Shown in pieces: positions 1 through 64,000 of a stretch of 64,000 nucleotides of DNA. Origin of the DNA: Craspedostauros australis. Its lineage: Eukaryota; Bacillariophyta; Bacillariophyceae; Mastogloiales; Achnanthaceae. A model generated the notes under the pieces. It was not told the DNA's origin and did not search any database. It worked only from the letters and a program-made list of their open reading frames with translations. Numbering within the stretch: position 1 is the first letter of the stretch; each line of letters begins with the position of its first letter. The translations under genes and the position numbers were made by a program. The stretch covers positions 744,001 to 808,000 of the forward strand of contig JAMXDE010000019.1 of assembly GCA_026770025.1 (NCBI GenBank), written 5' to 3'.

Positions 1-2825
1 AAATTCGAATTCATGGCATCGAACACGCCGCAACAGAACGGGAGAGTAGAACGCAAGTTCGCGTACCTCTACACCAAGATCCGCTCCATGCTTAACGGAG
101 CACAGCTCGACGAAGAATATAGGCATGGCCTGTGGGCAGCAGCTGCTAGCACTGCCACCGCCATCGCCAACATCACCGTAGCGAAGAACCAGAAAGAGTC
201 ACCACATCGACAATTCTTTGGCAACGATCCACCATACGCGGACGCGCACCGCACATTTGGAGAGGTGGGTGTTGTGAAGACTACCTACGGCGGGATTACC
301 GCCAAACTCAAGAATAGAGGAGAAGAGATGGTGTTCATCGGATATGCACATCAACATGCATCAGGGGTCTACAACATGTACAGACCGTCAACCAAGTCAC
401 TCATCTGCTCACGGGACATCAAGTGGCTCAACCAATCATACGGACAGTTCCGTGGCTGGGCACCAGCACCGAACATATCCAACGAAACAGAAACAACGGA
501 CGCAGAAGGCTTCACAACCATTAGACGGAAGGGAGCAACGCCAAGGACGACAACGCGTCAAACATCGGAAGCGAAGAGAGTATCTTTGGCTGATAGCAAC
601 AGGTACTATATCCTATCAGACAGCGATGATAAGGATAATGAGGACGACGGAGTAGTGACTCAAGTAATCCGAAATACCGAGGAAGATCGGAGCGAATCCA
701 ATCATGAGGATGACGAAATCCTACCATCCGGCAAAGAAGCCGACGATGACACAGACGTCACTCCTCCGAACACACCAGCGAGGTCTACACATCACACACC
801 ATCCAGATCTCCACCAAGCAAACCAAGCAAGCATGACATAGCCAGAAAGGAGAGGATCCGACGTCACAAAGCACGAGGCAGGAAGGGAGAAGCTAATCCC
901 AAGTCAACTGCAGGGAAGAGCATTCCCAGAGCTCTGCGTGAGCTCGCAGACTTCAACAAACCAGGTCGAAAGGAAGAAGGCTATGAGAGCGATCCATCGT
1001 CCAATGAGGCGAGCGACGAACTCAGCGACGAGATGATCGACGATTCCAACAACGAAACTACAGATGACGAGGAAATCGAAGACGAAGATGAAGAGATCGA
1101 GATCACTCATCATAGCACAACAGGACTGTACGGGATGAATGCAATCATCACCGAGAGACCAGCGATCGATATCGGATTATCGATGCAGGACGAGAACAAG
1201 GAACCAGAGAAGCACATCGAACCTACAACGTTCGACAGAGCCTTCAATCACCCAGATCCTATCCATCGGAAGGGATATCGAGCAGCCATCAAGAAGGAGT
1301 TCGACTCCATGGATACACGCAAGGTGTATAGCAAGATCAAACGAGACGCCATCCCACGCAGCTGCAGATGCTGCAAGTGCAAATGGGTCTTCAAGCTGAA
1401 GCGTGACGGCACACATCGAGCACGACTCGTTGCATGTGGCTATTCACAAGTTGCAGGAGTAGACTTCCAAGAGCATTACTCACCCGTCATCCATGACGTG
1501 ACCTATTGGGTCATGATGGTGATCATGCTAATCAAGAAGATGGACTGCGCACTCGTCGATGTCGTAACGGCATTCCTACATGGAGACCTCGACGAGGAGA
1601 TCTACATGAACTGTCCCAACGGGATGGATCATCAACCAGACGAAGCCCTGACCCTACACAAGCCAATCTACGGACTTGTGCAGAGCGCCAGGCAATGGTT
1701 CAAGATGTTGGTATCGACCCTCAAGAATATCAACTTCGAACAGAGCGCAACAGACCCGTGCCTGTTCTACAGGAAGACGAACGAAGGAAGCATGATCGTG
1801 GCCATCTACGTGGACGATTGCTTCTGTTGCGGAGACTCCAAGGCATTGGAGACATTCCTGAAGGACATCCAAGGCAGCAAATTCAAGGTGACAATCGAGC
1901 GCGGACTTGGAGACTACCTCAGCTGCAACATCGAACTGAACCATGACAAGACTAGAGCAACGTTGCGTCAACCACATCTCATCCGACATCTCATCGAAGA
2001 GTTCAGAACCAAGGTTGAGAAGATGCAACGCTATGGGACACCAGGAACCCCGGGCCAAATCATCGTACGACCATCCGAAGACAACGGACTACAGAAGGTC
2101 GGACCAGAAGAACATGCCGAATATCGCCGAGGCGTGGATATGCTACTCTTCCTCATCAAGCACTCGCGACCAGATATCGCGAACCCTGTGAGGGAACTCT
2201 CCAAGGTATTGATCGGGCCCACCAAGGCCGCAATGAAGGAGATGTATCGGATCATCAAGTATGTGATCGATACAAAGGACTATGGATTGAAAATCCATCC
2301 AGCACGTCCAGATGACGACGGCTAGGACATGGAGCTCTTCTACAATAGCGAATATGCAGGAGACAAGAACACGAGAATCAGCGTAGGGGGATTCATCCTA
2401 TACCTGTGCAAGGTACCAATCCTTTGGCGATCCAAGGCACAGAAGGCCGTCACACTCAGCTCATCCGAAGCAGAATACGTTGCCCTTTCTGAAGCAGCAA
2501 AGGAGATCTTCTTCGTTATGCAGCTACTCGAAAGTGTGGGCGTCCCAGTGAAGACACCGATCAAGGTCCGTGTGGACAACATTGGAGCGATCTTCATTGC
2601 CAAGAACCCATCAACATCCCAACGATCGCGGCACATCGACGTGCGCCATCACTACGTGAGGAATATGGTAATCAACAAAACCATCGAAATCATTTTTGTC
2701 AAATCCGAGCAGAACACAAGCGACGGATTCACCAAGAACATCAAGGCCGACTTGCAACGTGAACACGAGAAGTCGTACCTTGACACATCAAGAACATTCG
2801 AATGACCGAATGCACACAGGAAGGG
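1..2825 (+). mobile_element. Ty1/copia retroelement, 3' part of internal region (fossil)
   Basis: Copia-type pol in the usual integrase, reverse transcriptase, RNase H order, cut by the window's left edge so that 5' LTR, gag and protease lie outside. The sequence shows the end of the integrase core (PQQNGRVERKFAYLYTKIRS), a long acidic Ser/Glu-rich spacer, a reverse transcriptase with VDVVTAFLHGDLDEEIYM and IYVDDC, and an RNase H with LSSSEAEYVALSEAAKE. This order is diagnostic of copia rather than gypsy elements. The element is broken, with about one internal break in the part visible. It belongs to a different lineage from the element at 4713-10599: motif wording and spacer composition differ. 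Age cannot be judged because only one end is present. Confidence 0.93.
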
Positions 2826-3600
2826 TGTCGAGATGTACATGTGAGTATATGTCAAGATGTACGTGTATATGTGCATCGTTCACCCGCTATTCTCTCATAC
2901 GCACTTGGACGGTATAACTACATTCGTGTCGATAGTATGCTGTGATTCGTCAGAATTACAGGGGAAATGGAACACACGAAAAGGGGCAAGATTTCTGGAG
3001 GAAATTTGCAAATGACGATTTCTGAGAAAATCGGAAGATCGTCCGTCCATCCATCAATGGTACCAAGAGAATCTCAAGGCACTTCCCAACTAAACCTCAG
3101 ATGACGATATCATCTGAGAGACCATCGCATCACCAATGGAACGTATCATCTGGAGAGCAGAAGGACGCCTACTGACGTCGACAGGATGTCAACATGTCAC
3201 CACGTCGACAGCTGTCTCCAAGTCAGAGCAGGAGGCGAAGATCCGATGACCCATGAAGATCATGGATACTGAAGGTGAACTTCAAATGGTAAGTACTCAT
3301 GGAGTAGGAACCAGTACTGAACGAACGGAGTGTCGAATGCGGAGTACACATCGAACACGGAGTATCGTGTGGCATGAGCACACGATGTTGAGAGAGAGAA
3401 TACGAAGAGCAGGGAGAGAGCATCTCGCACACTGACTCATAGTTGGAGACCGAATCTACGAAACAGATTGAAGCGCCGAGAGCATCGGGCAAGAGAATGA
3501 ACGGACACCGAGAGGATTGGAGTAGCCAACTAATGAAATAGCAAACAAACGACAATCAACCAATACCATCTTCCACGATCGTAGGCTTCCGTGAGCGGAA
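2826..3600 (+). repeat. possible 3' LTR of the first copia element, outer end undefined
   Basis: Just after the pol region a purine run (aggaaggg) is followed directly by TG at 2826, as expected for a polypurine tract and an LTR start. No second copy of this sequence is in the window, so neither the LTR identity nor its outer end can be confirmed. No convincing gene is seen here. Confidence 0.3.
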
Positions 3601-3609
3601 CTTGCCAAC

Positions 3610-3672
3610 AAGGTAAGGTGAAGTGAAGTAAGGTGAAGTGAAGTGAGGTAAGGTGAAGTGAAGTGAGGTGAT
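3610..3672. repeat. GAAGTGA/GGTAAG low-complexity tandem repeat
   Basis: About 60 bases of imperfectly repeated aaggtgaagtgaagt and gaggt units, purine-rich on the plus strand. Reads as simple-sequence DNA; no coding potential. Confidence 0.8.
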
Positions 3673-4707
3673 TGTGATGACACTCCGGTATTCACAGAAC
3701 AAGACCAAGATAAAAAACGAGAGCAAGAGCAAAGGCAAAGGCACAGGCGGAATAGCATGAACAGTGCTGTTGGAAATCCGGGGTGGTGTGATAGTAGAAA
3801 GCTAATCGTTTGTTAGAATCTACTTCTCTGAACTGTGAGCTCTTTATTGCTCTCAATTGCAAAGTCCAATCTCCTCCTGAGATTGCCATGGGTCCCTCTG
3901 TTGGTCTAACATGCATCCATCTTGCATTCATTGCAAATTCATCATGGACATGCATGCTCCACCGAGTACCCCATGTTCGTGCACAAAAGCACGTTGTCCT
4001 CCGCTGATAGTTTCGATGCTTTAGACATCGCCGATTCGTAGGCATCACACAGGTCGGTCCATTCAACCAGATCACGGTCTCCCATTCGTCACGGGAACAC
4101 CTCGGTTGGGAGCTCATTCAGCTCCTCGACCATCACACATCTCCGATCATCTCCGATCATCTCCGATGTTTCGCCTGTCGTTTCTCCACTTACTTCACCG
4201 ATCACTTCACTGGCTTCTTGGAGGTTCCTCATACCAGGTTCGTTCATAGGCCATCTCACACTTCGTGACATCGGCCTTCCTCCAGTGCTCTTTTCTCATT
4301 GGTTGCGACATGGGGGCCGTAGTCGCTCGTATCGTGATGTTGGTCACGATTCCAACATCCCTGCCCCCTGCGACATTCACGTGTGATTGGCATTCCTGCA
4401 TTGAGGTCACGAACGCCAAGGTACGGTTCGCATTCGGCACGTGTCGTTCTCCATCATCAGAACACGTGCAGCTCACATTTTTCTATCACAAAGATCCAAC
4501 GGTGGGAGTTGCGGTAATGTATCATATCATGACGTTCGGCTCCTTACTCCTGGGAGGTGCGGCAATATAGTGTTTCAGAACACCTGATTCCTGACACAGT
4601 GCAGCAATACACACGAAATCAAACATGCGCTCTCCAACTCCAACAGCTGAAGCCCCTTGCTCTTGGCGTTGCCTGAGGGAGAAACAGGAAGCAAAAGGAT
4701 CATCATC
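3673..4707 (+). promoter_or_regulatory. presumed original 5' flank of gene A, now displaced
   Basis: No convincing gene is seen in this kilobase. It includes a short tandem run of ctccgatcat at about 4140-4168. Because the copia element at 4713-10599 is flanked by a 5-bp target duplication, this DNA lay immediately upstream of the sequence at 10605 before insertion. It is therefore the likely original promoter region of the Cys-rich gene that starts at 10753. Promoter function is inference only. Confidence 0.35.
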
Positions 4708-4712
4708 AGCAG
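4708..4712. repeat. target site duplication AGCAG, left copy
   Basis: AGCAG directly abuts the TG of the left LTR. The same five bases follow the CA of the right LTR at 10600-10604. A 5-bp duplication is normal for copia integrases. The surrounding cag/cat-rich DNA makes a chance match somewhat more likely than usual. Confidence 0.75.
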
Positions 4713-4882
4713 TGACAATTCTCACAGAATTCTTTACTTCTTACTTCTTTACTAATCCTATTAGTCAAATACTGGTCGGGGGCTGTCTTCGGACAGCACT
4801 CACAAATAAACAACAAGAGCTCCGACCAGGGCACGCAACAACGGGCCAATACGTTTTTCGTAGTTACTTGCACTGTTTGACA
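4713..4882 (+). repeat. 5' LTR of the young copia element
   Basis: 170 bp, TG...CA, matching 10430-10599 apart from one visible difference. It holds a short inverted pair, gctgtcttcggacagc, at about 4781-4796, which could form a stem in the transcript. A related diverged sequence occurs alone at 43865-44029. Confidence 0.95.
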
Positions 4883-4958
4883 GATTAAGAGTCGTGCTTA
4901 CCAACACTGAGCAACACCCAACACCACACCACCTTTTACCGTCTTACGAGCTATCACC

Positions 4959-6356
4959 ATGGACCGACCAACCAACATCAACACCTTCAACAAGATCATC
5001 CAAGAGCTGGTTCAGCTCGATGATGAAGAGATGGAGTTCCTCGGCGAGAAGCTCAGAAGACTCGATCGCACGATCCGCAACTCGGACGCGACCATCGTGG
5101 CGGCGTTGACGCTTTTGCCAACGCTGTCAGCAATCAGCATCACCAACATCCTCCGCATCTTCGTGTACGCAAGAGCCAACACGATCACTGCGCGCACGGA
5201 TTGGGCAGCAATTGACCTGTTCAACGACGCGAACAACTACGTGCCACCAGAAGTCAACACGCCAGTCGCGAACGCAGCAGCTCAAGTCCGATCGGAAATC
5301 GCAATCAGAGAGGCAGCCGCAGCAGCGGATGCCGCTGGCACAACAGGTCGCGAGATCACAGCCAGCTCCCCAAGCCGCGCGACACGTACATCGCGATCGC
5401 CACGGACCCCGCGGACTCCATCAGGATGGAAGTTTGACAAGGTCAGCATGCCGGAAGCACCCGAATTCACTGGAATGAACTGCAACTGGTATGACTGGAA
5501 GATCGCATTCAAGCGCCAGCTGGTCACATCCAGATACGCGGCATATCTCAGCGCTGACAAACCGTCGCACTTCGAACCAGAGATCGACCAGCAGCTGTAC
5601 ACGGTGCTGCACACAAAGACAGCGGATGGATGCGCAGCGTTCATTGTGGAAGCCCACGAACCAAACGGACACGATGCGTTCCAGGCACTCGTACGAACAT
5701 ACGAGTCACCTGAACACAAAGCTGAAGCCATCGTCGAAGAAGAACAGAAGATTGCCAAGCTCCGTTACGACGGATCCGAGCCCTTCCCAGTATTTGTCAA
5801 TGCTTTCTCCAAATGCATCCGCGTCATGGAGCAGAACAGGAAGCAGATGACAGACCAACAGAAGATTGCAAAATTCTTCCGCAACATCACGGACGATCGC
5901 TTCACAAGCGAGATGTCCAGGTTCCGTCACACGGAACAGTCCTTTTCCGCAATCCGGAAGGCATTCATGCAACATGATGCGCTCCTCGCGAAGTCGGAAG
6001 GACACTACTCTCCTAAGCGCAACCGTCGCTACCAGCAGAAGGACGCCAAGGACGACCGCAAGAGGCCACGCGAATCCTCCAAGTGGGATCGCAAGGGCGC
6101 TGCATCATTTTGGTTGCCGGACTCCGTCTTCCGTCGCATGCCGGCGAGCACTCAAGTGCTCCTCGTCGAGGCGTCTCGTCACTTCCGCACCACCGGAAAA
6201 CCAATCGATGAAGACACACTCAAGCGCAACAAGCCAACAGAGTACGCGCGCAACCTCGAGTTGCCACTGACCCAGCGAGGGCCCAAGCGGCCTTGCACGG
6301 GCGACCACAAGACCGGACGACCCAGCACCCAAGGATCATGGAACGCCGGTTCTTGA
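4959..6356 (+). CDS. gag-like protein of the young copia element
   Basis: 465-residue frame directly after the 5' LTR and leader. The N-terminal half is helical (EEMEFLGEKLRRLDRTIRNS), followed by a Ser/Pro/Arg-rich hinge and then a conserved-looking stretch (WYDWKIAFKRQLVTSRYAAY) like the capsid region of copia gag. The C-terminus is basic (KRNRRYQQKDAKDDRKRPRE) and could bind RNA. I do not see a classical CCHC zinc knuckle. Identity rests mainly on position between LTR and pol. Confidence 0.8.
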   Translation: MDRPTNINTFNKIIQELVQLDDEEMEFLGEKLRRLDRTIRNSDATIVAALTLLPTLSAISITNILRIFVYARANTITARTDWAAIDLFNDANNYVPPEVNTPVANAAAQVRSEIAIREAAAAADAAGTTGREITASSPSRATRTSRSPRTPRTPSGWKFDKVSMPEAPEFTGMNCNWYDWKIAFKRQLVTSRYAAYLSADKPSHFEPEIDQQLYTVLHTKTADGCAAFIVEAHEPNGHDAFQALVRTYESPEHKAEAIVEEEQKIAKLRYDGSEPFPVFVNAFSKCIRVMEQNRKQMTDQQKIAKFFRNITDDRFTSEMSRFRHTEQSFSAIRKAFMQHDALLAKSEGHYSPKRNRRYQQKDAKDDRKRPRESSKWDRKGAASFWLPDSVFRRMPASTQVLLVEASRHFRTTGKPIDEDTLKRNKPTEYARNLELPLTQRGPKRPCTGDHKTGRPSTQGSWNAGS

Positions 6357-6433
6357 CAATCAAAGACGGGCACAACTCGCCGTCAGTCGGAGATTGTCAT
6401 CCACCTCAAACCCCGCGACTGTAGGGGGCGAGC

Positions 6434-9400
6434 GTGACGACCGCAGCGGGAATGCCCGGACGTGCACGTCCGGTGGCACCACAAGAGTCCTGTCCGTGTA
6501 CAACCCACCCGACAGTGGAGCATTGCATCCGAAGGGCAAGAGTAACGACCAATAGCCAAGGCTTTATCATCCTAGACTCAGGGGCAGACGGAGACATCGT
6601 TCATGCATCGGGCTGGGAGGTGACCCACACACACCAACAAGAGTTTCGTGCCCAAGGGGCGACGATCAACTCACCAATCGAGACATTCCAGATGGTCGAC
6701 GCGGTGGCAGCATACGAGCCCCCAACAGGCGGCGTGATCCTCATCAAAGCGAACTACGTGGCTCTCAACAAGCATCCACAGCAGACGGAATCACTGTTTA
6801 ACACACATCATATGCGCGCGTCCGGACTGAACGTCTACGATCGCCTAATCGAACATCAGGGACAGCAGCGGGTCTCATCGGACGACATCAGCATACCGCT
6901 GGAGAACCATGAAGGCAACACGCTCCGAATTCCCATCAGAAAGCCGACATCCCACGAGATGGCAACGGCGCGGCATATCATCATATGCGACAGACATCAG
7001 CGTCTACGACGAAACACAGGTCGGGTCGATTTCACGCGAATCTTCCGACACCTTCCGCCACACGTGGTGGAGAAGACAATGGCGGCATCCACTCAGCTGG
7101 CGGATACTCCGATCGAGGCAGAGTCAAGGCTCATCCCGCGGCAGTATCGCGCTCAGCGAGCAGGAGTGCTGCAACCCAACAGGATCGACGGCAGAGTTGA
7201 CACGGACACGTTCTTCTCTACGATTCAGTCCATCCGGCACTACAAGTGTTTCCAACTATTCTCGCACCACCAATCGAAGTTCATCTGGGCGAAGCCACTG
7301 GGCCGCGAGGCCATGGCGCCAGGGGCGCTCACGGACTTCATCATCCGCATCGGCGCTCCGGACCTACTCGTATCAGACAATTTGCAGGTGCAGTCGGGCA
7401 AGGCATGGAAAGCGGTCACATCCCGCTATCTGATCAAGCACCAATTCACTGTGCCCATGAATCAGAACCAGAACCACGCAGAACGGGCAATCGGCAATGT
7501 CAAGCGGCATGCATACCAGCTTCTGTGGGCCGCCTCGGCGCCACTCTCATTCTGGTGCTATGCTGTGCAACACGCGATCGACACATGGAACTACACGGCG
7601 AAGGCGAGCCTCCAATGGCGCACTCCAATCGAGATTCTTCGCGGCAACACTCCCAACATCTCGATGTTTCGCTTCACGTTCTTCCAACCCGTCTGGTTCT
7701 TCGAACCCATGACCAAATTCCCCCACCATCCATTCAAGCCAGGATACTTCCTTGGCATCGCGTGGAATCACAGCGATCCATTCACCTATACCATATGGTC
7801 ACCACGAGGTGATGACGTCACGAAGGGCACCGCGCTTGTGCGCAACATTGTCAAGCCGCGTGTCGTCGAAGACGCCGTTCCTCCACACATCACCGACGCG
7901 GAGATCAATCGCATCGCTCGGCTCGATATCATCCACACCACTACGCGCGGCGAATCCGGCGAACGCGCCAGAACCAAGACGTTGCCGGCGGAACTCGCTC
8001 GACAGGTCCGCGAGGCCATCGACGCGATTGCTGTGCAGTCAGGGGCGGCGGCGGGTCCACCGGAGCCGGCGACACAGGAGGTCAGGGGCGTATCCGAGAA
8101 TAACGCAACGCCAGCAGGCACGGCTGACCGATGGTTCGGTCAACCAAACATAATTCCCAACGACGGCAACAGGCCGGAACATAATGCACACGGCGTCATC
8201 TCCGATGACGACGGCGACGCATCCACGGGTAACATCTCTGAGGAGACCAATGACTCCGAAGTCACGGCGATGCCAGATCCTCCGGAGCACCGCTCTCAGG
8301 GGCGTGAGTCCTCTCTCATCGAGAGAGAGCATGACGAGCTGTTCCGAAATCAGGTCGAAAACGAGAAATCTGACGACTTGGCAATCAACTCCATCCTCAG
8401 CCACGCATTCAGAGACGGACATCTACACTTCAACGTGCAATGGTCCAATACTGAAACGCAATGGTTTCGATATGACGTGATCCGAGCAGACCATCCCGAA
8501 ATGGTAGCACGATACATCATTGACAACGAACCACGACGCGACGGCCGACACAATCGGCAATCGCAAGTCCTACTCAAGTGGGCGAAACATGCACTGCGAG
8601 CCATCAGGCGCAGAATCCGAAGAATCGAGCGAACTCGAGCCTTCGCCATGGATGATGACGACAACATCATCATCATCAGACGAATCCGTCCAGGCAAGAA
8701 GAAGCCGAAACGAGACTACTTCGCCACTGTGTATCAATACGGTGTCGAGGTCCCACGCAACATGAAACATGCATTGCAACTGGATGAGGCCAACGGGGAT
8801 CACCAATGGAGAGACGCAGCGAAGAAAGAGATTGACGCATTGATCGAACTTGACTGCTTCACATTCCACCCATCAACGTACCAACCACCACCAGACTACC
8901 AGAGCACGAAACTCCGACTCATATTCGCGGTCAAGCAAGATCTGCGACGTAAGGGGCGCTTGGTAGCAGGCGGGCATCTCATCGAGCTGGCGGACAACAT
9001 CCGAGTCTACTCTTCAACCGTCAAGTCGACAAGCGTCTGCATTCTTGATGCAATAGCAGACGCAAACAACCTGCAACAGCTATGTGGCGACGTCGGCAAT
9101 GCATTTGTCAATGCATACACCAATGAGAAGATCTACGCGACAGCAGGAAAGGCATTCGACGACAAAGAAGGACAAGTCATTGTGCTCAAGAAAGCACTGT
9201 ACGGTCTTTGGTCGGGCGCTCAACGATTCCATGCGCACTTCGCAAATACTCTCTCATCAATGGGATTCACGCCATCAAGGCATGATCAGGATGTATGGAT
9301 CCAGCGCAGAGACGACTCTGGCTCCGATTACATCTGCACCCACGTGGACGACTTCAAGATAGTTGCCAAAGACCCAGATCAGTACATGAAAGCCATCCAA

Positions 9401-10432
9401 CAAGTCTACACAGTCAAAGACATCGGACCACCAAAGTACTATCTTGGCAACGATTATTCCAGGAACGCAAAAGGAAAATGGAGCGTCGGATGCAACAAAT
9501 ACATTTCCAATGCTCTGGACAAGATCGAACGGCTCCATGGGGAACTGCATAACCAACATGTGCCCATGAAGAGCAAGGATCATCCGGAAACAGATGATAC
9601 GCCACTACTAACACCTGACGAGCAACAACAGTTCCAGCAGCTCATCGGCATGCTGAACTGGGTTGTACAGCTTGGACGTTTCGACGTCGCATTTGCCACC
9701 TCTTCTCTCTCACGTTTCACATCGACACCACAACAAGGGCATCTCACGAGAGCACTTAAGATATGGGGATACCTCAAGAACAAATCAACGCTCAGAACCA
9801 TGATCGACTCAAAGCCTATCGCATTCGAGAACTTCAATCCAGAATCGCCCAACCCGGAGATGGTTGCACAGATGAAGGAAGAGTACCCCGAAGCGGCTGA
9901 GGACATTGACGATCAGGCACCGGCAGCGATATATCCTGAGATCCAGATGTGCGCATTCGTCGATGCGGACCACGCTCACGATCTGGTCACGCGGAGATCG
10001 AACACCGGCATCATCATCTTTCTGGGGCGCACCCCAGTGCACTTCTCCAGCAAACGCCAGACATCAGTCGCAACATCAACATACGGAGCAGAATTCAATG
10101 CAATGCGCTCGGCAACCGAGGAAATCATTGCACTCCGATACGCACTCCGATCTCTGGGAGTCACAGTCAAAGCGCCAACGATCACCTTCAGTGACAACAA
10201 TGCAGTGATATCGAACACGACCATTGCAGACAGCTTGCTTCAAAAGAAGCACGTGGCAATCTCATTCCACAGAGTCCGCGAGGCGGTGGGAGCTGGAATC
10301 CTTGTCCCAGTCTATGTCCCATCGAAGCGGAACTTTGCAGATATGCTCACGAAAGCACTGGCAAAGCCAGAACTCACATCATTTGTCACAACTCTGTTCT
10401 ATCCAGGTCTACCTCGAGATCAAGGGGCGTGA
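6434..10432 (+). CDS. pol polyprotein of the young copia element
   Basis: 1,332-residue frame in a different frame from gag, as is common in this family, where pol is made from the same transcript. In order it shows an aspartic protease motif (FIILDSGADGDI, about residue 40), an integrase core with SDNLQVQSGKAW and NHAERAIGN (about 310-370), a long acidic spacer, a reverse transcriptase (LRLIFAVKQDLRRKGRLVAG; CGDVGNAFVNAYTNEKIYA; KKALYGLWSGAQRF) and RNase H (AFVDADHAHDLVTRRSNTGI; STYGAEFNAMRSATEE). Its stop codon is the first three bases of the 3' LTR. Start chosen at the first in-frame GTG; the true product may begin upstream. Confidence 0.93.
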   Translation: MTTAAGMPGRARPVAPQESCPCTTHPTVEHCIRRARVTTNSQGFIILDSGADGDIVHASGWEVTHTHQQEFRAQGATINSPIETFQMVDAVAAYEPPTGGVILIKANYVALNKHPQQTESLFNTHHMRASGLNVYDRLIEHQGQQRVSSDDISIPLENHEGNTLRIPIRKPTSHEMATARHIIICDRHQRLRRNTGRVDFTRIFRHLPPHVVEKTMAASTQLADTPIEAESRLIPRQYRAQRAGVLQPNRIDGRVDTDTFFSTIQSIRHYKCFQLFSHHQSKFIWAKPLGREAMAPGALTDFIIRIGAPDLLVSDNLQVQSGKAWKAVTSRYLIKHQFTVPMNQNQNHAERAIGNVKRHAYQLLWAASAPLSFWCYAVQHAIDTWNYTAKASLQWRTPIEILRGNTPNISMFRFTFFQPVWFFEPMTKFPHHPFKPGYFLGIAWNHSDPFTYTIWSPRGDDVTKGTALVRNIVKPRVVEDAVPPHITDAEINRIARLDIIHTTTRGESGERARTKTLPAELARQVREAIDAIAVQSGAAAGPPEPATQEVRGVSENNATPAGTADRWFGQPNIIPNDGNRPEHNAHGVISDDDGDASTGNISEETNDSEVTAMPDPPEHRSQGRESSLIEREHDELFRNQVENEKSDDLAINSILSHAFRDGHLHFNVQWSNTETQWFRYDVIRADHPEMVARYIIDNEPRRDGRHNRQSQVLLKWAKHALRAIRRRIRRIERTRAFAMDDDDNIIIIRRIRPGKKKPKRDYFATVYQYGVEVPRNMKHALQLDEANGDHQWRDAAKKEIDALIELDCFTFHPSTYQPPPDYQSTKLRLIFAVKQDLRRKGRLVAGGHLIELADNIRVYSSTVKSTSVCILDAIADANNLQQLCGDVGNAFVNAYTNEKIYATAGKAFDDKEGQVIVLKKALYGLWSGAQRFHAHFANTLSSMGFTPSRHDQDVWIQRRDDSGSDYICTHVDDFKIVAKDPDQYMKAIQQVYTVKDIGPPKYYLGNDYSRNAKGKWSVGCNKYISNALDKIERLHGELHNQHVPMKSKDHPETDDTPLLTPDEQQQFQQLIGMLNWVVQLGRFDVAFATSSLSRFTSTPQQGHLTRALKIWGYLKNKSTLRTMIDSKPIAFENFNPESPNPEMVAQMKEEYPEAAEDIDDQAPAAIYPEIQMCAFVDADHAHDLVTRRSNTGIIIFLGRTPVHFSSKRQTSVATSTYGAEFNAMRSATEEIIALRYALRSLGVTVKAPTITFSDNNAVISNTTIADSLLQKKHVAISFHRVREAVGAGILVPVYVPSKRNFADMLTKALAKPELTSFVTTLFYPGLPRDQGA

Positions 10433-10599
10433 CAATTCTCACAGAATTCTTTACTTCTTACTTCTTTACTAATCCTATTAGTCAAATACTGGTCGGGGGC
10501 TGTCTTCGGACAGCACTCACAAATAAACAACAAGAGCTCCGACCAGGGCACGCAACAACGGGCCAATACGTCTTTCGTAGTTACTTGCACTGTTTGACA
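10430..10599 (+). repeat. 3' LTR of the young copia element
   Basis: 170 bp, TG...CA, preceded by a purine-rich tract (caaggggcg) that can act as the plus-strand primer site. The frame of the downstream Cys-rich gene stays open back through this LTR. Confidence 0.95.
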
Positions 10600-10604
10600 A
10601 GCAG
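10600..10604. repeat. target site duplication AGCAG, right copy
   Basis: Same five bases as 4708-4712, directly after the CA of the right LTR. Confidence 0.75.
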
Positions 10605-10752
10605 CATCAGCATCATCATCATCACCTCTCCTCTCACAAAATCAACAGGCTCCACTTCGAATTGGAAACTGACAGCAATAGCAACGGCATCAGCAATAGC
10701 AACGAATCCCACCATTCCATCAATCCACAGCACACTATACATTGCGATAACC

Positions 10753-13393
10753 ATGATGAGCAATATGATCAACATGATCAACGCCAATACAATCGCCACC
10801 ATCATTTTCCTTCTCGCCTCCATGCCGGCGGCTGAAGCGCGCCTCAACAGAGACAAGACCACGGATGTTGTGGATGAAATGCACCTGACATTGCAAGCCA
10901 CTCGCAACCTCAAGGCCGCTTTCGGCGCCAGCAACAAGGGTGCCAAAACAAACAAAAACGAATTCTTGGATCTCTCCAATCCGCCATCTTCAATGCCTTC
11001 AACCCCCGAGGAGGCTACAGGTCCGACCATCATGCCCACATGGATCTCAAGCGCTCGTCCAACGGCCGATCCCACAAGCTCTCCGACCTCATCGCCGACC
11101 ATGCCGCCAGCTCCATCAGCTCCTCCGATGGACTTCGATTCCACCATCTCCGTTGCCTGCAAGCCCAATGGTGCCACCATCCTCACACCAGATGAAGCCA
11201 GGCCCAAGACCATCATCTGCAACTCTGCCAAGCCATCATGCCGTGAGGCTGTAGCTGCTGTCAAGGAATCTAACAAACTGCAGAACTTCTTCGCGTGTGC
11301 TGGAGACCTCGGCGAAGGAGCCGCACGCAAGCTCTTCAACAAGTACGCAACGGACGATGTGCTCGCTGAGCAACTCACGATGATCGCTGCCACCAACGCG
11401 ATCCTCGTCACTGGACGCCCGGATGCCATGAAGGTAGCATGCGCCGCTACCGCAGCGATGCAATCGCCTGCCGTCGCAGACCCATGCTGCCAGGGATCTT
11501 CGGGATGCACTTCTGCCACCGCCTCCGCTTCCAGCTCTCCACCATTCATGACCATCGCCATCACTGGTTGCACTGGCGACAGTGCATGCAAGAACATCGG
11601 ACCCAATCCCCTCATCCTCGATTCCTCATGCACTGGCATGAGTGCATGCGAATCCATGAATGAAAATGATCTCAATCCATCCGTTGTTGGAGTCACGTTC
11701 GTAGGTGAAGCCTCATGCACCAACCCAGGATCATGCGAGGGAGTAGGGCATCGCTCCTACGGGAATGTCATCGTCCTGGACGCCTCTTGCGTTGGCCCAG
11801 ACGCATGCAACGCAGGTGGACGCCGCAGTCAGCAGAAGACCTCCAACCGTTCCCCAAACGACATCAACATTGGACCGAATGCATGCCTTGACATCGATGC
11901 CTGCAAGGATACCCATTCTACAGTCAATCATGGCACTGCTGGCAAGACTTCAGGTAGTCTGACCATTGGCGATGGCAGTTGCACACAAGAACGCTCCTGT
12001 GAAAAGATGGGCTTCAACGACAGGATGGGAATGGATATCATCGTCGCTCCTGGTGAGTGCAGTGTCGCCGGCACTTGCAGGGGATGTATCACCGCAGAAG
12101 ACGGCGACAACGGTGGGGCGTATCTCATCAGCAACACCGATGGAGCTTGCCCCAAGGAAGCCATCAGCTCTGGTGGCAATCCGACTGGAAAGAAGGTGGA
12201 GGAGTACTGCATTGGGAGAGACAGCTTGCCCACAGAGACCCCGACCTTCTCTCCAACTCCTCTTCCGACCATCACAAGAAGACCGACCTCCACTCCGACG
12301 TCAGCTCCTATGCCAGCTCCGATGTCAGCTCCGACAACAGCTCCAACCTCAGCTCCAACTCCCACCCCGGCATCCTTCACCGTTGGATGTCTCGCCATAC
12401 CGGGAGATGACTCATCGACGTTCAATGAGGTCACTGGTGACGTCTTTTGTGATGGTGCATCAGACACATGCGCGAACTTTGTCTCTATGGTCGACGCCTC
12501 CGGTGACAAGGGCAAGATGATCAAGAGCATCTTTGGATGCAGTCATGAAGGAACGCCCAATGTAGTGACACAACAGGTGGCGCAGAAACGCTTTGACACC
12601 ATGAAGAACGATGCGGACGTGACCCAGACATTGTTGGACGTGGTGGACACCATGGACCTCTACACCGGGACGAGATCTGCGCTTGAAACAGCTTGCGCTG
12701 GCTTGTGCTGCGTTGGTTCTTTCACTTGCAGCACCTCCCCTTCAGCTGGCGTCATGACGGTGACTGACAACTCCTGCACTTCCCCAAAAAGTTGCAACCG
12801 TGTGTACCCTGACACCATCATCCTTGACAGTTGCAAGACACAAGAAAGTGTTTGCAAGACGTTTGGTGCGTTTTGGCCAGCACAACCCAACGCTAATGTC
12901 GACGTTGGATACAGGGTGATTGGACCAAATGCTTGCTTTGGATGATACGTTCGCCTGCGCAGACGTTGGACAGAATTCTTTTGGCAATGTACGAGTCGGA
13001 GAAGGAGCATGCACTGGAAGTGGGGGCGCATGCACCGGTGCTGGTTCCAAAGCCAACCAAGGCACTACGACGACACCGGACGTGGCAAATATCTTCATTG
13101 GAAACGCCGCGTGTACAGGGCACTCCAATGTTGATTCTTCAAAAACCAAAGGAGATACAACTGTCGAAGCTGGTGCCTGTTCAGGAATAAGGGCGTGCGC
13201 TGGTGTTGGCGCTGACGTCGATGCAACGAATGGCATCATCATCAGAACAGGAACCTGCACAGGAACCAACGCTTGTGCTTCATGTGGCCAGCGACAGCTG
13301 TGTGCCTCAGCTGAGGAGACGTTCGTCATCGACAACGCAGCCACTGATTGCCGTCCATCAGGCCGCTCCGCCTGTGAAGACCTCTCAGAATAG
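10753..13393 (+). pseudogene. gene A: secreted Cys-rich two-half protein, one frameshift
   Basis: Member of the four-gene family with B, C and D in this window; no named family recognised. The start is taken at ATG 10753 because it opens a signal peptide (IATIIFLLASMPAAEA) and corresponds to the start of the paralogues, although the frame is open back into the LTR. Layout: signal peptide, Pro/Thr/Ser linker, helical module with CREAV...LQNFFACAGDLGEGAA, a CC pair (DPCCQGSSGC), a ladder of short repeats with paired Cys (GCTGDSACKNIG; SSCTGMSACESM), a Pro/Thr/Ala linker at about 12235-12375, then a second helical module and Cys ladder. Near 12930-12945 the frame ends in a TGA, and the homologous remainder continues in another frame to 13393. 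Either the gene is broken here or the base count is wrong. The copia element upstream separates it from its old 5' flank. Confidence 0.8.
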
Positions 13394-13524
13394 ACGTAAA
13401 TCTGAAGTAACACACAGCCATTCAGGCTCCTGTTTATAATGCATGCGTACAGTGGATTGTATCATCTGATATTATACAGTACTCGTGTTATGGAATCCAA
13501 CATCCACACTCTCCGACTAGCACT

Positions 13525-15015
13525 CTAGATGGTGTCACCCATGAGCGCCTCTTGCAACGTCCAGTGACCGCCTTCACCACCGTTCTCTTCTTGACGCTTC
13601 TTGTAGACGTAAAATGCAGCACCGCCGACCGCCGACACAAAGAAAAAGAGGAAGATGAGCCATCCATGATGCTTGCGCTTACGACGAGGATGTTGCCTGC
13701 GCTTTGCCATGCTTTGTGCGCACTGCAACGGCGACGACGTGTGTGAACATGCCACGCACACATGCGGCACAAAGTCCGCATCGAACTGCGAGCACAGGGT
13801 CGTGAAGAGGTGTTCGGCCGTGGGTTGGGCAAGGTGCCTGCCTTCGACGACGATGGCCGGTGTCACGATGCGGTGGTGAATCTGCATCAGGGCGGCATCG
13901 AGAACGGCATTGACACCATCTTTGTCGACGCCGCCCGTATCGTCCGTGACGCAGACGTGGATGTCGTCCTTGTTGTGGATGGCGCGCATCGCTTTTTGGA
14001 TGCAATGCGGATCCGAGAAGGTTTCTGGGGATGCGCCGCAATGCTCGTCGAAGTTGACGATGTAATCGAGCCACAGATCGTCGCCATGCACGTGCTTGCT
14101 GGTGGCCGTGTTGCGGATGCAGGCACGTCGCACGATCTCCGTGAGCAGGTCCTTGCCGGCGATGCCGCGGTCGCTAGGATGGCAGTACCGACCATGGTTC
14201 GTGCACATGTCGGCGCATCGTGTCGCGTTGCCTTGATGCATGCAACCCAGGGCGTGTCCGTCGTAGACCTTGTAGTGGTGATGCAGCACGATGGAAGATT
14301 CAAACGCCGCGGCCACGTTTTGGAACTCCTGCAAGATGGAGAAGGTGTATCGATCGGTGGGACCGTCCGAGATGATGTAGTAGTCCACAAGGGCCTGCTT
14401 GGCCTCGTGCCATGCGTAGATCGCGAGGGCCGGCGAATTGGCGCTGCGCAGCTCCTGGATGATGGCATCGGCTTGATCCTGCGGCAGAAGGATGCTCGGA
14501 ATGGTGATGTCCGTGATGGGAACATCGCTGCGCATCGGCGGCGGGACCTCCTCGCAGTTGGGCTTGTCCTGCGGACTGCACGCCTCGCCCCCGCAGATGC
14601 AGTTGTTGTTGGCGATGACGAGTCCCGCCGCTCCGAGTCTTTGCGCATGGCGCGTCTTGGTGGACATGGTGCAGTTGCCGCGCTTGGTCATGAGGAGGAA
14701 GGGCGATCCCAGATCAGACGGCGTGCCTTCGGGCGGCGTGGGCCAGATGTTGTCGGGCGTCCACGGGGAGATTTCGCAGAGGGAGTCGTCGATGAAGTAG
14801 ATGGGCAGCGTCATGCTGCCCTCATTGGGACGCAAGATCTTCCACACTCCGTAATGGCCTTCGATGTGGTCGTAGCCTCCCGTCTCGTCATGGAGGCTTT
14901 GGGGGATCTCGATTTGGAACAGCGAGCCTTGGCCGGTTGGGAAGCTGGCGGCGGATGCGCGTGAGGCCATGGCCAAGCCCGTCGTCAGCATGCAGAGTGC
15001 GGTTGCGTACTTCAT
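13525..15015 (-). CDS. vacuolar sorting receptor-like protein (VSR/BP-80 type)
   Basis: Type I membrane protein of 496 residues related to plant vacuolar sorting receptors, which bind soluble cargo in the Golgi lumen and carry it to vacuolar or lytic compartments. ATG 15015 opens a clear signal peptide (MKYATALCMLTTGLAMASRA). Next comes a protease-associated (PA) domain at about 60-195 (RGNCTMSTKTRHAQ, GAAGLVIANN), then the central VSR region with the family signature CTNHGRYC near 280, a HGDDLWLDYIVNFDEHCG stretch, and a C-terminal segment resembling the plant luminal domain (PAIVVEGR...LFTTLCSQF). One transmembrane helix (WLIFLFFFVSAVGGAAFYVY) and a tail of about 27 residues follow. Plant VSRs are longer and carry EGF-like repeats before the membrane; I see none here. 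No break is visible. Its left neighbour, gene A, encodes a secretory protein, but cargo identity is unknown. Confidence 0.87.
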   Translation of the reverse strand: MKYATALCMLTTGLAMASRASAASFPTGQGSLFQIEIPQSLHDETGGYDHIEGHYGVWKILRPNEGSMTLPIYFIDDSLCEISPWTPDNIWPTPPEGTPSDLGSPFLLMTKRGNCTMSTKTRHAQRLGAAGLVIANNNCICGGEACSPQDKPNCEEVPPPMRSDVPITDITIPSILLPQDQADAIIQELRSANSPALAIYAWHEAKQALVDYYIISDGPTDRYTFSILQEFQNVAAAFESSIVLHHHYKVYDGHALGCMHQGNATRCADMCTNHGRYCHPSDRGIAGKDLLTEIVRRACIRNTATSKHVHGDDLWLDYIVNFDEHCGASPETFSDPHCIQKAMRAIHNKDDIHVCVTDDTGGVDKDGVNAVLDAALMQIHHRIVTPAIVVEGRHLAQPTAEHLFTTLCSQFDADFVPHVCVACSHTSSPLQCAQSMAKRRQHPRRKRKHHGWLIFLFFFVSAVGGAAFYVYKKRQEENGGEGGHWTLQEALMGDTI

Positions 15016-16076
15016 CGTCGTCAATGTATCGGGTGTTGCTGCTAATGCTGATCAGGTACTATGATTATGATTGTCTGGCTCGTCTCGTCTCGTCTCGTCT
15101 CGTGATGTGAGTGTTGCGGTATTATGACCATGACGCTCCTTCGACGAGGTTCCTTCAAGATTTTGGCAAAAGATAAAAAACGCTGCTGTCTGCTGTTGTG
15201 TGTGCTGTCGTGGATGTGCGTTGGGCGATGTCGAGGGTTCGCATTATTAACGGTTCGCATTTTCGGCAAACAACCAACCGGCTGGCAGGGGCTGAAGTTG
15301 ACGGCAACACCAACATCATCCGCAGAGTCGCACCATGCCAATGAAGACAAGGGAGACTGTGCACTAACATCTCCATTTGCACAACACCATCGTCGGCATG
15401 GAAATCATTGGCAGATCCTTCGTTGTGCGGCATTATCTCTGCCATGACTGCTGAGCGGTAACAGCGCAATGTTGGAGACGACGATGCCAATACCATAGCC
15501 ACGCTGTGAGGGAGGAAGGAAGGAATCGGGCATAGTTCGGCGCCTGCGTTGTTGAACGATGCATGAATCCAGGATGCTGGCTCCCACAACAGCAATGGTG
15601 CCCACAACGGTGCGAGGCAGAAGCAGGACATGATGGGAGAGCGCAACACGCACAGCAACCGAAAAACAGTCCAGATAATCGTGTCAAGGTCGACGCCTGC
15701 AAGGTGCACGTACTCCACAAGGTCGATCATCCCATCACAGTGCATATGCTGCATCGCAAGTCCTGCAACGATCCTCATCCTCCACGCTGCGGTGGCCAGA
15801 TCATGGCATTAACTCCTTCTTCGCCATAAATTCGTGATGCTGCACATGCAGAGTTGAGACAGCGATGGTGCGTGGCACGTCGGGCATACGTAACTCAGGT
15901 GCGAGTTGGTGCTTATGTACGAGTATGGAAGGCAAGGGGTGTCCAGTGTGAACTGCTAATACGATCTGCAGGATCGTCTGTTACTCTACATACTACATTA
16001 CCGCAAACTGCGTCATGTGATATGATAGCGGATACCACGCTAACTTGCTTCCAATTGACATGAATTGACAAGTCCA
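15016..16076. other. intergenic, VSR upstream region
   Basis: No supported gene. Holds a (TCTCG)n run at about 15079-15103 close upstream of the VSR start. Small frames here have no recognisable motifs. Confidence 0.6.
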
Positions 16077-17192
16077 TTACGATATCGTTACCACCGCGTC
16101 TGCCGTCGCATTGATCATCGCCGTCGTAGTGTTCGTGCTGTTGGATCGATGATTACGCCGCGGCGCCATGCCGAACGTCTTCCAATTGATGTGCCACATC
16201 TTGGTGTAGGCGATCATGAACTGCTCGCCGGCCTCGATATCGCGCGTCGCGAACAACGCCGTATCGTTGGCTTCGCCCGACTCATTGTACGGCAGATCGG
16301 CGACGTTGACGAAGCGGATGCCGGCCGCCTGATTCAGCAACGACGACGCGTCGAGTTCGGCATGCACAATGAGCGTCTTGGGATCGCGGTACGTGGCGTA
16401 AGTCCACACGTCGAACATGTAACACACGAATTGCGGCGGCAGATTGAGCAGGAAGACGCGGAAATCTTCGGGCGTTTCGAACAGGGCGACGTAATCGTAG
16501 GTCCAGATCAACGTGCCTTTGGCGATGAATTCTTTCGCGAAGAGCCCGCGATTCATGGTGGGATGGATGTCGATGTAGTACGGCACCTTGGCGCCTTCGC
16601 CTTCGATGTCGTCGGGCAGCGATGATCGATTCTGGCCCACGGCGAATTCGTAGGCCTTGCGCATCGTGATCCAGTCGTCGCGCGTCGGGATGGCCCGATT
16701 TTGGAAGCCGGGATCGTCCTCGCAGTCGAAGACGGCCATGAGCTCCTGGATCGTGCCGTGATGCCGATCGATCGTGATGTTGACCCAGTCGCCGTTCTCG
16801 TCTTCCGATTCGGCCTGCTTGGATTTGTTGTGACTCAGATCATCCGCAGCGGCGCTGTCGGGTGGCGGCAACGCCATGCCGCGCAGTTTGTTGTTGTCGG
16901 CGTTGTCGGCATTGTGGCTATCGTGCAGGGATGGTCGAGGATGCGCGACGGACGGCTGTTTGAACAGCGACTGCGACTCGTTGAGCTGGTGCTGGTTCTG
17001 GAACGTGATGACGACGATGATGAGCATGGCCGCGACGGGGATGATCGCTCTGGGGATGCCGCATATCGTTGCCGACGCCTTGCGTGCCTGCGATCTGCTG
17101 GGATGGCGTTGCTGCTGTCCATGCCGCTGCTGTCCATACTGCTTCTGTCGGAGTGGCGACTTCTGCGCCGAGTGGCGGTTGTGGACTGCCAT
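16077..17192 (-). CDS. signal-anchored SET-domain protein 1
   Basis: 371 residues, predicted type II membrane protein: basic Gln-rich N-terminus, one hydrophobic helix at about 47-64 (AIIPVAAMLIIVVITFQN), a polar linker, a conserved pre-SET module (GTIQELMAVFDCEDDP), then a SET-like domain from about 195 to 345. SET features visible are NRGLFAKEFIAKGTLIW for the first strand pair, AELDASSLLNQAAGIRFVN where the usual NHxxxPN motif lies, and ATRDIEAGEQFMIAYTKMW for the GExLxxDY motif. SET domains transfer methyl groups from S-adenosylmethionine to lysine. The topology puts this one in the ER/Golgi lumen or outside the cell. Next to SET protein 2 in the same orientation. Enzyme activity is not shown: the pseudo-knot motif is atypical in all four paralogues here. 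Confidence 0.82.
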   Translation of the reverse strand: MAVHNRHSAQKSPLRQKQYGQQRHGQQQRHPSRSQARKASATICGIPRAIIPVAAMLIIVVITFQNQHQLNESQSLFKQPSVAHPRPSLHDSHNADNADNNKLRGMALPPPDSAAADDLSHNKSKQAESEDENGDWVNITIDRHHGTIQELMAVFDCEDDPGFQNRAIPTRDDWITMRKAYEFAVGQNRSSLPDDIEGEGAKVPYYIDIHPTMNRGLFAKEFIAKGTLIWTYDYVALFETPEDFRVFLLNLPPQFVCYMFDVWTYATYRDPKTLIVHAELDASSLLNQAAGIRFVNVADLPYNESGEANDTALFATRDIEAGEQFMIAYTKMWHINWKTFGMAPRRNHRSNSTNTTTAMINATADAVVTIS

Positions 17193-17729
17193 TCTCTTGT
17201 CTCTCGCGTTGCGCTGAATGGTGCTGAGTTCAGCTGAGTCTAGCTGAGTTCAGTTGTGCCTATCGTATTGTGTTAGTATTGGTATTGGTATTGGTATTGT
17301 GCTGTGTCTCTCTCCAGTGGAACTCACTCTCTTGGACTTGGTTTTGAATGGTCACTGTTGCGCTGAGCTGTGCTGTGTTGTGTCATGTTGGGGTCATCTC
17401 CGATTTGCTCAAGTGGCACACGGCCTTTCTTGTGACTTTGTCGCATTGAGACGTGTTTGGCGCTCGTGCCAAATTCACCGTTTTGGCACGATTTTGTCCA
17501 TCTTTCAGCAAAATTCGGAAATTCAATCCCTCCAAATTTTGTTCACTTGGGAAATGTCCGTCACGACGAGAGCGACGAGAAACCCATGGCCGCTCCTCCA
17601 TCTTCTCTCGCCATGGTGAGACCTCACCCCACTCCGCTGACATCACCAATCTACCATACGATCTATGCGAAACGCCACCATGCCATCACACACAGTGCGC
17701 CTCTATACTTACAGTACTCTATCTCTAGC
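17193..17729. other. intergenic between SET proteins 1 and 2
   Basis: No supported gene. Contains a short (GGTATT)n run at about 17277-17298, in the likely 5' flank of SET protein 1, and AT-richer DNA near the 3' end of SET protein 2. Confidence 0.6.
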
Positions 17730-18683
17730 CTACAACCCCAACAACGCCCAACCTTGATCGAAATCGAAATCATTGTAATTCATCAGAATTTGCTCGCCGG
17801 CGTCGATCGCGCGCATCGAATAGACGCCGCGACCGCCCTCCACATTGCGTTCCACCGTATTGACCTCGCTGCGCCGACTGCCTTCATTCAGCAACGATCC
17901 GGCATCGAGATCGCTGCAGACGATGGCGCCACTGCCACTGCCATCATGAATGGCATACGACCAAATCATCAGATCGCATGCGATATCGGGTGGCACCTGC
18001 ATCAAGAATTTACGGAACTGCCAACCTTGCGTGAAGTGGGCCGTGTAGTCTTCCGTCCAGATCAACGTGTTGTTGGGAATTGAACGCGTGGCGTAGATAC
18101 CGCGGCCCATGCGCGGATGGTAGTCGACGTAGTACGGCACGTGGAAGCCGGTGCCCGTGAGGTTCGCGGGGATTGTGGAGTTCGTCGTGCCGACGATGTC
18201 GACGTAGGTTTGCCGCAGCTGCATCCATGTGGCGTCGCTCGTGACGGGGCGCTTTGGAGCCGTTTTGCCGAGGTATTGGTCGCATTCGAGGGCTTGCAGG
18301 AATAAAGCTATCGTGCCGTTGTGGATCGTCAACGTCACGTATTCATATCCCTCGTCTTCATTCTTGTTGTTGTTGTTGGCAGCGGCAGCATCGGGCACGT
18401 TCTGATTTTGATTCTGCTTTGCATTCGCCGTCCTTTGCGCTGGCTTTCCTTTGCTCTCCACATCACGCAGCTTGGCTGCACCAATGTCCACATCCACCAT
18501 AAGCAGGGACCCTTCAAAGATGCCCATGAAATGCGCCGCCACAAAGATGAAGCTCGCCATCAGTACCAGCATCACGAGTCGCACATACTGCGCCATTGCG
18601 CCGCGTGCCGACCGCCGTCGTGGTCGTGGCATGCGTTTCTGCGTGTGTCTTGACTTCGATTTCATGGCGTTGCGTCGGAACAT
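17730..18683 (-). CDS. signal-anchored SET-domain protein 2
   Basis: 317 residues if begun at ATG 18683, chosen because it gives a short basic N-terminus (MFRRNAMKSKSR) before the single hydrophobic helix (LVMLVLMASFIFVAAHFMGI, about 32-51). The frame is open upstream but that part is Ser/Gln repeat-like and lacks features. The pre-SET module is GTIALFLQALECDQYL. The SET domain shows MGRGIYATRSIPNNTLIWTE, DLDAGSLLNEGSRRSEVN and AIDAGEQILMNYNDFDFD. The last motif is close to the canonical GEELxxNY. Closest in wording to SET proteins 3 and 4. The likely role is a lumen-facing protein methyltransferase (family knowledge plus topology inference). Confidence 0.82.
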   Translation of the reverse strand: MFRRNAMKSKSRHTQKRMPRPRRRSARGAMAQYVRLVMLVLMASFIFVAAHFMGIFEGSLLMVDVDIGAAKLRDVESKGKPAQRTANAKQNQNQNVPDAAAANNNNKNEDEGYEYVTLTIHNGTIALFLQALECDQYLGKTAPKRPVTSDATWMQLRQTYVDIVGTTNSTIPANLTGTGFHVPYYVDYHPRMGRGIYATRSIPNNTLIWTEDYTAHFTQGWQFRKFLMQVPPDIACDLMIWSYAIHDGSGSGAIVCSDLDAGSLLNEGSRRSEVNTVERNVEGGRGVYSMRAIDAGEQILMNYNDFDFDQGWALLGL

Positions 18684-19044
18684 CGCAATCGGTCTGTGCG
18701 TGCTTGGTGGGTTGATTGATTGTGGATGGTGCGACGGCTCTACGGTATGGCACGTAGCGTATTGTATGGTGCTCTCTGTTCTGTTCTGTTCTGCTCTGTC
18801 CTGAATACTCTGAATGCTCTGAATGCTCTGGAATGGGATGCACGATACTGTTCCGAGCGTCGCCGTCTCCAGTGCCGATTTGTGACAACATGTGGTTGGT
18901 TGTGAGAAAAATGACCGAAGAGGTGGTTGTGCGGCCGTGGTCGTTGTTGTTGTTTCGCTCGTGACTGACATGGAACGAGTCCCGAGTTTCGTCTTTGTCG
19001 AATTGTGGCCATTTTTTGCGACCGCATTTCGCAGTGGTCCTCCG
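18684..19044. other. intergenic, 5' flank of SET protein 2
   Basis: Holds Ser/Gln-coding microsatellite-like runs (ttctg at about 18778-18796; aatgctctg at about 18808-18834). No supported gene. Confidence 0.5.
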
Positions 19045-19212
19045 CCGTAGTATCTTTGACTCGATTAGTCACTGAGATAGTGCAGAAGACACAAGCGGAG
19101 CTAGAGTTTACATCATCGTCACAGAGTGGTCTGCTTTGCCAGCACACACCAGGAAAATGGCGGTAGAGTACGAGCTAGAGCATGCTAGTATGTGTGGCTA
19201 TGTACGTGATGG
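19045..19212 (-). repeat. conserved 3' flank of gene B, duplicated behind gene C
   Basis: About 165 bp nearly identical to 28180-28344, directly after the stop codons of genes B and C. It marks the left edge of the large segmental duplication and probably contains the 3' UTR of both genes. No poly(A) signal can be assigned with confidence. Confidence 0.75.
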
Positions 19213-21735
19213 TTAGAGTTCTTCGCAGGCAGACGGGGATGGTCCAGGGCAGTCTGTGGCGTCGTCGATTACGTACGTTGCTGTGTCTGACGTACACAAT
19301 TTTGCTTTGGCGCAACTGGTGCAGTTGGCGTCTGTCGTGCACGCTCCTGATCTGATGATGATGTCATTGGTTGCACTGTCACTATCGCCAAGATCTTGGC
19401 ACGTGGCGGCGCCCGAGCACGCACCTTCCTCGACGATCACGCTTCCTGCAACTTTGGTCGATGAATAGGAATGCAATTGACTACAAGCTTTCGTCGCTTT
19501 GCACGCATTCTTTCTGATGGAGACACTTGCCACGACCGGTGTCGTGGTTGTAGACCCTTGGTCGTCGCGGTATGCAAGGGAACCGCATGCATCTAATGCA
19601 TCGCATGCTCCGTCTGCCACTCGTACATTGCCAAAGGTGTTACATCCAAGATCTTCGCAACTCTCCTGTCCAACGCAAGCTCTTGGTCCGATCACCCTGA
19701 ATCCGACTTTTGCACCAACAGCTGGCTGACCCGGATAGAAACTGCCCAAAAAAGTGCAGGCAAGCCTTCCCTTGCAACTGTCAAGTATGATTGCGTTGGG
19801 GCGTGTGTATTTACATGCAGAAGTCCCGGCACATGATCCTGACGTCACCGTCATGACACCGCCATCAACAGATTCAATTGTGCAAGCATTAGAACCGGTG
19901 CAGCATTCCACACCGCATGCCTTCGTCACCACAGTCGCGCTGCCAGTGAAGAGCTTCTTGTCCTCGTTCGCGAACGCCAACAATGCGGTGGTCACACTTT
20001 CTTCGTTCTTGATCTTATCAAAGCGTTCCTGTGCCACGTCCAACGCCACCGGCTGTGGAGGGTCTGCATCATTGCATCCAAAGATACTTTTGATCATCTT
20101 GCGCTTCCCCTCATCCAGAGAATCAACCAAGAAGACAAAATCTGCGCATGTGCCTGTTGCACCATCGCACAATACGTCACCAGGGATGGAATTGAACGTT
20201 TTTGTGTCGTCACCCGGTGTTGAGAGACATCCAACAGTCCAGGATGCCGGGGGGAGAGTAGGAGTTGATGTGGGAGCTGATGTGGGAGGAGCTGTGGGGG
20301 AAGGAGTTGGAAAGAAGGTCGGACAGTCTGTGGGCAGGGTGTCCTTGCCAATACAGTACTCCTCCACCTTGTCACCAGTGGGATTCATGTTACTGTCACT
20401 GCCTCCCTTTGGACAGGCCCCATCGATATCGCTGATGATGTAAACCTCGTCGGAGTTGCACTCCGTCTTCGTCATGCATCCTCTGCATCCTTCGATACTG
20501 CCACATCCACCAGGAGGGACGACGAGGTCGGTTCTCATCCTGTCATGGAAGCCCATCTTCTCGCATGAGCCATCGGCGGCACAGCCACCAGCACCAATGG
20601 TCAAGCTGCCTGCATACTTGCCAGCAGTACCATGGTTGACAGTGGAATGGGCATCCTTGCAGGCATTGCTGCCAATGCACGCATTCGCCCCGATGTGGAT
20701 GTGGCTTCGGAAGCGAAAGGATGGTGCTGATTGCTCCACACGACGGCCAGCTGCATTGCATGCCTCTGACCCAATGCATGCACCAGTCTGGATGGTGACA
20801 TCACCATGAGAGCGGCGTCCCACTCCCTCACAAGATTGAGAGGTGGTGCATGCCATCTCACCAACGAAGGTGACTCCTGTGATGAAGGGATTGGTCTCAT
20901 TCTCATTCATCAACTCGCATGCACTCGCGCCAGTGCAGGAGGAATCGAGGATGAGGGGATTGGGGCCCATATCCTTGCATGCGCTGTCACCGGTGCATGC
21001 CGTGATCGCAACGGTCATGAATGGAGGGGAGTCGGAGGCGGAACCCGTGGCTGAAGTGCATCCCGAGGATCCTTGACAGCATGGGGTGGCGACACGAGGC
21101 GATTGCATCGCCGCGATGGCCGCGCATGCTGCGTTCATGGCATCTGGTCGTTCGGTGACAAGGATCGCGTTGGTGGCAGCAACCAGGGCCAATTGGCCAG
21201 CAAGGATGTCGCTGGATGAGTACTTTTGGAAGAGCTTGCGTGCGGCTCCTTCACTGAGGTCTCCAGCGCACGCGAAGAAGTTCTGAAGCTGCTCGGATTC
21301 CTTGACGGCGGTGATGGCCTCGCGGCAGGATGGCTTGTTCGCATCGCAAATGATGGTCTTGGCGCTTCTCTCTTCTGTTGTGAGGGTGGTGATGCCATCG
21401 GGCTTGCAAATGACCTCGATGGTGGAATCGAAGACCACTGGGGCAGCTGATGGTTTGGATGTTGGCAGGCGAGTGGGCTGGGAGGTCGGCAAGGCGGTTA
21501 GCACGGTCGTTTCTGGATCAGCCGGGTTTTCAGTGGGTGGCACTTGGTTGTTCTTGTTGCCCTTGTTGGTGTTCGTGTCACCGTCGGCGTCCTTGAGGAT
21601 GCGGATCTTGTTCATCGCTGTGTGGAGTTCCTCGGTTGGATCCACGGGAGTCCTGCTGCCGCGGAGCACGGCGTGGACCGTTGCCGTCTTGGCGAGAGCG
21701 AGAAATGCGACGAAAGCTGTCTTGGTGTAGATCAT
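19213..21735 (-). CDS. gene B: secreted Cys-rich two-half protein
   Basis: 840 residues and intact. Signal peptide at 1-22 (TAFVAFLALAKTATVHAVLR), a conserved pro-like segment with NKIRILKDADGD, and a Pro/Thr linker at about 65-100. Half 1: helical module at about 103-225 (CREAITAVKESEQLQNFFAC; DLSEGAARKLFQKYSSSD), a CC pair, then a Cys ladder at about 235-460 with repeated xC-TG-x-AC-x-MG rungs (ITACTGDSACKDMG; SSCTGASACELM; GACIGSEACNAAG). A short Pro/Thr/Ala linker follows at about 470-500, then half 2 with a second helical module and Cys ladder ending SPSACEEL. The rungs of about 20-35 residues look like a parallel beta-helix held by disulphides (inference). No enzyme motif is seen. Most similar to gene C, with which it shares both flanks; the shortest linker of the four paralogues. 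Confidence 0.85.
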   Translation of the reverse strand: MIYTKTAFVAFLALAKTATVHAVLRGSRTPVDPTEELHTAMNKIRILKDADGDTNTNKGNKNNQVPPTENPADPETTVLTALPTSQPTRLPTSKPSAAPVVFDSTIEVICKPDGITTLTTEERSAKTIICDANKPSCREAITAVKESEQLQNFFACAGDLSEGAARKLFQKYSSSDILAGQLALVAATNAILVTERPDAMNAACAAIAAMQSPRVATPCCQGSSGCTSATGSASDSPPFMTVAITACTGDSACKDMGPNPLILDSSCTGASACELMNENETNPFITGVTFVGEMACTTSQSCEGVGRRSHGDVTIQTGACIGSEACNAAGRRVEQSAPSFRFRSHIHIGANACIGSNACKDAHSTVNHGTAGKYAGSLTIGAGGCAADGSCEKMGFHDRMRTDLVVPPGGCGSIEGCRGCMTKTECNSDEVYIISDIDGACPKGGSDSNMNPTGDKVEEYCIGKDTLPTDCPTFFPTPSPTAPPTSAPTSTPTLPPASWTVGCLSTPGDDTKTFNSIPGDVLCDGATGTCADFVFLVDSLDEGKRKMIKSIFGCNDADPPQPVALDVAQERFDKIKNEESVTTALLAFANEDKKLFTGSATVVTKACGVECCTGSNACTIESVDGGVMTVTSGSCAGTSACKYTRPNAIILDSCKGRLACTFLGSFYPGQPAVGAKVGFRVIGPRACVGQESCEDLGCNTFGNVRVADGACDALDACGSLAYRDDQGSTTTTPVVASVSIRKNACKATKACSQLHSYSSTKVAGSVIVEEGACSGAATCQDLGDSDSATNDIIIRSGACTTDANCTSCAKAKLCTSDTATYVIDDATDCPGPSPSACEEL

Positions 21736-21985
21736 GGTTGTTGGTACTTGGTGGTTGGTGATTGATCGTTCAGGGTTGATAGTTGTTTGTTTGGTGTGAT
21801 TGGTTGACGACTTGGATGGATTTATGAGATGAAGAGTTTGGTTTGTTGTTTGTTTGGATCATTTTGTGTGTGTGTTCGATGTTGTGCATGAGGCAGCATG
21901 GTAGGGGAATGGCATGATGCCCAGGAGGCCAAAGCTCCTTCACGACCTGGAACCTCCACAACCTGGAACCTTCCCGACTGGTGAC
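21736..21985 (-). promoter_or_regulatory. shared 5' leader/promoter region of gene B
   Basis: About 250 bp upstream of gene B that closely match 31222-31450 upstream of gene C. It holds repeated short words (ttggtggttggtgattgatcg; ttgtttgtttggtg). Conservation beyond the start codon suggests both genes kept the same core promoter and 5' UTR after duplication. Core elements cannot be assigned. Confidence 0.5.
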
Positions 21986-22930
21986 ATCTGTCAGGAATCA
22001 CAGATACTCTGAAGCTGCATGAGGAACCACAACAAGTCAGTGGCACACCACATGAAGATCGGCAACATATCAGTCGCACACCACATGAAGAGAATTGTAC
22101 GAGTGGAACATCGAACGCGAAGCGTGAATGCAAAAATGGAGAAAGGAAAGTGTGAAACAAGATGGAAATTTGGTCTCATCATTTGTCATCGAGAACAGCA
22201 AAAACACAGGAAGTTGGAGTCCAATCAGGGACAGACTACCTAAGTCGAGATTCAATAAGGGACAGACTATCATCAGATAGGGTGTTTTCCTCCAATGGGA
22301 GAAATTCTTGTTTTGGCGCGAAATCTTCCGACTTGATCGATCACCAGAATCTATCCTCCCCCTTTCTCTCTTCCATTCACGAATCAGTCCTGACGCATGC
22401 CATGGCCGATCTGACTCAGCTTCACTTTGGGAACTATATGCTCCTCAAATCCTTTCACTACAACATACCTCGATTCCCTCCATGCCAATGACTACTACGC
22501 CATTGTCGTAGTCATGGCAGGCATATCCAACTCGCTTCAACTCAAGCAAGGGAATCCGAAGGTGAACTCCAACCACAGCCATTGCGGTATGACCATCTCA
22601 ACTGAAGCGTCATGGCCTATACTGCAGTGTGACTACGTGTGAAGAGAAAAAGGAGCTACAATCAACGTCAGCCCTCAGCACTGAACTAAGTTAATCAGTG
22701 CAGGGCCCTATCAAGTTGTGTGACATCGTATCTTCATCCTACCAAGACCACTAGCTAACTCATAATAACACAGACAGAGATTAGTACGAAAGCACTCATC
22801 TACTCATCATTACAGTAACACATCTTCTGACAAGTACACCCCTCTTGAACTGCATTTCACGGTTATCCCGAAACTGGCAGTTCACGAGGCATCTCCTACC
22901 GATTCGCGCCGACTGAGCTCGAATCCTAAC
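21986..22930. other. unit-1-specific intergenic DNA
   Basis: Does not match unit 2. A near-repeat (gcacaccacatgaag) occurs at about 22043 and 22078, and gggacagacta twice near 22228 and 22259. No supported gene. Confidence 0.5.
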
Positions 22931-23960
22931 TCATGCCGATCATTACGTCACCATGGTCGACGATGACGCCCGCATCCACAAGAAGACGGTCCACGAATGG
23001 GCCAAGCCCTTCAGTGGTTGACCGCAGAATGTTCCAGCGGAGAATGGTGAGGCATTCGTTGATGGTGATAGCTGCTTCAGTATGAAGCACTGAAGCACGT
23101 AAGCAATCGTACAGCGCACCTACAGCCAACAATAGCTCATGCATGAGGAACAGCAGGACTTGCTCCGTTTGCGCAGATTAGCGGCAATCATGGAATTGAC
23201 GTCCTGGTACTTCATCAACGTCTGGCCCAACACATCTGGCTCAACCCAGGCATCCTCTTCGCACGCGTTGTCATGCAATGCACTCAATGCTGGTATTGCT
23301 GGTCAGTGCGCTGTTTTGGGAGCTCGGTGAACGCGATGACCATGAGAGTATCCTTTTGCGTGCAGCAGTGCTGTTCTACTGTGTGGATTTCTTCATCTTC
23401 ATGAGGGTCGCCATGCTGCCCTTCGTGGTCATCGTGCACAGCATCTTCGACAAGGAGCTGCTCAATGACTACTGCCATCCCATTGTCTACCAAATGATGC
23501 AAGGTTTTGATTCGATCTCAGGCACTGGGTTGCTGGCATTCCTCGCCTCGTTCATTATCATGGCAATGCTCAAGTTCAACTAACTCTTCTGGTACCTTCT
23601 CAACATGACGCTCGTGGCAGGGTGGTTTGGTGTCTCCATGCTGTTCCAAGGCTTCATGATCATGCCATCCGACTTCCCAGACCGCCTGCAATGGACACAC
23701 TACGTTGCCTTCCACGTGCACATCTCCACTTGTGGCGTTCCTTCACAAAGACCAAGTTTGATGGCCGCACCTCCAACAGCAAGCTGTTTCCCACGGGTGA
23801 GTCGCTGCTGCGTTTGTACGAAATGGAACATGGGAATCATGGCAATGACATGTGATGCTGGCTGGATACGCAATGCTCCCGCATCTGTGTTCCTTGCTGT
23901 GTTGCACATCCAGCATACCTCCTTCTATGGACAACTGGAAGCATCCAATTGGGAATAGAG
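22931..23960 (+). pseudogene. ABCG-type transporter fragment, broken (copy 1)
   Basis: Remnant of the membrane half of an ABCG (white/PDR-type half) transporter. Recognisable pieces in changing frames are LLVSALFWELGERDDHESIL, FDKELLNDYCHPIVYQMMQG, LFQGFMIMPSDFPDRLQWTH and a C-terminal SLLCCTSSIPPSMDNWKHP-like end. In functional relatives this region forms the six membrane helices that export lipids or small molecules. Here several frame changes prevent a continuous product, and the ATPase half is absent. A sister copy lies at 33690-34949, so the decay at least partly predates the duplication. Confidence 0.75.
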
Positions 23961-24230
23961 CGGTGGTGTGGTGGACTGCGGAAGATACGACTACATATGA
24001 GGATGCCTCGAACATGCGAAATTGGACTATGCGACACACAGTGTCTGTAGACATACCTCCAACGCGATATTATCTGCCCGTAGAGCATGCAATGCGTTAC
24101 ATAACGCACGTCCCAAGATATACAATAACTTCACAGTGCATTCCACATTTTTCATTGGATGCACCAACATCTGCCCCGGCTTCGAAGAGTTGATCTGAAG
24201 CAGTGCTAAGAGGGACACATGTCCACCTTC

Positions 24231-25965
24231 TTATTGTATACTCCGGTGTGGTGTCTGGAATGACTGCAAGTTGTCCGCAAACTTCTCAATGATTTGCACA
24301 TGCTGACTGAGCCCGTTTCCAAGAATTGCATTGCTGGACGACAATGAATCACTGATTCTCAGCACCGGCGCGTTGCCTATCCTGGAATCGGTTGTTGCGG
24401 TCAACGGAACAACGACATTGTTGTAGATGTACGGTGCATACGAGAACGTGCTTGCAGTGGGATAGGAGAAACCGGAATGGGCGCGGAAGTACTGCAGTGC
24501 TTGGATCAGATTGTTCTCCTCGAACACCGTCTTGTGCTGAAAGGCCGCGATGGGCAATTCCTGGATGGGCTTGCCGGTTGCCACGCCGAGCTGATAGAAT
24601 TGATCGAAGACGTCGAACTGATCTGGTGTCAATGAAACCACAGCGCGCATGGCACATGGTGGAGAAGTAGGGCCATTCCACCTTCATGCGATTGTAAATG
24701 TCGTGCCAACAGTGCTTGGAGGTCTCCCATCCTCAGGCCAGTTTGCAGTACGTGTCACAATCGAAGCCGTCGGCCTCGCCGCATGCTTCTTCGGTGCAGA
24801 GCGGGTGGCTCGATTGCATGACGCTCTTCATGTACGTCTCCCAGGTCTTGTAGATCCCTGTCACCTGCTTGGTGAATCGGACATCATTGAGCTTCAGCAT
24901 GCGCAATTTGAATGCATCACCGTCTGGTGTGATCGGATACAGCACAGTGTTCTGCATCGTTGTTTCTGTTGCAATCCGCGGCAAGAAGTTGAGGTCCTTC
25001 AGCATTGGATAGTCCGTATTGTCTATGTACTGCCACTTGTATGGTGTCGTGGCGGTGCTGAACGTGAAGTCTGGCGACCATTCAGTGACGTCGATGGACC
25101 GTTGCGAATCCGCGGTGTACAGGATGCGCCCCAGAAAGGAACGGCCGCTGGCGCCCACCTTCGTGCCAGTCCGCTGAAGCGTGTCCATGCGATGACCGGA
25201 GGCATCAAAGACGATGAGGTTCGGCACATCCTGGAGCAGATGCCAGCATGTTCGAATATCGTCAAAGAGGAACTTGACGCTGAGATCACGGTTGGAGAGC
25301 AGCAGGAGCGTTTCGATGACCAAGAGCGGCAAATTGACGAGGCGCTCCTTCTTGGCAGCATCCTCGCTGGCAGCATTGTTGGTGCTCTGATTCTCAGCAT
25401 GCGCAGTCGTATTCGTGGTCGCTTTCCGCATCACGACCTCGTCGAGGTAGTTGACGACGCGCGGATCTCCCTGCGTACAAGTGCTGAAGCCGATCTCGGT
25501 GATCCAATCTCTGGAATAGGATTCATTGCGACCCAGACGCTCCACCCGTTTTTCGAACATGAGGATGCGGATCGATTGATTCTCCTTGACGTGGTTGAGG
25601 ACGTTGGCCAGATGCAGCCCCACCGGTCCCGCACCAATGATCATGATGTTGAGCGTATCCAGTGTGAAGTGATGCTGGATGACTTGCTGCGCCAAATACT
25701 TGGGCGTCGGCAGTGCCCGCTGCGTTGCTTCGTTCGCATCAGGCGAGCCGTCGCAAACATACTGCGAATCCAACCGCACCGTGCACCGAGGTGCTCTGAC
25801 CAGCTGCTGTATCGTGCCCCAGCACACAGTCGAGAACATCTCACCTTCCACCACATTGATGGATCGCGAACATCGTTGCATGATGGTCTCGAAGTAAGTA
25901 CTCGTCGATGCAGCTGTCCCAATCCCACACGACTCTACGCTGCAGCTGTTCTTCTCGTTATTCAC
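24231..25965 (-). pseudogene. FAD-dependent oxidoreductase-like gene, broken (copy 1)
   Basis: The N-terminal 410 residues read cleanly from 25965 and include a dinucleotide-binding motif (IMIIGAGPVGLHLANVLNHV) followed by an acidic strand end (FEKRVERLGRNES), as in flavin monooxygenases and related oxidoreductases. The remainder does not match a family I can name. A stop replaces a tryptophan codon kept in copy 2 (the frame ends ...CDTYCKLA). Further on, a 7-bp tandem duplication near 24645-24659 shifts the frame; the C-terminal part (FEENNLIQALQYFRAHSGFS) reads in the new frame to 24231. Upstream it lacks about 0.5 kb present in copy 2. A partner copy at 35222-37503 shares the 7-bp duplication. 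Confidence 0.75.
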
Positions 25966-27693
25966 AACGACGATGATGTTGATGTTGTTGTTGATGTTGA
26001 TGACGATGGGAATGACATGATGACGATTGGAATGCTCCTGTTAGAAATGCAGTTGTAGTTGTGGATGCTCTCGCAGCTGCTTCACTCTCGTGCGATGTAG
26101 TAGTATGGTCTGCTCGCAAGTTGCCAATGCCAAGCAGGGGTGGATGTTCGGAATGGTGATGATCACTCTGTGCCGAAGTCGTCTCTGGTGGCTTTGATTC
26201 TTTGTTGGTGGGTGTTGGCGACTGTTGCTGTGTTTCTTCCCTGTCAGGAATCGCGGGTGCGACTATGTCGTATTATCCTAGATTGCCGCACCTCCCATAA
26301 TACCAAAATTAGACTGACCGATCTATCAAAGTCGGACACGCTCCCAAGTCTATTGTGGACCTCCTCCTCTGTGTGTCAGGATTATGACGGACGACGGACA
26401 GACTAATCGTGAGACATGGTTTGAGTGGATTGACGAACTGGTATGGCGAACGATGGATGTGAAAGGGAGACCGGAACACCGAAGTGTTCCAAGCATGAGG
26501 GTTGACCGGTTAACCTGAAACATCTATGCGAAAACGCTATCACTGTTGAGTCGCTCGGAACCCAGAACATGATTACGTGACTGACAGAGAACCAGCGAAG
26601 GAGAACAAAGCGCGGACTGGAACAGCATCGAAGGACTGGACTGATCGTGCCAGAACTCCATGCTCTGAGCAAGTGTGATTGTTGGTGAACATGTGAGAAG
26701 AGTGAGTGAACAACACGGAAGAGTGCACTGAATGAGTGATGGATGTCTGATGAGAAGAGAGTGAATCGAGCATCGGCATGCATGCGCCTCAGGAGTGTAG
26801 ACTGATCTCTCAACAGTCTGAGCATGATGAAATGCACTTGTCATGAGCAATGAAATGGACATGACGGAGAGAGATTGTAATGATGATTATGAGGGGCAAC
26901 TACAGGAGGCCATCAGCATCATCATGGGCAAACGAGTTGACGATTTGAGAAATGAGAGTGTTGTTCTCACAGTTCTAAAACGGTACAGTTTAATAAGCAT
27001 TAGACTCTACTATAACCCCGGATTTCCAACACTTCCCCTCAGTTGGGACAGGCTCTACCCGGGACTGTTACAGGACTCAACTGATCAAGTCGCATACATC
27101 GTATCTGGTACACCCACCCCGATACCGAGATGGGTACCTACCACGTGCATGGTGTGCGGTTGAACCTGTGAGCTACATCCAGCTCAACTCGCAGCTCATG
27201 ACCACCTGCTACCTGTCTGACGCACCATCTTGCAGAACCAGAGCCTGCCTTGAAGCATATCTATGCGCGGATCAAGCCCTGCTCTTCAAACTGGCATCTC
27301 CGACAATCCCATCTGCAGGCCAGCAACAACGCATCGCTGCCAGACTAGAACGGCTCTGTGGCATGACAGCATGCTCCCTACCTTTTTACTCGACCGCCCT
27401 ATCAATAGCCATCTCAACACCATAAAACAAGCAATCAGAAACATCTTCACAGCTGTACTCTTCAACTCTACTAAGTTACAGCATCATCTGCAATTAGCTT
27501 TGTCCTCAACATCAAACAGCATCAAACCGGTTGAAGGACTGATTCTTTTTCTAACAACATCCAAAAGGCGCGGAATGCCAACTCACTGTGACTAAATTGA
27601 AGCGCCCACAAGCAAAGAGAACTCTGTGAGCTGCTCACCTAATCTGTAAAATATCCATGATTTTTAGCCCTCTATAGCTCGTAAAATGTAAGA

Positions 27694-27711
27694 CCTTAGA
27701 GAAGTCTAAGG
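27694..27711. other. perfect 7-bp hairpin with 4-base loop
   Basis: CCTTAGA gaag TCTAAGG. Lies in a non-coding AT-rich stretch, 90 bp before a second, stronger hairpin. Function unknown; could be chance, part of a small RNA, or the end of an old mobile element. Confidence 0.5.
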
Positions 27712-27801
27712 GGTTCATTGGAGGCCCAACATTGAGAGGAAGAGGTTGATGTGGTTAGATACCCGGTCCGTGATGTGACGCCGACTTGGGCGTAACGTTT
27801 T

Positions 27802-27825
27802 GGCTGCAGGATAAATCCTGCAGCC
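27802..27825. other. perfect 11-bp inverted repeat with 2-base spacer
   Basis: GGCTGCAGGAT aa ATCCTGCAGCC. The arms are perfectly complementary. Too tight a loop for an ordinary RNA hairpin unless the last pairs open, so it may act as a DNA palindrome. Nothing around it identifies a role. Confidence 0.6.
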
Positions 27826-28179
27826 TATCTTCTCTTGTCATCATCATGAGAATGTATTTTTGAAGGAATGGACCATGACAGACAATGCAGTCTCTCACGC
27901 TCTTTGTACATGTCAGTGTGTATGCCACTATAGAGTATCGGATGCCTCCAATACCACCGTTTCTGGAACCACCGTCACGAGTGTCATGATCTTTGTTGAT
28001 GTTGCTGTGCTGGCCAGGTCACTTTTTCCTGTGATTGACTCCAATTTGGGTGTTGTTGATGATGGTGATGGGAGTGTGATGCTTGATGATGGCAAGGACT
28101 GTTGTTTGCCATTCCGTGGAAATCAACACCAGCAACAGTGACAGCAACAACAACGACAAAGATACATCTGGCACCAACA

Positions 28180-28344
28180 CAGTATCCTTCACTCGATTAG
28201 TCACTGAGATAGTGCAGAAGACACAAGCGGAGCTAGAGGCTACGTCATCGTCACCGAGTGCTCTGCTTTGCCCGCACACACCAGGAAAATGGCGGTAGAG
28301 TTCGAACTAGAGCATACTAGTATGTGTGGCTGCGTATGTGATGG
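28180..28344 (-). repeat. conserved 3' flank of gene C
   Basis: Counterpart of 19045-19212; left edge of duplication unit 2 and likely 3' UTR of gene C. Confidence 0.75.
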
Positions 28345-31221
28345 TTAGAGTTCTTGACAGGCAGATGGGTATGGTCCAGGGCAATCCGAGTCTGCGTGGT
28401 CGATTACGTACGTTGCTGTGTCTGACGTACACAATTTTGCTTTGGCGCAACTTTTGCAGGCGGCGTCTGTCGTGCAGACTCCTGCTCTGATGATGATGTC
28501 ATTGGTTGCACTGTCACTGTGGCCAAGACTATTGCACGCGTTCTGGCCCCAGCACGCACCGGCTTCGATGATTACATCTCCTGCAGATTTGGTCGATTTC
28601 TCGCCATGCAAGGAAATGCAAGGGAGATCCCCTTGGCACGCATTCTTTCCGATGAAGACACTTGCCACGATCGGATCCGTGGTTGTAGACCCTTGGTTGC
28701 TGCGATAGGCAATGTAACTGCATGCATTCATTGTATTGCATGCTCCTTCTTCCACTCGTACATTGCCAAAGATATTTGTTCCAATAAAGTTGCAGCTCAC
28801 GCTTGCAACACAAGCTCTTGGTCCGATCACCCTGAATCCGACTTCGGCGCCAGCAGCTGGCTGATCTCCGGAGAAAGCGCCCACCCCAATGCAAGAAGCG
28901 GCTCCCTTGCAACTATCAAGTATGATTGCGTTGGGACGCATGGATTTGCATGCGCGAAGTGCGGCACAAGACCCTGAGCTCACGGTTATGACACCACCAT
29001 CACCAGGGTCAACGGTGCAAGCATCCTCACCCGTGCAGCAGTCGGTCCCGCACGCATCCGTCACCACAGGCGCGCTACCAGTGAAGAGCTTCTTGTCCTC
29101 GTCCACAATCGCCAACAATGCGTTGGTCACACTTTCGTCGTTTTTTATCTTGTCAAAGCGTTCCTGTGCCACCTCCAACGCCACGGGCTGTGGAGGGTCT
29201 GCATCATTGCATGCAAAGATGCTCTTGATCATGTTGTGCTTACCCTCATCCAGAGCATCAACCATGGAGACGAAGTGTGCGCACGTGCCTGTTGCACCAT
29301 CGCACCATACGTCACCAGGGATGGAATTGAACGTTGATGTGTCATCACCCGGTGTCTCAAGACATCCAACAGTGAAGGATGCCGGGGTGAGAGTTGGGCT
29401 GCTTGTTCTTGTAGGCTCTTGCGAAGGCTGTGAGCTTGGGGCAACTGACGGCATGCCAGATACTGACGGCATGCCAGATGGTTGGGTGGATGGGAGTGTG
29501 GAAGGCTGTGCGGACGGCTCTTGCGAAGGCTGTGAGCTTGATGATGGCATGTCAGATGGTTGGGTGGATGGGAGCGCGGACGGCTGTTGGGAGGGCTGTG
29601 CGGATGGCATCTCGGATGGGACTCGTGATGGAGTGCCTGACGGTAGATATGACGGCGTCTGGGATGGCGAATTGGTTGGGGCGCTAGTTGGACTAGACGT
29701 GACAGGTGTTGGGAAAGGAGTTGGAGAGAAAGTCGGACAGTCTGTGGGCAAGGTGTCCTTGCCAATACAGTACTCCTCCACTTTATCACCAGTGGGATTC
29801 ATGTTACTGTCACTGCCTCCCTTTGGACAGGCCCCATCGATATCGCTGATGATGTAAACCTCGTCGGAGTTGCACTCCGTCTTCGTCATGCATCCTCTGC
29901 ATCCTTCGACACTGCCACATCCACCAGGAGGGATGACAAGGTCGGTTCTCATCCTGTCACTGAAGCCCATCTTCTCGCATGAGCCATCGGCGGCACAGCC
30001 ACCAGCACCAATGGTCAAGCTGCCTGCATACTTGCCAGCAGTACCATGGTTGACAGTGGAATGGGCATCCTTGCAGGCATTGCTGCCAACGCACGCATTT
30101 GGGCCAATGTAGATGTGGCTGCGGAAGCGAAAGGATGGTGCTGATTGCTCCACACGGCGGCCAGCTGAGCTGCATGCCTCTGACCCAATGCATGCACCAG
30201 TCTGGATGGTGACATCACCATGAGAGCGGCGTCCCACTCCCTCACAAGATTGAGAGGTGGTGCATGCCATCTCACCAACGAAGGTGACTCCTGTGATGAA
30301 GGGATTGATCTCATTCTCATTCATCAACTCGCATGCGCTATCTCCAGTGCAGGAGGAATCGAGGATGAGGGGATTGGGGCCCATATCCTTGCATGCGCTG
30401 TCACCAGTACATGCCGTGATCGCAACGGTCATGAATGGAGGAGAGTTGGAGGCGGAACCGGTGACTGAAGTGCATCCCGAGGATCCTTGACAGCATGGGG
30501 TGGCGACACGAGGCGATTGCATCGCAGCGATGGCCGCGCATGCTGCCTTCACTGCGTCTGGTCGTTCGGTGACAAGGATCGCGTTGGTGGCAGCGATCAG
30601 GGACAATTGGCCGGAGAGCACGTCGTTTGACGAGTACTTTTGGAAGAGCTTGCGTGCGGCTCCTTCACTGAGGTCTCCTGCACATCCAAAGAAGTTCTGC
30701 AGTTGCTTGGATTCCTTCACGGCGGTCACGGCCTCGCGGCAGGATGGCTTGGCAGAGTTGCAGATGATGGTCTTGGCGCTTCTCTCTTCTGTTGTGAGGG
30801 TGGTGGCACCATCGGGCTTGCAAATGACCTCGATGGTGGAATCGAAGACCACTGGGGCAGCTGATGGTTTGGATGTTGGCAGGCGAGTGGGCTGGGAGGT
30901 CGGCGAGGCAGTTGGCTGGGTGACAGGTGTCATCGAGGGCGATTCGGAACGCAAGTCGGTCGGCGGTCCAGTAGGCAATGCGGTTGGCGCGGTCGTTTCT
31001 GGATCAGCCGGATTGTCGGTAGGTACCTCGGTGTTTCTCTTCCTGCCTTTGATGGCCTTCTTGTCACCATCGGCGTCCTTGAGGATGCGGGTCTTCATCA
31101 TCATCATGTGGAGTTCCTCGATTGGATCCATGGGAGTCCTGTTGCCGCGGAGCACGGCGTGCACCGTTGCCATATCGGCAAGAGCGAGAAAGGCGACGAA
31201 GGCTGCCTTGGTGTGAAGCAT
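28345..31221 (-). CDS. gene C: secreted Cys-rich two-half protein with long PS linker
   Basis: 958 residues and intact. The start is set at ATG 31221 because it opens the same signal peptide as gene B (KAAFVAFLALADMATVHAVL); the frame is open further upstream but that part corresponds to gene B's non-coding leader. Half 1 and half 2 match gene B almost rung for rung (CREAVTAVKESKQLQNFFGC; TACTGDSACKDMG; DACTVDPGDGG). The main difference is the central linker (about 29397-29700 on the plus strand), expanded to more than 100 residues of PSxxPS type (PSTQPSGMPSV). An extra Pro/Thr segment also precedes half 1 (MTPVTQPTASPTSQPTRL). Predicted to be secreted; such linkers are often heavily O-glycosylated (general knowledge). 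Role unknown. Confidence 0.85.
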   Translation of the reverse strand: MLHTKAAFVAFLALADMATVHAVLRGNRTPMDPIEELHMMMMKTRILKDADGDKKAIKGRKRNTEVPTDNPADPETTAPTALPTGPPTDLRSESPSMTPVTQPTASPTSQPTRLPTSKPSAAPVVFDSTIEVICKPDGATTLTTEERSAKTIICNSAKPSCREAVTAVKESKQLQNFFGCAGDLSEGAARKLFQKYSSNDVLSGQLSLIAATNAILVTERPDAVKAACAAIAAMQSPRVATPCCQGSSGCTSVTGSASNSPPFMTVAITACTGDSACKDMGPNPLILDSSCTGDSACELMNENEINPFITGVTFVGEMACTTSQSCEGVGRRSHGDVTIQTGACIGSEACSSAGRRVEQSAPSFRFRSHIYIGPNACVGSNACKDAHSTVNHGTAGKYAGSLTIGAGGCAADGSCEKMGFSDRMRTDLVIPPGGCGSVEGCRGCMTKTECNSDEVYIISDIDGACPKGGSDSNMNPTGDKVEEYCIGKDTLPTDCPTFSPTPFPTPVTSSPTSAPTNSPSQTPSYLPSGTPSRVPSEMPSAQPSQQPSALPSTQPSDMPSSSSQPSQEPSAQPSTLPSTQPSGMPSVSGMPSVAPSSQPSQEPTRTSSPTLTPASFTVGCLETPGDDTSTFNSIPGDVWCDGATGTCAHFVSMVDALDEGKHNMIKSIFACNDADPPQPVALEVAQERFDKIKNDESVTNALLAIVDEDKKLFTGSAPVVTDACGTDCCTGEDACTVDPGDGGVITVSSGSCAALRACKSMRPNAIILDSCKGAASCIGVGAFSGDQPAAGAEVGFRVIGPRACVASVSCNFIGTNIFGNVRVEEGACNTMNACSYIAYRSNQGSTTTDPIVASVFIGKNACQGDLPCISLHGEKSTKSAGDVIIEAGACWGQNACNSLGHSDSATNDIIIRAGVCTTDAACKSCAKAKLCTSDTATYVIDHADSDCPGPYPSACQEL

Positions 31222-31450
31222 GGTTGTCGGTACTTGGTGGTTAGTGATTGATCGTTCGGGGTTGATAGTTGTTTGTTTGGTGTGATTGGTTGACGACTTG
31301 GATGGATTTATGAGATGAAGAGTTTGATTTGTTGGTTGTTCGGACCATTTTGCTTGCATGTTCGATGTTGTGCGTGAGGCAACATGGTACGAGAATGGCA
31401 TGACGCCAAGGAGGCCAAAGCTCCGCCACAACCGGAACCTTCACGACCTG
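31222..31450 (-). promoter_or_regulatory. shared 5' leader/promoter region of gene C
   Basis: Matches 21736-21985 upstream of gene B. Similarity fades near 31450, where unit-2-specific DNA begins. Confidence 0.5.
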
Positions 31451-31452
31451 GC

Positions 31453-31770
31453 GGATCGATGCCGATGCCCAGCATTTATGGTGCAGGATGACCCTCCCTG
31501 ATGGACATCATCCATTGGGCCTGGACACGTCCGAGCAAAGCGCATGCGAGTATGGCGGGACGAGCAGACAAGGAACCTTCACAACCTGGAACCTTCACAA
31601 CTGGCGACATCACCATTGGACAGAAAGACTCCGTGGATCGATGCCCATGCCCATCATTTATAGTGCAGGATGACCCTCCCTGATGTACATCATCCATCGG
31701 GCCTGAACTATAATACGTACGAGCAGAGTGTACGCGAGTATGATACGACTAGGACAAGCAGACATGGAAC
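31453..31770. repeat. local tandem duplication, period 182 bp
   Basis: The block beginning ggatcgatgcc at 31453 recurs at 31635, with the shared word gcaggatgaccctccctgat in both and a recognisable match to about 31770. The second copy has diverged. Non-coding. Confidence 0.75.
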
Positions 31771-33689
31771 ACGCCGCTCTTGCTCATCTCCACATGTCAT
31801 CATCGTCGTTCTTCTTGATCCGCAATTCTCGTCTGTGCTTGGGCAGGAGGTTGTTGCGGTCTGATTTTTCACAAAGGTAAACTCTCTGTGTTTCGGCACG
31901 CAACACGCAACCACCACAACTCATTCGGCAAAAGAACGCTCTTGGAGCAGAGCAGCGGAAAATACTTCAAGATCTTGATCATTTCAACGCAAGAACGCAA
32001 GCGATAAATCGGTATCTGGGTTTGCACCTTCCCCAGCAAAAAAAAGGAGAGAAAAAGACTCGCCAACTGATGGGGTGGAAGGGTCTTCCGTGATCGTCAC
32101 CTTCGTGACACGAACACAATCAGGTTGTCGAAGCTCGTAGGGAACGAGAGCTGAATGTGCTTTGCGGAACGAAACACCTTCTTCGAATTTTGGTCGGGCG
32201 CACACGGCGGGAGGACGGTTTATAGTGGTCTCGAAATATGTATCTTGGAGTAGAGTATCGCTTCTTGCGACTTACAATGATGGGTGAATTAGGCCTGTGC
32301 CCCTGTGAGCGCAGCTTTGGCATGAACACTCCAACGCTTATACAGTTTACTGTGCAGCTGCACCACTCAACAATTGCGAACGTGCTGCACTGGCTCAGGA
32401 GACGCAAGTGGGGGTTTCTGCTCTTGAAAGTAGGAACCGTTTCGCGTTGGTGCCGGACTTTGTGGCTCTCCACTTCACCCTCACAAGGCATTCGCGTGAC
32501 GAATACAACACAACTCTGCACAAGTTTCGTGACCTGTTGTGGACAAATGTTCGTCCGCACAGCGAAGACTCTCTGTTGGGCGAAGACAGAGAGGCATTCG
32601 ATGACCCTTGAGATCTTCTGTGACTGTCGGTGACCGCTTTGACGACTACCTTCTCCAACCACGTTCACCGACATCGACAAGACCAATGTGTTTGTGAAGA
32701 GAGTGAAGACACCATCAGCAAATCCTCCTTCTCTTCGTGCGATCTTTGAATTGGTGTCATGCATCATGTGCGGACACAGCCAACATCGACATCAACATCG
32801 ACATGATGACAACAGAACGCCACTTGCGTCGCGAAGAGATCCTTCCGCAGCAATACGAGCATCGTGTGGATCAAGGTTGAAATGGCCCCGAACGAGCAAT
32901 CTGGGAATGAAGGATGGAGGATAGAGGATAGAGAGTGTACCTGAATGCATCTGTGGTGCCACCACGCCGCGGAAGAACGTTCAGAGGCCATGAACAAAGC
33001 ATGGACAAAGCATGATGGAAGCAAGAGACGACCTTGCATGAAAGTCGCCGACACCGACCACGCCATGGCTCCTTTCTTGTGTAGCTCCATTCCATGTCAC
33101 CTCCAGGAAGGAGCAGATTGTACACCAGGTACAGCCAAGATCTCAACAACACCAGTGGAAGCACCAGCGCGGAATGAAACGCATGTACGACCTAGGCGTA
33201 GCACCTCCAGCTGCAGCGTCTGTTCCGCGTCCATCTCTGCAAATTCTCTATTGGAGCGTCATCATCGATTTGGGCATCATCAACAGCTCGAAGAACCTCC
33301 TTGATAGTTGGAATGCTGTCGCTCAATTGTGGCATCGGTGTCGTCTCCAACGACTCATCCGCTCAGGTATCCACTGGCCACTGGATCGGTCTGATCTTGA
33401 TCGTTCCCAGCACCACCCGTGCGCATCTCAACAGCAACATGATCGTGATCGTGATCGTGATTGTTGTCCAAGTGTGCCCAATGACAGGAGCCATCAGCTA
33501 CCGTGGATACTGAGAAGCCACAATTAAACTCAAGGGATCCTGGAGCGGCTCGGGGATGCGGATGATGTTCCCCACGATTGGGAATGTCGCACATTAGTAG
33601 GTATAGTACAGCATGCCAGGATTCAAATCAATCGTTCCACATGACAACCTACTGAGCGGATTCTTTACGGTGTGATCATACAAGCTACA
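31771..33689. other. unit-2-specific intergenic DNA
   Basis: About 1.9 kb with no counterpart in unit 1. A minus-strand frame at 32120-32767 (215 codons) has no motif and biased, unconvincing composition, so it is not called. This block was either inserted into unit 2 or lost from unit 1. Confidence 0.45.
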
Positions 33690-34949
33690 TGAGCCACAAC
33701 GTGCGACTGTCAGAATGCAAGCGCGGCCCGAAGTTGGAAAATGATGATGCGCGCACAGACGCGGGACGGCGCATCATCCTCACCCTCCACCAGCCCTCCA
33801 GCTTAAGCTTCGTCTGACAGCTTATCGACAACGCTGTGCTGTTCAGCAAGGGGCTGTTAATGTACACGGGCAGCCAGCGGTGCATGGAGAATTTCTGGCG
33901 GTCAAAACCCACCACGCATCAGATAGATGGAATCATGCCGATCATTACATCACCATGGTCAACAATCAATCCCGCATCCACAAGAAGACGGTCCACGAAT
34001 GGGCCAAGCTCTTCAGTGACTAAGCGCAGAATGATCCAGCGGAGAATGGTGAGGCATTCGTTGATGGTGATAGCTGCTTCAGTATGAAGCACTGAAGCAC
34101 GTAAGCAGTCGTACAGCGCACCTACAGCCAACAATAGCTCATGCATGAGGAACAGCAGGACTTGCTCCGTTTGCGCAGATTAGCGGCAATCATGGAATTG
34201 ACGTCCTGGTACTTCATCAACCTCTGGCTCAACCCAGGCATCCTCTTCGCACGCGTTGTCATGCAATGCACTCAATGCTGGTATTGCTGGTCAGTGCGCT
34301 GTTCTGGGAGCTCGGTGAACGCGATGACCATGAGAGTATCCTTTTGCGTGCGGCGGTGCTATTCTACTGTGTGGATTTCTTCATCTTCATGAGGGTCGCC
34401 GTGCTGCCCTTCATGGTCATCGTGCACAGCATCTTCGACAAGGAGCTGCTCAATGACGACTGCCAACCCATCGTCTACCAAATGATGCAAGGTCTTGCTC
34501 CAATCTCAGGCACCGGGTTGCTGGCATTCCTCGCCTCGTCCATCATCATCAAGGCGATGCTCAAGTTCAACTATCCCTTTTGGTGCCTCCTCAACATGGC
34601 GCTCGTGGCGAGGTGGTTCGTTTCTCCATGCTGTTCCAAGGCTTCATGATCATGCCATCCGACTTCCCAGACCGCCTGCAATGGACACACTACGTCGTCT
34701 TCCACATGCACATCTACATCTGTGGCGTTCCTTCACGAAGATCGAGTTTGATGGCCGTGCCTTCGACAACAAGCTGTTTCCTACAAGTGAGTCGCTGCTG
34801 CGTTTGTACGAAATGGAAGATGTGAATCACGGCAACGACATTGTGATGCTGGCTGGATACGCAATGCTCCCGCATCTGTGTTCCTTGTTGTGTTGCACAT
34901 CCAGCATACCTCCTTCTATGGACAACTGGAAGCATCCAATTGGGAATAG
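33690..34949 (+). pseudogene. ABCG-type transporter fragment, broken (copy 2)
   Basis: Keeps a little more than copy 1. Around 33750-33905 the end of the ATPase domain is readable as GRRIILTLHQPSS and VLFSKGLLMYTGSQRC, matching the ABCG pattern IHQPSS...LLSKGxxxYxG. The membrane half follows (VSALFWELGERDDHESILLR; IFDKELLNDDCQPIVYQMMQ; FQGFMIMPSDFPDRLQWTHY), spread over more than one frame with internal stops. Not expected to make a transporter. The extra 5' piece shows that unit 1 lost sequence on this side. Confidence 0.78.
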
Positions 34950-35221
34950 AGCGGTGGTGTGGTGGACTGCGGAAGATACGACTACATATGAGGATGCCTC
35001 GAACATGCGAAATTGGACTATGCGACACACAGTGTCTGTAGACATACCTCCAACGCGATATTATCTGCCCGTAGAGCATGCAATGCGTTACATAACGCAC
35101 GTCCCAAGATATACAATAACTTCACAGTGCATTCCACATTTTTCATTGGATGCACCAACATCTGCCCCGGCTTCGAAGAGTTGATCTGAAGCAGTGCTAA
35201 TAGGGACACATGTCCACCTTC

Positions 35222-37503
35222 TTATTGTATGCTCCGGTGTGGTGTCTGGAACGACTGCAAGTTGTCCGTAAACTTCTCAATGATTTGCAGATGCTGACTA
35301 AGCCCGTTACCAAGATTTGCGTTGCTGGACGACAATGAATCACCGATTCTCAGCACCGGCGCGTTGCGTATCCTGGCATCGGTCGTTGCGGTCAACGGAA
35401 CGACGACATCGTTGTAGATGTACGGTGCGTACGAGAACGTGCTTGCAATGGGATAGGAGAAACCGGAATGGGCGCGGAAGTACTGCAGTGCTTGGATCAG
35501 ATTGTTCTCCTCGAACACCGTCTTGTGCTGAAAGGCCGCGATGGGCAATTTCTGGATGGGCCTGCCGGTTGCCATGCCGAGCTGAAAGAATTGATCGAAG
35601 ACGTCAAACTGATCTGGTATCAATGACACCACGGCGCACATGGCACATGGTGGAGAAGTAGGGCCATTCCACCTTCATGCGGTTGTAAATGTCGCGCCGG
35701 TAGTGCTTGGAGGCCTCCCATCCCCAGGCCAGTTTGCAGTATGTGTCACAATCGAAGCCGTCGGCCTCGCCGCATGCTTCTTCGGTGCAGAGCGGGTGGC
35801 TCGATTGCATGACGCTCTTCATGTAAGTCTTCCAGGTGCTGTAGATCCCTGTCGCCTGCTTGGCGAATCGGACGTCGTTGAGCTTCAGCATGCACAATTT
35901 GAATGCATCGCCGTCTGGTGTGATCGGATACAGCACAGTGTTCTGCGTTGTTGTTTCTGTTACAATCCGCGGCAAGAAGTTGAGGTCCTTCAGCACCGGG
36001 TAGTCCGTATTATCTATGTACTGCCACTTGTATGGTGTCGTGGCGGTGTTGAACGTGAAGTCTGGCGACCATTCAGTGACGTCGATGGACCGTTGCGAAT
36101 CCGTGGTGTACAGGATGCGCCCCAGAAAGGAACGGTTGTCGGTGTCCACCTTCGTGCCAGTCCGCTGAAACGTGTCCATGCGATGACCGGAGGCATCAAA
36201 GACGATGAGGTTCGGCACATCCTGAAGCAGATGCCAGCGTGTTCGAATATCGTCAAAGAGGAACTTGACGCTGAGATCGCGGTTGGAGAGCAGCAGGAGC
36301 GTTTCGATGACCATGGGTGGCAAGTTGACAAGGCGTTCCTTCTTGGCGGCATCCTTGCTAGCAGCATTGTTGGTGCTCTGATTCTCAGCATGAACGGTCG
36401 TATTCGTGGTCGCTTTCCGCATCACGACCTCGTCGAGGTAGTTGACGACGCGCGGATCTCCCTGCGTACAAGTGCTGAAGCCGATCTCGGTGATCCAATC
36501 TCTGGAATAGGATTCATTGCGACCCAGACGCTCCACCCGTTTTTCGAACATGAGGATGCGGATCGATTGATTCTCCTTGACGTGGTTGAGGACGTTGGCC
36601 AGATGCAGCCCCACCGGTCCCGCACCAATGATCATGATGTTGAGCGTATCCAGTGTGAAGTGATGCTGGATGACTTGCTGCGCCAAATACTTGGGCGTCG
36701 GCAGTGCCCGCTGCGTTGCTTCGTTCGCATCAGGCGAGCCGTCGCAAACATACTGCGAATCCAACCGCACCGTGCACCGAGGTGCTCTGACCAGCTGCTG
36801 TATCGTGCCCCAGCACACAGTCGAGAACATCTCACCTTCCACCACATTGATGGATCGCGAACATCGTTGCATGATGGTCTCGAAGTAAGTACTCGTCGAT
36901 GCAGCTGTCCCAATCCCAGATGAGTGGATTCAGTCCCGATGGTGTATCTTCGACAACTTGACTGCTGCTTTCACTGGTACTTTCACTGGTACTTTCACTG
37001 GTTGCTGCTGCTACTGCAGTCTGATTCGGAAGCGTTTCGAGGTATCGGAATCTATCGAGGAGTCGGTCGCGTTGCTGATCTCGCTGCGTCTGCGCCCGCG
37101 TTCGGACATCCTGCTCGTTCGCGATGATCATGTTCCATGACTGAGCGTGCAGATGGATCAATGGACGTGACGCCCGTCAGCACTGTTCGATGAAGTCGTG
37201 GCTTATTGCGTCCCAACCGATTGCGCTGCGCCCCTCCGTTTCGGAGCTGTCGGATGATGATGAATCAAATGACATCGATGTCAGCATGCGCAGGAATGTG
37301 GATTCCGGTGCGACGCGCAGGTAGGCGGCCTCCAGGACCATGACGATTATCAGCGTGTGCGTCCACCGCCGTCGCTGCCATTGGTGCATCATTTGCTTCC
37401 TCAGATTGGGGGCCATGGTGCGATATCGGCTCGACGCTGCACCTGTTCTTCTCGTTGTTGATGACGGCGATGATGGTGTTGTTGATGATGATGGGAATGT
37501 CAT
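35222..37503 (-). pseudogene. FAD-dependent oxidoreductase-like gene, broken (copy 2)
   Basis: More complete sister of 24231-25965. The frame from 36872 carries the GAGPVGL flavin/NAD-binding motif and reads 422 residues, past the position where copy 1 has a stop, to the same 7-bp tandem duplication (about 35636-35650) that shifts the frame. The C-terminal part then reads on to 35222. Upstream, 36832-37503 encodes a basic N-terminus, one hydrophobic helix (THTLIIVMVLEAAYLRVA) and an acidic Ser-rich linker with a (TSES)n run; it contains an in-frame TGA at 37177-37179 and is in a different frame from the FAD part. It may be the original membrane-anchored N-terminus or a separate gene. Confidence 0.72.
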
Positions 37504-38273
37504 GATGACGATTGGAATAGTTCTGTTAATAGTCCAATTGCAGTTGCGGATGCTTCTGTGGATGCTTCACTCTCGTGCGATGCATGGTCTGCTCGCACGT
37601 TGCCAATGCCAAGCAGGGGTGGATGTTCGGAATGATGATGATCACTCTGTGTGCCTTTGATTCTTCGTTGGTGGGCGTTGGCAGCTTTTTCTGTGCTTCT
37701 TCCCCTTCACGAATCGTATTAATCGAAAGTACTGGTGGGACATCGTCTCCAAACAACTCGCGTTTTCTTGCGACCATTTCCGACCATGGCTTCGCTGATT
37801 TCGTGGCGCAACCATGATGCACCAGAAACCAACCACAAAGCGAATACCGGAAGCATTGCAACCGATGCAGACACAAATCAATCAAATCAATCTCGCCAAC
37901 TCCAGTCTAGACATCGCATAGAGTGGAGAGTAGGTAAGTGATCTTGAGTAACAAACGCAGAGCGGGAAGGGGGATTTGAGAGCTGTTGCGTTGGTGATAG
38001 CGACCTTCTCATGCTTTCGTCCTATTTGGATAATTTGCTTGTCGAACGAAGGTGTGGGTTGACGCATTCCATTCTTCTCAACGCTCACACATCCTCAGTC
38101 GCAACCGTTCATGACCCACCACCGCCGTCCATGCACATGTACATGTACATCCGTGGTTTCCATGCTTGTATTCCTTGGTGAAGCGTGAGGAGATACTGTA
38201 TGGCGTATTCGTTTGTCCACATCACGGAGAAGCACCAAGGACCAGGAAACTTTTCACATTCATCTATGCCACC
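37504..38273. other. intergenic with a possible LTR scrap
   Basis: Contains the right edge of duplication unit 2 (to about 37725). Bases 37695-37742 resemble part of the copia LTRs at 10430 and 43865 (cttcttccccttcacgaatc; actgg). The remainder is the 5' flank of the ankyrin gene. Confidence 0.4.
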
Positions 38274-40073
38274 ATGGATCAAGCCGCGGTGGATGAACTC
38301 CACGAGGCTCTTTCTAGTGGAGATCTGAGGGCTTTCAAAAAGTGGATCTGGCGCAATCTGGGAATTGATGTCCTCAGCGTCGATCACAATGATGGCGCTA
38401 CTGCACTCCATTTGGCGTGCGGCTATGGCAATTTGGATATTGTCAGATACCTGGTGGAAACACGCGGCGCTAACATCAACATGAAAGACAATGATGGCAA
38501 CACTGCACTCCATTTGGCATGCGTCAATGGCAGTTTGGATATTGTCAAATACCTGGTGAAAAGACGTGGCGCGAGCATCAATGTAAAAGACGACAATGGC
38601 GCCACTGCACTCCTTTATGCGTGTGGCAACGGCAATTTGGATGTTGTCAAATACCTGGTGGAAACAAGCGGCGCTAACATCAACGTGAAAGACAACGATG
38701 GCAACACTGCACTCCATTATGCGTGCCACTACGGCGTTTTAGATGTTGTCAAATACCTGGTGGAAACAAGCGGCGCTAACATCAACGTGAATGATAACAA
38801 CGGGAAGACTGCGCTCCATCATGCGTGCGCCAACGGCAACTTGGATATTGTCAAATACCTGGTGGAATCACACAACGCCGATATCAACCTTCGAGACAAG
38901 TACAACGGCACTCCACTGCACGACGCATGTGAAAATGGCCATCTACGTGTTGTCCAATATCTGGTTGAATCATCCGCCGCCAACTTTTCTGTTCGAAACG
39001 TATGGAATGCAACAGCTCTTGATGTCGCCAAAACGAACAACCATACCAACATCATCGAGTTCTTTGCAAACTACTCCCTCCACCTATACTCCCATCCGCA
39101 GCAGCAACACAAACAAAGCACCATTTCCGAAGCTGCAGAAGCACATCACCAACAAAAACCAGGCAGCATCACAAAGCTCGACGCTGATGACAGTGTCCGT
39201 GTCGACCAAGATCGACTTGATTCCTTCCGCAAGGAAGCTATGGGTGATGTCAGCTTCTTGTGCGGAGAGGGTGACGAGCAACAAGAAATCAAGGCGAATA
39301 GTGGAATCCTCTTGACCACCGTGCCGGCCATCAAGCAGCTCATCAGCTTTGCAGAGCAAGGTCGAGACCAACCTCGGATCGAAACGGGCTCATCACCATC
39401 GTCATCTCCAGGCATCACCGACAACGACAGCATTACCATTCGGCTTCCGACCTTCCATCCCAAATATGTCCGATTCGTTCTCAAGTGCATCTACGCGGGA
39501 GGTGTCTCTTTCAAAGATGATGACTTCGGCGGTGGTGGCACGGCTGGACTTGAAGATTTGCAGCAGGTGATATTAGTTGCCGATGAATTTGGCTTTTGGC
39601 GACTCAAGCTCGTCATCGAGGCGGAGCTGATTCGTTCCCACCTCACAGAAGAGACGATGGTCGACATGCTGCTGTTTGCCGATGACCGCGAGTGCGTGAT
39701 GTTGAAGGATGCGGCGATGAAGATGGCTGCGGAGAACTCGTCGTCTCTGTTCACCCATCCGCAGTTTTCCAAGTTGGTCGAAAAAAGTATGTTGCTGGGA
39801 GAAATTTACGCGCAGTGCAGCGAAGGCGTATCAAAGACTGAAGTTCGAAATGGCAGCAACGATGTGCCTGCAAAGATGACGGAGATGTACGAGGTGTCGT
39901 ACGGAGAGAAAAGCATGCGTATGGAATCGCACCTGGATCGAGCGCTGCCGCCGGAACCCGTACGATCCGATGAGCACATCTCCGGGTTATATTTCGCTCT
40001 TGGAGGACTATTCGCGGTGCTTTGTCTCATTTGGTATGTCTTGTCTGGAAGAAGACATGCACGTAAGGTTTGA
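38274..40073 (+). CDS. ankyrin-repeat/BTB protein with C-terminal membrane anchor
   Basis: 599 residues from ATG 38274, chosen for its strong context (gccaccatgg) and because upstream codons lack features. Seven ankyrin repeats of 34 residues at about 39-275 (DGNTALHLACVNGSLDIVKY; NGKTALHHACANGNLDIVKY), then a polar linker and a BTB/POZ domain at about 330-455 (GDVSFLCGEGDEQQEIKANS; FVLKCIYAGGV). A BACK-like helical region follows (EETMVDMLLFADDRECVMLK), then a single hydrophobic helix near the C-terminus (GLYFALGGLFAVLCLIWYVL) and a basic end (GRRHARKV). BTB proteins commonly serve as Cullin-3 substrate adaptors, with ankyrin repeats for partner binding. The tail anchor would place such an adaptor on an organelle membrane with its domains in the cytosol (inference). 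The 102-bp repeats are very alike in DNA, suggesting recent expansion. Confidence 0.88.
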   Translation: MDQAAVDELHEALSSGDLRAFKKWIWRNLGIDVLSVDHNDGATALHLACGYGNLDIVRYLVETRGANINMKDNDGNTALHLACVNGSLDIVKYLVKRRGASINVKDDNGATALLYACGNGNLDVVKYLVETSGANINVKDNDGNTALHYACHYGVLDVVKYLVETSGANINVNDNNGKTALHHACANGNLDIVKYLVESHNADINLRDKYNGTPLHDACENGHLRVVQYLVESSAANFSVRNVWNATALDVAKTNNHTNIIEFFANYSLHLYSHPQQQHKQSTISEAAEAHHQQKPGSITKLDADDSVRVDQDRLDSFRKEAMGDVSFLCGEGDEQQEIKANSGILLTTVPAIKQLISFAEQGRDQPRIETGSSPSSSPGITDNDSITIRLPTFHPKYVRFVLKCIYAGGVSFKDDDFGGGGTAGLEDLQQVILVADEFGFWRLKLVIEAELIRSHLTEETMVDMLLFADDRECVMLKDAAMKMAAENSSSLFTHPQFSKLVEKSMLLGEIYAQCSEGVSKTEVRNGSNDVPAKMTEMYEVSYGEKSMRMESHLDRALPPEPVRSDEHISGLYFALGGLFAVLCLIWYVLSGRRHARKV

Positions 40074-40213
40074 ACAGCGTATTACTTACTCAATCCATCT
40101 GCATTTGCGAGTCAGCCTGGCCATACCACACTGATACAGCAAGAATAGAGTTCTACACTATCAATATATTGCAGACGGATATTGGTTTCTTGTGTTACTA
40201 TGGCATGCAATGG

Positions 40214-43174
40214 TCAAAGGCCTTCGCAGGCGAATGTGTTTGGTCCAGGACAGTCATCACCCGCGTTGTCGATGACGTACGTGAGCGTGAAGTCATTGCC
40301 GCACATCCTTCCCGGCAAACAGTCGGCACAACTCATACCAGTCGCATCGCAGATCCCCTCTCTCACGATGAGGTCATTTACGGCGAAGTCATTCTCCGCA
40401 ATCTTGCTGCATGCACTATCTCCCTTGTATGCGTCCTTTTCGATCGTCAAACTTCCAGAAGTCTTGCCGAGCACCTGTGCATGGACATTCTCACATGCCG
40501 TATTCCCCTGGCATGCATTCTCTCCGATGAATACATTGGCGGTGACTTGTGGTGCAGCTAGTTGCAGCATTCGGATTGCAATGCTTCTGCATGCACTGTC
40601 AGCATTGCAGGCCCCCGTTTCAAATCTGATATTGCCGTAGATGTACCCTCCTGAACCTCTGCAACTATTGGCAGCCGTGCATGCTCCTGGTCCAATCACC
40701 CTGAAGCCAATGGTGAAATCCACTGGCGGAGTTTGAACAGATCCCAACCCATTGCAGGCGTTGTTCTCTGTGCAACTTTCGAGGATGATGCTGTCAGGGG
40801 TGAGGAGCTTGCAAGCCGAATTTCCGAGACAGGATCCGTCACTCACGGTCATCACGCCAGACGACGTGTCGGTGGAGCAACCGTTCGTCCCTGTGCAGCA
40901 GTCGGTGTCACATTGGGTTGTCACAACATCAGGCGCACCCGTAAAGAGTTTCTTCGTTCCATCCACTGCTGCCAACAGCGCTGCAGTGACGCTTGCATCG
41001 TTTTTCATCTTATCGAACCGTGCCTGGGCCACCGCCAACGTCACGGGCTGCGGAGTCGCTTCGTCGTTGCATCCAAAGACGCTCTTGATCATCCTCTCCT
41101 TCTCATTATCAAGGTCATCAACCATGGAGACGAAGTCTGCGCATATGCCTGTCGCACCATCACATGAGACGTCACCAACAACATCATTGAAGGTCGATAG
41201 GCCATTTCCAGGTGTTTCGAGGCAACCCACGTTGAAGGTTGCTGGAGGACCAGTTGGCTGAGGTGTCTCTGTGGGTGTCGAGCTCGGCAGGTCCGACGGT
41301 AGGCTTGATGGGAGGGCGGACGGCATATCCGACGGCAAAGAACTTGCCGAAGGAACCATGGATGGCATATCCGACGGCCATGAGCTCGGCACAGCTGACG
41401 GTGCACCAGATGGTGGAGTAGATGGAGTTTGCGACGGTCTCTCTGACGGGGACAAAATCGGGGCACGCGACGGAATATCGGAGGGATGTTGGGACGGAGT
41501 ATCGGACGGTGTCTGAGAAGGCGATGAGCTGGGGATGCCCGACGGTATCTCGGATGGAAGGCTGGACGGAAGATCTGACGGAGATTGCGAGGGAAGGTGG
41601 GATGGCCCGTCAGATGGCGATGAGCTTGGCGTATCGGATGCCAAGATGGTTGGGTTGCTGGTTGGGGCGGCCGTAAGCGGTGTTGGGAAGGGAGTCGGAA
41701 ACAAGGTCGGGCAGTCTGTGGGTAAGGTGCCCTTACCAACACAAAACTTATCCACTTTATCCCCTGTTGGGTTGTGGTTGCTATCGCTACCTCCCTTTGG
41801 ACAGGCCCCATCAACATCGCTGATGATGTAGACTTCGTCAGCGCTGCACTCCGTCTTCGTCGTGCATCCCCTGCAGCTGTCAACGCTGCCACATCCACCA
41901 GGAGGGACAATGATGTCCGTTCTCATCCTATCGTTGAAGCCCATCTTTTCGCATGAGCCATTAGCGGTGCATCCACCAGCACCGATGCTCAGGCTTCCTG
42001 CATACTTGCCAGCAGTACCATGATCCACAGTCGAGTGGGCATCCTTGCAGGAATTGCTGCCGACGCAAGCATTCGAGCCAATGTCGATGTGACTGCGGAA
42101 GCGGAAAGATGCCCCTGACTGCTTGACGCGGCGTCCGGCTGCGTTGCATGAGTTTGATCCGATGCATGCGCCTTGTTGGATGGTCACGTCGCCATGAGAT
42201 CTATGCCCGACTCCCTCGCAAGATTGAGGGGTGGTGCATGCCATCTCGCCAACGAAGGTGACTCCCGTGATGGACGGGTTGATCTCGTTCTCATTCATGG
42301 ATTCGCATGCACTCGCGCCAGTGCAGGAGGAATCGAGAATGAGCGGGTTGGGGCCCATGTCCTTGCAGGCGCTACCGCCGGTACATGCAGTGACCGCGAT
42401 GGTCATGAAGGGAGGAGAAGGAGAGGCGGAAACAGTGGTCGAGGTGCATCCAGACGCTCCTTGGCAGCAAGCGGTGTCGACGGAAGGTGATTGCGTCGTG
42501 GCGATGACCATGCATGCTGCCTTCATTGCATCCGGTCTCTCGGTGACGAGAGTCATACCAACATCAGCCACCAACGTGAGTTGTTCAGCGAGCATGTCAT
42601 CGGCAGCGTATTTGTTGAAGAGCTTGCGCGCCGCTCCTTCACCGAGGTTCCCTGCACATGCAAAGAAGTTCTGCAGCGCCGCAGATTCCTTGACGGCGGT
42701 GATGGCCTCGCGACAGGATGGCTTGGCGGCGTTGCAGATGATGGTCTTGGCATTGGCTTCCTCTGGTGTGAGGGTGGTGGTACCGTCCGGTTTGCAGACG
42801 ACAGAGATGGAGGAATCGAAGCCCGACGGGGGCGCTGCCGGTTTGGACGTTGGGAGGAGAGTGGGCTGTGAGGTCGGCGTCATTGAGGACATCTCAGATC
42901 GCAAGGCGGTCGGCGGCCCAGTGGGTAATGCGGTCGGCACGATTGTTTCTGGTCCAGCCGGATTTTCAGTAGGTGGCGTGCGGTTGCTCTTGTTATCCTT
43001 GCTGGTTTTCGTGGCACCGCCGGCGTCCTTGAGGATGCGGGTCTTCTCCATTATCATGTGGAGTTCGTTAGTTGGATCCACGAGATTTGTACTGCCACGC
43101 AGCGCAGCATGGGCCGTTATCGTGTTGGCGAGAACAAGAAAGGCCGAGAAGGCCGCTTTGCCGTTGATCATCAT
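40214..43174 (-). CDS. gene D: secreted Cys-rich two-half protein, longest PS linker
   Basis: 986 residues from ATG 43174 (second ATG at 43171), chosen because it opens the family signal peptide (KAAFSAFLVLANTITAHAAL); the upstream open frame has no family match. Same plan as genes A-C: helical module (CREAITAVKESAALQNFFAC), CC pair (TACCQGASGC), Cys ladder (TACTGGSACKDMG; GACIGSNSCNAAG), linker, then the second module and ladder ending NTFACEGL. The central linker (about 41250-41690 on the plus strand) is the longest of the four, a PSxxPS array of roughly 150 residues (PSDMPSALPSSLPSDLPSS). More diverged from B and C than they are from each other, and its flanks do not match theirs, so it split earlier. 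It converges on the ankyrin-BTB gene with only 140 bp between stop codons. Confidence 0.85.
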   Translation of the reverse strand: MMINGKAAFSAFLVLANTITAHAALRGSTNLVDPTNELHMIMEKTRILKDAGGATKTSKDNKSNRTPPTENPAGPETIVPTALPTGPPTALRSEMSSMTPTSQPTLLPTSKPAAPPSGFDSSISVVCKPDGTTTLTPEEANAKTIICNAAKPSCREAITAVKESAALQNFFACAGNLGEGAARKLFNKYAADDMLAEQLTLVADVGMTLVTERPDAMKAACMVIATTQSPSVDTACCQGASGCTSTTVSASPSPPFMTIAVTACTGGSACKDMGPNPLILDSSCTGASACESMNENEINPSITGVTFVGEMACTTPQSCEGVGHRSHGDVTIQQGACIGSNSCNAAGRRVKQSGASFRFRSHIDIGSNACVGSNSCKDAHSTVDHGTAGKYAGSLSIGAGGCTANGSCEKMGFNDRMRTDIIVPPGGCGSVDSCRGCTTKTECSADEVYIISDVDGACPKGGSDSNHNPTGDKVDKFCVGKGTLPTDCPTLFPTPFPTPLTAAPTSNPTILASDTPSSSPSDGPSHLPSQSPSDLPSSLPSEIPSGIPSSSPSQTPSDTPSQHPSDIPSRAPILSPSERPSQTPSTPPSGAPSAVPSSWPSDMPSMVPSASSLPSDMPSALPSSLPSDLPSSTPTETPQPTGPPATFNVGCLETPGNGLSTFNDVVGDVSCDGATGICADFVSMVDDLDNEKERMIKSVFGCNDEATPQPVTLAVAQARFDKMKNDASVTAALLAAVDGTKKLFTGAPDVVTTQCDTDCCTGTNGCSTDTSSGVMTVSDGSCLGNSACKLLTPDSIILESCTENNACNGLGSVQTPPVDFTIGFRVIGPGACTAANSCRGSGGYIYGNIRFETGACNADSACRSIAIRMLQLAAPQVTANVFIGENACQGNTACENVHAQVLGKTSGSLTIEKDAYKGDSACSKIAENDFAVNDLIVREGICDATGMSCADCLPGRMCGNDFTLTYVIDNAGDDCPGPNTFACEGL

Positions 43175-43864
43175 TTCCGCTGCTGTTGTCGCGATACGTG
43201 ATACTGTGGTGCGTGGGGCACTATTGTGTTTGGGTACGAGTGAAGCGCAGGCGTATAATTCACACCATACATGCAACGAACGTTGTATTGCAGTGCAGTT
43301 GCCCACGCCAATTCCGTACCGTTGAGAAATCAGGGGCGTTGCCATGTGCGTCCGACGTATTTGCGTGCAAGGCGGATTTGCGTGGAATTGTCGCAGTTGG
43401 AGATGTGCGCGGCGCACCAGGTCATAGCGGTTCGTTCGAACGATGTTTGCGGCAGCGATTACATTCCGTGTCCAATGGACACACAACACGGCCGCCATCC
43501 ACGATGCCAATCATTCCGCATCGTGGTGCATCCATTCGGACAGACTTAAATTTAAGCACGTTGGCACCATCCGATAAGTTATGCACATGAATCGAGAAGT
43601 AACAGTGTGAGTCGATTGGGATCGGGAGAGCACGAACACCAGTGCGCACCAAGGTACGAGTGCGGAGTAATACCCATCTGGTGTCGATGTGACAAGCCAG
43701 TATGCGAGCAGAACGATGTGGACCGGGCGGAGGCGAAGCTGCGCATCTCTTCAATGATGAAACGTGGAAGGGTGAATTGGGATGCAAGCGTCCCATCTCC
43801 ACGGCACCCATGTACGTTGTCGTTTCAGCAAGGCATTTCATCAAGGCTGCTACGTCATCTGTCG
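43175..43864. other. intergenic, 5' flank of gene D
   Basis: No supported gene. The minus-strand frame that runs into gene D from 43510 is open but shows no family similarity. Confidence 0.5.
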
Positions 43865-44029
43865 TGCTCGACAGCTTTCACTGTACTTCTTACCTTCACT
43901 AATCGTATTCATCGAAAATACTGATCTGAGATTGTCTTGGGGCAGCTCACAATTACAGAACAAAAGCTCCGACCAGGGCACGCAACAACAGGCCAATACG
44001 CCCACAGAAGTTACTTGTGCACTTTGACA
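43865..44029 (+). repeat. diverged solo LTR of a copia element (fossil)
   Basis: About 165 bp resembling the 170-bp LTRs at 4713 and 10430. The shared block gctccgaccagggcacgcaa is followed by ccaatacg, and the end matches (agttacttg...tttgaca). No internal region or partner LTR lies nearby, so it looks like the remains of recombination between two LTRs. Clearly older than the whole-looking element. The left boundary is uncertain and no target duplication is seen. Confidence 0.75.
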
Positions 44030-44087
44030 CTTTTCACCAGATGCAGTACGTTCTGGCTGATCTGTCGTCGGGACAAGAAGAATCCCC

Positions 44088-46796
44088 TCATGGAAGCGTT
44101 GAATGATCCGAACGCCATGCATTGTAGTGCTGTTGATGTTGCTGGTACGGCATTGGTGGCGTTGAAACGTTGCCGTGTTGTGGTGGCTGTTGTTCTTGCC
44201 GTGGCGGCTGCTGTTGCCATGTTTGTTGTTCTCCCCCAACACAGTAACGTTGCTGCCACAGTCGGTATTCCCAACACAGTTGTTGCTGTCGCATCGCTTG
44301 CAGTTCTTGATGGTGCTGGGCAGCCCGCTGCGTCTGTTGCAGCAGTAGTTGACGCTGCTTTGATGGTTGTTGCTGTTTTTCATGTTGCATTGCTTGGCGT
44401 TGCTTTGATCCATGTTTTTGTTGAACAGTGTTGAGGTGTCGTATGATGCGCCGTTTCCTTGCTTGGGCTTGCTGTTGCGACACTTTCTGTTGTGTTGCTT
44501 TCTGTTGAGTTGCTTTCTGTGACAGTTGCTTGGCATGCGGTTGCGGTGGTTTGGCACGCTGTTGCGGAGGTTGTGATCGTCGCACTTGCGCTGGAGGAGC
44601 TTGCACGAGTGGCGGTATCCGACCTTGCACCCGTGGGAGTAGCGGAATTTGCACAATTGGCAGTGTGCAAGCTTGCACGATTGGCAGTCTGCGAGCTTGC
44701 ACGCGAGGGAGTGACCGGCCATGCACGAGTGACACTGGCTGAGCTTGCGCTGGCTGAGCTTGCACTGACGGAGTTTCCGCTTGCGGAATGTGCATCGATT
44801 GGTCTTGCGATGATTGCCCTTGCAAGGAGGTATGCTGTTCCGTTTGTATGTCATGTTGTCGTGATTCCTTGCGCGCGGTCTGGCCATTCGCTAGTTGGGG
44901 CTGGCCTTGTGGCGGCTGTTTCTGCGGGATCTGAGCTTTCAGTGGCTGAGCATGCAATGACCGAGAATGCAATGATCGAGAGAGCACTTGTTGAGTTTGC
45001 AATGGCTGCACTTGTGGTGGTTTCGCTTGCGCTGATCTCATGTGCAATAGCTTACCTTGCACTTGTTTCGCTGGCACTTGTTTCGCTGGCACTTGAGTGG
45101 CTTGCGACGGCTCAGCTTGTGATGGTTCGGCTTGCTGTTGCAAAGTTCGATCTTGCGTTGGCTTTGGTGGCTGTTGCACAGCCAGCACTACTGGCTTCGC
45201 GGGTTGTGCTTCGGCTTGCGGTGAATTTGATTGCTGCAGTTGGGTTTGCTGTGGTGGATCTTCCACTTGCGTCGTTCGCAAAGGCTGATTCTGTGGTTGC
45301 GGAACTTCCACTGGCTCGCGCTGCCCTTGCGGTGGTTGATGCTGCGTTGGTTGGTCTTGATGTGGCGCGACTTGCTGTGGCTGATCTCCCACTGGTTGTG
45401 CTTGCGCCGGTTGCTTTCGTGGCGTTATTGTTTGCTGTTGCGGAGTTTCCGCTGGCTGGACTTCGATTGACTGGACTTCCTTTGTCAGCGTGTGCTGTAG
45501 TTGATCTGCTGTTGGCTCCAGTTGCTTGCGCGTCGCTTGCTCGTGCATTGGCTGGGCCTGATGAGACGCAGGTTGCGCTGACTGAACTTCCACTGATTGA
45601 ACTTCCACTCGCTCGTGTTGGTCTTGCGGCAGTTGATCTTGCATGGATGCAGATCGTGGTGGTTGACGTTGCAATGCTTGATGTGGCTTCGCTTTATCTT
45701 GCGATGGTTGAGTCTGGGCTTCCAACGGTTGGCTATGATTTGATGAATCGTCCGTGGGTTGATCCTTCTGCGGTGGTGGATCGTGCGATGATGTATCTTG
45801 CAGCGCTTGGTCTTGCAATGCTTGCTCCTCCACGGCCTCTGTTGGTTGCGGTGATGCCTCCTGCGCCGATCGTTTCCGTGATTGCTGCTGCGCTTCTAAT
45901 TTGATGCATGGCGTCTCCTGCTCGAGCTGCGCCACCTGGGCCTCAAGTTCACATTTCTCCTTCTCCAAGGCAAGCAACCTGGTCTGCGTCTTCAGCAGCT
46001 TGACTCTCTTCGTGCGCACCTTGATGACCTTCGCGATCCACGTGAGCTGATTCTGAGTTTGCACGATGTCTGCGTCGATGTTTTCCTCCGAAGGATGCGC
46101 AGCAGACTTGCTGTCATTGTTCGGACATGCATCGTCGTACGAACCATCTTCGTTGTCGGCGCCATCATCGACGAGGAAGGAGGCTTCGTCATCATCAAAG
46201 TCTTCCTCGAGCATGCTGCTGTGGCGACTATCGCTTTCGCTCGCATAGACTTCCTCGCTTTCGCTACCGCTTTCATCGGCACTGCCATTCTCACTGTCGC
46301 TGTTGATGGAACTTGCGCTGGAACTGCCACTGTCATTGGCAATCACACTATTGCTTTCGTCGTCACCCTGGTTGTCACCCCCACTGACACTCTCACTAGC
46401 ACTAGCACTAGCACTAGCACAGGCGCTCTCACTAGCACTCTCACTGACACTCTCGCTAGCACTCTCACTGGCGCTCTCACTAGCACTCCCACTAGCACTA
46501 GCACTCTCACTATCAACCCCCCTTCCACCCCTCCCACCACCCCTGCGACGCTGCGCAAGAAAGTGTTGGAGATCTCGCTGCGTGCGATCCAACGGGATGG
46601 AGGTGTTGGTGGTCTGAAAGATCTCCACTTGAGCCCTGGCAATGCTGATGTTCAAGGCCTGCGCCACGCAGTCGGCACGTTGCCGATTGAACTGGCGAAT
46701 ACGCATCATGAAGCTCTCGTGGATGGTGGCCGCATCGCCTTCGTCGTGTGCCAATCTCGCCATCCTGGCCTCGAGGGGGTGCCATGGGCGCGGCAT
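44088..46796 (-). CDS. very Gln-rich protein with acidic Ser-Glu repeats, unknown function
   Basis: 902 residues from ATG 46796 (MPRPWHPLEARMARLAHDEG); the frame is open upstream but that part lacks features. Order: a folded-looking N-terminus (FMMRIRQFNRQRADCVAQAL), an Arg/Gly patch, a (SES/SAS)n acidic run encoded at 46380-46510, and an acidic Asp/Glu/Ser stretch. A coiled coil of about 60 residues follows (RTKRVKLLKTQTRLLALEKE), then more than 500 residues of Gln/Pro/Ala short-period repeats (LPIVQACTLPIVQIPLLPRV; KATQQKATQQKVSQQ) with a Gln-rich end. Low-complexity Gln proteins like this often act in transcription or condensates, but nothing here identifies a role. The antisense strand is also open over long stretches because of the repeats. 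A solo LTR begins 59 bp past the stop. Confidence 0.65.
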   Translation of the reverse strand: MPRPWHPLEARMARLAHDEGDAATIHESFMMRIRQFNRQRADCVAQALNISIARAQVEIFQTTNTSIPLDRTQRDLQHFLAQRRRGGGRGGRGVDSESASASGSASESASESASESVSESASESACASASASASESVSGGDNQGDDESNSVIANDSGSSSASSINSDSENGSADESGSESEEVYASESDSRHSSMLEEDFDDDEASFLVDDGADNEDGSYDDACPNNDSKSAAHPSEENIDADIVQTQNQLTWIAKVIKVRTKRVKLLKTQTRLLALEKEKCELEAQVAQLEQETPCIKLEAQQQSRKRSAQEASPQPTEAVEEQALQDQALQDTSSHDPPPQKDQPTDDSSNHSQPLEAQTQPSQDKAKPHQALQRQPPRSASMQDQLPQDQHERVEVQSVEVQSAQPASHQAQPMHEQATRKQLEPTADQLQHTLTKEVQSIEVQPAETPQQQTITPRKQPAQAQPVGDQPQQVAPHQDQPTQHQPPQGQREPVEVPQPQNQPLRTTQVEDPPQQTQLQQSNSPQAEAQPAKPVVLAVQQPPKPTQDRTLQQQAEPSQAEPSQATQVPAKQVPAKQVQGKLLHMRSAQAKPPQVQPLQTQQVLSRSLHSRSLHAQPLKAQIPQKQPPQGQPQLANGQTARKESRQHDIQTEQHTSLQGQSSQDQSMHIPQAETPSVQAQPAQAQPVSLVHGRSLPRVQARRLPIVQACTLPIVQIPLLPRVQGRIPPLVQAPPAQVRRSQPPQQRAKPPQPHAKQLSQKATQQKATQQKVSQQQAQARKRRIIRHLNTVQQKHGSKQRQAMQHEKQQQPSKQRQLLLQQTQRAAQHHQELQAMRQQQLCWEYRLWQQRYCVGGEQQTWQQQPPRQEQQPPQHGNVSTPPMPYQQHQQHYNAWRSDHSTLP

Positions 46797-47922
46797 TGTT
46801 GTTGTTGCGTAGTGGTACTGTGTCGATTGTACTATACGTAATGTAGTATGCGTGGAGTCGCAGTTTATGACAATCCAATGCCATCGCCAAGAATGATGTG
46901 GAGATTGTGGATGCAAGTCCACGTTTTTGTTTTGCTTTGCGTTCAGCACAACAACAACGATGGGCGACAAGAATTGTTCGCGCCATCGTGGCGATTTCGA
47001 CTACTGCGACTGCAATGAGAACGCAAATTCAGCGATCGTGTTGTGCGGGGACACCCGGCAAGTGCATCAAATACTTCAGTTTACGACTAGTACGACCCCA
47101 AAGTGCTTTTTGTCATTTGTTGTGTTTCTTCGTTGTTTGTGAGATGTTGACAAAGCAATGTCGCAGCGACGTCTTCGTTTGATTCATTGATATTACCACT
47201 TTATCAATCGGTGTTACTCGGACAAATCTAGTCATTGCTTCCGTTTGGTTGAAGTGTCATCGAGTCCCGTCGAACCTGCTTCCTTTTGCATTTAATGCAC
47301 TTGGAGTGCATTTAATGCATTTGGGGTTCAAAAAATGCACTTGAAGTGCATTAAATGCATTTGAAGTGCATTAAATGCAATTGGAGTGCATTAAATGCAT
47401 TTGGAGTGCATTAAATGCACTTTCAGTTGTGCATCAGATTGATTCGTGACTTAAACAACTACAGTCACAACGGCGGTCATTGGACACTAATAGACGATCT
47501 CGTTAAATATGATACTTAACGACACGACATGTACTGGTCATTTTCAGCGAATGCAACGACACAGATTGTGTAGGCAAGACTAATTCGATTAAACAGTCTC
47601 GATTCATCTCTCTGGTCAAACGAGTCAAACAACGCACGTTTCAATGGACTTGCCGGGTGTCCCGGTGCATCAATTCGCGCATTCGTGTTGGCGCAATCTC
47701 CAAATTGTGCATTCTCCACATCTTGGAAGGAACGAGTGGTCGTATGCATCAAGCAGAGTGCAAATCATAGAGTGGAGCAGCAAAGAGTAGTACTCTACTC
47801 TGCATTCATTGGAGTATGTAGAATGTAGTGTGATGTAATGCTTCGATAAGAATGAATTGAAGAATATTTCGCCACCACGATACCATACCATGATGTAATA
47901 CCACGATGCTCTGTGCCTCTGA
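46797..47922. other. intergenic with 20-bp satellite-like array
   Basis: No supported gene. The only structured part is the tandem array at 47288-47431. Confidence 0.55.
47288..47431. repeat. 20-bp tandem repeat with palindromic core, about 6.5 units
   Basis: Six full units start at 47297, 47317, 47337, 47357, 47377 and 47397, with partial units on both sides. A typical unit is gcatttggagtgcattaaat. Where units join, tgcattaaatgca forms an inverted repeat, so every period carries one palindrome-like core. Differences between units are mostly point changes, one unit (47317) being most diverged. Confidence 0.9.
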
Positions 47923-49005
47923 CTACACCCACGGATTCTTGAAACCGATATCGTCCCAACACGTCAAGCAATCGAAATCACCGTAATTCATGATGAGCTG
48001 CTCCCCCTTTTGAATATCTTTCGTCGCGTACAGTTCCAGAGCCACATCATCGCTATCGCTATCATCGCTGTCCGCTTTACTGTCGATCGACAGGAACTTG
48101 CGTTCCCGCACATTGACGGCGGCGTTGCGCCCGGCCGTGTTGAGCAACGAATTCTCATCCAAATCGCAGTTGCCGACGGAAGGATTCTTCGTGGCGTAGG
48201 CCCAGACGAGGACATCGCAGGCCAATTGCGGTGGGATGTTGAGCAGAAAATCACGATACTGATCGCCCGTCCTGAAGACGGCCGTGTAACGATCGTCGGC
48301 GACCTTGGTGCCCTTTTTGATGAATTGGCGCGCAAAGACACCGCGACCCATCTTGGGTGCGATCTCGATGGCGACGTCGACGACGAAACCGGAACCCGTG
48401 AGATCGGATGTCGTGCGGCTGTTGCGGATCGACGACGTGGCATTGGGGTGGCGCGCTATCATTTCCTCGTACTTTTGGCGCAAGAGGAGGAAGGTCTCGG
48501 GCGTCGGGATGTGGACCTTGTCGGCGTGTTTGCAGTCGAGGACTTGCCAGAAGTCGTTGTAACTGCCCTTTTGGACGGTGACCGTGAGGACGTTCTCGTC
48601 GTCCTCGTCTGAGTCGTTGGATGCATGTTTGTGGTGGTGGTGATGCTGATGCGACGCCTTCTTGTGCTTGGCCTTTCCGGGTGAGAACTTGCGCGTCGTG
48701 ACCGCGGGCGATGCGGCGGACGTGACCACCTTCTTGGGGTCCTCACGTCGTCTCAGTTTCTGTTCGTTGGCCTTCATCTTGGCTTCCGCCAATGACGAAC
48801 CACCCTGCAGCAAGGCCGGTGGCGCGACGAAGTCGGAAACGAGCTGCTGCAGACGCAGCGCCGGCAGGATGAGGGCCAACAAGGCCAGCACCGGCCATTG
48901 CCAGGGTCTGCGTCTGCTGGATCGGGCAGCTGCGCGTGGCTCTGGTGTGAACACGGGCTCGGGATCGGACCGTGAATGTCTCGCGGTCTGTCGATGTCGC
49001 ACCAT
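47923..49005 (-). CDS. signal-anchored SET-domain protein 3
   Basis: 360 residues, type II topology: an Arg-rich N-terminus, one hydrophobic helix at about 36-53 (WPVLALLALILPALRLQQ), and a basic/His-rich stem including a (H)5 run. The pre-SET module is GSYNDFWQVLDCKHA, and the SET domain spans about 195-350. Motifs are MGRGVFARQFIKKGTKVADD, DLDENSLLNTAGRNAAVNVR and TKDIQKGEQLIMNYGDFDCL. A short Asp/Ser acidic insert lies before the last motif. The catalytic part would face the ER/Golgi lumen. Of the four paralogues this has the most canonical GExLxxNY ending. Its neighbour is SET protein 4, in the same orientation, with a foldback element between them. Confidence 0.84.
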   Translation of the reverse strand: MVRHRQTARHSRSDPEPVFTPEPRAAARSSRRRPWQWPVLALLALILPALRLQQLVSDFVAPPALLQGGSSLAEAKMKANEQKLRRREDPKKVVTSAASPAVTTRKFSPGKAKHKKASHQHHHHHKHASNDSDEDDENVLTVTVQKGSYNDFWQVLDCKHADKVHIPTPETFLLLRQKYEEMIARHPNATSSIRNSRTTSDLTGSGFVVDVAIEIAPKMGRGVFARQFIKKGTKVADDRYTAVFRTGDQYRDFLLNIPPQLACDVLVWAYATKNPSVGNCDLDENSLLNTAGRNAAVNVRERKFLSIDSKADSDDSDSDDVALELYATKDIQKGEQLIMNYGDFDCLTCWDDIGFKNPWV

Positions 49006-49464
49006 GTTGTTATTGACAATGTTGATGATGTTGATGGTATGATTGTTGATGTTGATTGCTGTTGATTGCTTCTATGGTTGTGAGAATGGATGGATGGATG
49101 CGTCTCCACTCTGCTCCACTCAGCTCAGCTGTGGTTGTGGTTGTGACTGTCGACGATGAGGCCGGAGTGGACAATGCGATGGCAACGATGGAAAAGGCCG
49201 TTAACTGCTCTGTGAGTGGTGAGCGAAACCGGAAAAACGCATTGCGCACCCTTGCGTGCTCATTTGCCGTTGGACATTGTTTCTGGCGCGCTGATTGGCA
49301 ACGATGTTCGCGAAGAAGAGTGTATGGGACTCGCGGACATCTGCTTCCGACTTGTTGCACTAAGTTAGCACGTGCTGCGAACACATTCTTTCGCAGACAC
49401 CTGATTGGATCTCTTGCGAAGCATCACTGAGATTGTTCCTTCTCCACAGGCTGATCTACGGAGT
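49006..49464. other. 5' flank of SET protein 3
   Basis: No supported gene. Contains (ttgatgttgat)-type simple sequence at about 49016-49065 next to the start codon. Confidence 0.5.
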
Positions 49465-50436
49465 CTAGTGCCTCGAAGAGCCGGCTGTAGCCAAACAAAT
49501 TGGCGATGTTTGGCGATGTTTGGATCACAGAAACTGCTCTGTAGAATGTAGTACATTTTCTACGTAAGTCCCGAACAAAAAAGGCTAAAAACAGCATCAA
49601 CCAAAGTTAAACTCTCCGGACTTAGCTCGTGTGCGTGTTCCTGTACTCGTCTTTCTATTTTAGCATCGTATATAGTATATATATACAATCCTAAAGTTTG
49701 GTGTCTGTTGCTCTCCTGCTCGGTGAGCGGTGATGTGATCTGTCAAGCACCCCCATCATTCACGGACGTTTTTGGCTTCTGGTTGGCTTGTTTTCCTGTT
49801 CTGGTTGTTCCAAACAACTGATCCAACCATCGATGACGTCATGATGACGCAAGCATTGGAACCAGAATTCTCCAAACTTGCCGCCGAAATTGGGGATCCG
49901 AGTGGTCAAATATCGTTCCGACCTCCATGGGAGCACTAAACGCAAGCATATCTCCATACCATCGCACTCAAACTCAATATATACCATATGGTTGTGACCG
50001 CCTCGGAGAGAGCATTCTTAAATGATATATATTGTACAGATTGAGCCAAAGACCGCTAAGTCCGGAGACTTCAAAGATGGAGAGTCGAATTTCTCGAAAA
50101 AAGAGGCAAGATCCTACCGGACTCCTGTAGAATTCTACTTGTAGCCAAACATCGCCAAACAAAATCCGGTCCGTCCGTCGTCCGAAGGCAAAACCACACC
50201 AAGGGGGTCAACAAACAGACAAAGATCGACGAGATGGTAGTAACAACAAGATAATGCTATTGCTTGCCTGGATAGCCCTGAGTCTTAAGTTTATGTAGAT
50301 GCAAAGAGATATTCGATTGAGTGTCTATAACTTTAAGTCTGAGTTTGGGAAAAACGGGTCCAAAATCTGTAGCCAATCATCGCCAAACATCGCCAAACAT
50401 CGCCAAACATTTGGGTCCGGCTCTTTGAGGCACTAG
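49465..50436. mobile_element. foldback/MITE-like DNA element with terminal inverted repeats
   Basis: About 970 bp bounded by ctagtgcctcgaagagccgg at 49465 and its near-perfect reverse complement (ccggctctttgaggcactag) ending at 50436. Inside each end lie short tandem copies of tggcgatgtt or its complement (cgccaaacat). A second inverted pair, ctccggacttagc at about 49614 and gctaagtccggag at about 50056, shows the fold continues inward. The termini could imply a TA or CTAG target duplication. I find no clear transposase: the longest frame (49760-49987, minus) has 75 codons and no DDE signature. Hence a non-autonomous DNA element, family not assigned. It sits between two SET-protein genes. Confidence 0.72.
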
Positions 50437-50538
50437 AATAGACCGTGCCAACACATGGTACACGTACGCCCTATTGCCGTAGCAATATCAACAATAGCAA
50501 CAACAACAAGCATACAATACAGTACACGGTGTCTGCAT

Positions 50539-51608
50539 TTACATGCCTATTAACCTCCATGCATGATCGAAATCGAACTCCGCGTAATTCGTCAGTAGCT
50601 GCTCGCCTGCTTTGATATCGCGTTTGGCATACGTCGCGTGCTTCCCCAACTCTTCCATCCGGGTCTTCGTCAGCTTCCCATTCGTCGTCGCCGTCACATC
50701 CGATACCGTCGCATTCGATTGCGGCAGCTCCACAAGATTGACGTCGTCCACGCTCGAGCCGGTGTTGAGGAAGGAACCCATATCGAGATCGCAGTAGACC
50801 ACGCCGCCATGCGGACTGCTGCCTTCGGCTTTCATGCCGTAGCACCATTGCAACAAATCGCAGGCGAGATCCTGCGGCACGCTCAACAGGAACGTGCGCA
50901 TCTGCCACGCTTCGGTGAATTCGGCAGAATATTGCTCATCCCAAATCTTCGTGCCCTTTGCAATATCCTGCGCCGCGAAGACGCCTCTTCCCATGCGGGG
51001 ATGGTAGCCAAGGTAGACCGGCACGGCGAATCCGTCCTCGAGCAGGTGCATGCTGGCCCATGGTCCCACGATGCTGGTGTAGAGTCCGCGCAGGTAGACC
51101 CACATGGCGTCGTCCCATAGCGGGCGTGCCGGGGCCGACGGGTATCGCGACAAGTAACATTCGAAGTTGATCCAGAAGTCATCGACCGTGCCGAGGTCCA
51201 CGCTCATGAACTCCTTGCGCAGTACTTTCATCCATCCTTCTTTGGCGGTCTTTTCGTTGGAGGTCGTCTCGTTTGTTTGCGTGGCATTGTCGTCTTTCGG
51301 TGGTTGTGGTGAATCTGCTTCATCGGCCGTGACTGTTTTGGGCGGATCGTCGGATGTGACTGTTTTGGCAGCGTTGATTGGGCATGAAGGTATCAGCCGA
51401 ACTCCATGCGTGTGAGCAATGATTGTATTGTATTGCATTGATTCATCATCCTGCACACAATACTTCTGTCATCAATGACTGACAGCAACAGCCAGAGCCA
51501 TTGCCACACACAGAACGACGTACCTTGTCCATCGGCTGCCGCTGCCGACGTATCAATCAGCAGGCACAACGCTGCGACGACCAGCATCATCCATGACAAT
51601 TCTCTCAT
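50539..51608 (-). CDS. secreted SET-domain protein 4, probable single intron
   Basis: The SET-bearing exon reads from about 51359 to 50539: pre-SET module GTVDDFWINFECYLSR, then MGRGVFAAQDIAKGTKIWDE, DLDMGSFLNTGSSVDDVN and RDIKAGEQLLTNYAEFDFDH. Its own upstream codons do not form a good N-terminus. Starting at ATG 51608 another frame gives a clear signal peptide (MMLVVAALCLLIDTSAAAAD), which ends at a consensus 5' splice site (caag|gtacgt, intron from 51523). In-phase acceptors lie at 51360 (aaaacag) and 51333. Joining at the first gives an intron of 164 bp. The gene model is inference from splice signals and phase. The cleavable signal peptide, unlike the anchors of SET 1-3, predicts a soluble luminal or secreted protein. 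Confidence 0.75.
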
Positions 51609-52186
51609 GATTGCAGACTGGCGGTTGACTCGTAGCGTAAGTCCGAGGATGGTGCACTTCGCTCCTCGTTGCGATACTCCTTGTGACGAATGCTCTGCTC
51701 GTTGTGATGCTCCTCTCTGTGATGGGCGTTGCTGTTCCGAGTGGAGTCGAGAATCAACAGAACCGTTGGGCCATCGTGATGTCCAACTCCTTCGATTTTG
51801 TGATGTTGACGAGTCCCAAGATTCGTGAATGAAACCACGCATCTGGTTCCGATGAATCGAACATGTCTATGACGAGAAGGATAGAGCGAAGGAATTTGCA
51901 AAGAACTTCGCGAGGGAACCCAGAGCTTGTGAGTCTTCGCTGTTTGCAATGGATCAACCATGCCAACCTCCATCCGTCCACTTTAGTCTCTAGTTTACAG
52001 GTTCCCCTGTTACTGTGTGGTGGCTAAATGTTAATAAACTATATGCTGTGCTGCAAATTATGACGTTCGTACGTACCAACGTACGTGTGTGTAATGGTAA
52101 AATATCTCGCTCAGTGCGAGCAAAAACTGTGTCTCCTCAAAATGATCCAATGTCCTGTCCTGTCCTTTGCTCTTCTCCGCTCTCAT
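51609..52186. other. intergenic between SET protein 4 and the Ser-rich gene
   Basis: The 5' flank of SET protein 4 and 3' flank of the next gene. No supported gene. Confidence 0.5.
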
Positions 52187-53059
52187 CTACGAACACACCG
52201 ACCGCCGATGCGCCGCGAAGCAATCTTCGGACGACACGGTCGTGGGTGTTGCCGTGCTCTTCGTGCAAACGTCGTTGCGCGAGGGCATGCTCGGCGGCGT
52301 ATCGCGCGTGCGGCACGAGTGATCGAGGTTGCGTTCGTGCATCGTGTGCGGGCGCGTCGTCGTGCGCTGCGGCAGGAAGGGCGAGCTGTCTTTGGAGAGG
52401 CATTCGAAGCGCGTGCGCGAATGGGACGAGATGGAGACGCCGCGGCACAGCATGTGGAGGTTGTTGGCCGATGATGATGGTCGCAGTAAGATCGACGATC
52501 GTTGCAGGAAGGGCGATCGTTTGGAGATGCTGCGGGATTGGGCCGAGTCCTCGTCCTCGTTGTTGTCGTCCTCGTTATCGTTGCTGTTGTCGTCGTCATG
52601 GGTGCTGTCAATGTCCTCATCGAGGCTCTGCTGCTGGTCTATGAGCATGATCTGGTGCCTTCGTTGGCGACGCCTGGAGTAGGAGTTGCCGATGCTGTTG
52701 CGCTTGATGGTGCGCAGCGGCATGTCGATTGTGGTTGGGAAGAAGTCGCTGGGATCTTCGCACAGCAGAGACGACAGCTCTGAAGACGAGCTTGCAACGG
52801 AGGCGTCGTCGCTGAAGGATATCTCCGCGATGGACGACTGCAGCGTATCGCAGGATTCGAGGGTGATGTAGATCTCGTTCGGTGGATGGAACGCAGCCGA
52901 GATCGATGAATCTCGCTGCAATGCCGACTGCCTCGTTCGTTCCCTGCGGTACATGGCGCGGTGCAGTGCGTGATCCGTGTCGTCCAATGCTCTGCTGCGT
53001 CCCTTCGATCGCCACTGTCGGGGGTTGCGTCCCGACTGTTGCTGCTGCTGTGCCATCAT
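52187..53059 (-). CDS. Ser/Asp-rich low-complexity protein, unknown
   Basis: 290 residues from ATG 53059. I do not recognise a family. It has a short Gln run at the start, a conserved-looking hydrophobic stretch (HPPNEIYITLESCDTLQSSI), a Ser-rich acidic segment, a basic patch (YSRRRQRRHQIMLIDQQQ), an Asp/Asn/Glu run (about 150-175), then a Ser/Arg-rich region with many possible phosphorylation sites. No signal peptide or membrane segment. Coding support is the long open frame and a defined N-terminal half; the opposite strand is also partly open. Divergently arranged with the Ser-rich gene at 55596 across 2.5 kb. Confidence 0.5.
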   Translation of the reverse strand: MMAQQQQQSGRNPRQWRSKGRSRALDDTDHALHRAMYRRERTRQSALQRDSSISAAFHPPNEIYITLESCDTLQSSIAEISFSDDASVASSSSELSSLLCEDPSDFFPTTIDMPLRTIKRNSIGNSYSRRRQRRHQIMLIDQQQSLDEDIDSTHDDDNSNDNEDDNNEDEDSAQSRSISKRSPFLQRSSILLRPSSSANNLHMLCRGVSISSHSRTRFECLSKDSSPFLPQRTTTRPHTMHERNLDHSCRTRDTPPSMPSRNDVCTKSTATPTTVSSEDCFAAHRRSVCS

Positions 53060-55595
53060 CTTTGATGCGATGGCTGGTTGCTTCGAACGTTTACTGGTTG
53101 GGATTATGCGCCAAGTGTCGACGAAGATAATGATGTTGGTGGTGATGAAGCTGACACCGATGATGGTATGAATGGTCAGATGCGTCGTTGGTACTCGATG
53201 CGGACCTTAGTCCATCAAGGGATCTCTGCGTGTCTGCCTCGATCTTTTGCGCACTTCATCCAACCGCTATGTGATGAAATGATGTGAACAAGGTGACGAA
53301 CTGCGATGCGTGTCGCGCACACGTTGCGTACAGATGTGCCGTCATTTGAACTGCCCATGAATCTTGCGAACTCCGCGTGTTGCGGTGCTGGCTTTCGTTT
53401 GGGATGTTGGTCTTATCCGCACGTTCTTGTGACACAGTAGCTTTATCACGTGTTGTTCATTCTATCCTCGCATTTTGTACTTTTGGGTGTTTAATTGTGG
53501 GGATCAGGCGCACCTTGCCCTTATGTGATTCGAATCTGCGTTTAATGGACACGAAACAAGTCCGACCCAACGCTGTTGACTTGATTGTGCGCACATCGGT
53601 TAAGCCATCGTCACACAATCCGAACTTTCCATATGTGTGCGTTCGTTCTGGTCCATGCACCAACACATAGCAAAGAAGCGATATATATGCTGGTCACCCT
53701 TCTTGCGTTCCTAATCGTGTTAATATATATACGGATTCTCCGCACGCTGTGACGATCAAAACGGATAGGGCCTTCCGATTGGGCCTTCTACTCGTGCATG
53801 TATTTCTACTTTCTTAGCGACACATATCGCTTCCAAAACGACCAAGGAACTTTGTTTGGCGCCGATTCTGACAACGCGGAACATTGATCGCAACAACCCT
53901 CCGATCCATCCTAACTCAAACGTCGAAACTCCCAACAAACGAACTCTCTTTTGCAGCGGAGTGTTGCCATCGTCAACGTTAGCGTTGTCGTGCTCTTCAT
54001 CAAATGGCGGATTGGAGCAGAAGCACGGTAGCAATAATCTCGAAATCTCTCCAATCGTCACTCCAAAGTCAGTCTCAATCTCTTGCGCGGTGCTGCAAAG
54101 ATCGCATCCATTGTCGACTGTACGTACCATACGTTCTGGTGCCAACCCTGGCGGTCTCTGCAGATTGGGTTGCGATAGACAAAATAACAAGATACAGTGT
54201 ACGATCATACACATACGCCTGGAAGACAGGGCCTTTCCGTGTCTTCTCTGCAGAGCTCATTCAGTGTAGGTACATGTACGATTTCAAGATCAACGCTGCG
54301 TTTGGATTTACGCCATCACGATCGCAAACTGCGCACGATCGCACGGCACTTCTGTTCAGAAAGGTGGGCGTACGAGATGTGAAACAGCTCTGTTGACTTC
54401 GACTTTGATACGTTCGCAGCGGAGCGAAGCGTGGTACCAGGATGGGTGGCTCATGGAGTCGAATGCACGAATACTCGCGAGGAGCGATATTCCTGCACCT
54501 CGCAGACATGCGGTGTCGGTTGACTTGCTGCATCGGTACCACTGAAGAAACTGTGATGATTTCAACAAGCATCTTTGCTGGTTGTTGCCGTTCCACCTCG
54601 ACGTTACTGTGTTAAATACAGAACGCAGGACACAGCGGAGCACTTCGAACTGAGGGGGTGATGGGACGTTCTTCTCTTTCACGAGTTTATCCGATTGTGC
54701 CCGCCATGGCCGCTTTCTTTTGGATTGACACGTGAGGGCTGTTGGCATCCAGTCGCAAATTGTGAGAACGCAGCTGTTGGAAATCAGTGAACAGACAAAC
54801 GTTCCGTTTTCCCACGTTGTGATCGTGGAGTTGGGAGCGGGGTTAGGAGAAGGGCGAAATATGCGTTGACATTAAGTACAAATGAACGATAAAGCATCAC
54901 ACGGTGTTTCTGTTATGCCGATGCGGGCCACAGCAGCCCACGGCAAAGCGATCACAATTTCGCCACGTTCCTCCCGATTTTTCGAAATAACGAAACGCTG
55001 TTGGAAGCGATTGTGACATCGGTTTCGCGAGGCAGTGGAAACGCTTGTGCATTCATCACACTTCACGCGGGGTGGTCTTGGTTTTACGCCTGTCCACGTT
55101 GATAAGTTCGGGTACAGTGTGGATCAATAATACCCCACCGTTGACAGCACCGCACTGTTCGTATGGACGCGCATGGATGGCCACACCAACAATAAAACAA
55201 GAATGTGTCACAAAGAGCACCGATGCGTCACGCGGAGTGGCGCAAAACCCAAACATCTCCGACTAACTCTGCCGACCAATACCAGTTTTTGTGGCCGGTG
55301 AACAACACGTCAATCATCGCGATACGACTTCACTTGGTCACAAAGTCGATCGTTGCCTTCAGAGACACGCAAACATACAAACACACACAAACAGATTATG
55401 CTGCCTGCCGTTACGAATAGTAGTTGACGAACGCCCACAATCCAAAACACCAGTCTCAACCGACACAGCGCAACTCACAATCGAAGATCACCTGCCAGCC
55501 TTCTTTCAATCATCATCATCACTGCTCCCACATTTTCGATCGGACTCACATCATCATTCGCCTCACAAAGAAGCACTACCCCATCCACGACGACA
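53060..55595. other. 2.5-kb intergenic region
   Basis: No gene I can support. An AT-rich tatatatata tract lies at about 53719-53730 and near 53678. Minus-strand frames at 53756-54214 and 54261-54748 have no motifs. Probably holds the divergent promoters of the two Ser-rich genes. Confidence 0.5.
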
Positions 55596-56642
55596 ATGAC
55601 ATCTGTGTGCTTGCAAAGCTACTTCGCCCTCCTGAAGCAGGAGTTCGGGGCCAACGCTGCCGCTGCTGCTTCCAACAACAACAGCAACAACAACAGCAAC
55701 AGCAGCAGCAGCAGCAACAACACTGATAAAGGCATTGACTGCACCAGCGTCCACACGGCCTCCACAACGACAACATCAACGTCCACCTGGACCATCGTGA
55801 TGGACAACCCCCGACTGCCATCGGAAGACGCCTACTCCTTCCGCGACCGCTTCGGCCCCAGACGATCCCAAACGGCCGTCCTCGATCGCTGGTCGTCGCA
55901 TTCCTCCAGCACGTTCAACATGGACACGAGCACGCACTCGGCACCCACCATCCCCTCCACCTTCCTGCACGGCTCCACGCACTCGCGCGGCGACGAATCC
56001 GTGCGTTCCGATCCCAACCACTACTACATCCCGCAACCGCGCACGGCATGCCGCCGATGGGCACCCAACGACAGCAACCACAGCACACGATCGTCCCTGT
56101 TCTCGCGCACGCGATCGATCCGGTTGGAGGATGATCGATGCACGAGCGTGCAGGAGGAAGAAACGCGCACGACGCCGCTGTCGCCCAAGAGCGTCTCGTC
56201 AGATAGCTGCAGCGCGGATACGTTCCCACCCACCCCACCCATGATGGATAAGACGAAGCTGCGGTCGCTGCGCGAGAAGCTGAAGCCGCTGTCGGATGAG
56301 GGCGTGCCATTGACGCCATCAACGCAGCAGCGATTTGATAAGTTCCACAACATCACATCGCCGCGATTGAAGCGCGCGGCCAAGGTGGACGTCGTGTCGC
56401 CGGCCAACCTGTCATCGTGCTACAACAATACCAACAATGCGTCGACCAACTGTTTGCAACCGCTGCGAACGTTGTCGGCATCTTCATCATCCACAGCTTC
56501 GTCGGCATCAGTGCGCAAAAGCAAGTATGCTGCATCGGATGATAACAACAGCAACAGCAGCCACAGGTCGAGAGGCAAGATCATTGCATTGGCGTCGCTC
56601 AGTACAACTGCCATTCAGTTATCGTCCTTGAACCGGATATAG
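55596..56642 (+). CDS. Ser/Asn/Thr-rich low-complexity protein, unknown
   Basis: 348 residues from ATG 55596 (MTSVCLQSYFALLKQEFGAN). No family recognised. An Asn/Ser run at about 27-43 is encoded by caa/cag-type trinucleotide repeats at 55670-55725. The middle has Ser/Thr-Pro sites (TPLSPKSVSSDSCSADTFPP) and a short basic helical part (MDKTKLRSLREKLKPLSDEG), followed by LTPSTQQRFDKFHNITSPRL. The C-terminus is Ser-rich with SSTASSASVRKSKY. Likely a disordered, phosphorylated cytosolic or nuclear protein (inference from composition only). No signal peptide or membrane segment. Confidence 0.5.
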   Translation: MTSVCLQSYFALLKQEFGANAAAAASNNNSNNNSNSSSSSNNTDKGIDCTSVHTASTTTTSTSTWTIVMDNPRLPSEDAYSFRDRFGPRRSQTAVLDRWSSHSSSTFNMDTSTHSAPTIPSTFLHGSTHSRGDESVRSDPNHYYIPQPRTACRRWAPNDSNHSTRSSLFSRTRSIRLEDDRCTSVQEEETRTTPLSPKSVSSDSCSADTFPPTPPMMDKTKLRSLREKLKPLSDEGVPLTPSTQQRFDKFHNITSPRLKRAAKVDVVSPANLSSCYNNTNNASTNCLQPLRTLSASSSSTASSASVRKSKYAASDDNNSNSSHRSRGKIIALASLSTTAIQLSSLNRI

Positions 56643-56866
56643 ATTTGGCACGATGCGGCAAGGGAAGTTTTCACAACCTCATCCTCACACCGACTATGCT
56701 ATTCAAACGATGTGCAATATCATGGGAGGTGCATAGACGCCAATACACAATTATACATAACAATTCATAACGATTCAAGCACATTCACACGCACACGCAA
56801 CCAAATATGGCTCCAATCCCATAGAGTAGACGCAATCTAGATGGAGAGACTTGGAACAATGCCGGC

Positions 56867-57823
56867 TTGTTGACTTGGTTCCTCATTCATCAATCGCCCA
56901 ACCGCAGAGACAGCAACGACATCGTTGATGCATCAAAAGAGGATGATTGGTGTCATCTACATTGCGTGCATGTTGGTGGCAACGGACTCACTGTCATCAC
57001 CATCCCCGTCATCCTCACTCCAACGCAGAAGCGAAGCAGTAGCAGAAGAAGCAATGGGAGTGGGAGTGGGAACCACCAACCAATATGGAAGATTGCCGTG
57101 ATCGACGGTGGCATCGCCGGTCTCTTCTTGGCGCATGCTTTCGAGAACAACAGCAATACCGACACCAACGACCACAACGTCGCTTGGAAGGCATCATCCG
57201 AGGCCGAGCGTATCCAGCAACAGATACGACAGCAGATCGATGGTGCCAAGATCCCCATGCACACCATCAGGCCCATCAGCGATCGACTCATCGACAATGC
57301 CAATCGTTTCTTCGAGTTGGGGATCTACTTCCACAATCCCTTTGCGTGACGGACCAAGGTGGTGGTGGTCACCAACGGCTACCGCAACCGCAACCGCAAT
57401 GGAAGCACCGGCGCAGACAAGGTCGCCGTCCTGACTGCCTGTGGTGATGCGGGGCATGCCATTCCACAGTTCCTGGGACAGAGCACCAATCAGGCCATCC
57501 AAGACATCTGCTGTCTGGCCAACGCCATTCAGCGGTACACCATGCAGTATGATGAACAAGCCAATGACCGGAACAGCTTCAAAGGCATCCTGCAGATAGA
57601 ATACAAAGACAAGCGATGGTCCACCATCACGTCCACCATGACCATCACGGCCATCACGGCCAAGGCTGGTCTTCTGGCATACCTGGAGGCCTCGTCAGGA
57701 CAGTTGGCCAAGTTCCGGGATGTGTCTTCGTCATCATGGACAAGATGGGCGTCGCGAAGAAGATCTTTCTGGATGCTGCCGTTCCGAGGGTATGAGAATG
57801 TATGGAACGGTGTGAAATCGTGA
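56867..57823 (+). pseudogene. FAD monooxygenase-like gene, decayed (array copy 1)
   Basis: Recognised by a flavin-binding start (KIAVIDGGIAGLFLAHAFEN) and the second FAD motif of aromatic-ring/epoxidase-type monooxygenases (LTACGDAGHAIPQFLGQSTN...), which in intact relatives reads GDAAHxxxPxxGQGxN. The distance between the two motifs is far shorter than in the family, so the middle, including most of the substrate domain, seems deleted. A stop (TGA at 57347-57349) replaces the CGA kept in copy 2, and near 57730 the frame slips relative to copy 2. The start codon ATG at 56928 is out of frame with the flavin motif here but in frame in copy 2. Not expected to be functional. Confidence 0.75.
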
Positions 57824-58071
57824 TGTGATGCAGATAGGTTCTGTGGACGGCTTTCGCTTGGTGTTGATGGACCAGCCATACTCGTACGATCTAGACATTC
57901 CATACTTCTCACCAACCACAACTCTCAATCGCAATCACAATCATAATCACAAGCGAACACCTCCCAATCAATCAATCAATCAATCAGCCAACCATCTTCC
58001 TTTTTCCATCTCACTCGTACCACAACACACTCACATGCACGAGAGTATCAATACTGTTTTCATGTGTTATC

Positions 58072-59511
58072 CTAATTACTCGACGAGCAGAGTCCTCCAA
58101 GGCCATCCAGGATCTCATCAATCATCGATGTACCTTTCTTTTCCTCACAGCAAGCGGAATCATCATCAACTCCGACGAGCCGATCCGCTCTCTTGTCATC
58201 CCACGCCTGTTTCAACATCTCATTGCCTTCCAGCAGAACGTGAAAAGTCTCGAACATGGGATCCATTGTACCCATTGTACCCCGACGTTTGCTTGTTCTC
58301 ATCAGCATCTCCCCAAACAGGGCCAGTGGCCTCGACCATGTCGGAAGGGAACCCAGCACTGCTCTCACCTTGTTGCAATGATTTCGCCGCAAGATGCGCC
58401 CAACAAGCGCATTGTACCAATGGGCATGTTCATCAGGCGGGCGTGGATAAATGTGGAGATAGGTGAGTTGGGTGGTCTGCTCCAAGGCTTGCTGAAGTGC
58501 TTTCATTTGTGCCGAGAGGGGCTCGGATAGAACTTCAAACATGCTGGAAGCACCAATGACATGGTGTGCGAGAGATGATAAGCCCTTGTTCCCCAGGAGC
58601 GATATCAATGCGTCGAACCTTGTCATCTGCTCCAGCTCCGATAACCTGTACCAAATACCCGAAACCCTGAGCTTTTCCAAGTGTGATGCATCTGAAAGGA
58701 AATTGATGATCTGGTCGATTTCTTGTCGTGAGTAGGTTCGATTTGGGTCGTAGTCCCCGCGGAAACTGATGTTGAGCTTGTCGATGCGCTTGTTTGACTG
58801 GAATAGCTTTGCCAAGCTATCGCAAGTGACACGGGTGTCGAAAAAGGATACTTCGGTGACGCTGCAATTGTTTGGAGACAGCCATCTGCACAAATCAGCG
58901 CCCCCATTGGCAAGCTCACAGTTTTTAAACTCAACGTATTTCGAGTTCTGGGAGATGTTGAACATGAGCTTGTCGCAACCAACAAGATCACATGAATCCA
59001 AATGCACACAATGTGTCACAAGAGGGATATCGTGGAGCTGCTTCATCTCCACGAAGTCTTGAGCCAAGCGGATGAATTGGTCGGATGAAGATTCAAATGG
59101 GTGTTTGGCAGCCAATCGAAGGACGAAGCGAATCGCTTGCTTGTCTTCTTCTCCGAATTGGTCAATGGTACCGAATTCCAGATTCAGGGATCGAATGCGA
59201 ATCCGCCCGCAGCCCTGGAGAAACGTATCGCCCCGTAGAACACGAGGTGATAAAGCAACGTACTTGTGCCACCGCTCCATCGATTCCAAGTCATCAAAGG
59301 TGAATCCTGCTTCGATGGCCATGTCCCAGTATTCCATCCGCTTGGGTTTGACACTGTAGCAGTCGATCTGCTGTCTTGGATGACTCTGCACATTGAACAC
59401 GGTCTTCGGTGACAGCTCTTTTCCATGGAGTTGTTTCCAAAACGTGTTGAAGTCCGGATCATGATGGCTGTCGGTATTGGTGTTGGCAACAGCATCCATG
59501 TTGTGGTTCAT
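58072..59511 (-). CDS. LRR-like protein (array copy 1), function unknown
   Basis: 479 residues from ATG 59511, intact. No exact family recognised. After a polar N-terminus there is a conserved block (PKRMEYWDMAIEAGFTFDDL), then strand/turn repeats that look like ribonuclease-inhibitor-type leucine-rich repeats (HCVHLDSCDLVGCDKLMFNI; NCSVTEVSFFDTRVTCDSLA; LEKLRVSGIW). The C-terminal third is more helical. No signal peptide or membrane helix, so probably a cytosolic protein with binding role (inference). The second array copy at 61783-62958 is highly similar in the middle but shorter. It is the only apparently intact gene in this array. Confidence 0.7.
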   Translation of the reverse strand: MNHNMDAVANTNTDSHHDPDFNTFWKQLHGKELSPKTVFNVQSHPRQQIDCYSVKPKRMEYWDMAIEAGFTFDDLESMERWHKYVALSPRVLRGDTFLQGCGRIRIRSLNLEFGTIDQFGEEDKQAIRFVLRLAAKHPFESSSDQFIRLAQDFVEMKQLHDIPLVTHCVHLDSCDLVGCDKLMFNISQNSKYVEFKNCELANGGADLCRWLSPNNCSVTEVSFFDTRVTCDSLAKLFQSNKRIDKLNISFRGDYDPNRTYSRQEIDQIINFLSDASHLEKLRVSGIWYRLSELEQMTRFDALISLLGNKGLSSLAHHVIGASSMFEVLSEPLSAQMKALQQALEQTTQLTYLHIYPRPPDEHAHWYNALVGRILRRNHCNKVRAVLGSLPTWSRPLALFGEMLMRTSKRRGTMGTMDPMFETFHVLLEGNEMLKQAWDDKRADRLVGVDDDSACCEEKKGTSMIDEILDGLGGLCSSSN

Positions 59512-60416
59512 CCTTTCTTGTTGTCGCTGTTGTTGCTGTTGGTGGTCGTCCCTGTTGGTGGTACAATCGCACGAGTAGAGCTGGTAGAGTATGTCGTCCC
59601 AAATCAGTTGAGCTTGGATGGCGATTATGATCTCATCTGCTCAAGCTTGCTGTCCTCCATTTCATGATTCTGTGCGTTGATCACGAAGCAACGTGTCGTC
59701 AACCAACACGCCTGCATGGACTTGCGCAGTTCCACCATGGCATGGTACGACCGTGGACAACCACATCATGATCCAAAGCTGGCTAGCTCGCTCGCTCGCG
59801 CACACGATACGACCTTCGACGGTGCCCAACTTGGCCACGCTGTGCAGTTGCGCTTCTTCATATGATACCATAGTTTGTGTAGTCTGAGTACATCCCTCTG
59901 TGATGGTCTTGGGGGAGTCAACTGCGATACCATATGAATACATACTATGTAACATACTTCGGCAGTTGAATGTCATCGAACGAATGCAATGGGCAGATCC
60001 ACGATGCGAGAAATCCTCCACGATGGCTTCTTCCGTGGAAATCAGAGGTGATTCTCATGTTTTGTGTCGAGAGGATGACGATCACGATGATGACGCCACT
60101 CGTGTTTCAATCTGCAACAAACGTATCCAGGACTCATCTCGCCTCACTCAATCATTGCGAACTCTGTGGCGATGATGATGGTCATGGTGCTGCTGCTACA
60201 GACATCGCTGCAGAATACTGCTACAGATCATCACAACCGCAACGCTCACATGATGATCACCGTTGCCATCAAGTATCTATCCACAGAGTACGTATATCAA
60301 TACTCTCTCTCTGTTTCCAGAGAGAGAGACTTCGAACAATGCCGGCTGGTTGACTTGGTTCCTCACTCATTGATCGCCCAACCACAGAGACAGCCGCAAC
60401 AAGATGGATCACAGCA
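59512..60416. other. array intergenic, upstream of LRR-like copy 1
   Basis: Shared with 62959-63950. A stretch at about 59855-59980 looks identical to 63388-63512, including the near-symmetric catatgatacc...gataccatatg words. No supported gene. Confidence 0.55.
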
Positions 60417-61316
60417 ATGGCTGCAATGGCATCATTGATGCATCAAAAGAGAATGATTGGTGCCATCTACATTGCGTGCATGGTGCATGGTGGCGGCAAC
60501 GCACTCACTGTCATCACCATCCCCGTCATCCTCACTCCAACGCAGAAGCGAAGCAGCAGGAGAAGCAACGGGAATGGGAATGAGAATCACCAACCAATAC
60601 GGAAGATCGCAGTCATCGGTGGTGGCATCGCCGGTCTCTCCTTGGCGCATGCCTTCGAAAACATCAGCAATACCGACAACAATGTCGCTTGGAAGGCATG
60701 ATCCGAGGCCCAGCGCATCCAGCAACAGATGCGACAGCAGATCGATGATGCCAAGATCCCCACGCACACCACAAGGCCCATCATCGATCGACTCATCAAC
60801 AATGCCGATCGTTTCTTCGAGTTGGGAATCTACCTCCACAATCCCTTTGCGCGATGGACGAAGGTGATGGTGGCTACCAACTGGAATCGCAACCGCAACC
60901 GCAACCGCAATGGAAGCACCTGCGCAGACAAGGTCGCCGTCCTGACTGTCTGCGGTGATGCGGTGCACGCTGTGCCACCGTTCCTGAAACAGGGCACCAG
61001 CCAGGCCAGCCAAGACGCCTGCTTCCTGGTCAATGCCATTCAGCGGTACACCATGCAGTACGATGAACAAGCCAATGGCAGGATCAGCCTCGACGACATC
61101 CTGTAGACAGAATACAAAGACAAGCGATGGTCCAACACCACAGGCATCATGGACATCATGGACATCACGTCCACCACGGCCAAGGCTGGTCTGCTGGGAT
61201 ACCTGGAGGCCTCGTCAGGACCGTCGGCCAAGTTCCGGGATGTGTTCTTCTTCATGATGGACAAGATGGGCGTTGCTAAGAAGATCTTTCTGGATGCTGC
61301 CGTTCCGAGGATATGA
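60417..61316 (+). pseudogene. FAD monooxygenase-like gene, decayed (array copy 2)
   Basis: ATG 60417 opens a short hydrophobic N-terminus (MIGAIYIACMVHGGGNALTV), then the flavin motif KIAVIGGGIAGLSLAHAFEN, here with the canonical GGGIAG. The second motif is VCGDAVHAVPPFLKQGTSQA. The frame is interrupted by a TGA after NVAWKA near 60700 and by a TAG near 61104, where copy 1 has other codons. The end (MDKMGVAKKIFLDAAVPRI) is better preserved than in copy 1. Both copies share the same internal shortening, so that deletion predates the tandem duplication. Confidence 0.75.
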
Positions 61317-61782
61317 TAATGTATGGAGCAATGTGAGATCGTGACGTGGTGCAGATAGGTTCCGTGGACGCTTTCGCTTGTTGTTAATATACATTCCATA
61401 CTTCTCACCAACCACAGCACGCAATCACAATCACCCAACCATCTCCCTTGTTCCATCTCACTCGTACCACAACACACTCGCATGCACCAGAGTATCAATA
61501 CTGTCTTCATGTGTTATCCTAATTACTCTACGACCAGAGTACTCCAAGGCCATCCAGGATCGCATCAACCATCGATGTGCCTTTCTATTCCATACAGCAA
61601 GCAGAAGCATCATCAGCTCGGACGAGCCGATCCGCTCTCTTGTCATCTCATGCCTGTTCCAATGTGTCACTGCCCTGCAGCAGAACGTGAAAAGTCTCGC
61701 TCATGGGATCCATTGTACCCATTGCACCCCCACATTTGTTTGTTCTCATCAGCATCTCTCCAAACAAGGCCAGTGGCCGCGA

Positions 61783-62958
61783 CTAAGTCTGAAGGGAACC
61801 CAGCACTGCTCTCACCTTGTTGCGATGATTTCGCTGCAAGATGCGTTCAACAAGTGCCTTGTACACACGGCCATGTTCTTTGGGCGGGCGTGGATACATG
61901 TGGAGAAAGGTGAGTTGGGTAGTCTGCTCCAAGGCTTGCTGAAGTTCTTCCATTTGTGCCGAGAGGGTCTCGGGTGGAACCTCAAACATGTTGGGTTGCA
62001 AGAAGTCATAGTATGTGAGAGATGACAAGCCCTTGTTTCCCAGGAGCGATATCAATGCGTCGAACCTTGCCATCTGCTCTTGTCGCGATGACCTGTTCCA
62101 AGCATCGGAAACACTGAGCTTCTTCAGGTGTGATGCATCTGAAAGGAGTTGGATGATCTGGTCGATTTCTTGTTGTGAGTAGATGTGGTATCGCTGGTAG
62201 ATCCGATAGAAACTGATGTGGAGCTTGTTGATGCGCTTGTTTGACTGGAATAGCTTTGCCAAGCTATCGCAAGTGATGCGGGTCCAGTAAAAGGATACTT
62301 CGGTGACGCTGCAATTGCTTGGAGACAGCCATCTGCACAAATCAGCGCCCCCATTGGCGAGCTCACAGCAACTAAACGCAACGTGTTTCGAGTTTTGGGA
62401 GATGTTGAACATGAGCTTGTCGCAACCAACAAGATCACATGAATCCAAATGCACACAATGTGTCACAAGAGGGATATCGTGGAGCTGCTTCATCTCCACG
62501 AAGTCTTGAGCCAAGCGGATGAATTGGTCGGATGAAGATTCAAATGGGTGTTTGGCAGCCAATCGAAGGACGAAGCGAATCGCTTGCTTGTCTTCTTCTC
62601 CGAATTGGTCAATGGTACCGAATTCCAGATTCAGGGATCGAATGCAAATCCGTCCGCAGCCCCTGCGAAGCTGATCGCCCAGTAGAACACGAGGTGATAA
62701 AGCAACGTACTTGTGCTGCCGCTTCAGCGATTCCAAGTCAGCAAAGGTGAATCCTGCTTCGATGGCCATGTCCCAGTATTCCATCCGCTTGGGTGTGACA
62801 CTGTAGCAGTCGACCCGCTTCGCTAGTAGGCGCTGCACATTGAACACGATCTTCGGTGACAGCTCTTTTCCATGGAGTTGTTTCCAGAAAGTCTTGAAGT
62901 CTGAACCATGATGGCTGTCGGTATTGGTGGTGGCGGCAGCATCCATGTTGCGGTTCAT
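61783..62958 (-). CDS. LRR-like protein (array copy 2), C-terminally shortened
   Basis: 391 residues from ATG 62958, which matches the start of copy 1. The frame is open upstream to 63120 but without another ATG. Middle region nearly identical to copy 1 (SLNLEFGTIDQFGEEDKQAI; LVTHCVHLDSCDLVGCDKLM). The frame ends where copy 1 has a tryptophan codon (SLPTW in copy 1, SLQT then TAG here), losing about 100 residues; beyond it further differences accumulate. Could be a shortened functional protein or an early pseudogene. Confidence 0.6.
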   Translation of the reverse strand: MNRNMDAAATTNTDSHHGSDFKTFWKQLHGKELSPKIVFNVQRLLAKRVDCYSVTPKRMEYWDMAIEAGFTFADLESLKRQHKYVALSPRVLLGDQLRRGCGRICIRSLNLEFGTIDQFGEEDKQAIRFVLRLAAKHPFESSSDQFIRLAQDFVEMKQLHDIPLVTHCVHLDSCDLVGCDKLMFNISQNSKHVAFSCCELANGGADLCRWLSPSNCSVTEVSFYWTRITCDSLAKLFQSNKRINKLHISFYRIYQRYHIYSQQEIDQIIQLLSDASHLKKLSVSDAWNRSSRQEQMARFDALISLLGNKGLSSLTYYDFLQPNMFEVPPETLSAQMEELQQALEQTTQLTFLHMYPRPPKEHGRVYKALVERILQRNHRNKVRAVLGSLQT

Positions 62959-63888
62959 CCTTTTCTTGTCGTTGCTGTCGTCACTGTTGTTGTTGTTGTC
63001 GTTGTTGCTGTTGTCGCTGCTTCTGCTGATTGTTGTTGTTGCTGATTGTTGCTGCTGGTGGTACGATCGTACGAGTAGATCAGGTAGAGGAGGTAGAGCA
63101 GGTAGAGTATGTGATCCCAAATCAGTTGCGCTTGAATAGCGATTATGATCTCATCTGCTCAAGTTTGCTGTCCTCCATTTCATGATCCTGTGCATTGATC
63201 ACGAAGCAACGTGTCGTCAACCAACACGCCTGCATGGACTTGCGCAGTTCCACCACGGTGCACGGTATGGTATGATGCGACCGTGGATAGCCACATCACG
63301 ATCCGAAGCTGGCTCGCTCATTCGCTCGCTCACACGATACGACCTTCGATCGTGCCCAACTTGGCCACGCTGTGCAGTTGCGCTTCTTCATATGATACCA
63401 TAGTTTGTGTAGTCTGAGTACATCCCTCTGTGATGGTCTTGGGGGAGTCAACTGCGATACCATATGAATACATACTATGTAACATACTTCGGCAGTTGAA
63501 TGTCATCGAACGGATGCAATGGGCGGATCCGCAATGTGAGAAATCCACGATGTGAAGAATCCACCACGATGACTTCTTCCGTGGAAATCAGAGGCGTTTT
63601 TGTGTTTTGTGGTGGGGGTGATGATGACGATCACGATGATGACACCATTCGTGTTTCAATCTGCAACAAACGTATCCAGGACTCATCTCGCCTCACCCAA
63701 TCATTGCGAACCCTGTGGCGATGATGATGGCCATGATGGTGCTGCTGCTACAGACATCGCTGCAGAATACTGATGCAGATCGTCACAACCGCAACGCTCA
63801 CATGATGATCACCGTCGCCATCAAGCATCTATCCACAGAGTACGTATATCAATACTCTCTCTCTCGTTTCTCTCTGCTTCTAGCGAGA
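62959..63888. other. array intergenic, upstream of LRR-like copy 2
   Basis: Counterpart of 59512-60325. Contains ttgttgttgtcg-type simple sequence at about 62985-63045, which in the LRR frame would encode an Asn/Asp run. No separate gene. Confidence 0.5.
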
Positions 63889-64000
63889 GACTTCGAACAA
63901 TGCCGGCTGGTTGACTTGATCCCTCACTCATTGATCGCCCAACCACAGAGGCAGCCGCAACAAAATGAATCACAGCAATGGCAGCAATGACAGCAATGGC
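63889..64000. repeat. tandem array unit 3, start only
   Basis: The last ~110 bp repeat the beginning of units 1 and 2 (gaacaatgccggctggttga...), so the array continues past the window. Confidence 0.85.

Follow-up and report, generated by a model that had tools for sequence, protein, structure and literature searches.

Four paralogous SET-domain proteins of the diatom Craspedostauros australis as candidate lumen-facing methyltransferases of the secretory pathway

To our knowledge, it is an open question which enzyme of the silica-forming compartment methylates the lysines of silaffins and the long-chain polyamines there. Most known SET enzymes reside in the nucleus, the cytosol or the plastid. 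Does a window of the Craspedostauros australis genome (assembly GCA_026770025.1, contig JAMXDE010000019.1, positions 744,001 to 808,000), by which we mean the whole stretch of 64,000 nucleotides analysed here, encode SET enzymes that would work in the lumen of the secretory pathway, and on what would they act? Silaffin lysines occur as dimethyl-lysine and trimethyl-hydroxylysine forms according to PMC3820600. Diatom-specific SET methyltransferases have been proposed for wall formation in the passages of PMC11151724 and PMC11554505 that cite Nemoto et al. 2020, to whom the former ascribes seven such genes, and the first-pass annotation of the window had rightly pointed to this proposal. The concept that diatom-specific SET enzymes serve wall formation thus dates from 2020; new candidate members and a shared motif are added to it here.

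Gene models and paralogy

Four SET genes are present on the minus strand exactly where the first-pass annotation had located them (Table 1). Genes 1-3 are single open frames, and gene 4 requires an intron, its span of 50539-51608 not being open throughout. Excision of 51402-51523, the most plausible choice of intron, yields the gene 4 product with its signal-peptide-like start; these splice sites are only predicted, because many other GT-AG choices likewise yield open frames. The frame of gene 2 is open back to an earlier ATG at 18971, which would give 413 aa. The profile search for SET (PF00856, Pfam), one of the checks proposed with the annotation, gave 34, 24.8, 32.4 and 31.5 bits for genes 1-4, all above the curated cut-off of 22.4 bits, which gene 2 clears narrowly.

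Table 1. Positions of the SET genes and of the predicted intron in the window (position 1 is its first nucleotide)
Feature	Position	Strand	Product and structure	N-terminal feature	SET domain
SET gene 1 (P0001)	16077..17192	minus	371 aa, single open frame; basic N-terminus, hydrophobic stretch, polar linker, pre-SET, SET	strongest hydrophobic stretch aa 46-64	aa 215-329
SET gene 2 (P0003)	17730..18683	minus	317 aa, single open frame	hydrophobic stretch aa 37-55	aa 193-304
SET gene 3 (P0004)	47923..49005	minus	360 aa, single open frame	hydrophobic stretch aa 39-57	aa 220-342
SET gene 4	50539..51608	minus	315 aa, two exons (51608-51524 and 51401-50539)	signal-peptide-like start	aa 156-291 in P0005, the unspliced frame
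Predicted intron of gene 4	51402..51523	minus	GT-AG, 122 nt		

All 12 mutual tblastn comparisons among the four genes gave matches (E 6e-24 to 5e-52), and the next-best match in the window had an E value of 0.51, so that no fifth copy is present there. Pairwise identity over the shared region was 0.32-0.47 (32-47%). By their sequences the four genes are old paralogues, and neither neighbouring pair is a recent tandem duplicate, because identity is low and is highest across the positional pairs, between genes 2 and 4 (0.47). The description of the genes as two pairs, made at first pass, thus stands by position and not by kinship. Third codon positions differ most in all six gene pairs, with first positions close behind, a pattern that lends mild support to coding constraint. 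Block duplication of a SET pair was considered and rejected, since no listed family of repeats of at least 150 nt overlaps a SET gene and the identities do not favour it. By our own reading the window also contains copia-type retroelements, and the genes neighbouring the SET genes include Cys-rich, secreted-looking proteins with PT repeats, which contain only 3-5% lysine and are not lysine-rich like silaffins. Such retroelements and PT-repeat secreted proteins would suit a diatom or one of its relatives. Searches of the window with Rfam and ARAGORN were empty.

SET core and active-site motifs

A pre-SET module ending in [DE]C had been claimed as common to the four proteins; it was found in all of them, and its motif is best given as G-[TS]-x7-[FL]-[DE]-C. 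The GRGxFA and GEQL motifs are likewise present, in looser form than first described (gene 1 has NRG and GEQF, gene 2 GRGIYA and GEQI). The NHxxxPN motif, which is typical of SET domains and not universal, is canonical in none of the four genes. Its equivalent was first given as LLN-x6-8-[VF]N; an altered motif is indeed common to all four, but it reads [LF]LN-x7-VN, with FLN in gene 4, a spacing of exactly 7 and V only. The H is replaced by Q, E, T and T in genes 1-4 and the P by V, and the motif is three residues longer. As far as the sequences tell, this shared change is real within these four genes.

In the alignment, the putative catalytic tyrosine, the GEQ and the N of NH are kept in all four genes and the GxG in three, gene 1 having lost its first G. 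This loss and the absence of H and P from the NHxxxPN of all four are both counted against our preferred reading, which is set out below. The four proteins are likely to be active methyltransferases, and it is the altered NHxxxPN motif that keeps this from being firmer. Two positions ahead of the tyrosine, genes 1-4 have I, M, M and T, respectively, and not tyrosine. By the phenylalanine/tyrosine-switch rule, such residues would allow di- or trimethylation.

Structure prediction had also been proposed with the first-pass annotation. The AlphaFold model built from the four window sequences alone was of low confidence (pLDDT 43.9) and was left out of the fold claim. The C-terminal 213 aa of gene 2, modelled together with 14 added alignment rows (SET sequences L001-L014, two from phages and 12 from bacteria), gave a SET fold with a pLDDT of 79.9 and a pTM of 0.78. 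This model had 264 structural matches in the PDB at E <= 0.001, and the best 50 of the 264 were all SET proteins, led by S. pombe Set7 (5h6z_B, E 1.9e-6, TM 0.72 by target length); the viral protein vSET (3kma_A) matched at E 2.4e-5 with a TM of 0.76 by target length. Among these best 50 the identity was 11-20%, and TM by query length was at most 0.43, which is low because about 90 of the 213 residues come before the SET core. In the viral structure library, 28 matches were found at E <= 0.001; where a match is named, it is a SET-type or lysine methyltransferase from a phage or a giant virus, and the others are unnamed viral ORFs. In sequence searches of the PDB, gene 2 alone reached a best E of 0.59, and the profile of the four genes matched a Legionella SET protein (E 6e-5) and then KMT5A (E 0.015). 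The SET core as modelled is sound, though part of the model confidence is borrowed from the added bacterial and phage sequences.

Relatives outside the window

Query A1 matched 96 stretches in IMG/VR, of which two loci were confirmed, and by our own reading each encodes a short SET protein next to structural genes of phage type. IMG/VR searches with A2 and with genes 2 (P0003) and 3 (P0004) yielded no loci. In the GTDB genomes, A1 matched 51 stretches with none confirmed, and A3, into which phage sequences had been mixed, matched 96 stretches and gave 12 bacterial loci. In A2 and A4, each window protein is represented by its C-terminal part only. One of the phage SET proteins, searched against annotated phages, had two distant relatives; NCBIfam gave only matches far below the cut-off, and the two PHROGs matches were weak and of unknown function. 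No relative with an anchor was found among the viral contigs and the bacterial and archaeal genomes, and this has no bearing on diatom restriction because these collections consist of such sequences.

The small bacterial and phage proteins (L001-L014) have the same order of SET core motifs as the window proteins, with HGxG in 12 of 14, and six of the 14 end in Y-x-x-FD as genes 2-4 do. In contrast to the window proteins, they lack both the pre-SET extension and the anchor in the frames as cut; L003, L009 and L012 begin inside longer frames, L012 is also cut at its end, and L002 and L006 begin one codon in. Their NHxxxPN equivalent starts with NH in all 12 bacterial and with NW in both phage sequences, whereas it is altered in all four window genes. 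Histone-type SET enzymes (KMT5A/SETD8, MLL, G9a, S. pombe Set7 and vSET) share the fold and a distant sequence similarity, and the mixed profile that included bacterial sequences gave 126 matches at E <= 0.01, many of them histone-type among the best 60 of the 126. Histone-type SET enzymes are nuclear and have the canonical NHxxxPN, in contrast to the predicted secretory placement and the altered motif of the window proteins. BurB, likened here by description, shares a SET domain and is an example of small-molecule use (PMC12542666); it differs in being bacterial and in its substrate.

Probable lumenal placement and competing readings

Signal anchors and signal peptides were judged by hydropathy and charge counting only, and on this basis each of the four proteins has a hydrophobic anchor or a signal-peptide-like start, as had been claimed at first pass. 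In the products of genes 1-3, the N-terminus is basic and is followed by a single, strongly hydrophobic stretch (mean hydropathy of the top windows 2.37, 2.33 and 1.83), a long polar linker, the pre-SET part ending in [DE]C and the SET domain; the top window at the start of gene 4 has a hydropathy of 2.12. The 15 residues before the stretch contain 3, 5 and 5 basic and no acidic residues in genes 1-3, and the 15 residues after it 1, 0 and 0 basic ones. The positive-inside rule predicts membrane orientation from the flanking charge, and by this rule the basic residues ahead of the stretch and the few behind it would make these three type II proteins with a lumenal SET domain. Two cysteines, the first within the pre-SET extension and the second within the SET-I region, are invariant in the four genes. 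The first falls in a part that the 14 bacterial and phage proteins do not have, and the column of the second holds no cysteine in any of the 14; the two would fit a lumenal disulfide. N-glycosylation sequons after the anchor are in excess in gene 1 (9 vs 2.5 in shuffles, fraction as high 0.0005), with no clear excess in genes 2, 3 and 4 (4 vs 2.25, 2 vs 1.85 and 3 vs 1.3; fractions 0.18, 0.56 and 0.14). With a SET domain on the lumenal side, the charge pattern and the shared cysteines agree, and the sequon excess does so in gene 1 only. The SET fold and the secretory placement of the four proteins are supported, and they are likely to be lumen-facing SET methyltransferases.

The proteins of Nemoto et al. 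(Mar Biotechnol 22:551-563) are reportedly ER-targeted. The four genes, likened by description only, probably belong to this diatom-specific family, with which they share the SET domain and, by hydropathy and charge in all four, the secretory targeting; action on cell-wall proteins and polyamines is suggested for it where PMC11151724 and PMC11554505 cite it. Genomic clustering and the [LF]LN-x7-VN motif are described here from the four genes. In searches of an open-licence literature library, no lumenal SET enzyme turned up that had been assayed biochemically.

Our preferred reading, to which we give a probability of roughly 0.45, is that the four genes encode paralogous SET methyltransferases of the secretory pathway that act in the lumen, most plausibly on lysines of cell-wall proteins. 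The products of genes 1-3 would be type II membrane proteins and that of gene 4 would carry an apparent cleavable signal peptide; in the lumen of the ER, the Golgi or the silica vesicle, SAM would be imported as methyl donor, and methyl groups would be transferred to the side chains of lysines in secreted proteins, among which those of the cell wall, e.g., silaffin-like ones, are the most plausible. We infer the lumenal location, the disulfide, the import of SAM, the activity and the substrate. A bolder form of the preferred reading, unlikely in our view, is that of a lumen-adapted, disulfide-braced SET branch with a remodelled SAM-binding loop, which would di- or trimethylate lysines of silica-forming proteins or lysine-borne polyamines, the four-gene cluster then being the missing enzyme of silaffin maturation. 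A lumenal SET family would offer concrete genes for knock-out, and such a branch, if true, would raise the question of how SAM gets there.

Among candidate substrates we rank the lysines of cell-wall proteins ahead of polyamines, although long-chain polyamines are a serious alternative. With a clearly lower probability than the preferred reading, the four proteins may be lumenal enzymes that N-methylate such polyamines, whether free or bound to silaffins, instead of the protein lysine itself. In diatoms, some polyamine-synthesis enzymes form fusions with a histone N-methyltransferase domain, to which the N-methylation of these polyamines is ascribed (Michael 2011, as reported in PMC12029483 and PMC3820600), putrescine methylation by SET proteins is suggested in a passage of PMC11554505, and BurB, which S-methylates methionine (PMC12542666), is a SET enzyme working on a small molecule; however, a polyamine-synthesis domain is absent from all four proteins in a Pfam scan with E up to 1. 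That the proteins methylate general secreted or stress-related glycoproteins in the lumen, in no relation to silica, is less probable. The Cys-rich, PT-repeat neighbours, poor in lysine and not silaffin-like, would suit such a role, against which stands the report of the family as diatom-specific in the title of Nemoto 2020. Pelagophytes are not known to silicify. Salinity-responsive SET genes, which also speak for this role, are described in PMC11554505 for the diatom Skeletonema (12 salinity-inhibited DEGs) and in PMC9133084 for an Arctic pelagophyte, in which at least one PF00856 protein has a signal peptide. The first-pass annotation had held that the presence of the family in non-silicifying relatives, with an unrelated known role, would speak against its proposal; this point is touched in part by the signal-peptide SET protein of the pelagophyte, which may belong to the family, and we count it against the preferred reading.

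Both the change of NHxxxPN in the four genes and the loss of the first G of GxG in gene 1 would also suit degenerate or binding-only SET proteins, which would have lost methyl transfer through the altered NH motif and would act by binding. Yet active SET enzymes without the full NHxxxPN exist, such as SETD6 and Rubisco LSMT, and all four genes retain the tyrosine and the remaining active-site motifs despite 32-47% identity, which suggests constraint, so that we hold degeneration to be quite improbable. Plastids also contain SET enzymes, and in diatoms a signal peptide stands at the start of plastid proteins; the hydrophobic start could be the leading portion of a bipartite plastid address of enzymes like the Rubisco large-subunit methyltransferase. 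Such a destination is very improbable: by direct reading an ASAFAP-type motif is not clear after the hydrophobic stretch, the SDFVAP of gene 3 being faintly similar, and the long basic region ahead of the stretch with few basic residues behind it in genes 1-3 is unlike a transit peptide.

Other features of the window, with repeats and duplications
Feature	Position	Strand	Remark
Cys-rich paralogue, secreted-looking	10429-12945	+	
Cys-rich paralogue, secreted-looking	19213-21735	-	next to SET gene 2
Cys-rich paralogue, secreted-looking	28345-31206	-	
Cys-rich paralogue, secreted-looking	40214-43180	-	
Vacuolar-sorting-receptor-like protein	13531-14997	-	VSR_TRX and PA domains, both above cut-off
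Ankyrin-repeat protein with BTB domain	38166-40073	+	
Long Gln/Pro-rich low-complexity ORF	44091-47000	-	
Copia-like retroelement pieces	1-10432		direct reading of sequence
Direct duplication	22931-26040 and 33933-36929		copies ~11 kb apart
Tandem duplication	57378-60016 and 60889-63546		copies ~3.5 kb apart

Cys-rich paralogues

The four Cys-rich paralogues have in common repeat units resembling C-x-G-x-x-[AS]-C, along with regions rich in PT/PS; three of them carry R-I-L close to the N-terminus, and a sub-threshold match to DUF7640 was found in two.

Other genes

The vacuolar-sorting-receptor-like gene lies near SET gene 1, one of the four paralogues encoding putative lumenal methyltransferases, and the Gln/Pro-rich ORF has SET gene 3 on one side and one of the Cys-rich genes on the other. 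Direct reading showed that the C-terminus of the ankyrin/BTB protein is hydrophobic; PMC11151724 links ankyrin proteins to diatom pore patterns.

Duplicated segments and retroelement pieces

In the tandem duplication, no Pfam match at E <= 0.01 was found for the ORF at 58072-59511 (one copy searched). The two copies of the direct duplication share an ORF whose translations are near-identical; one copy was searched and gave a sub-threshold NAD-binding match. The 171-bp direct repeats at 4712 and 10429, with 99% identity between copies, accompany the Copia-like pieces and may be terminal repeats.
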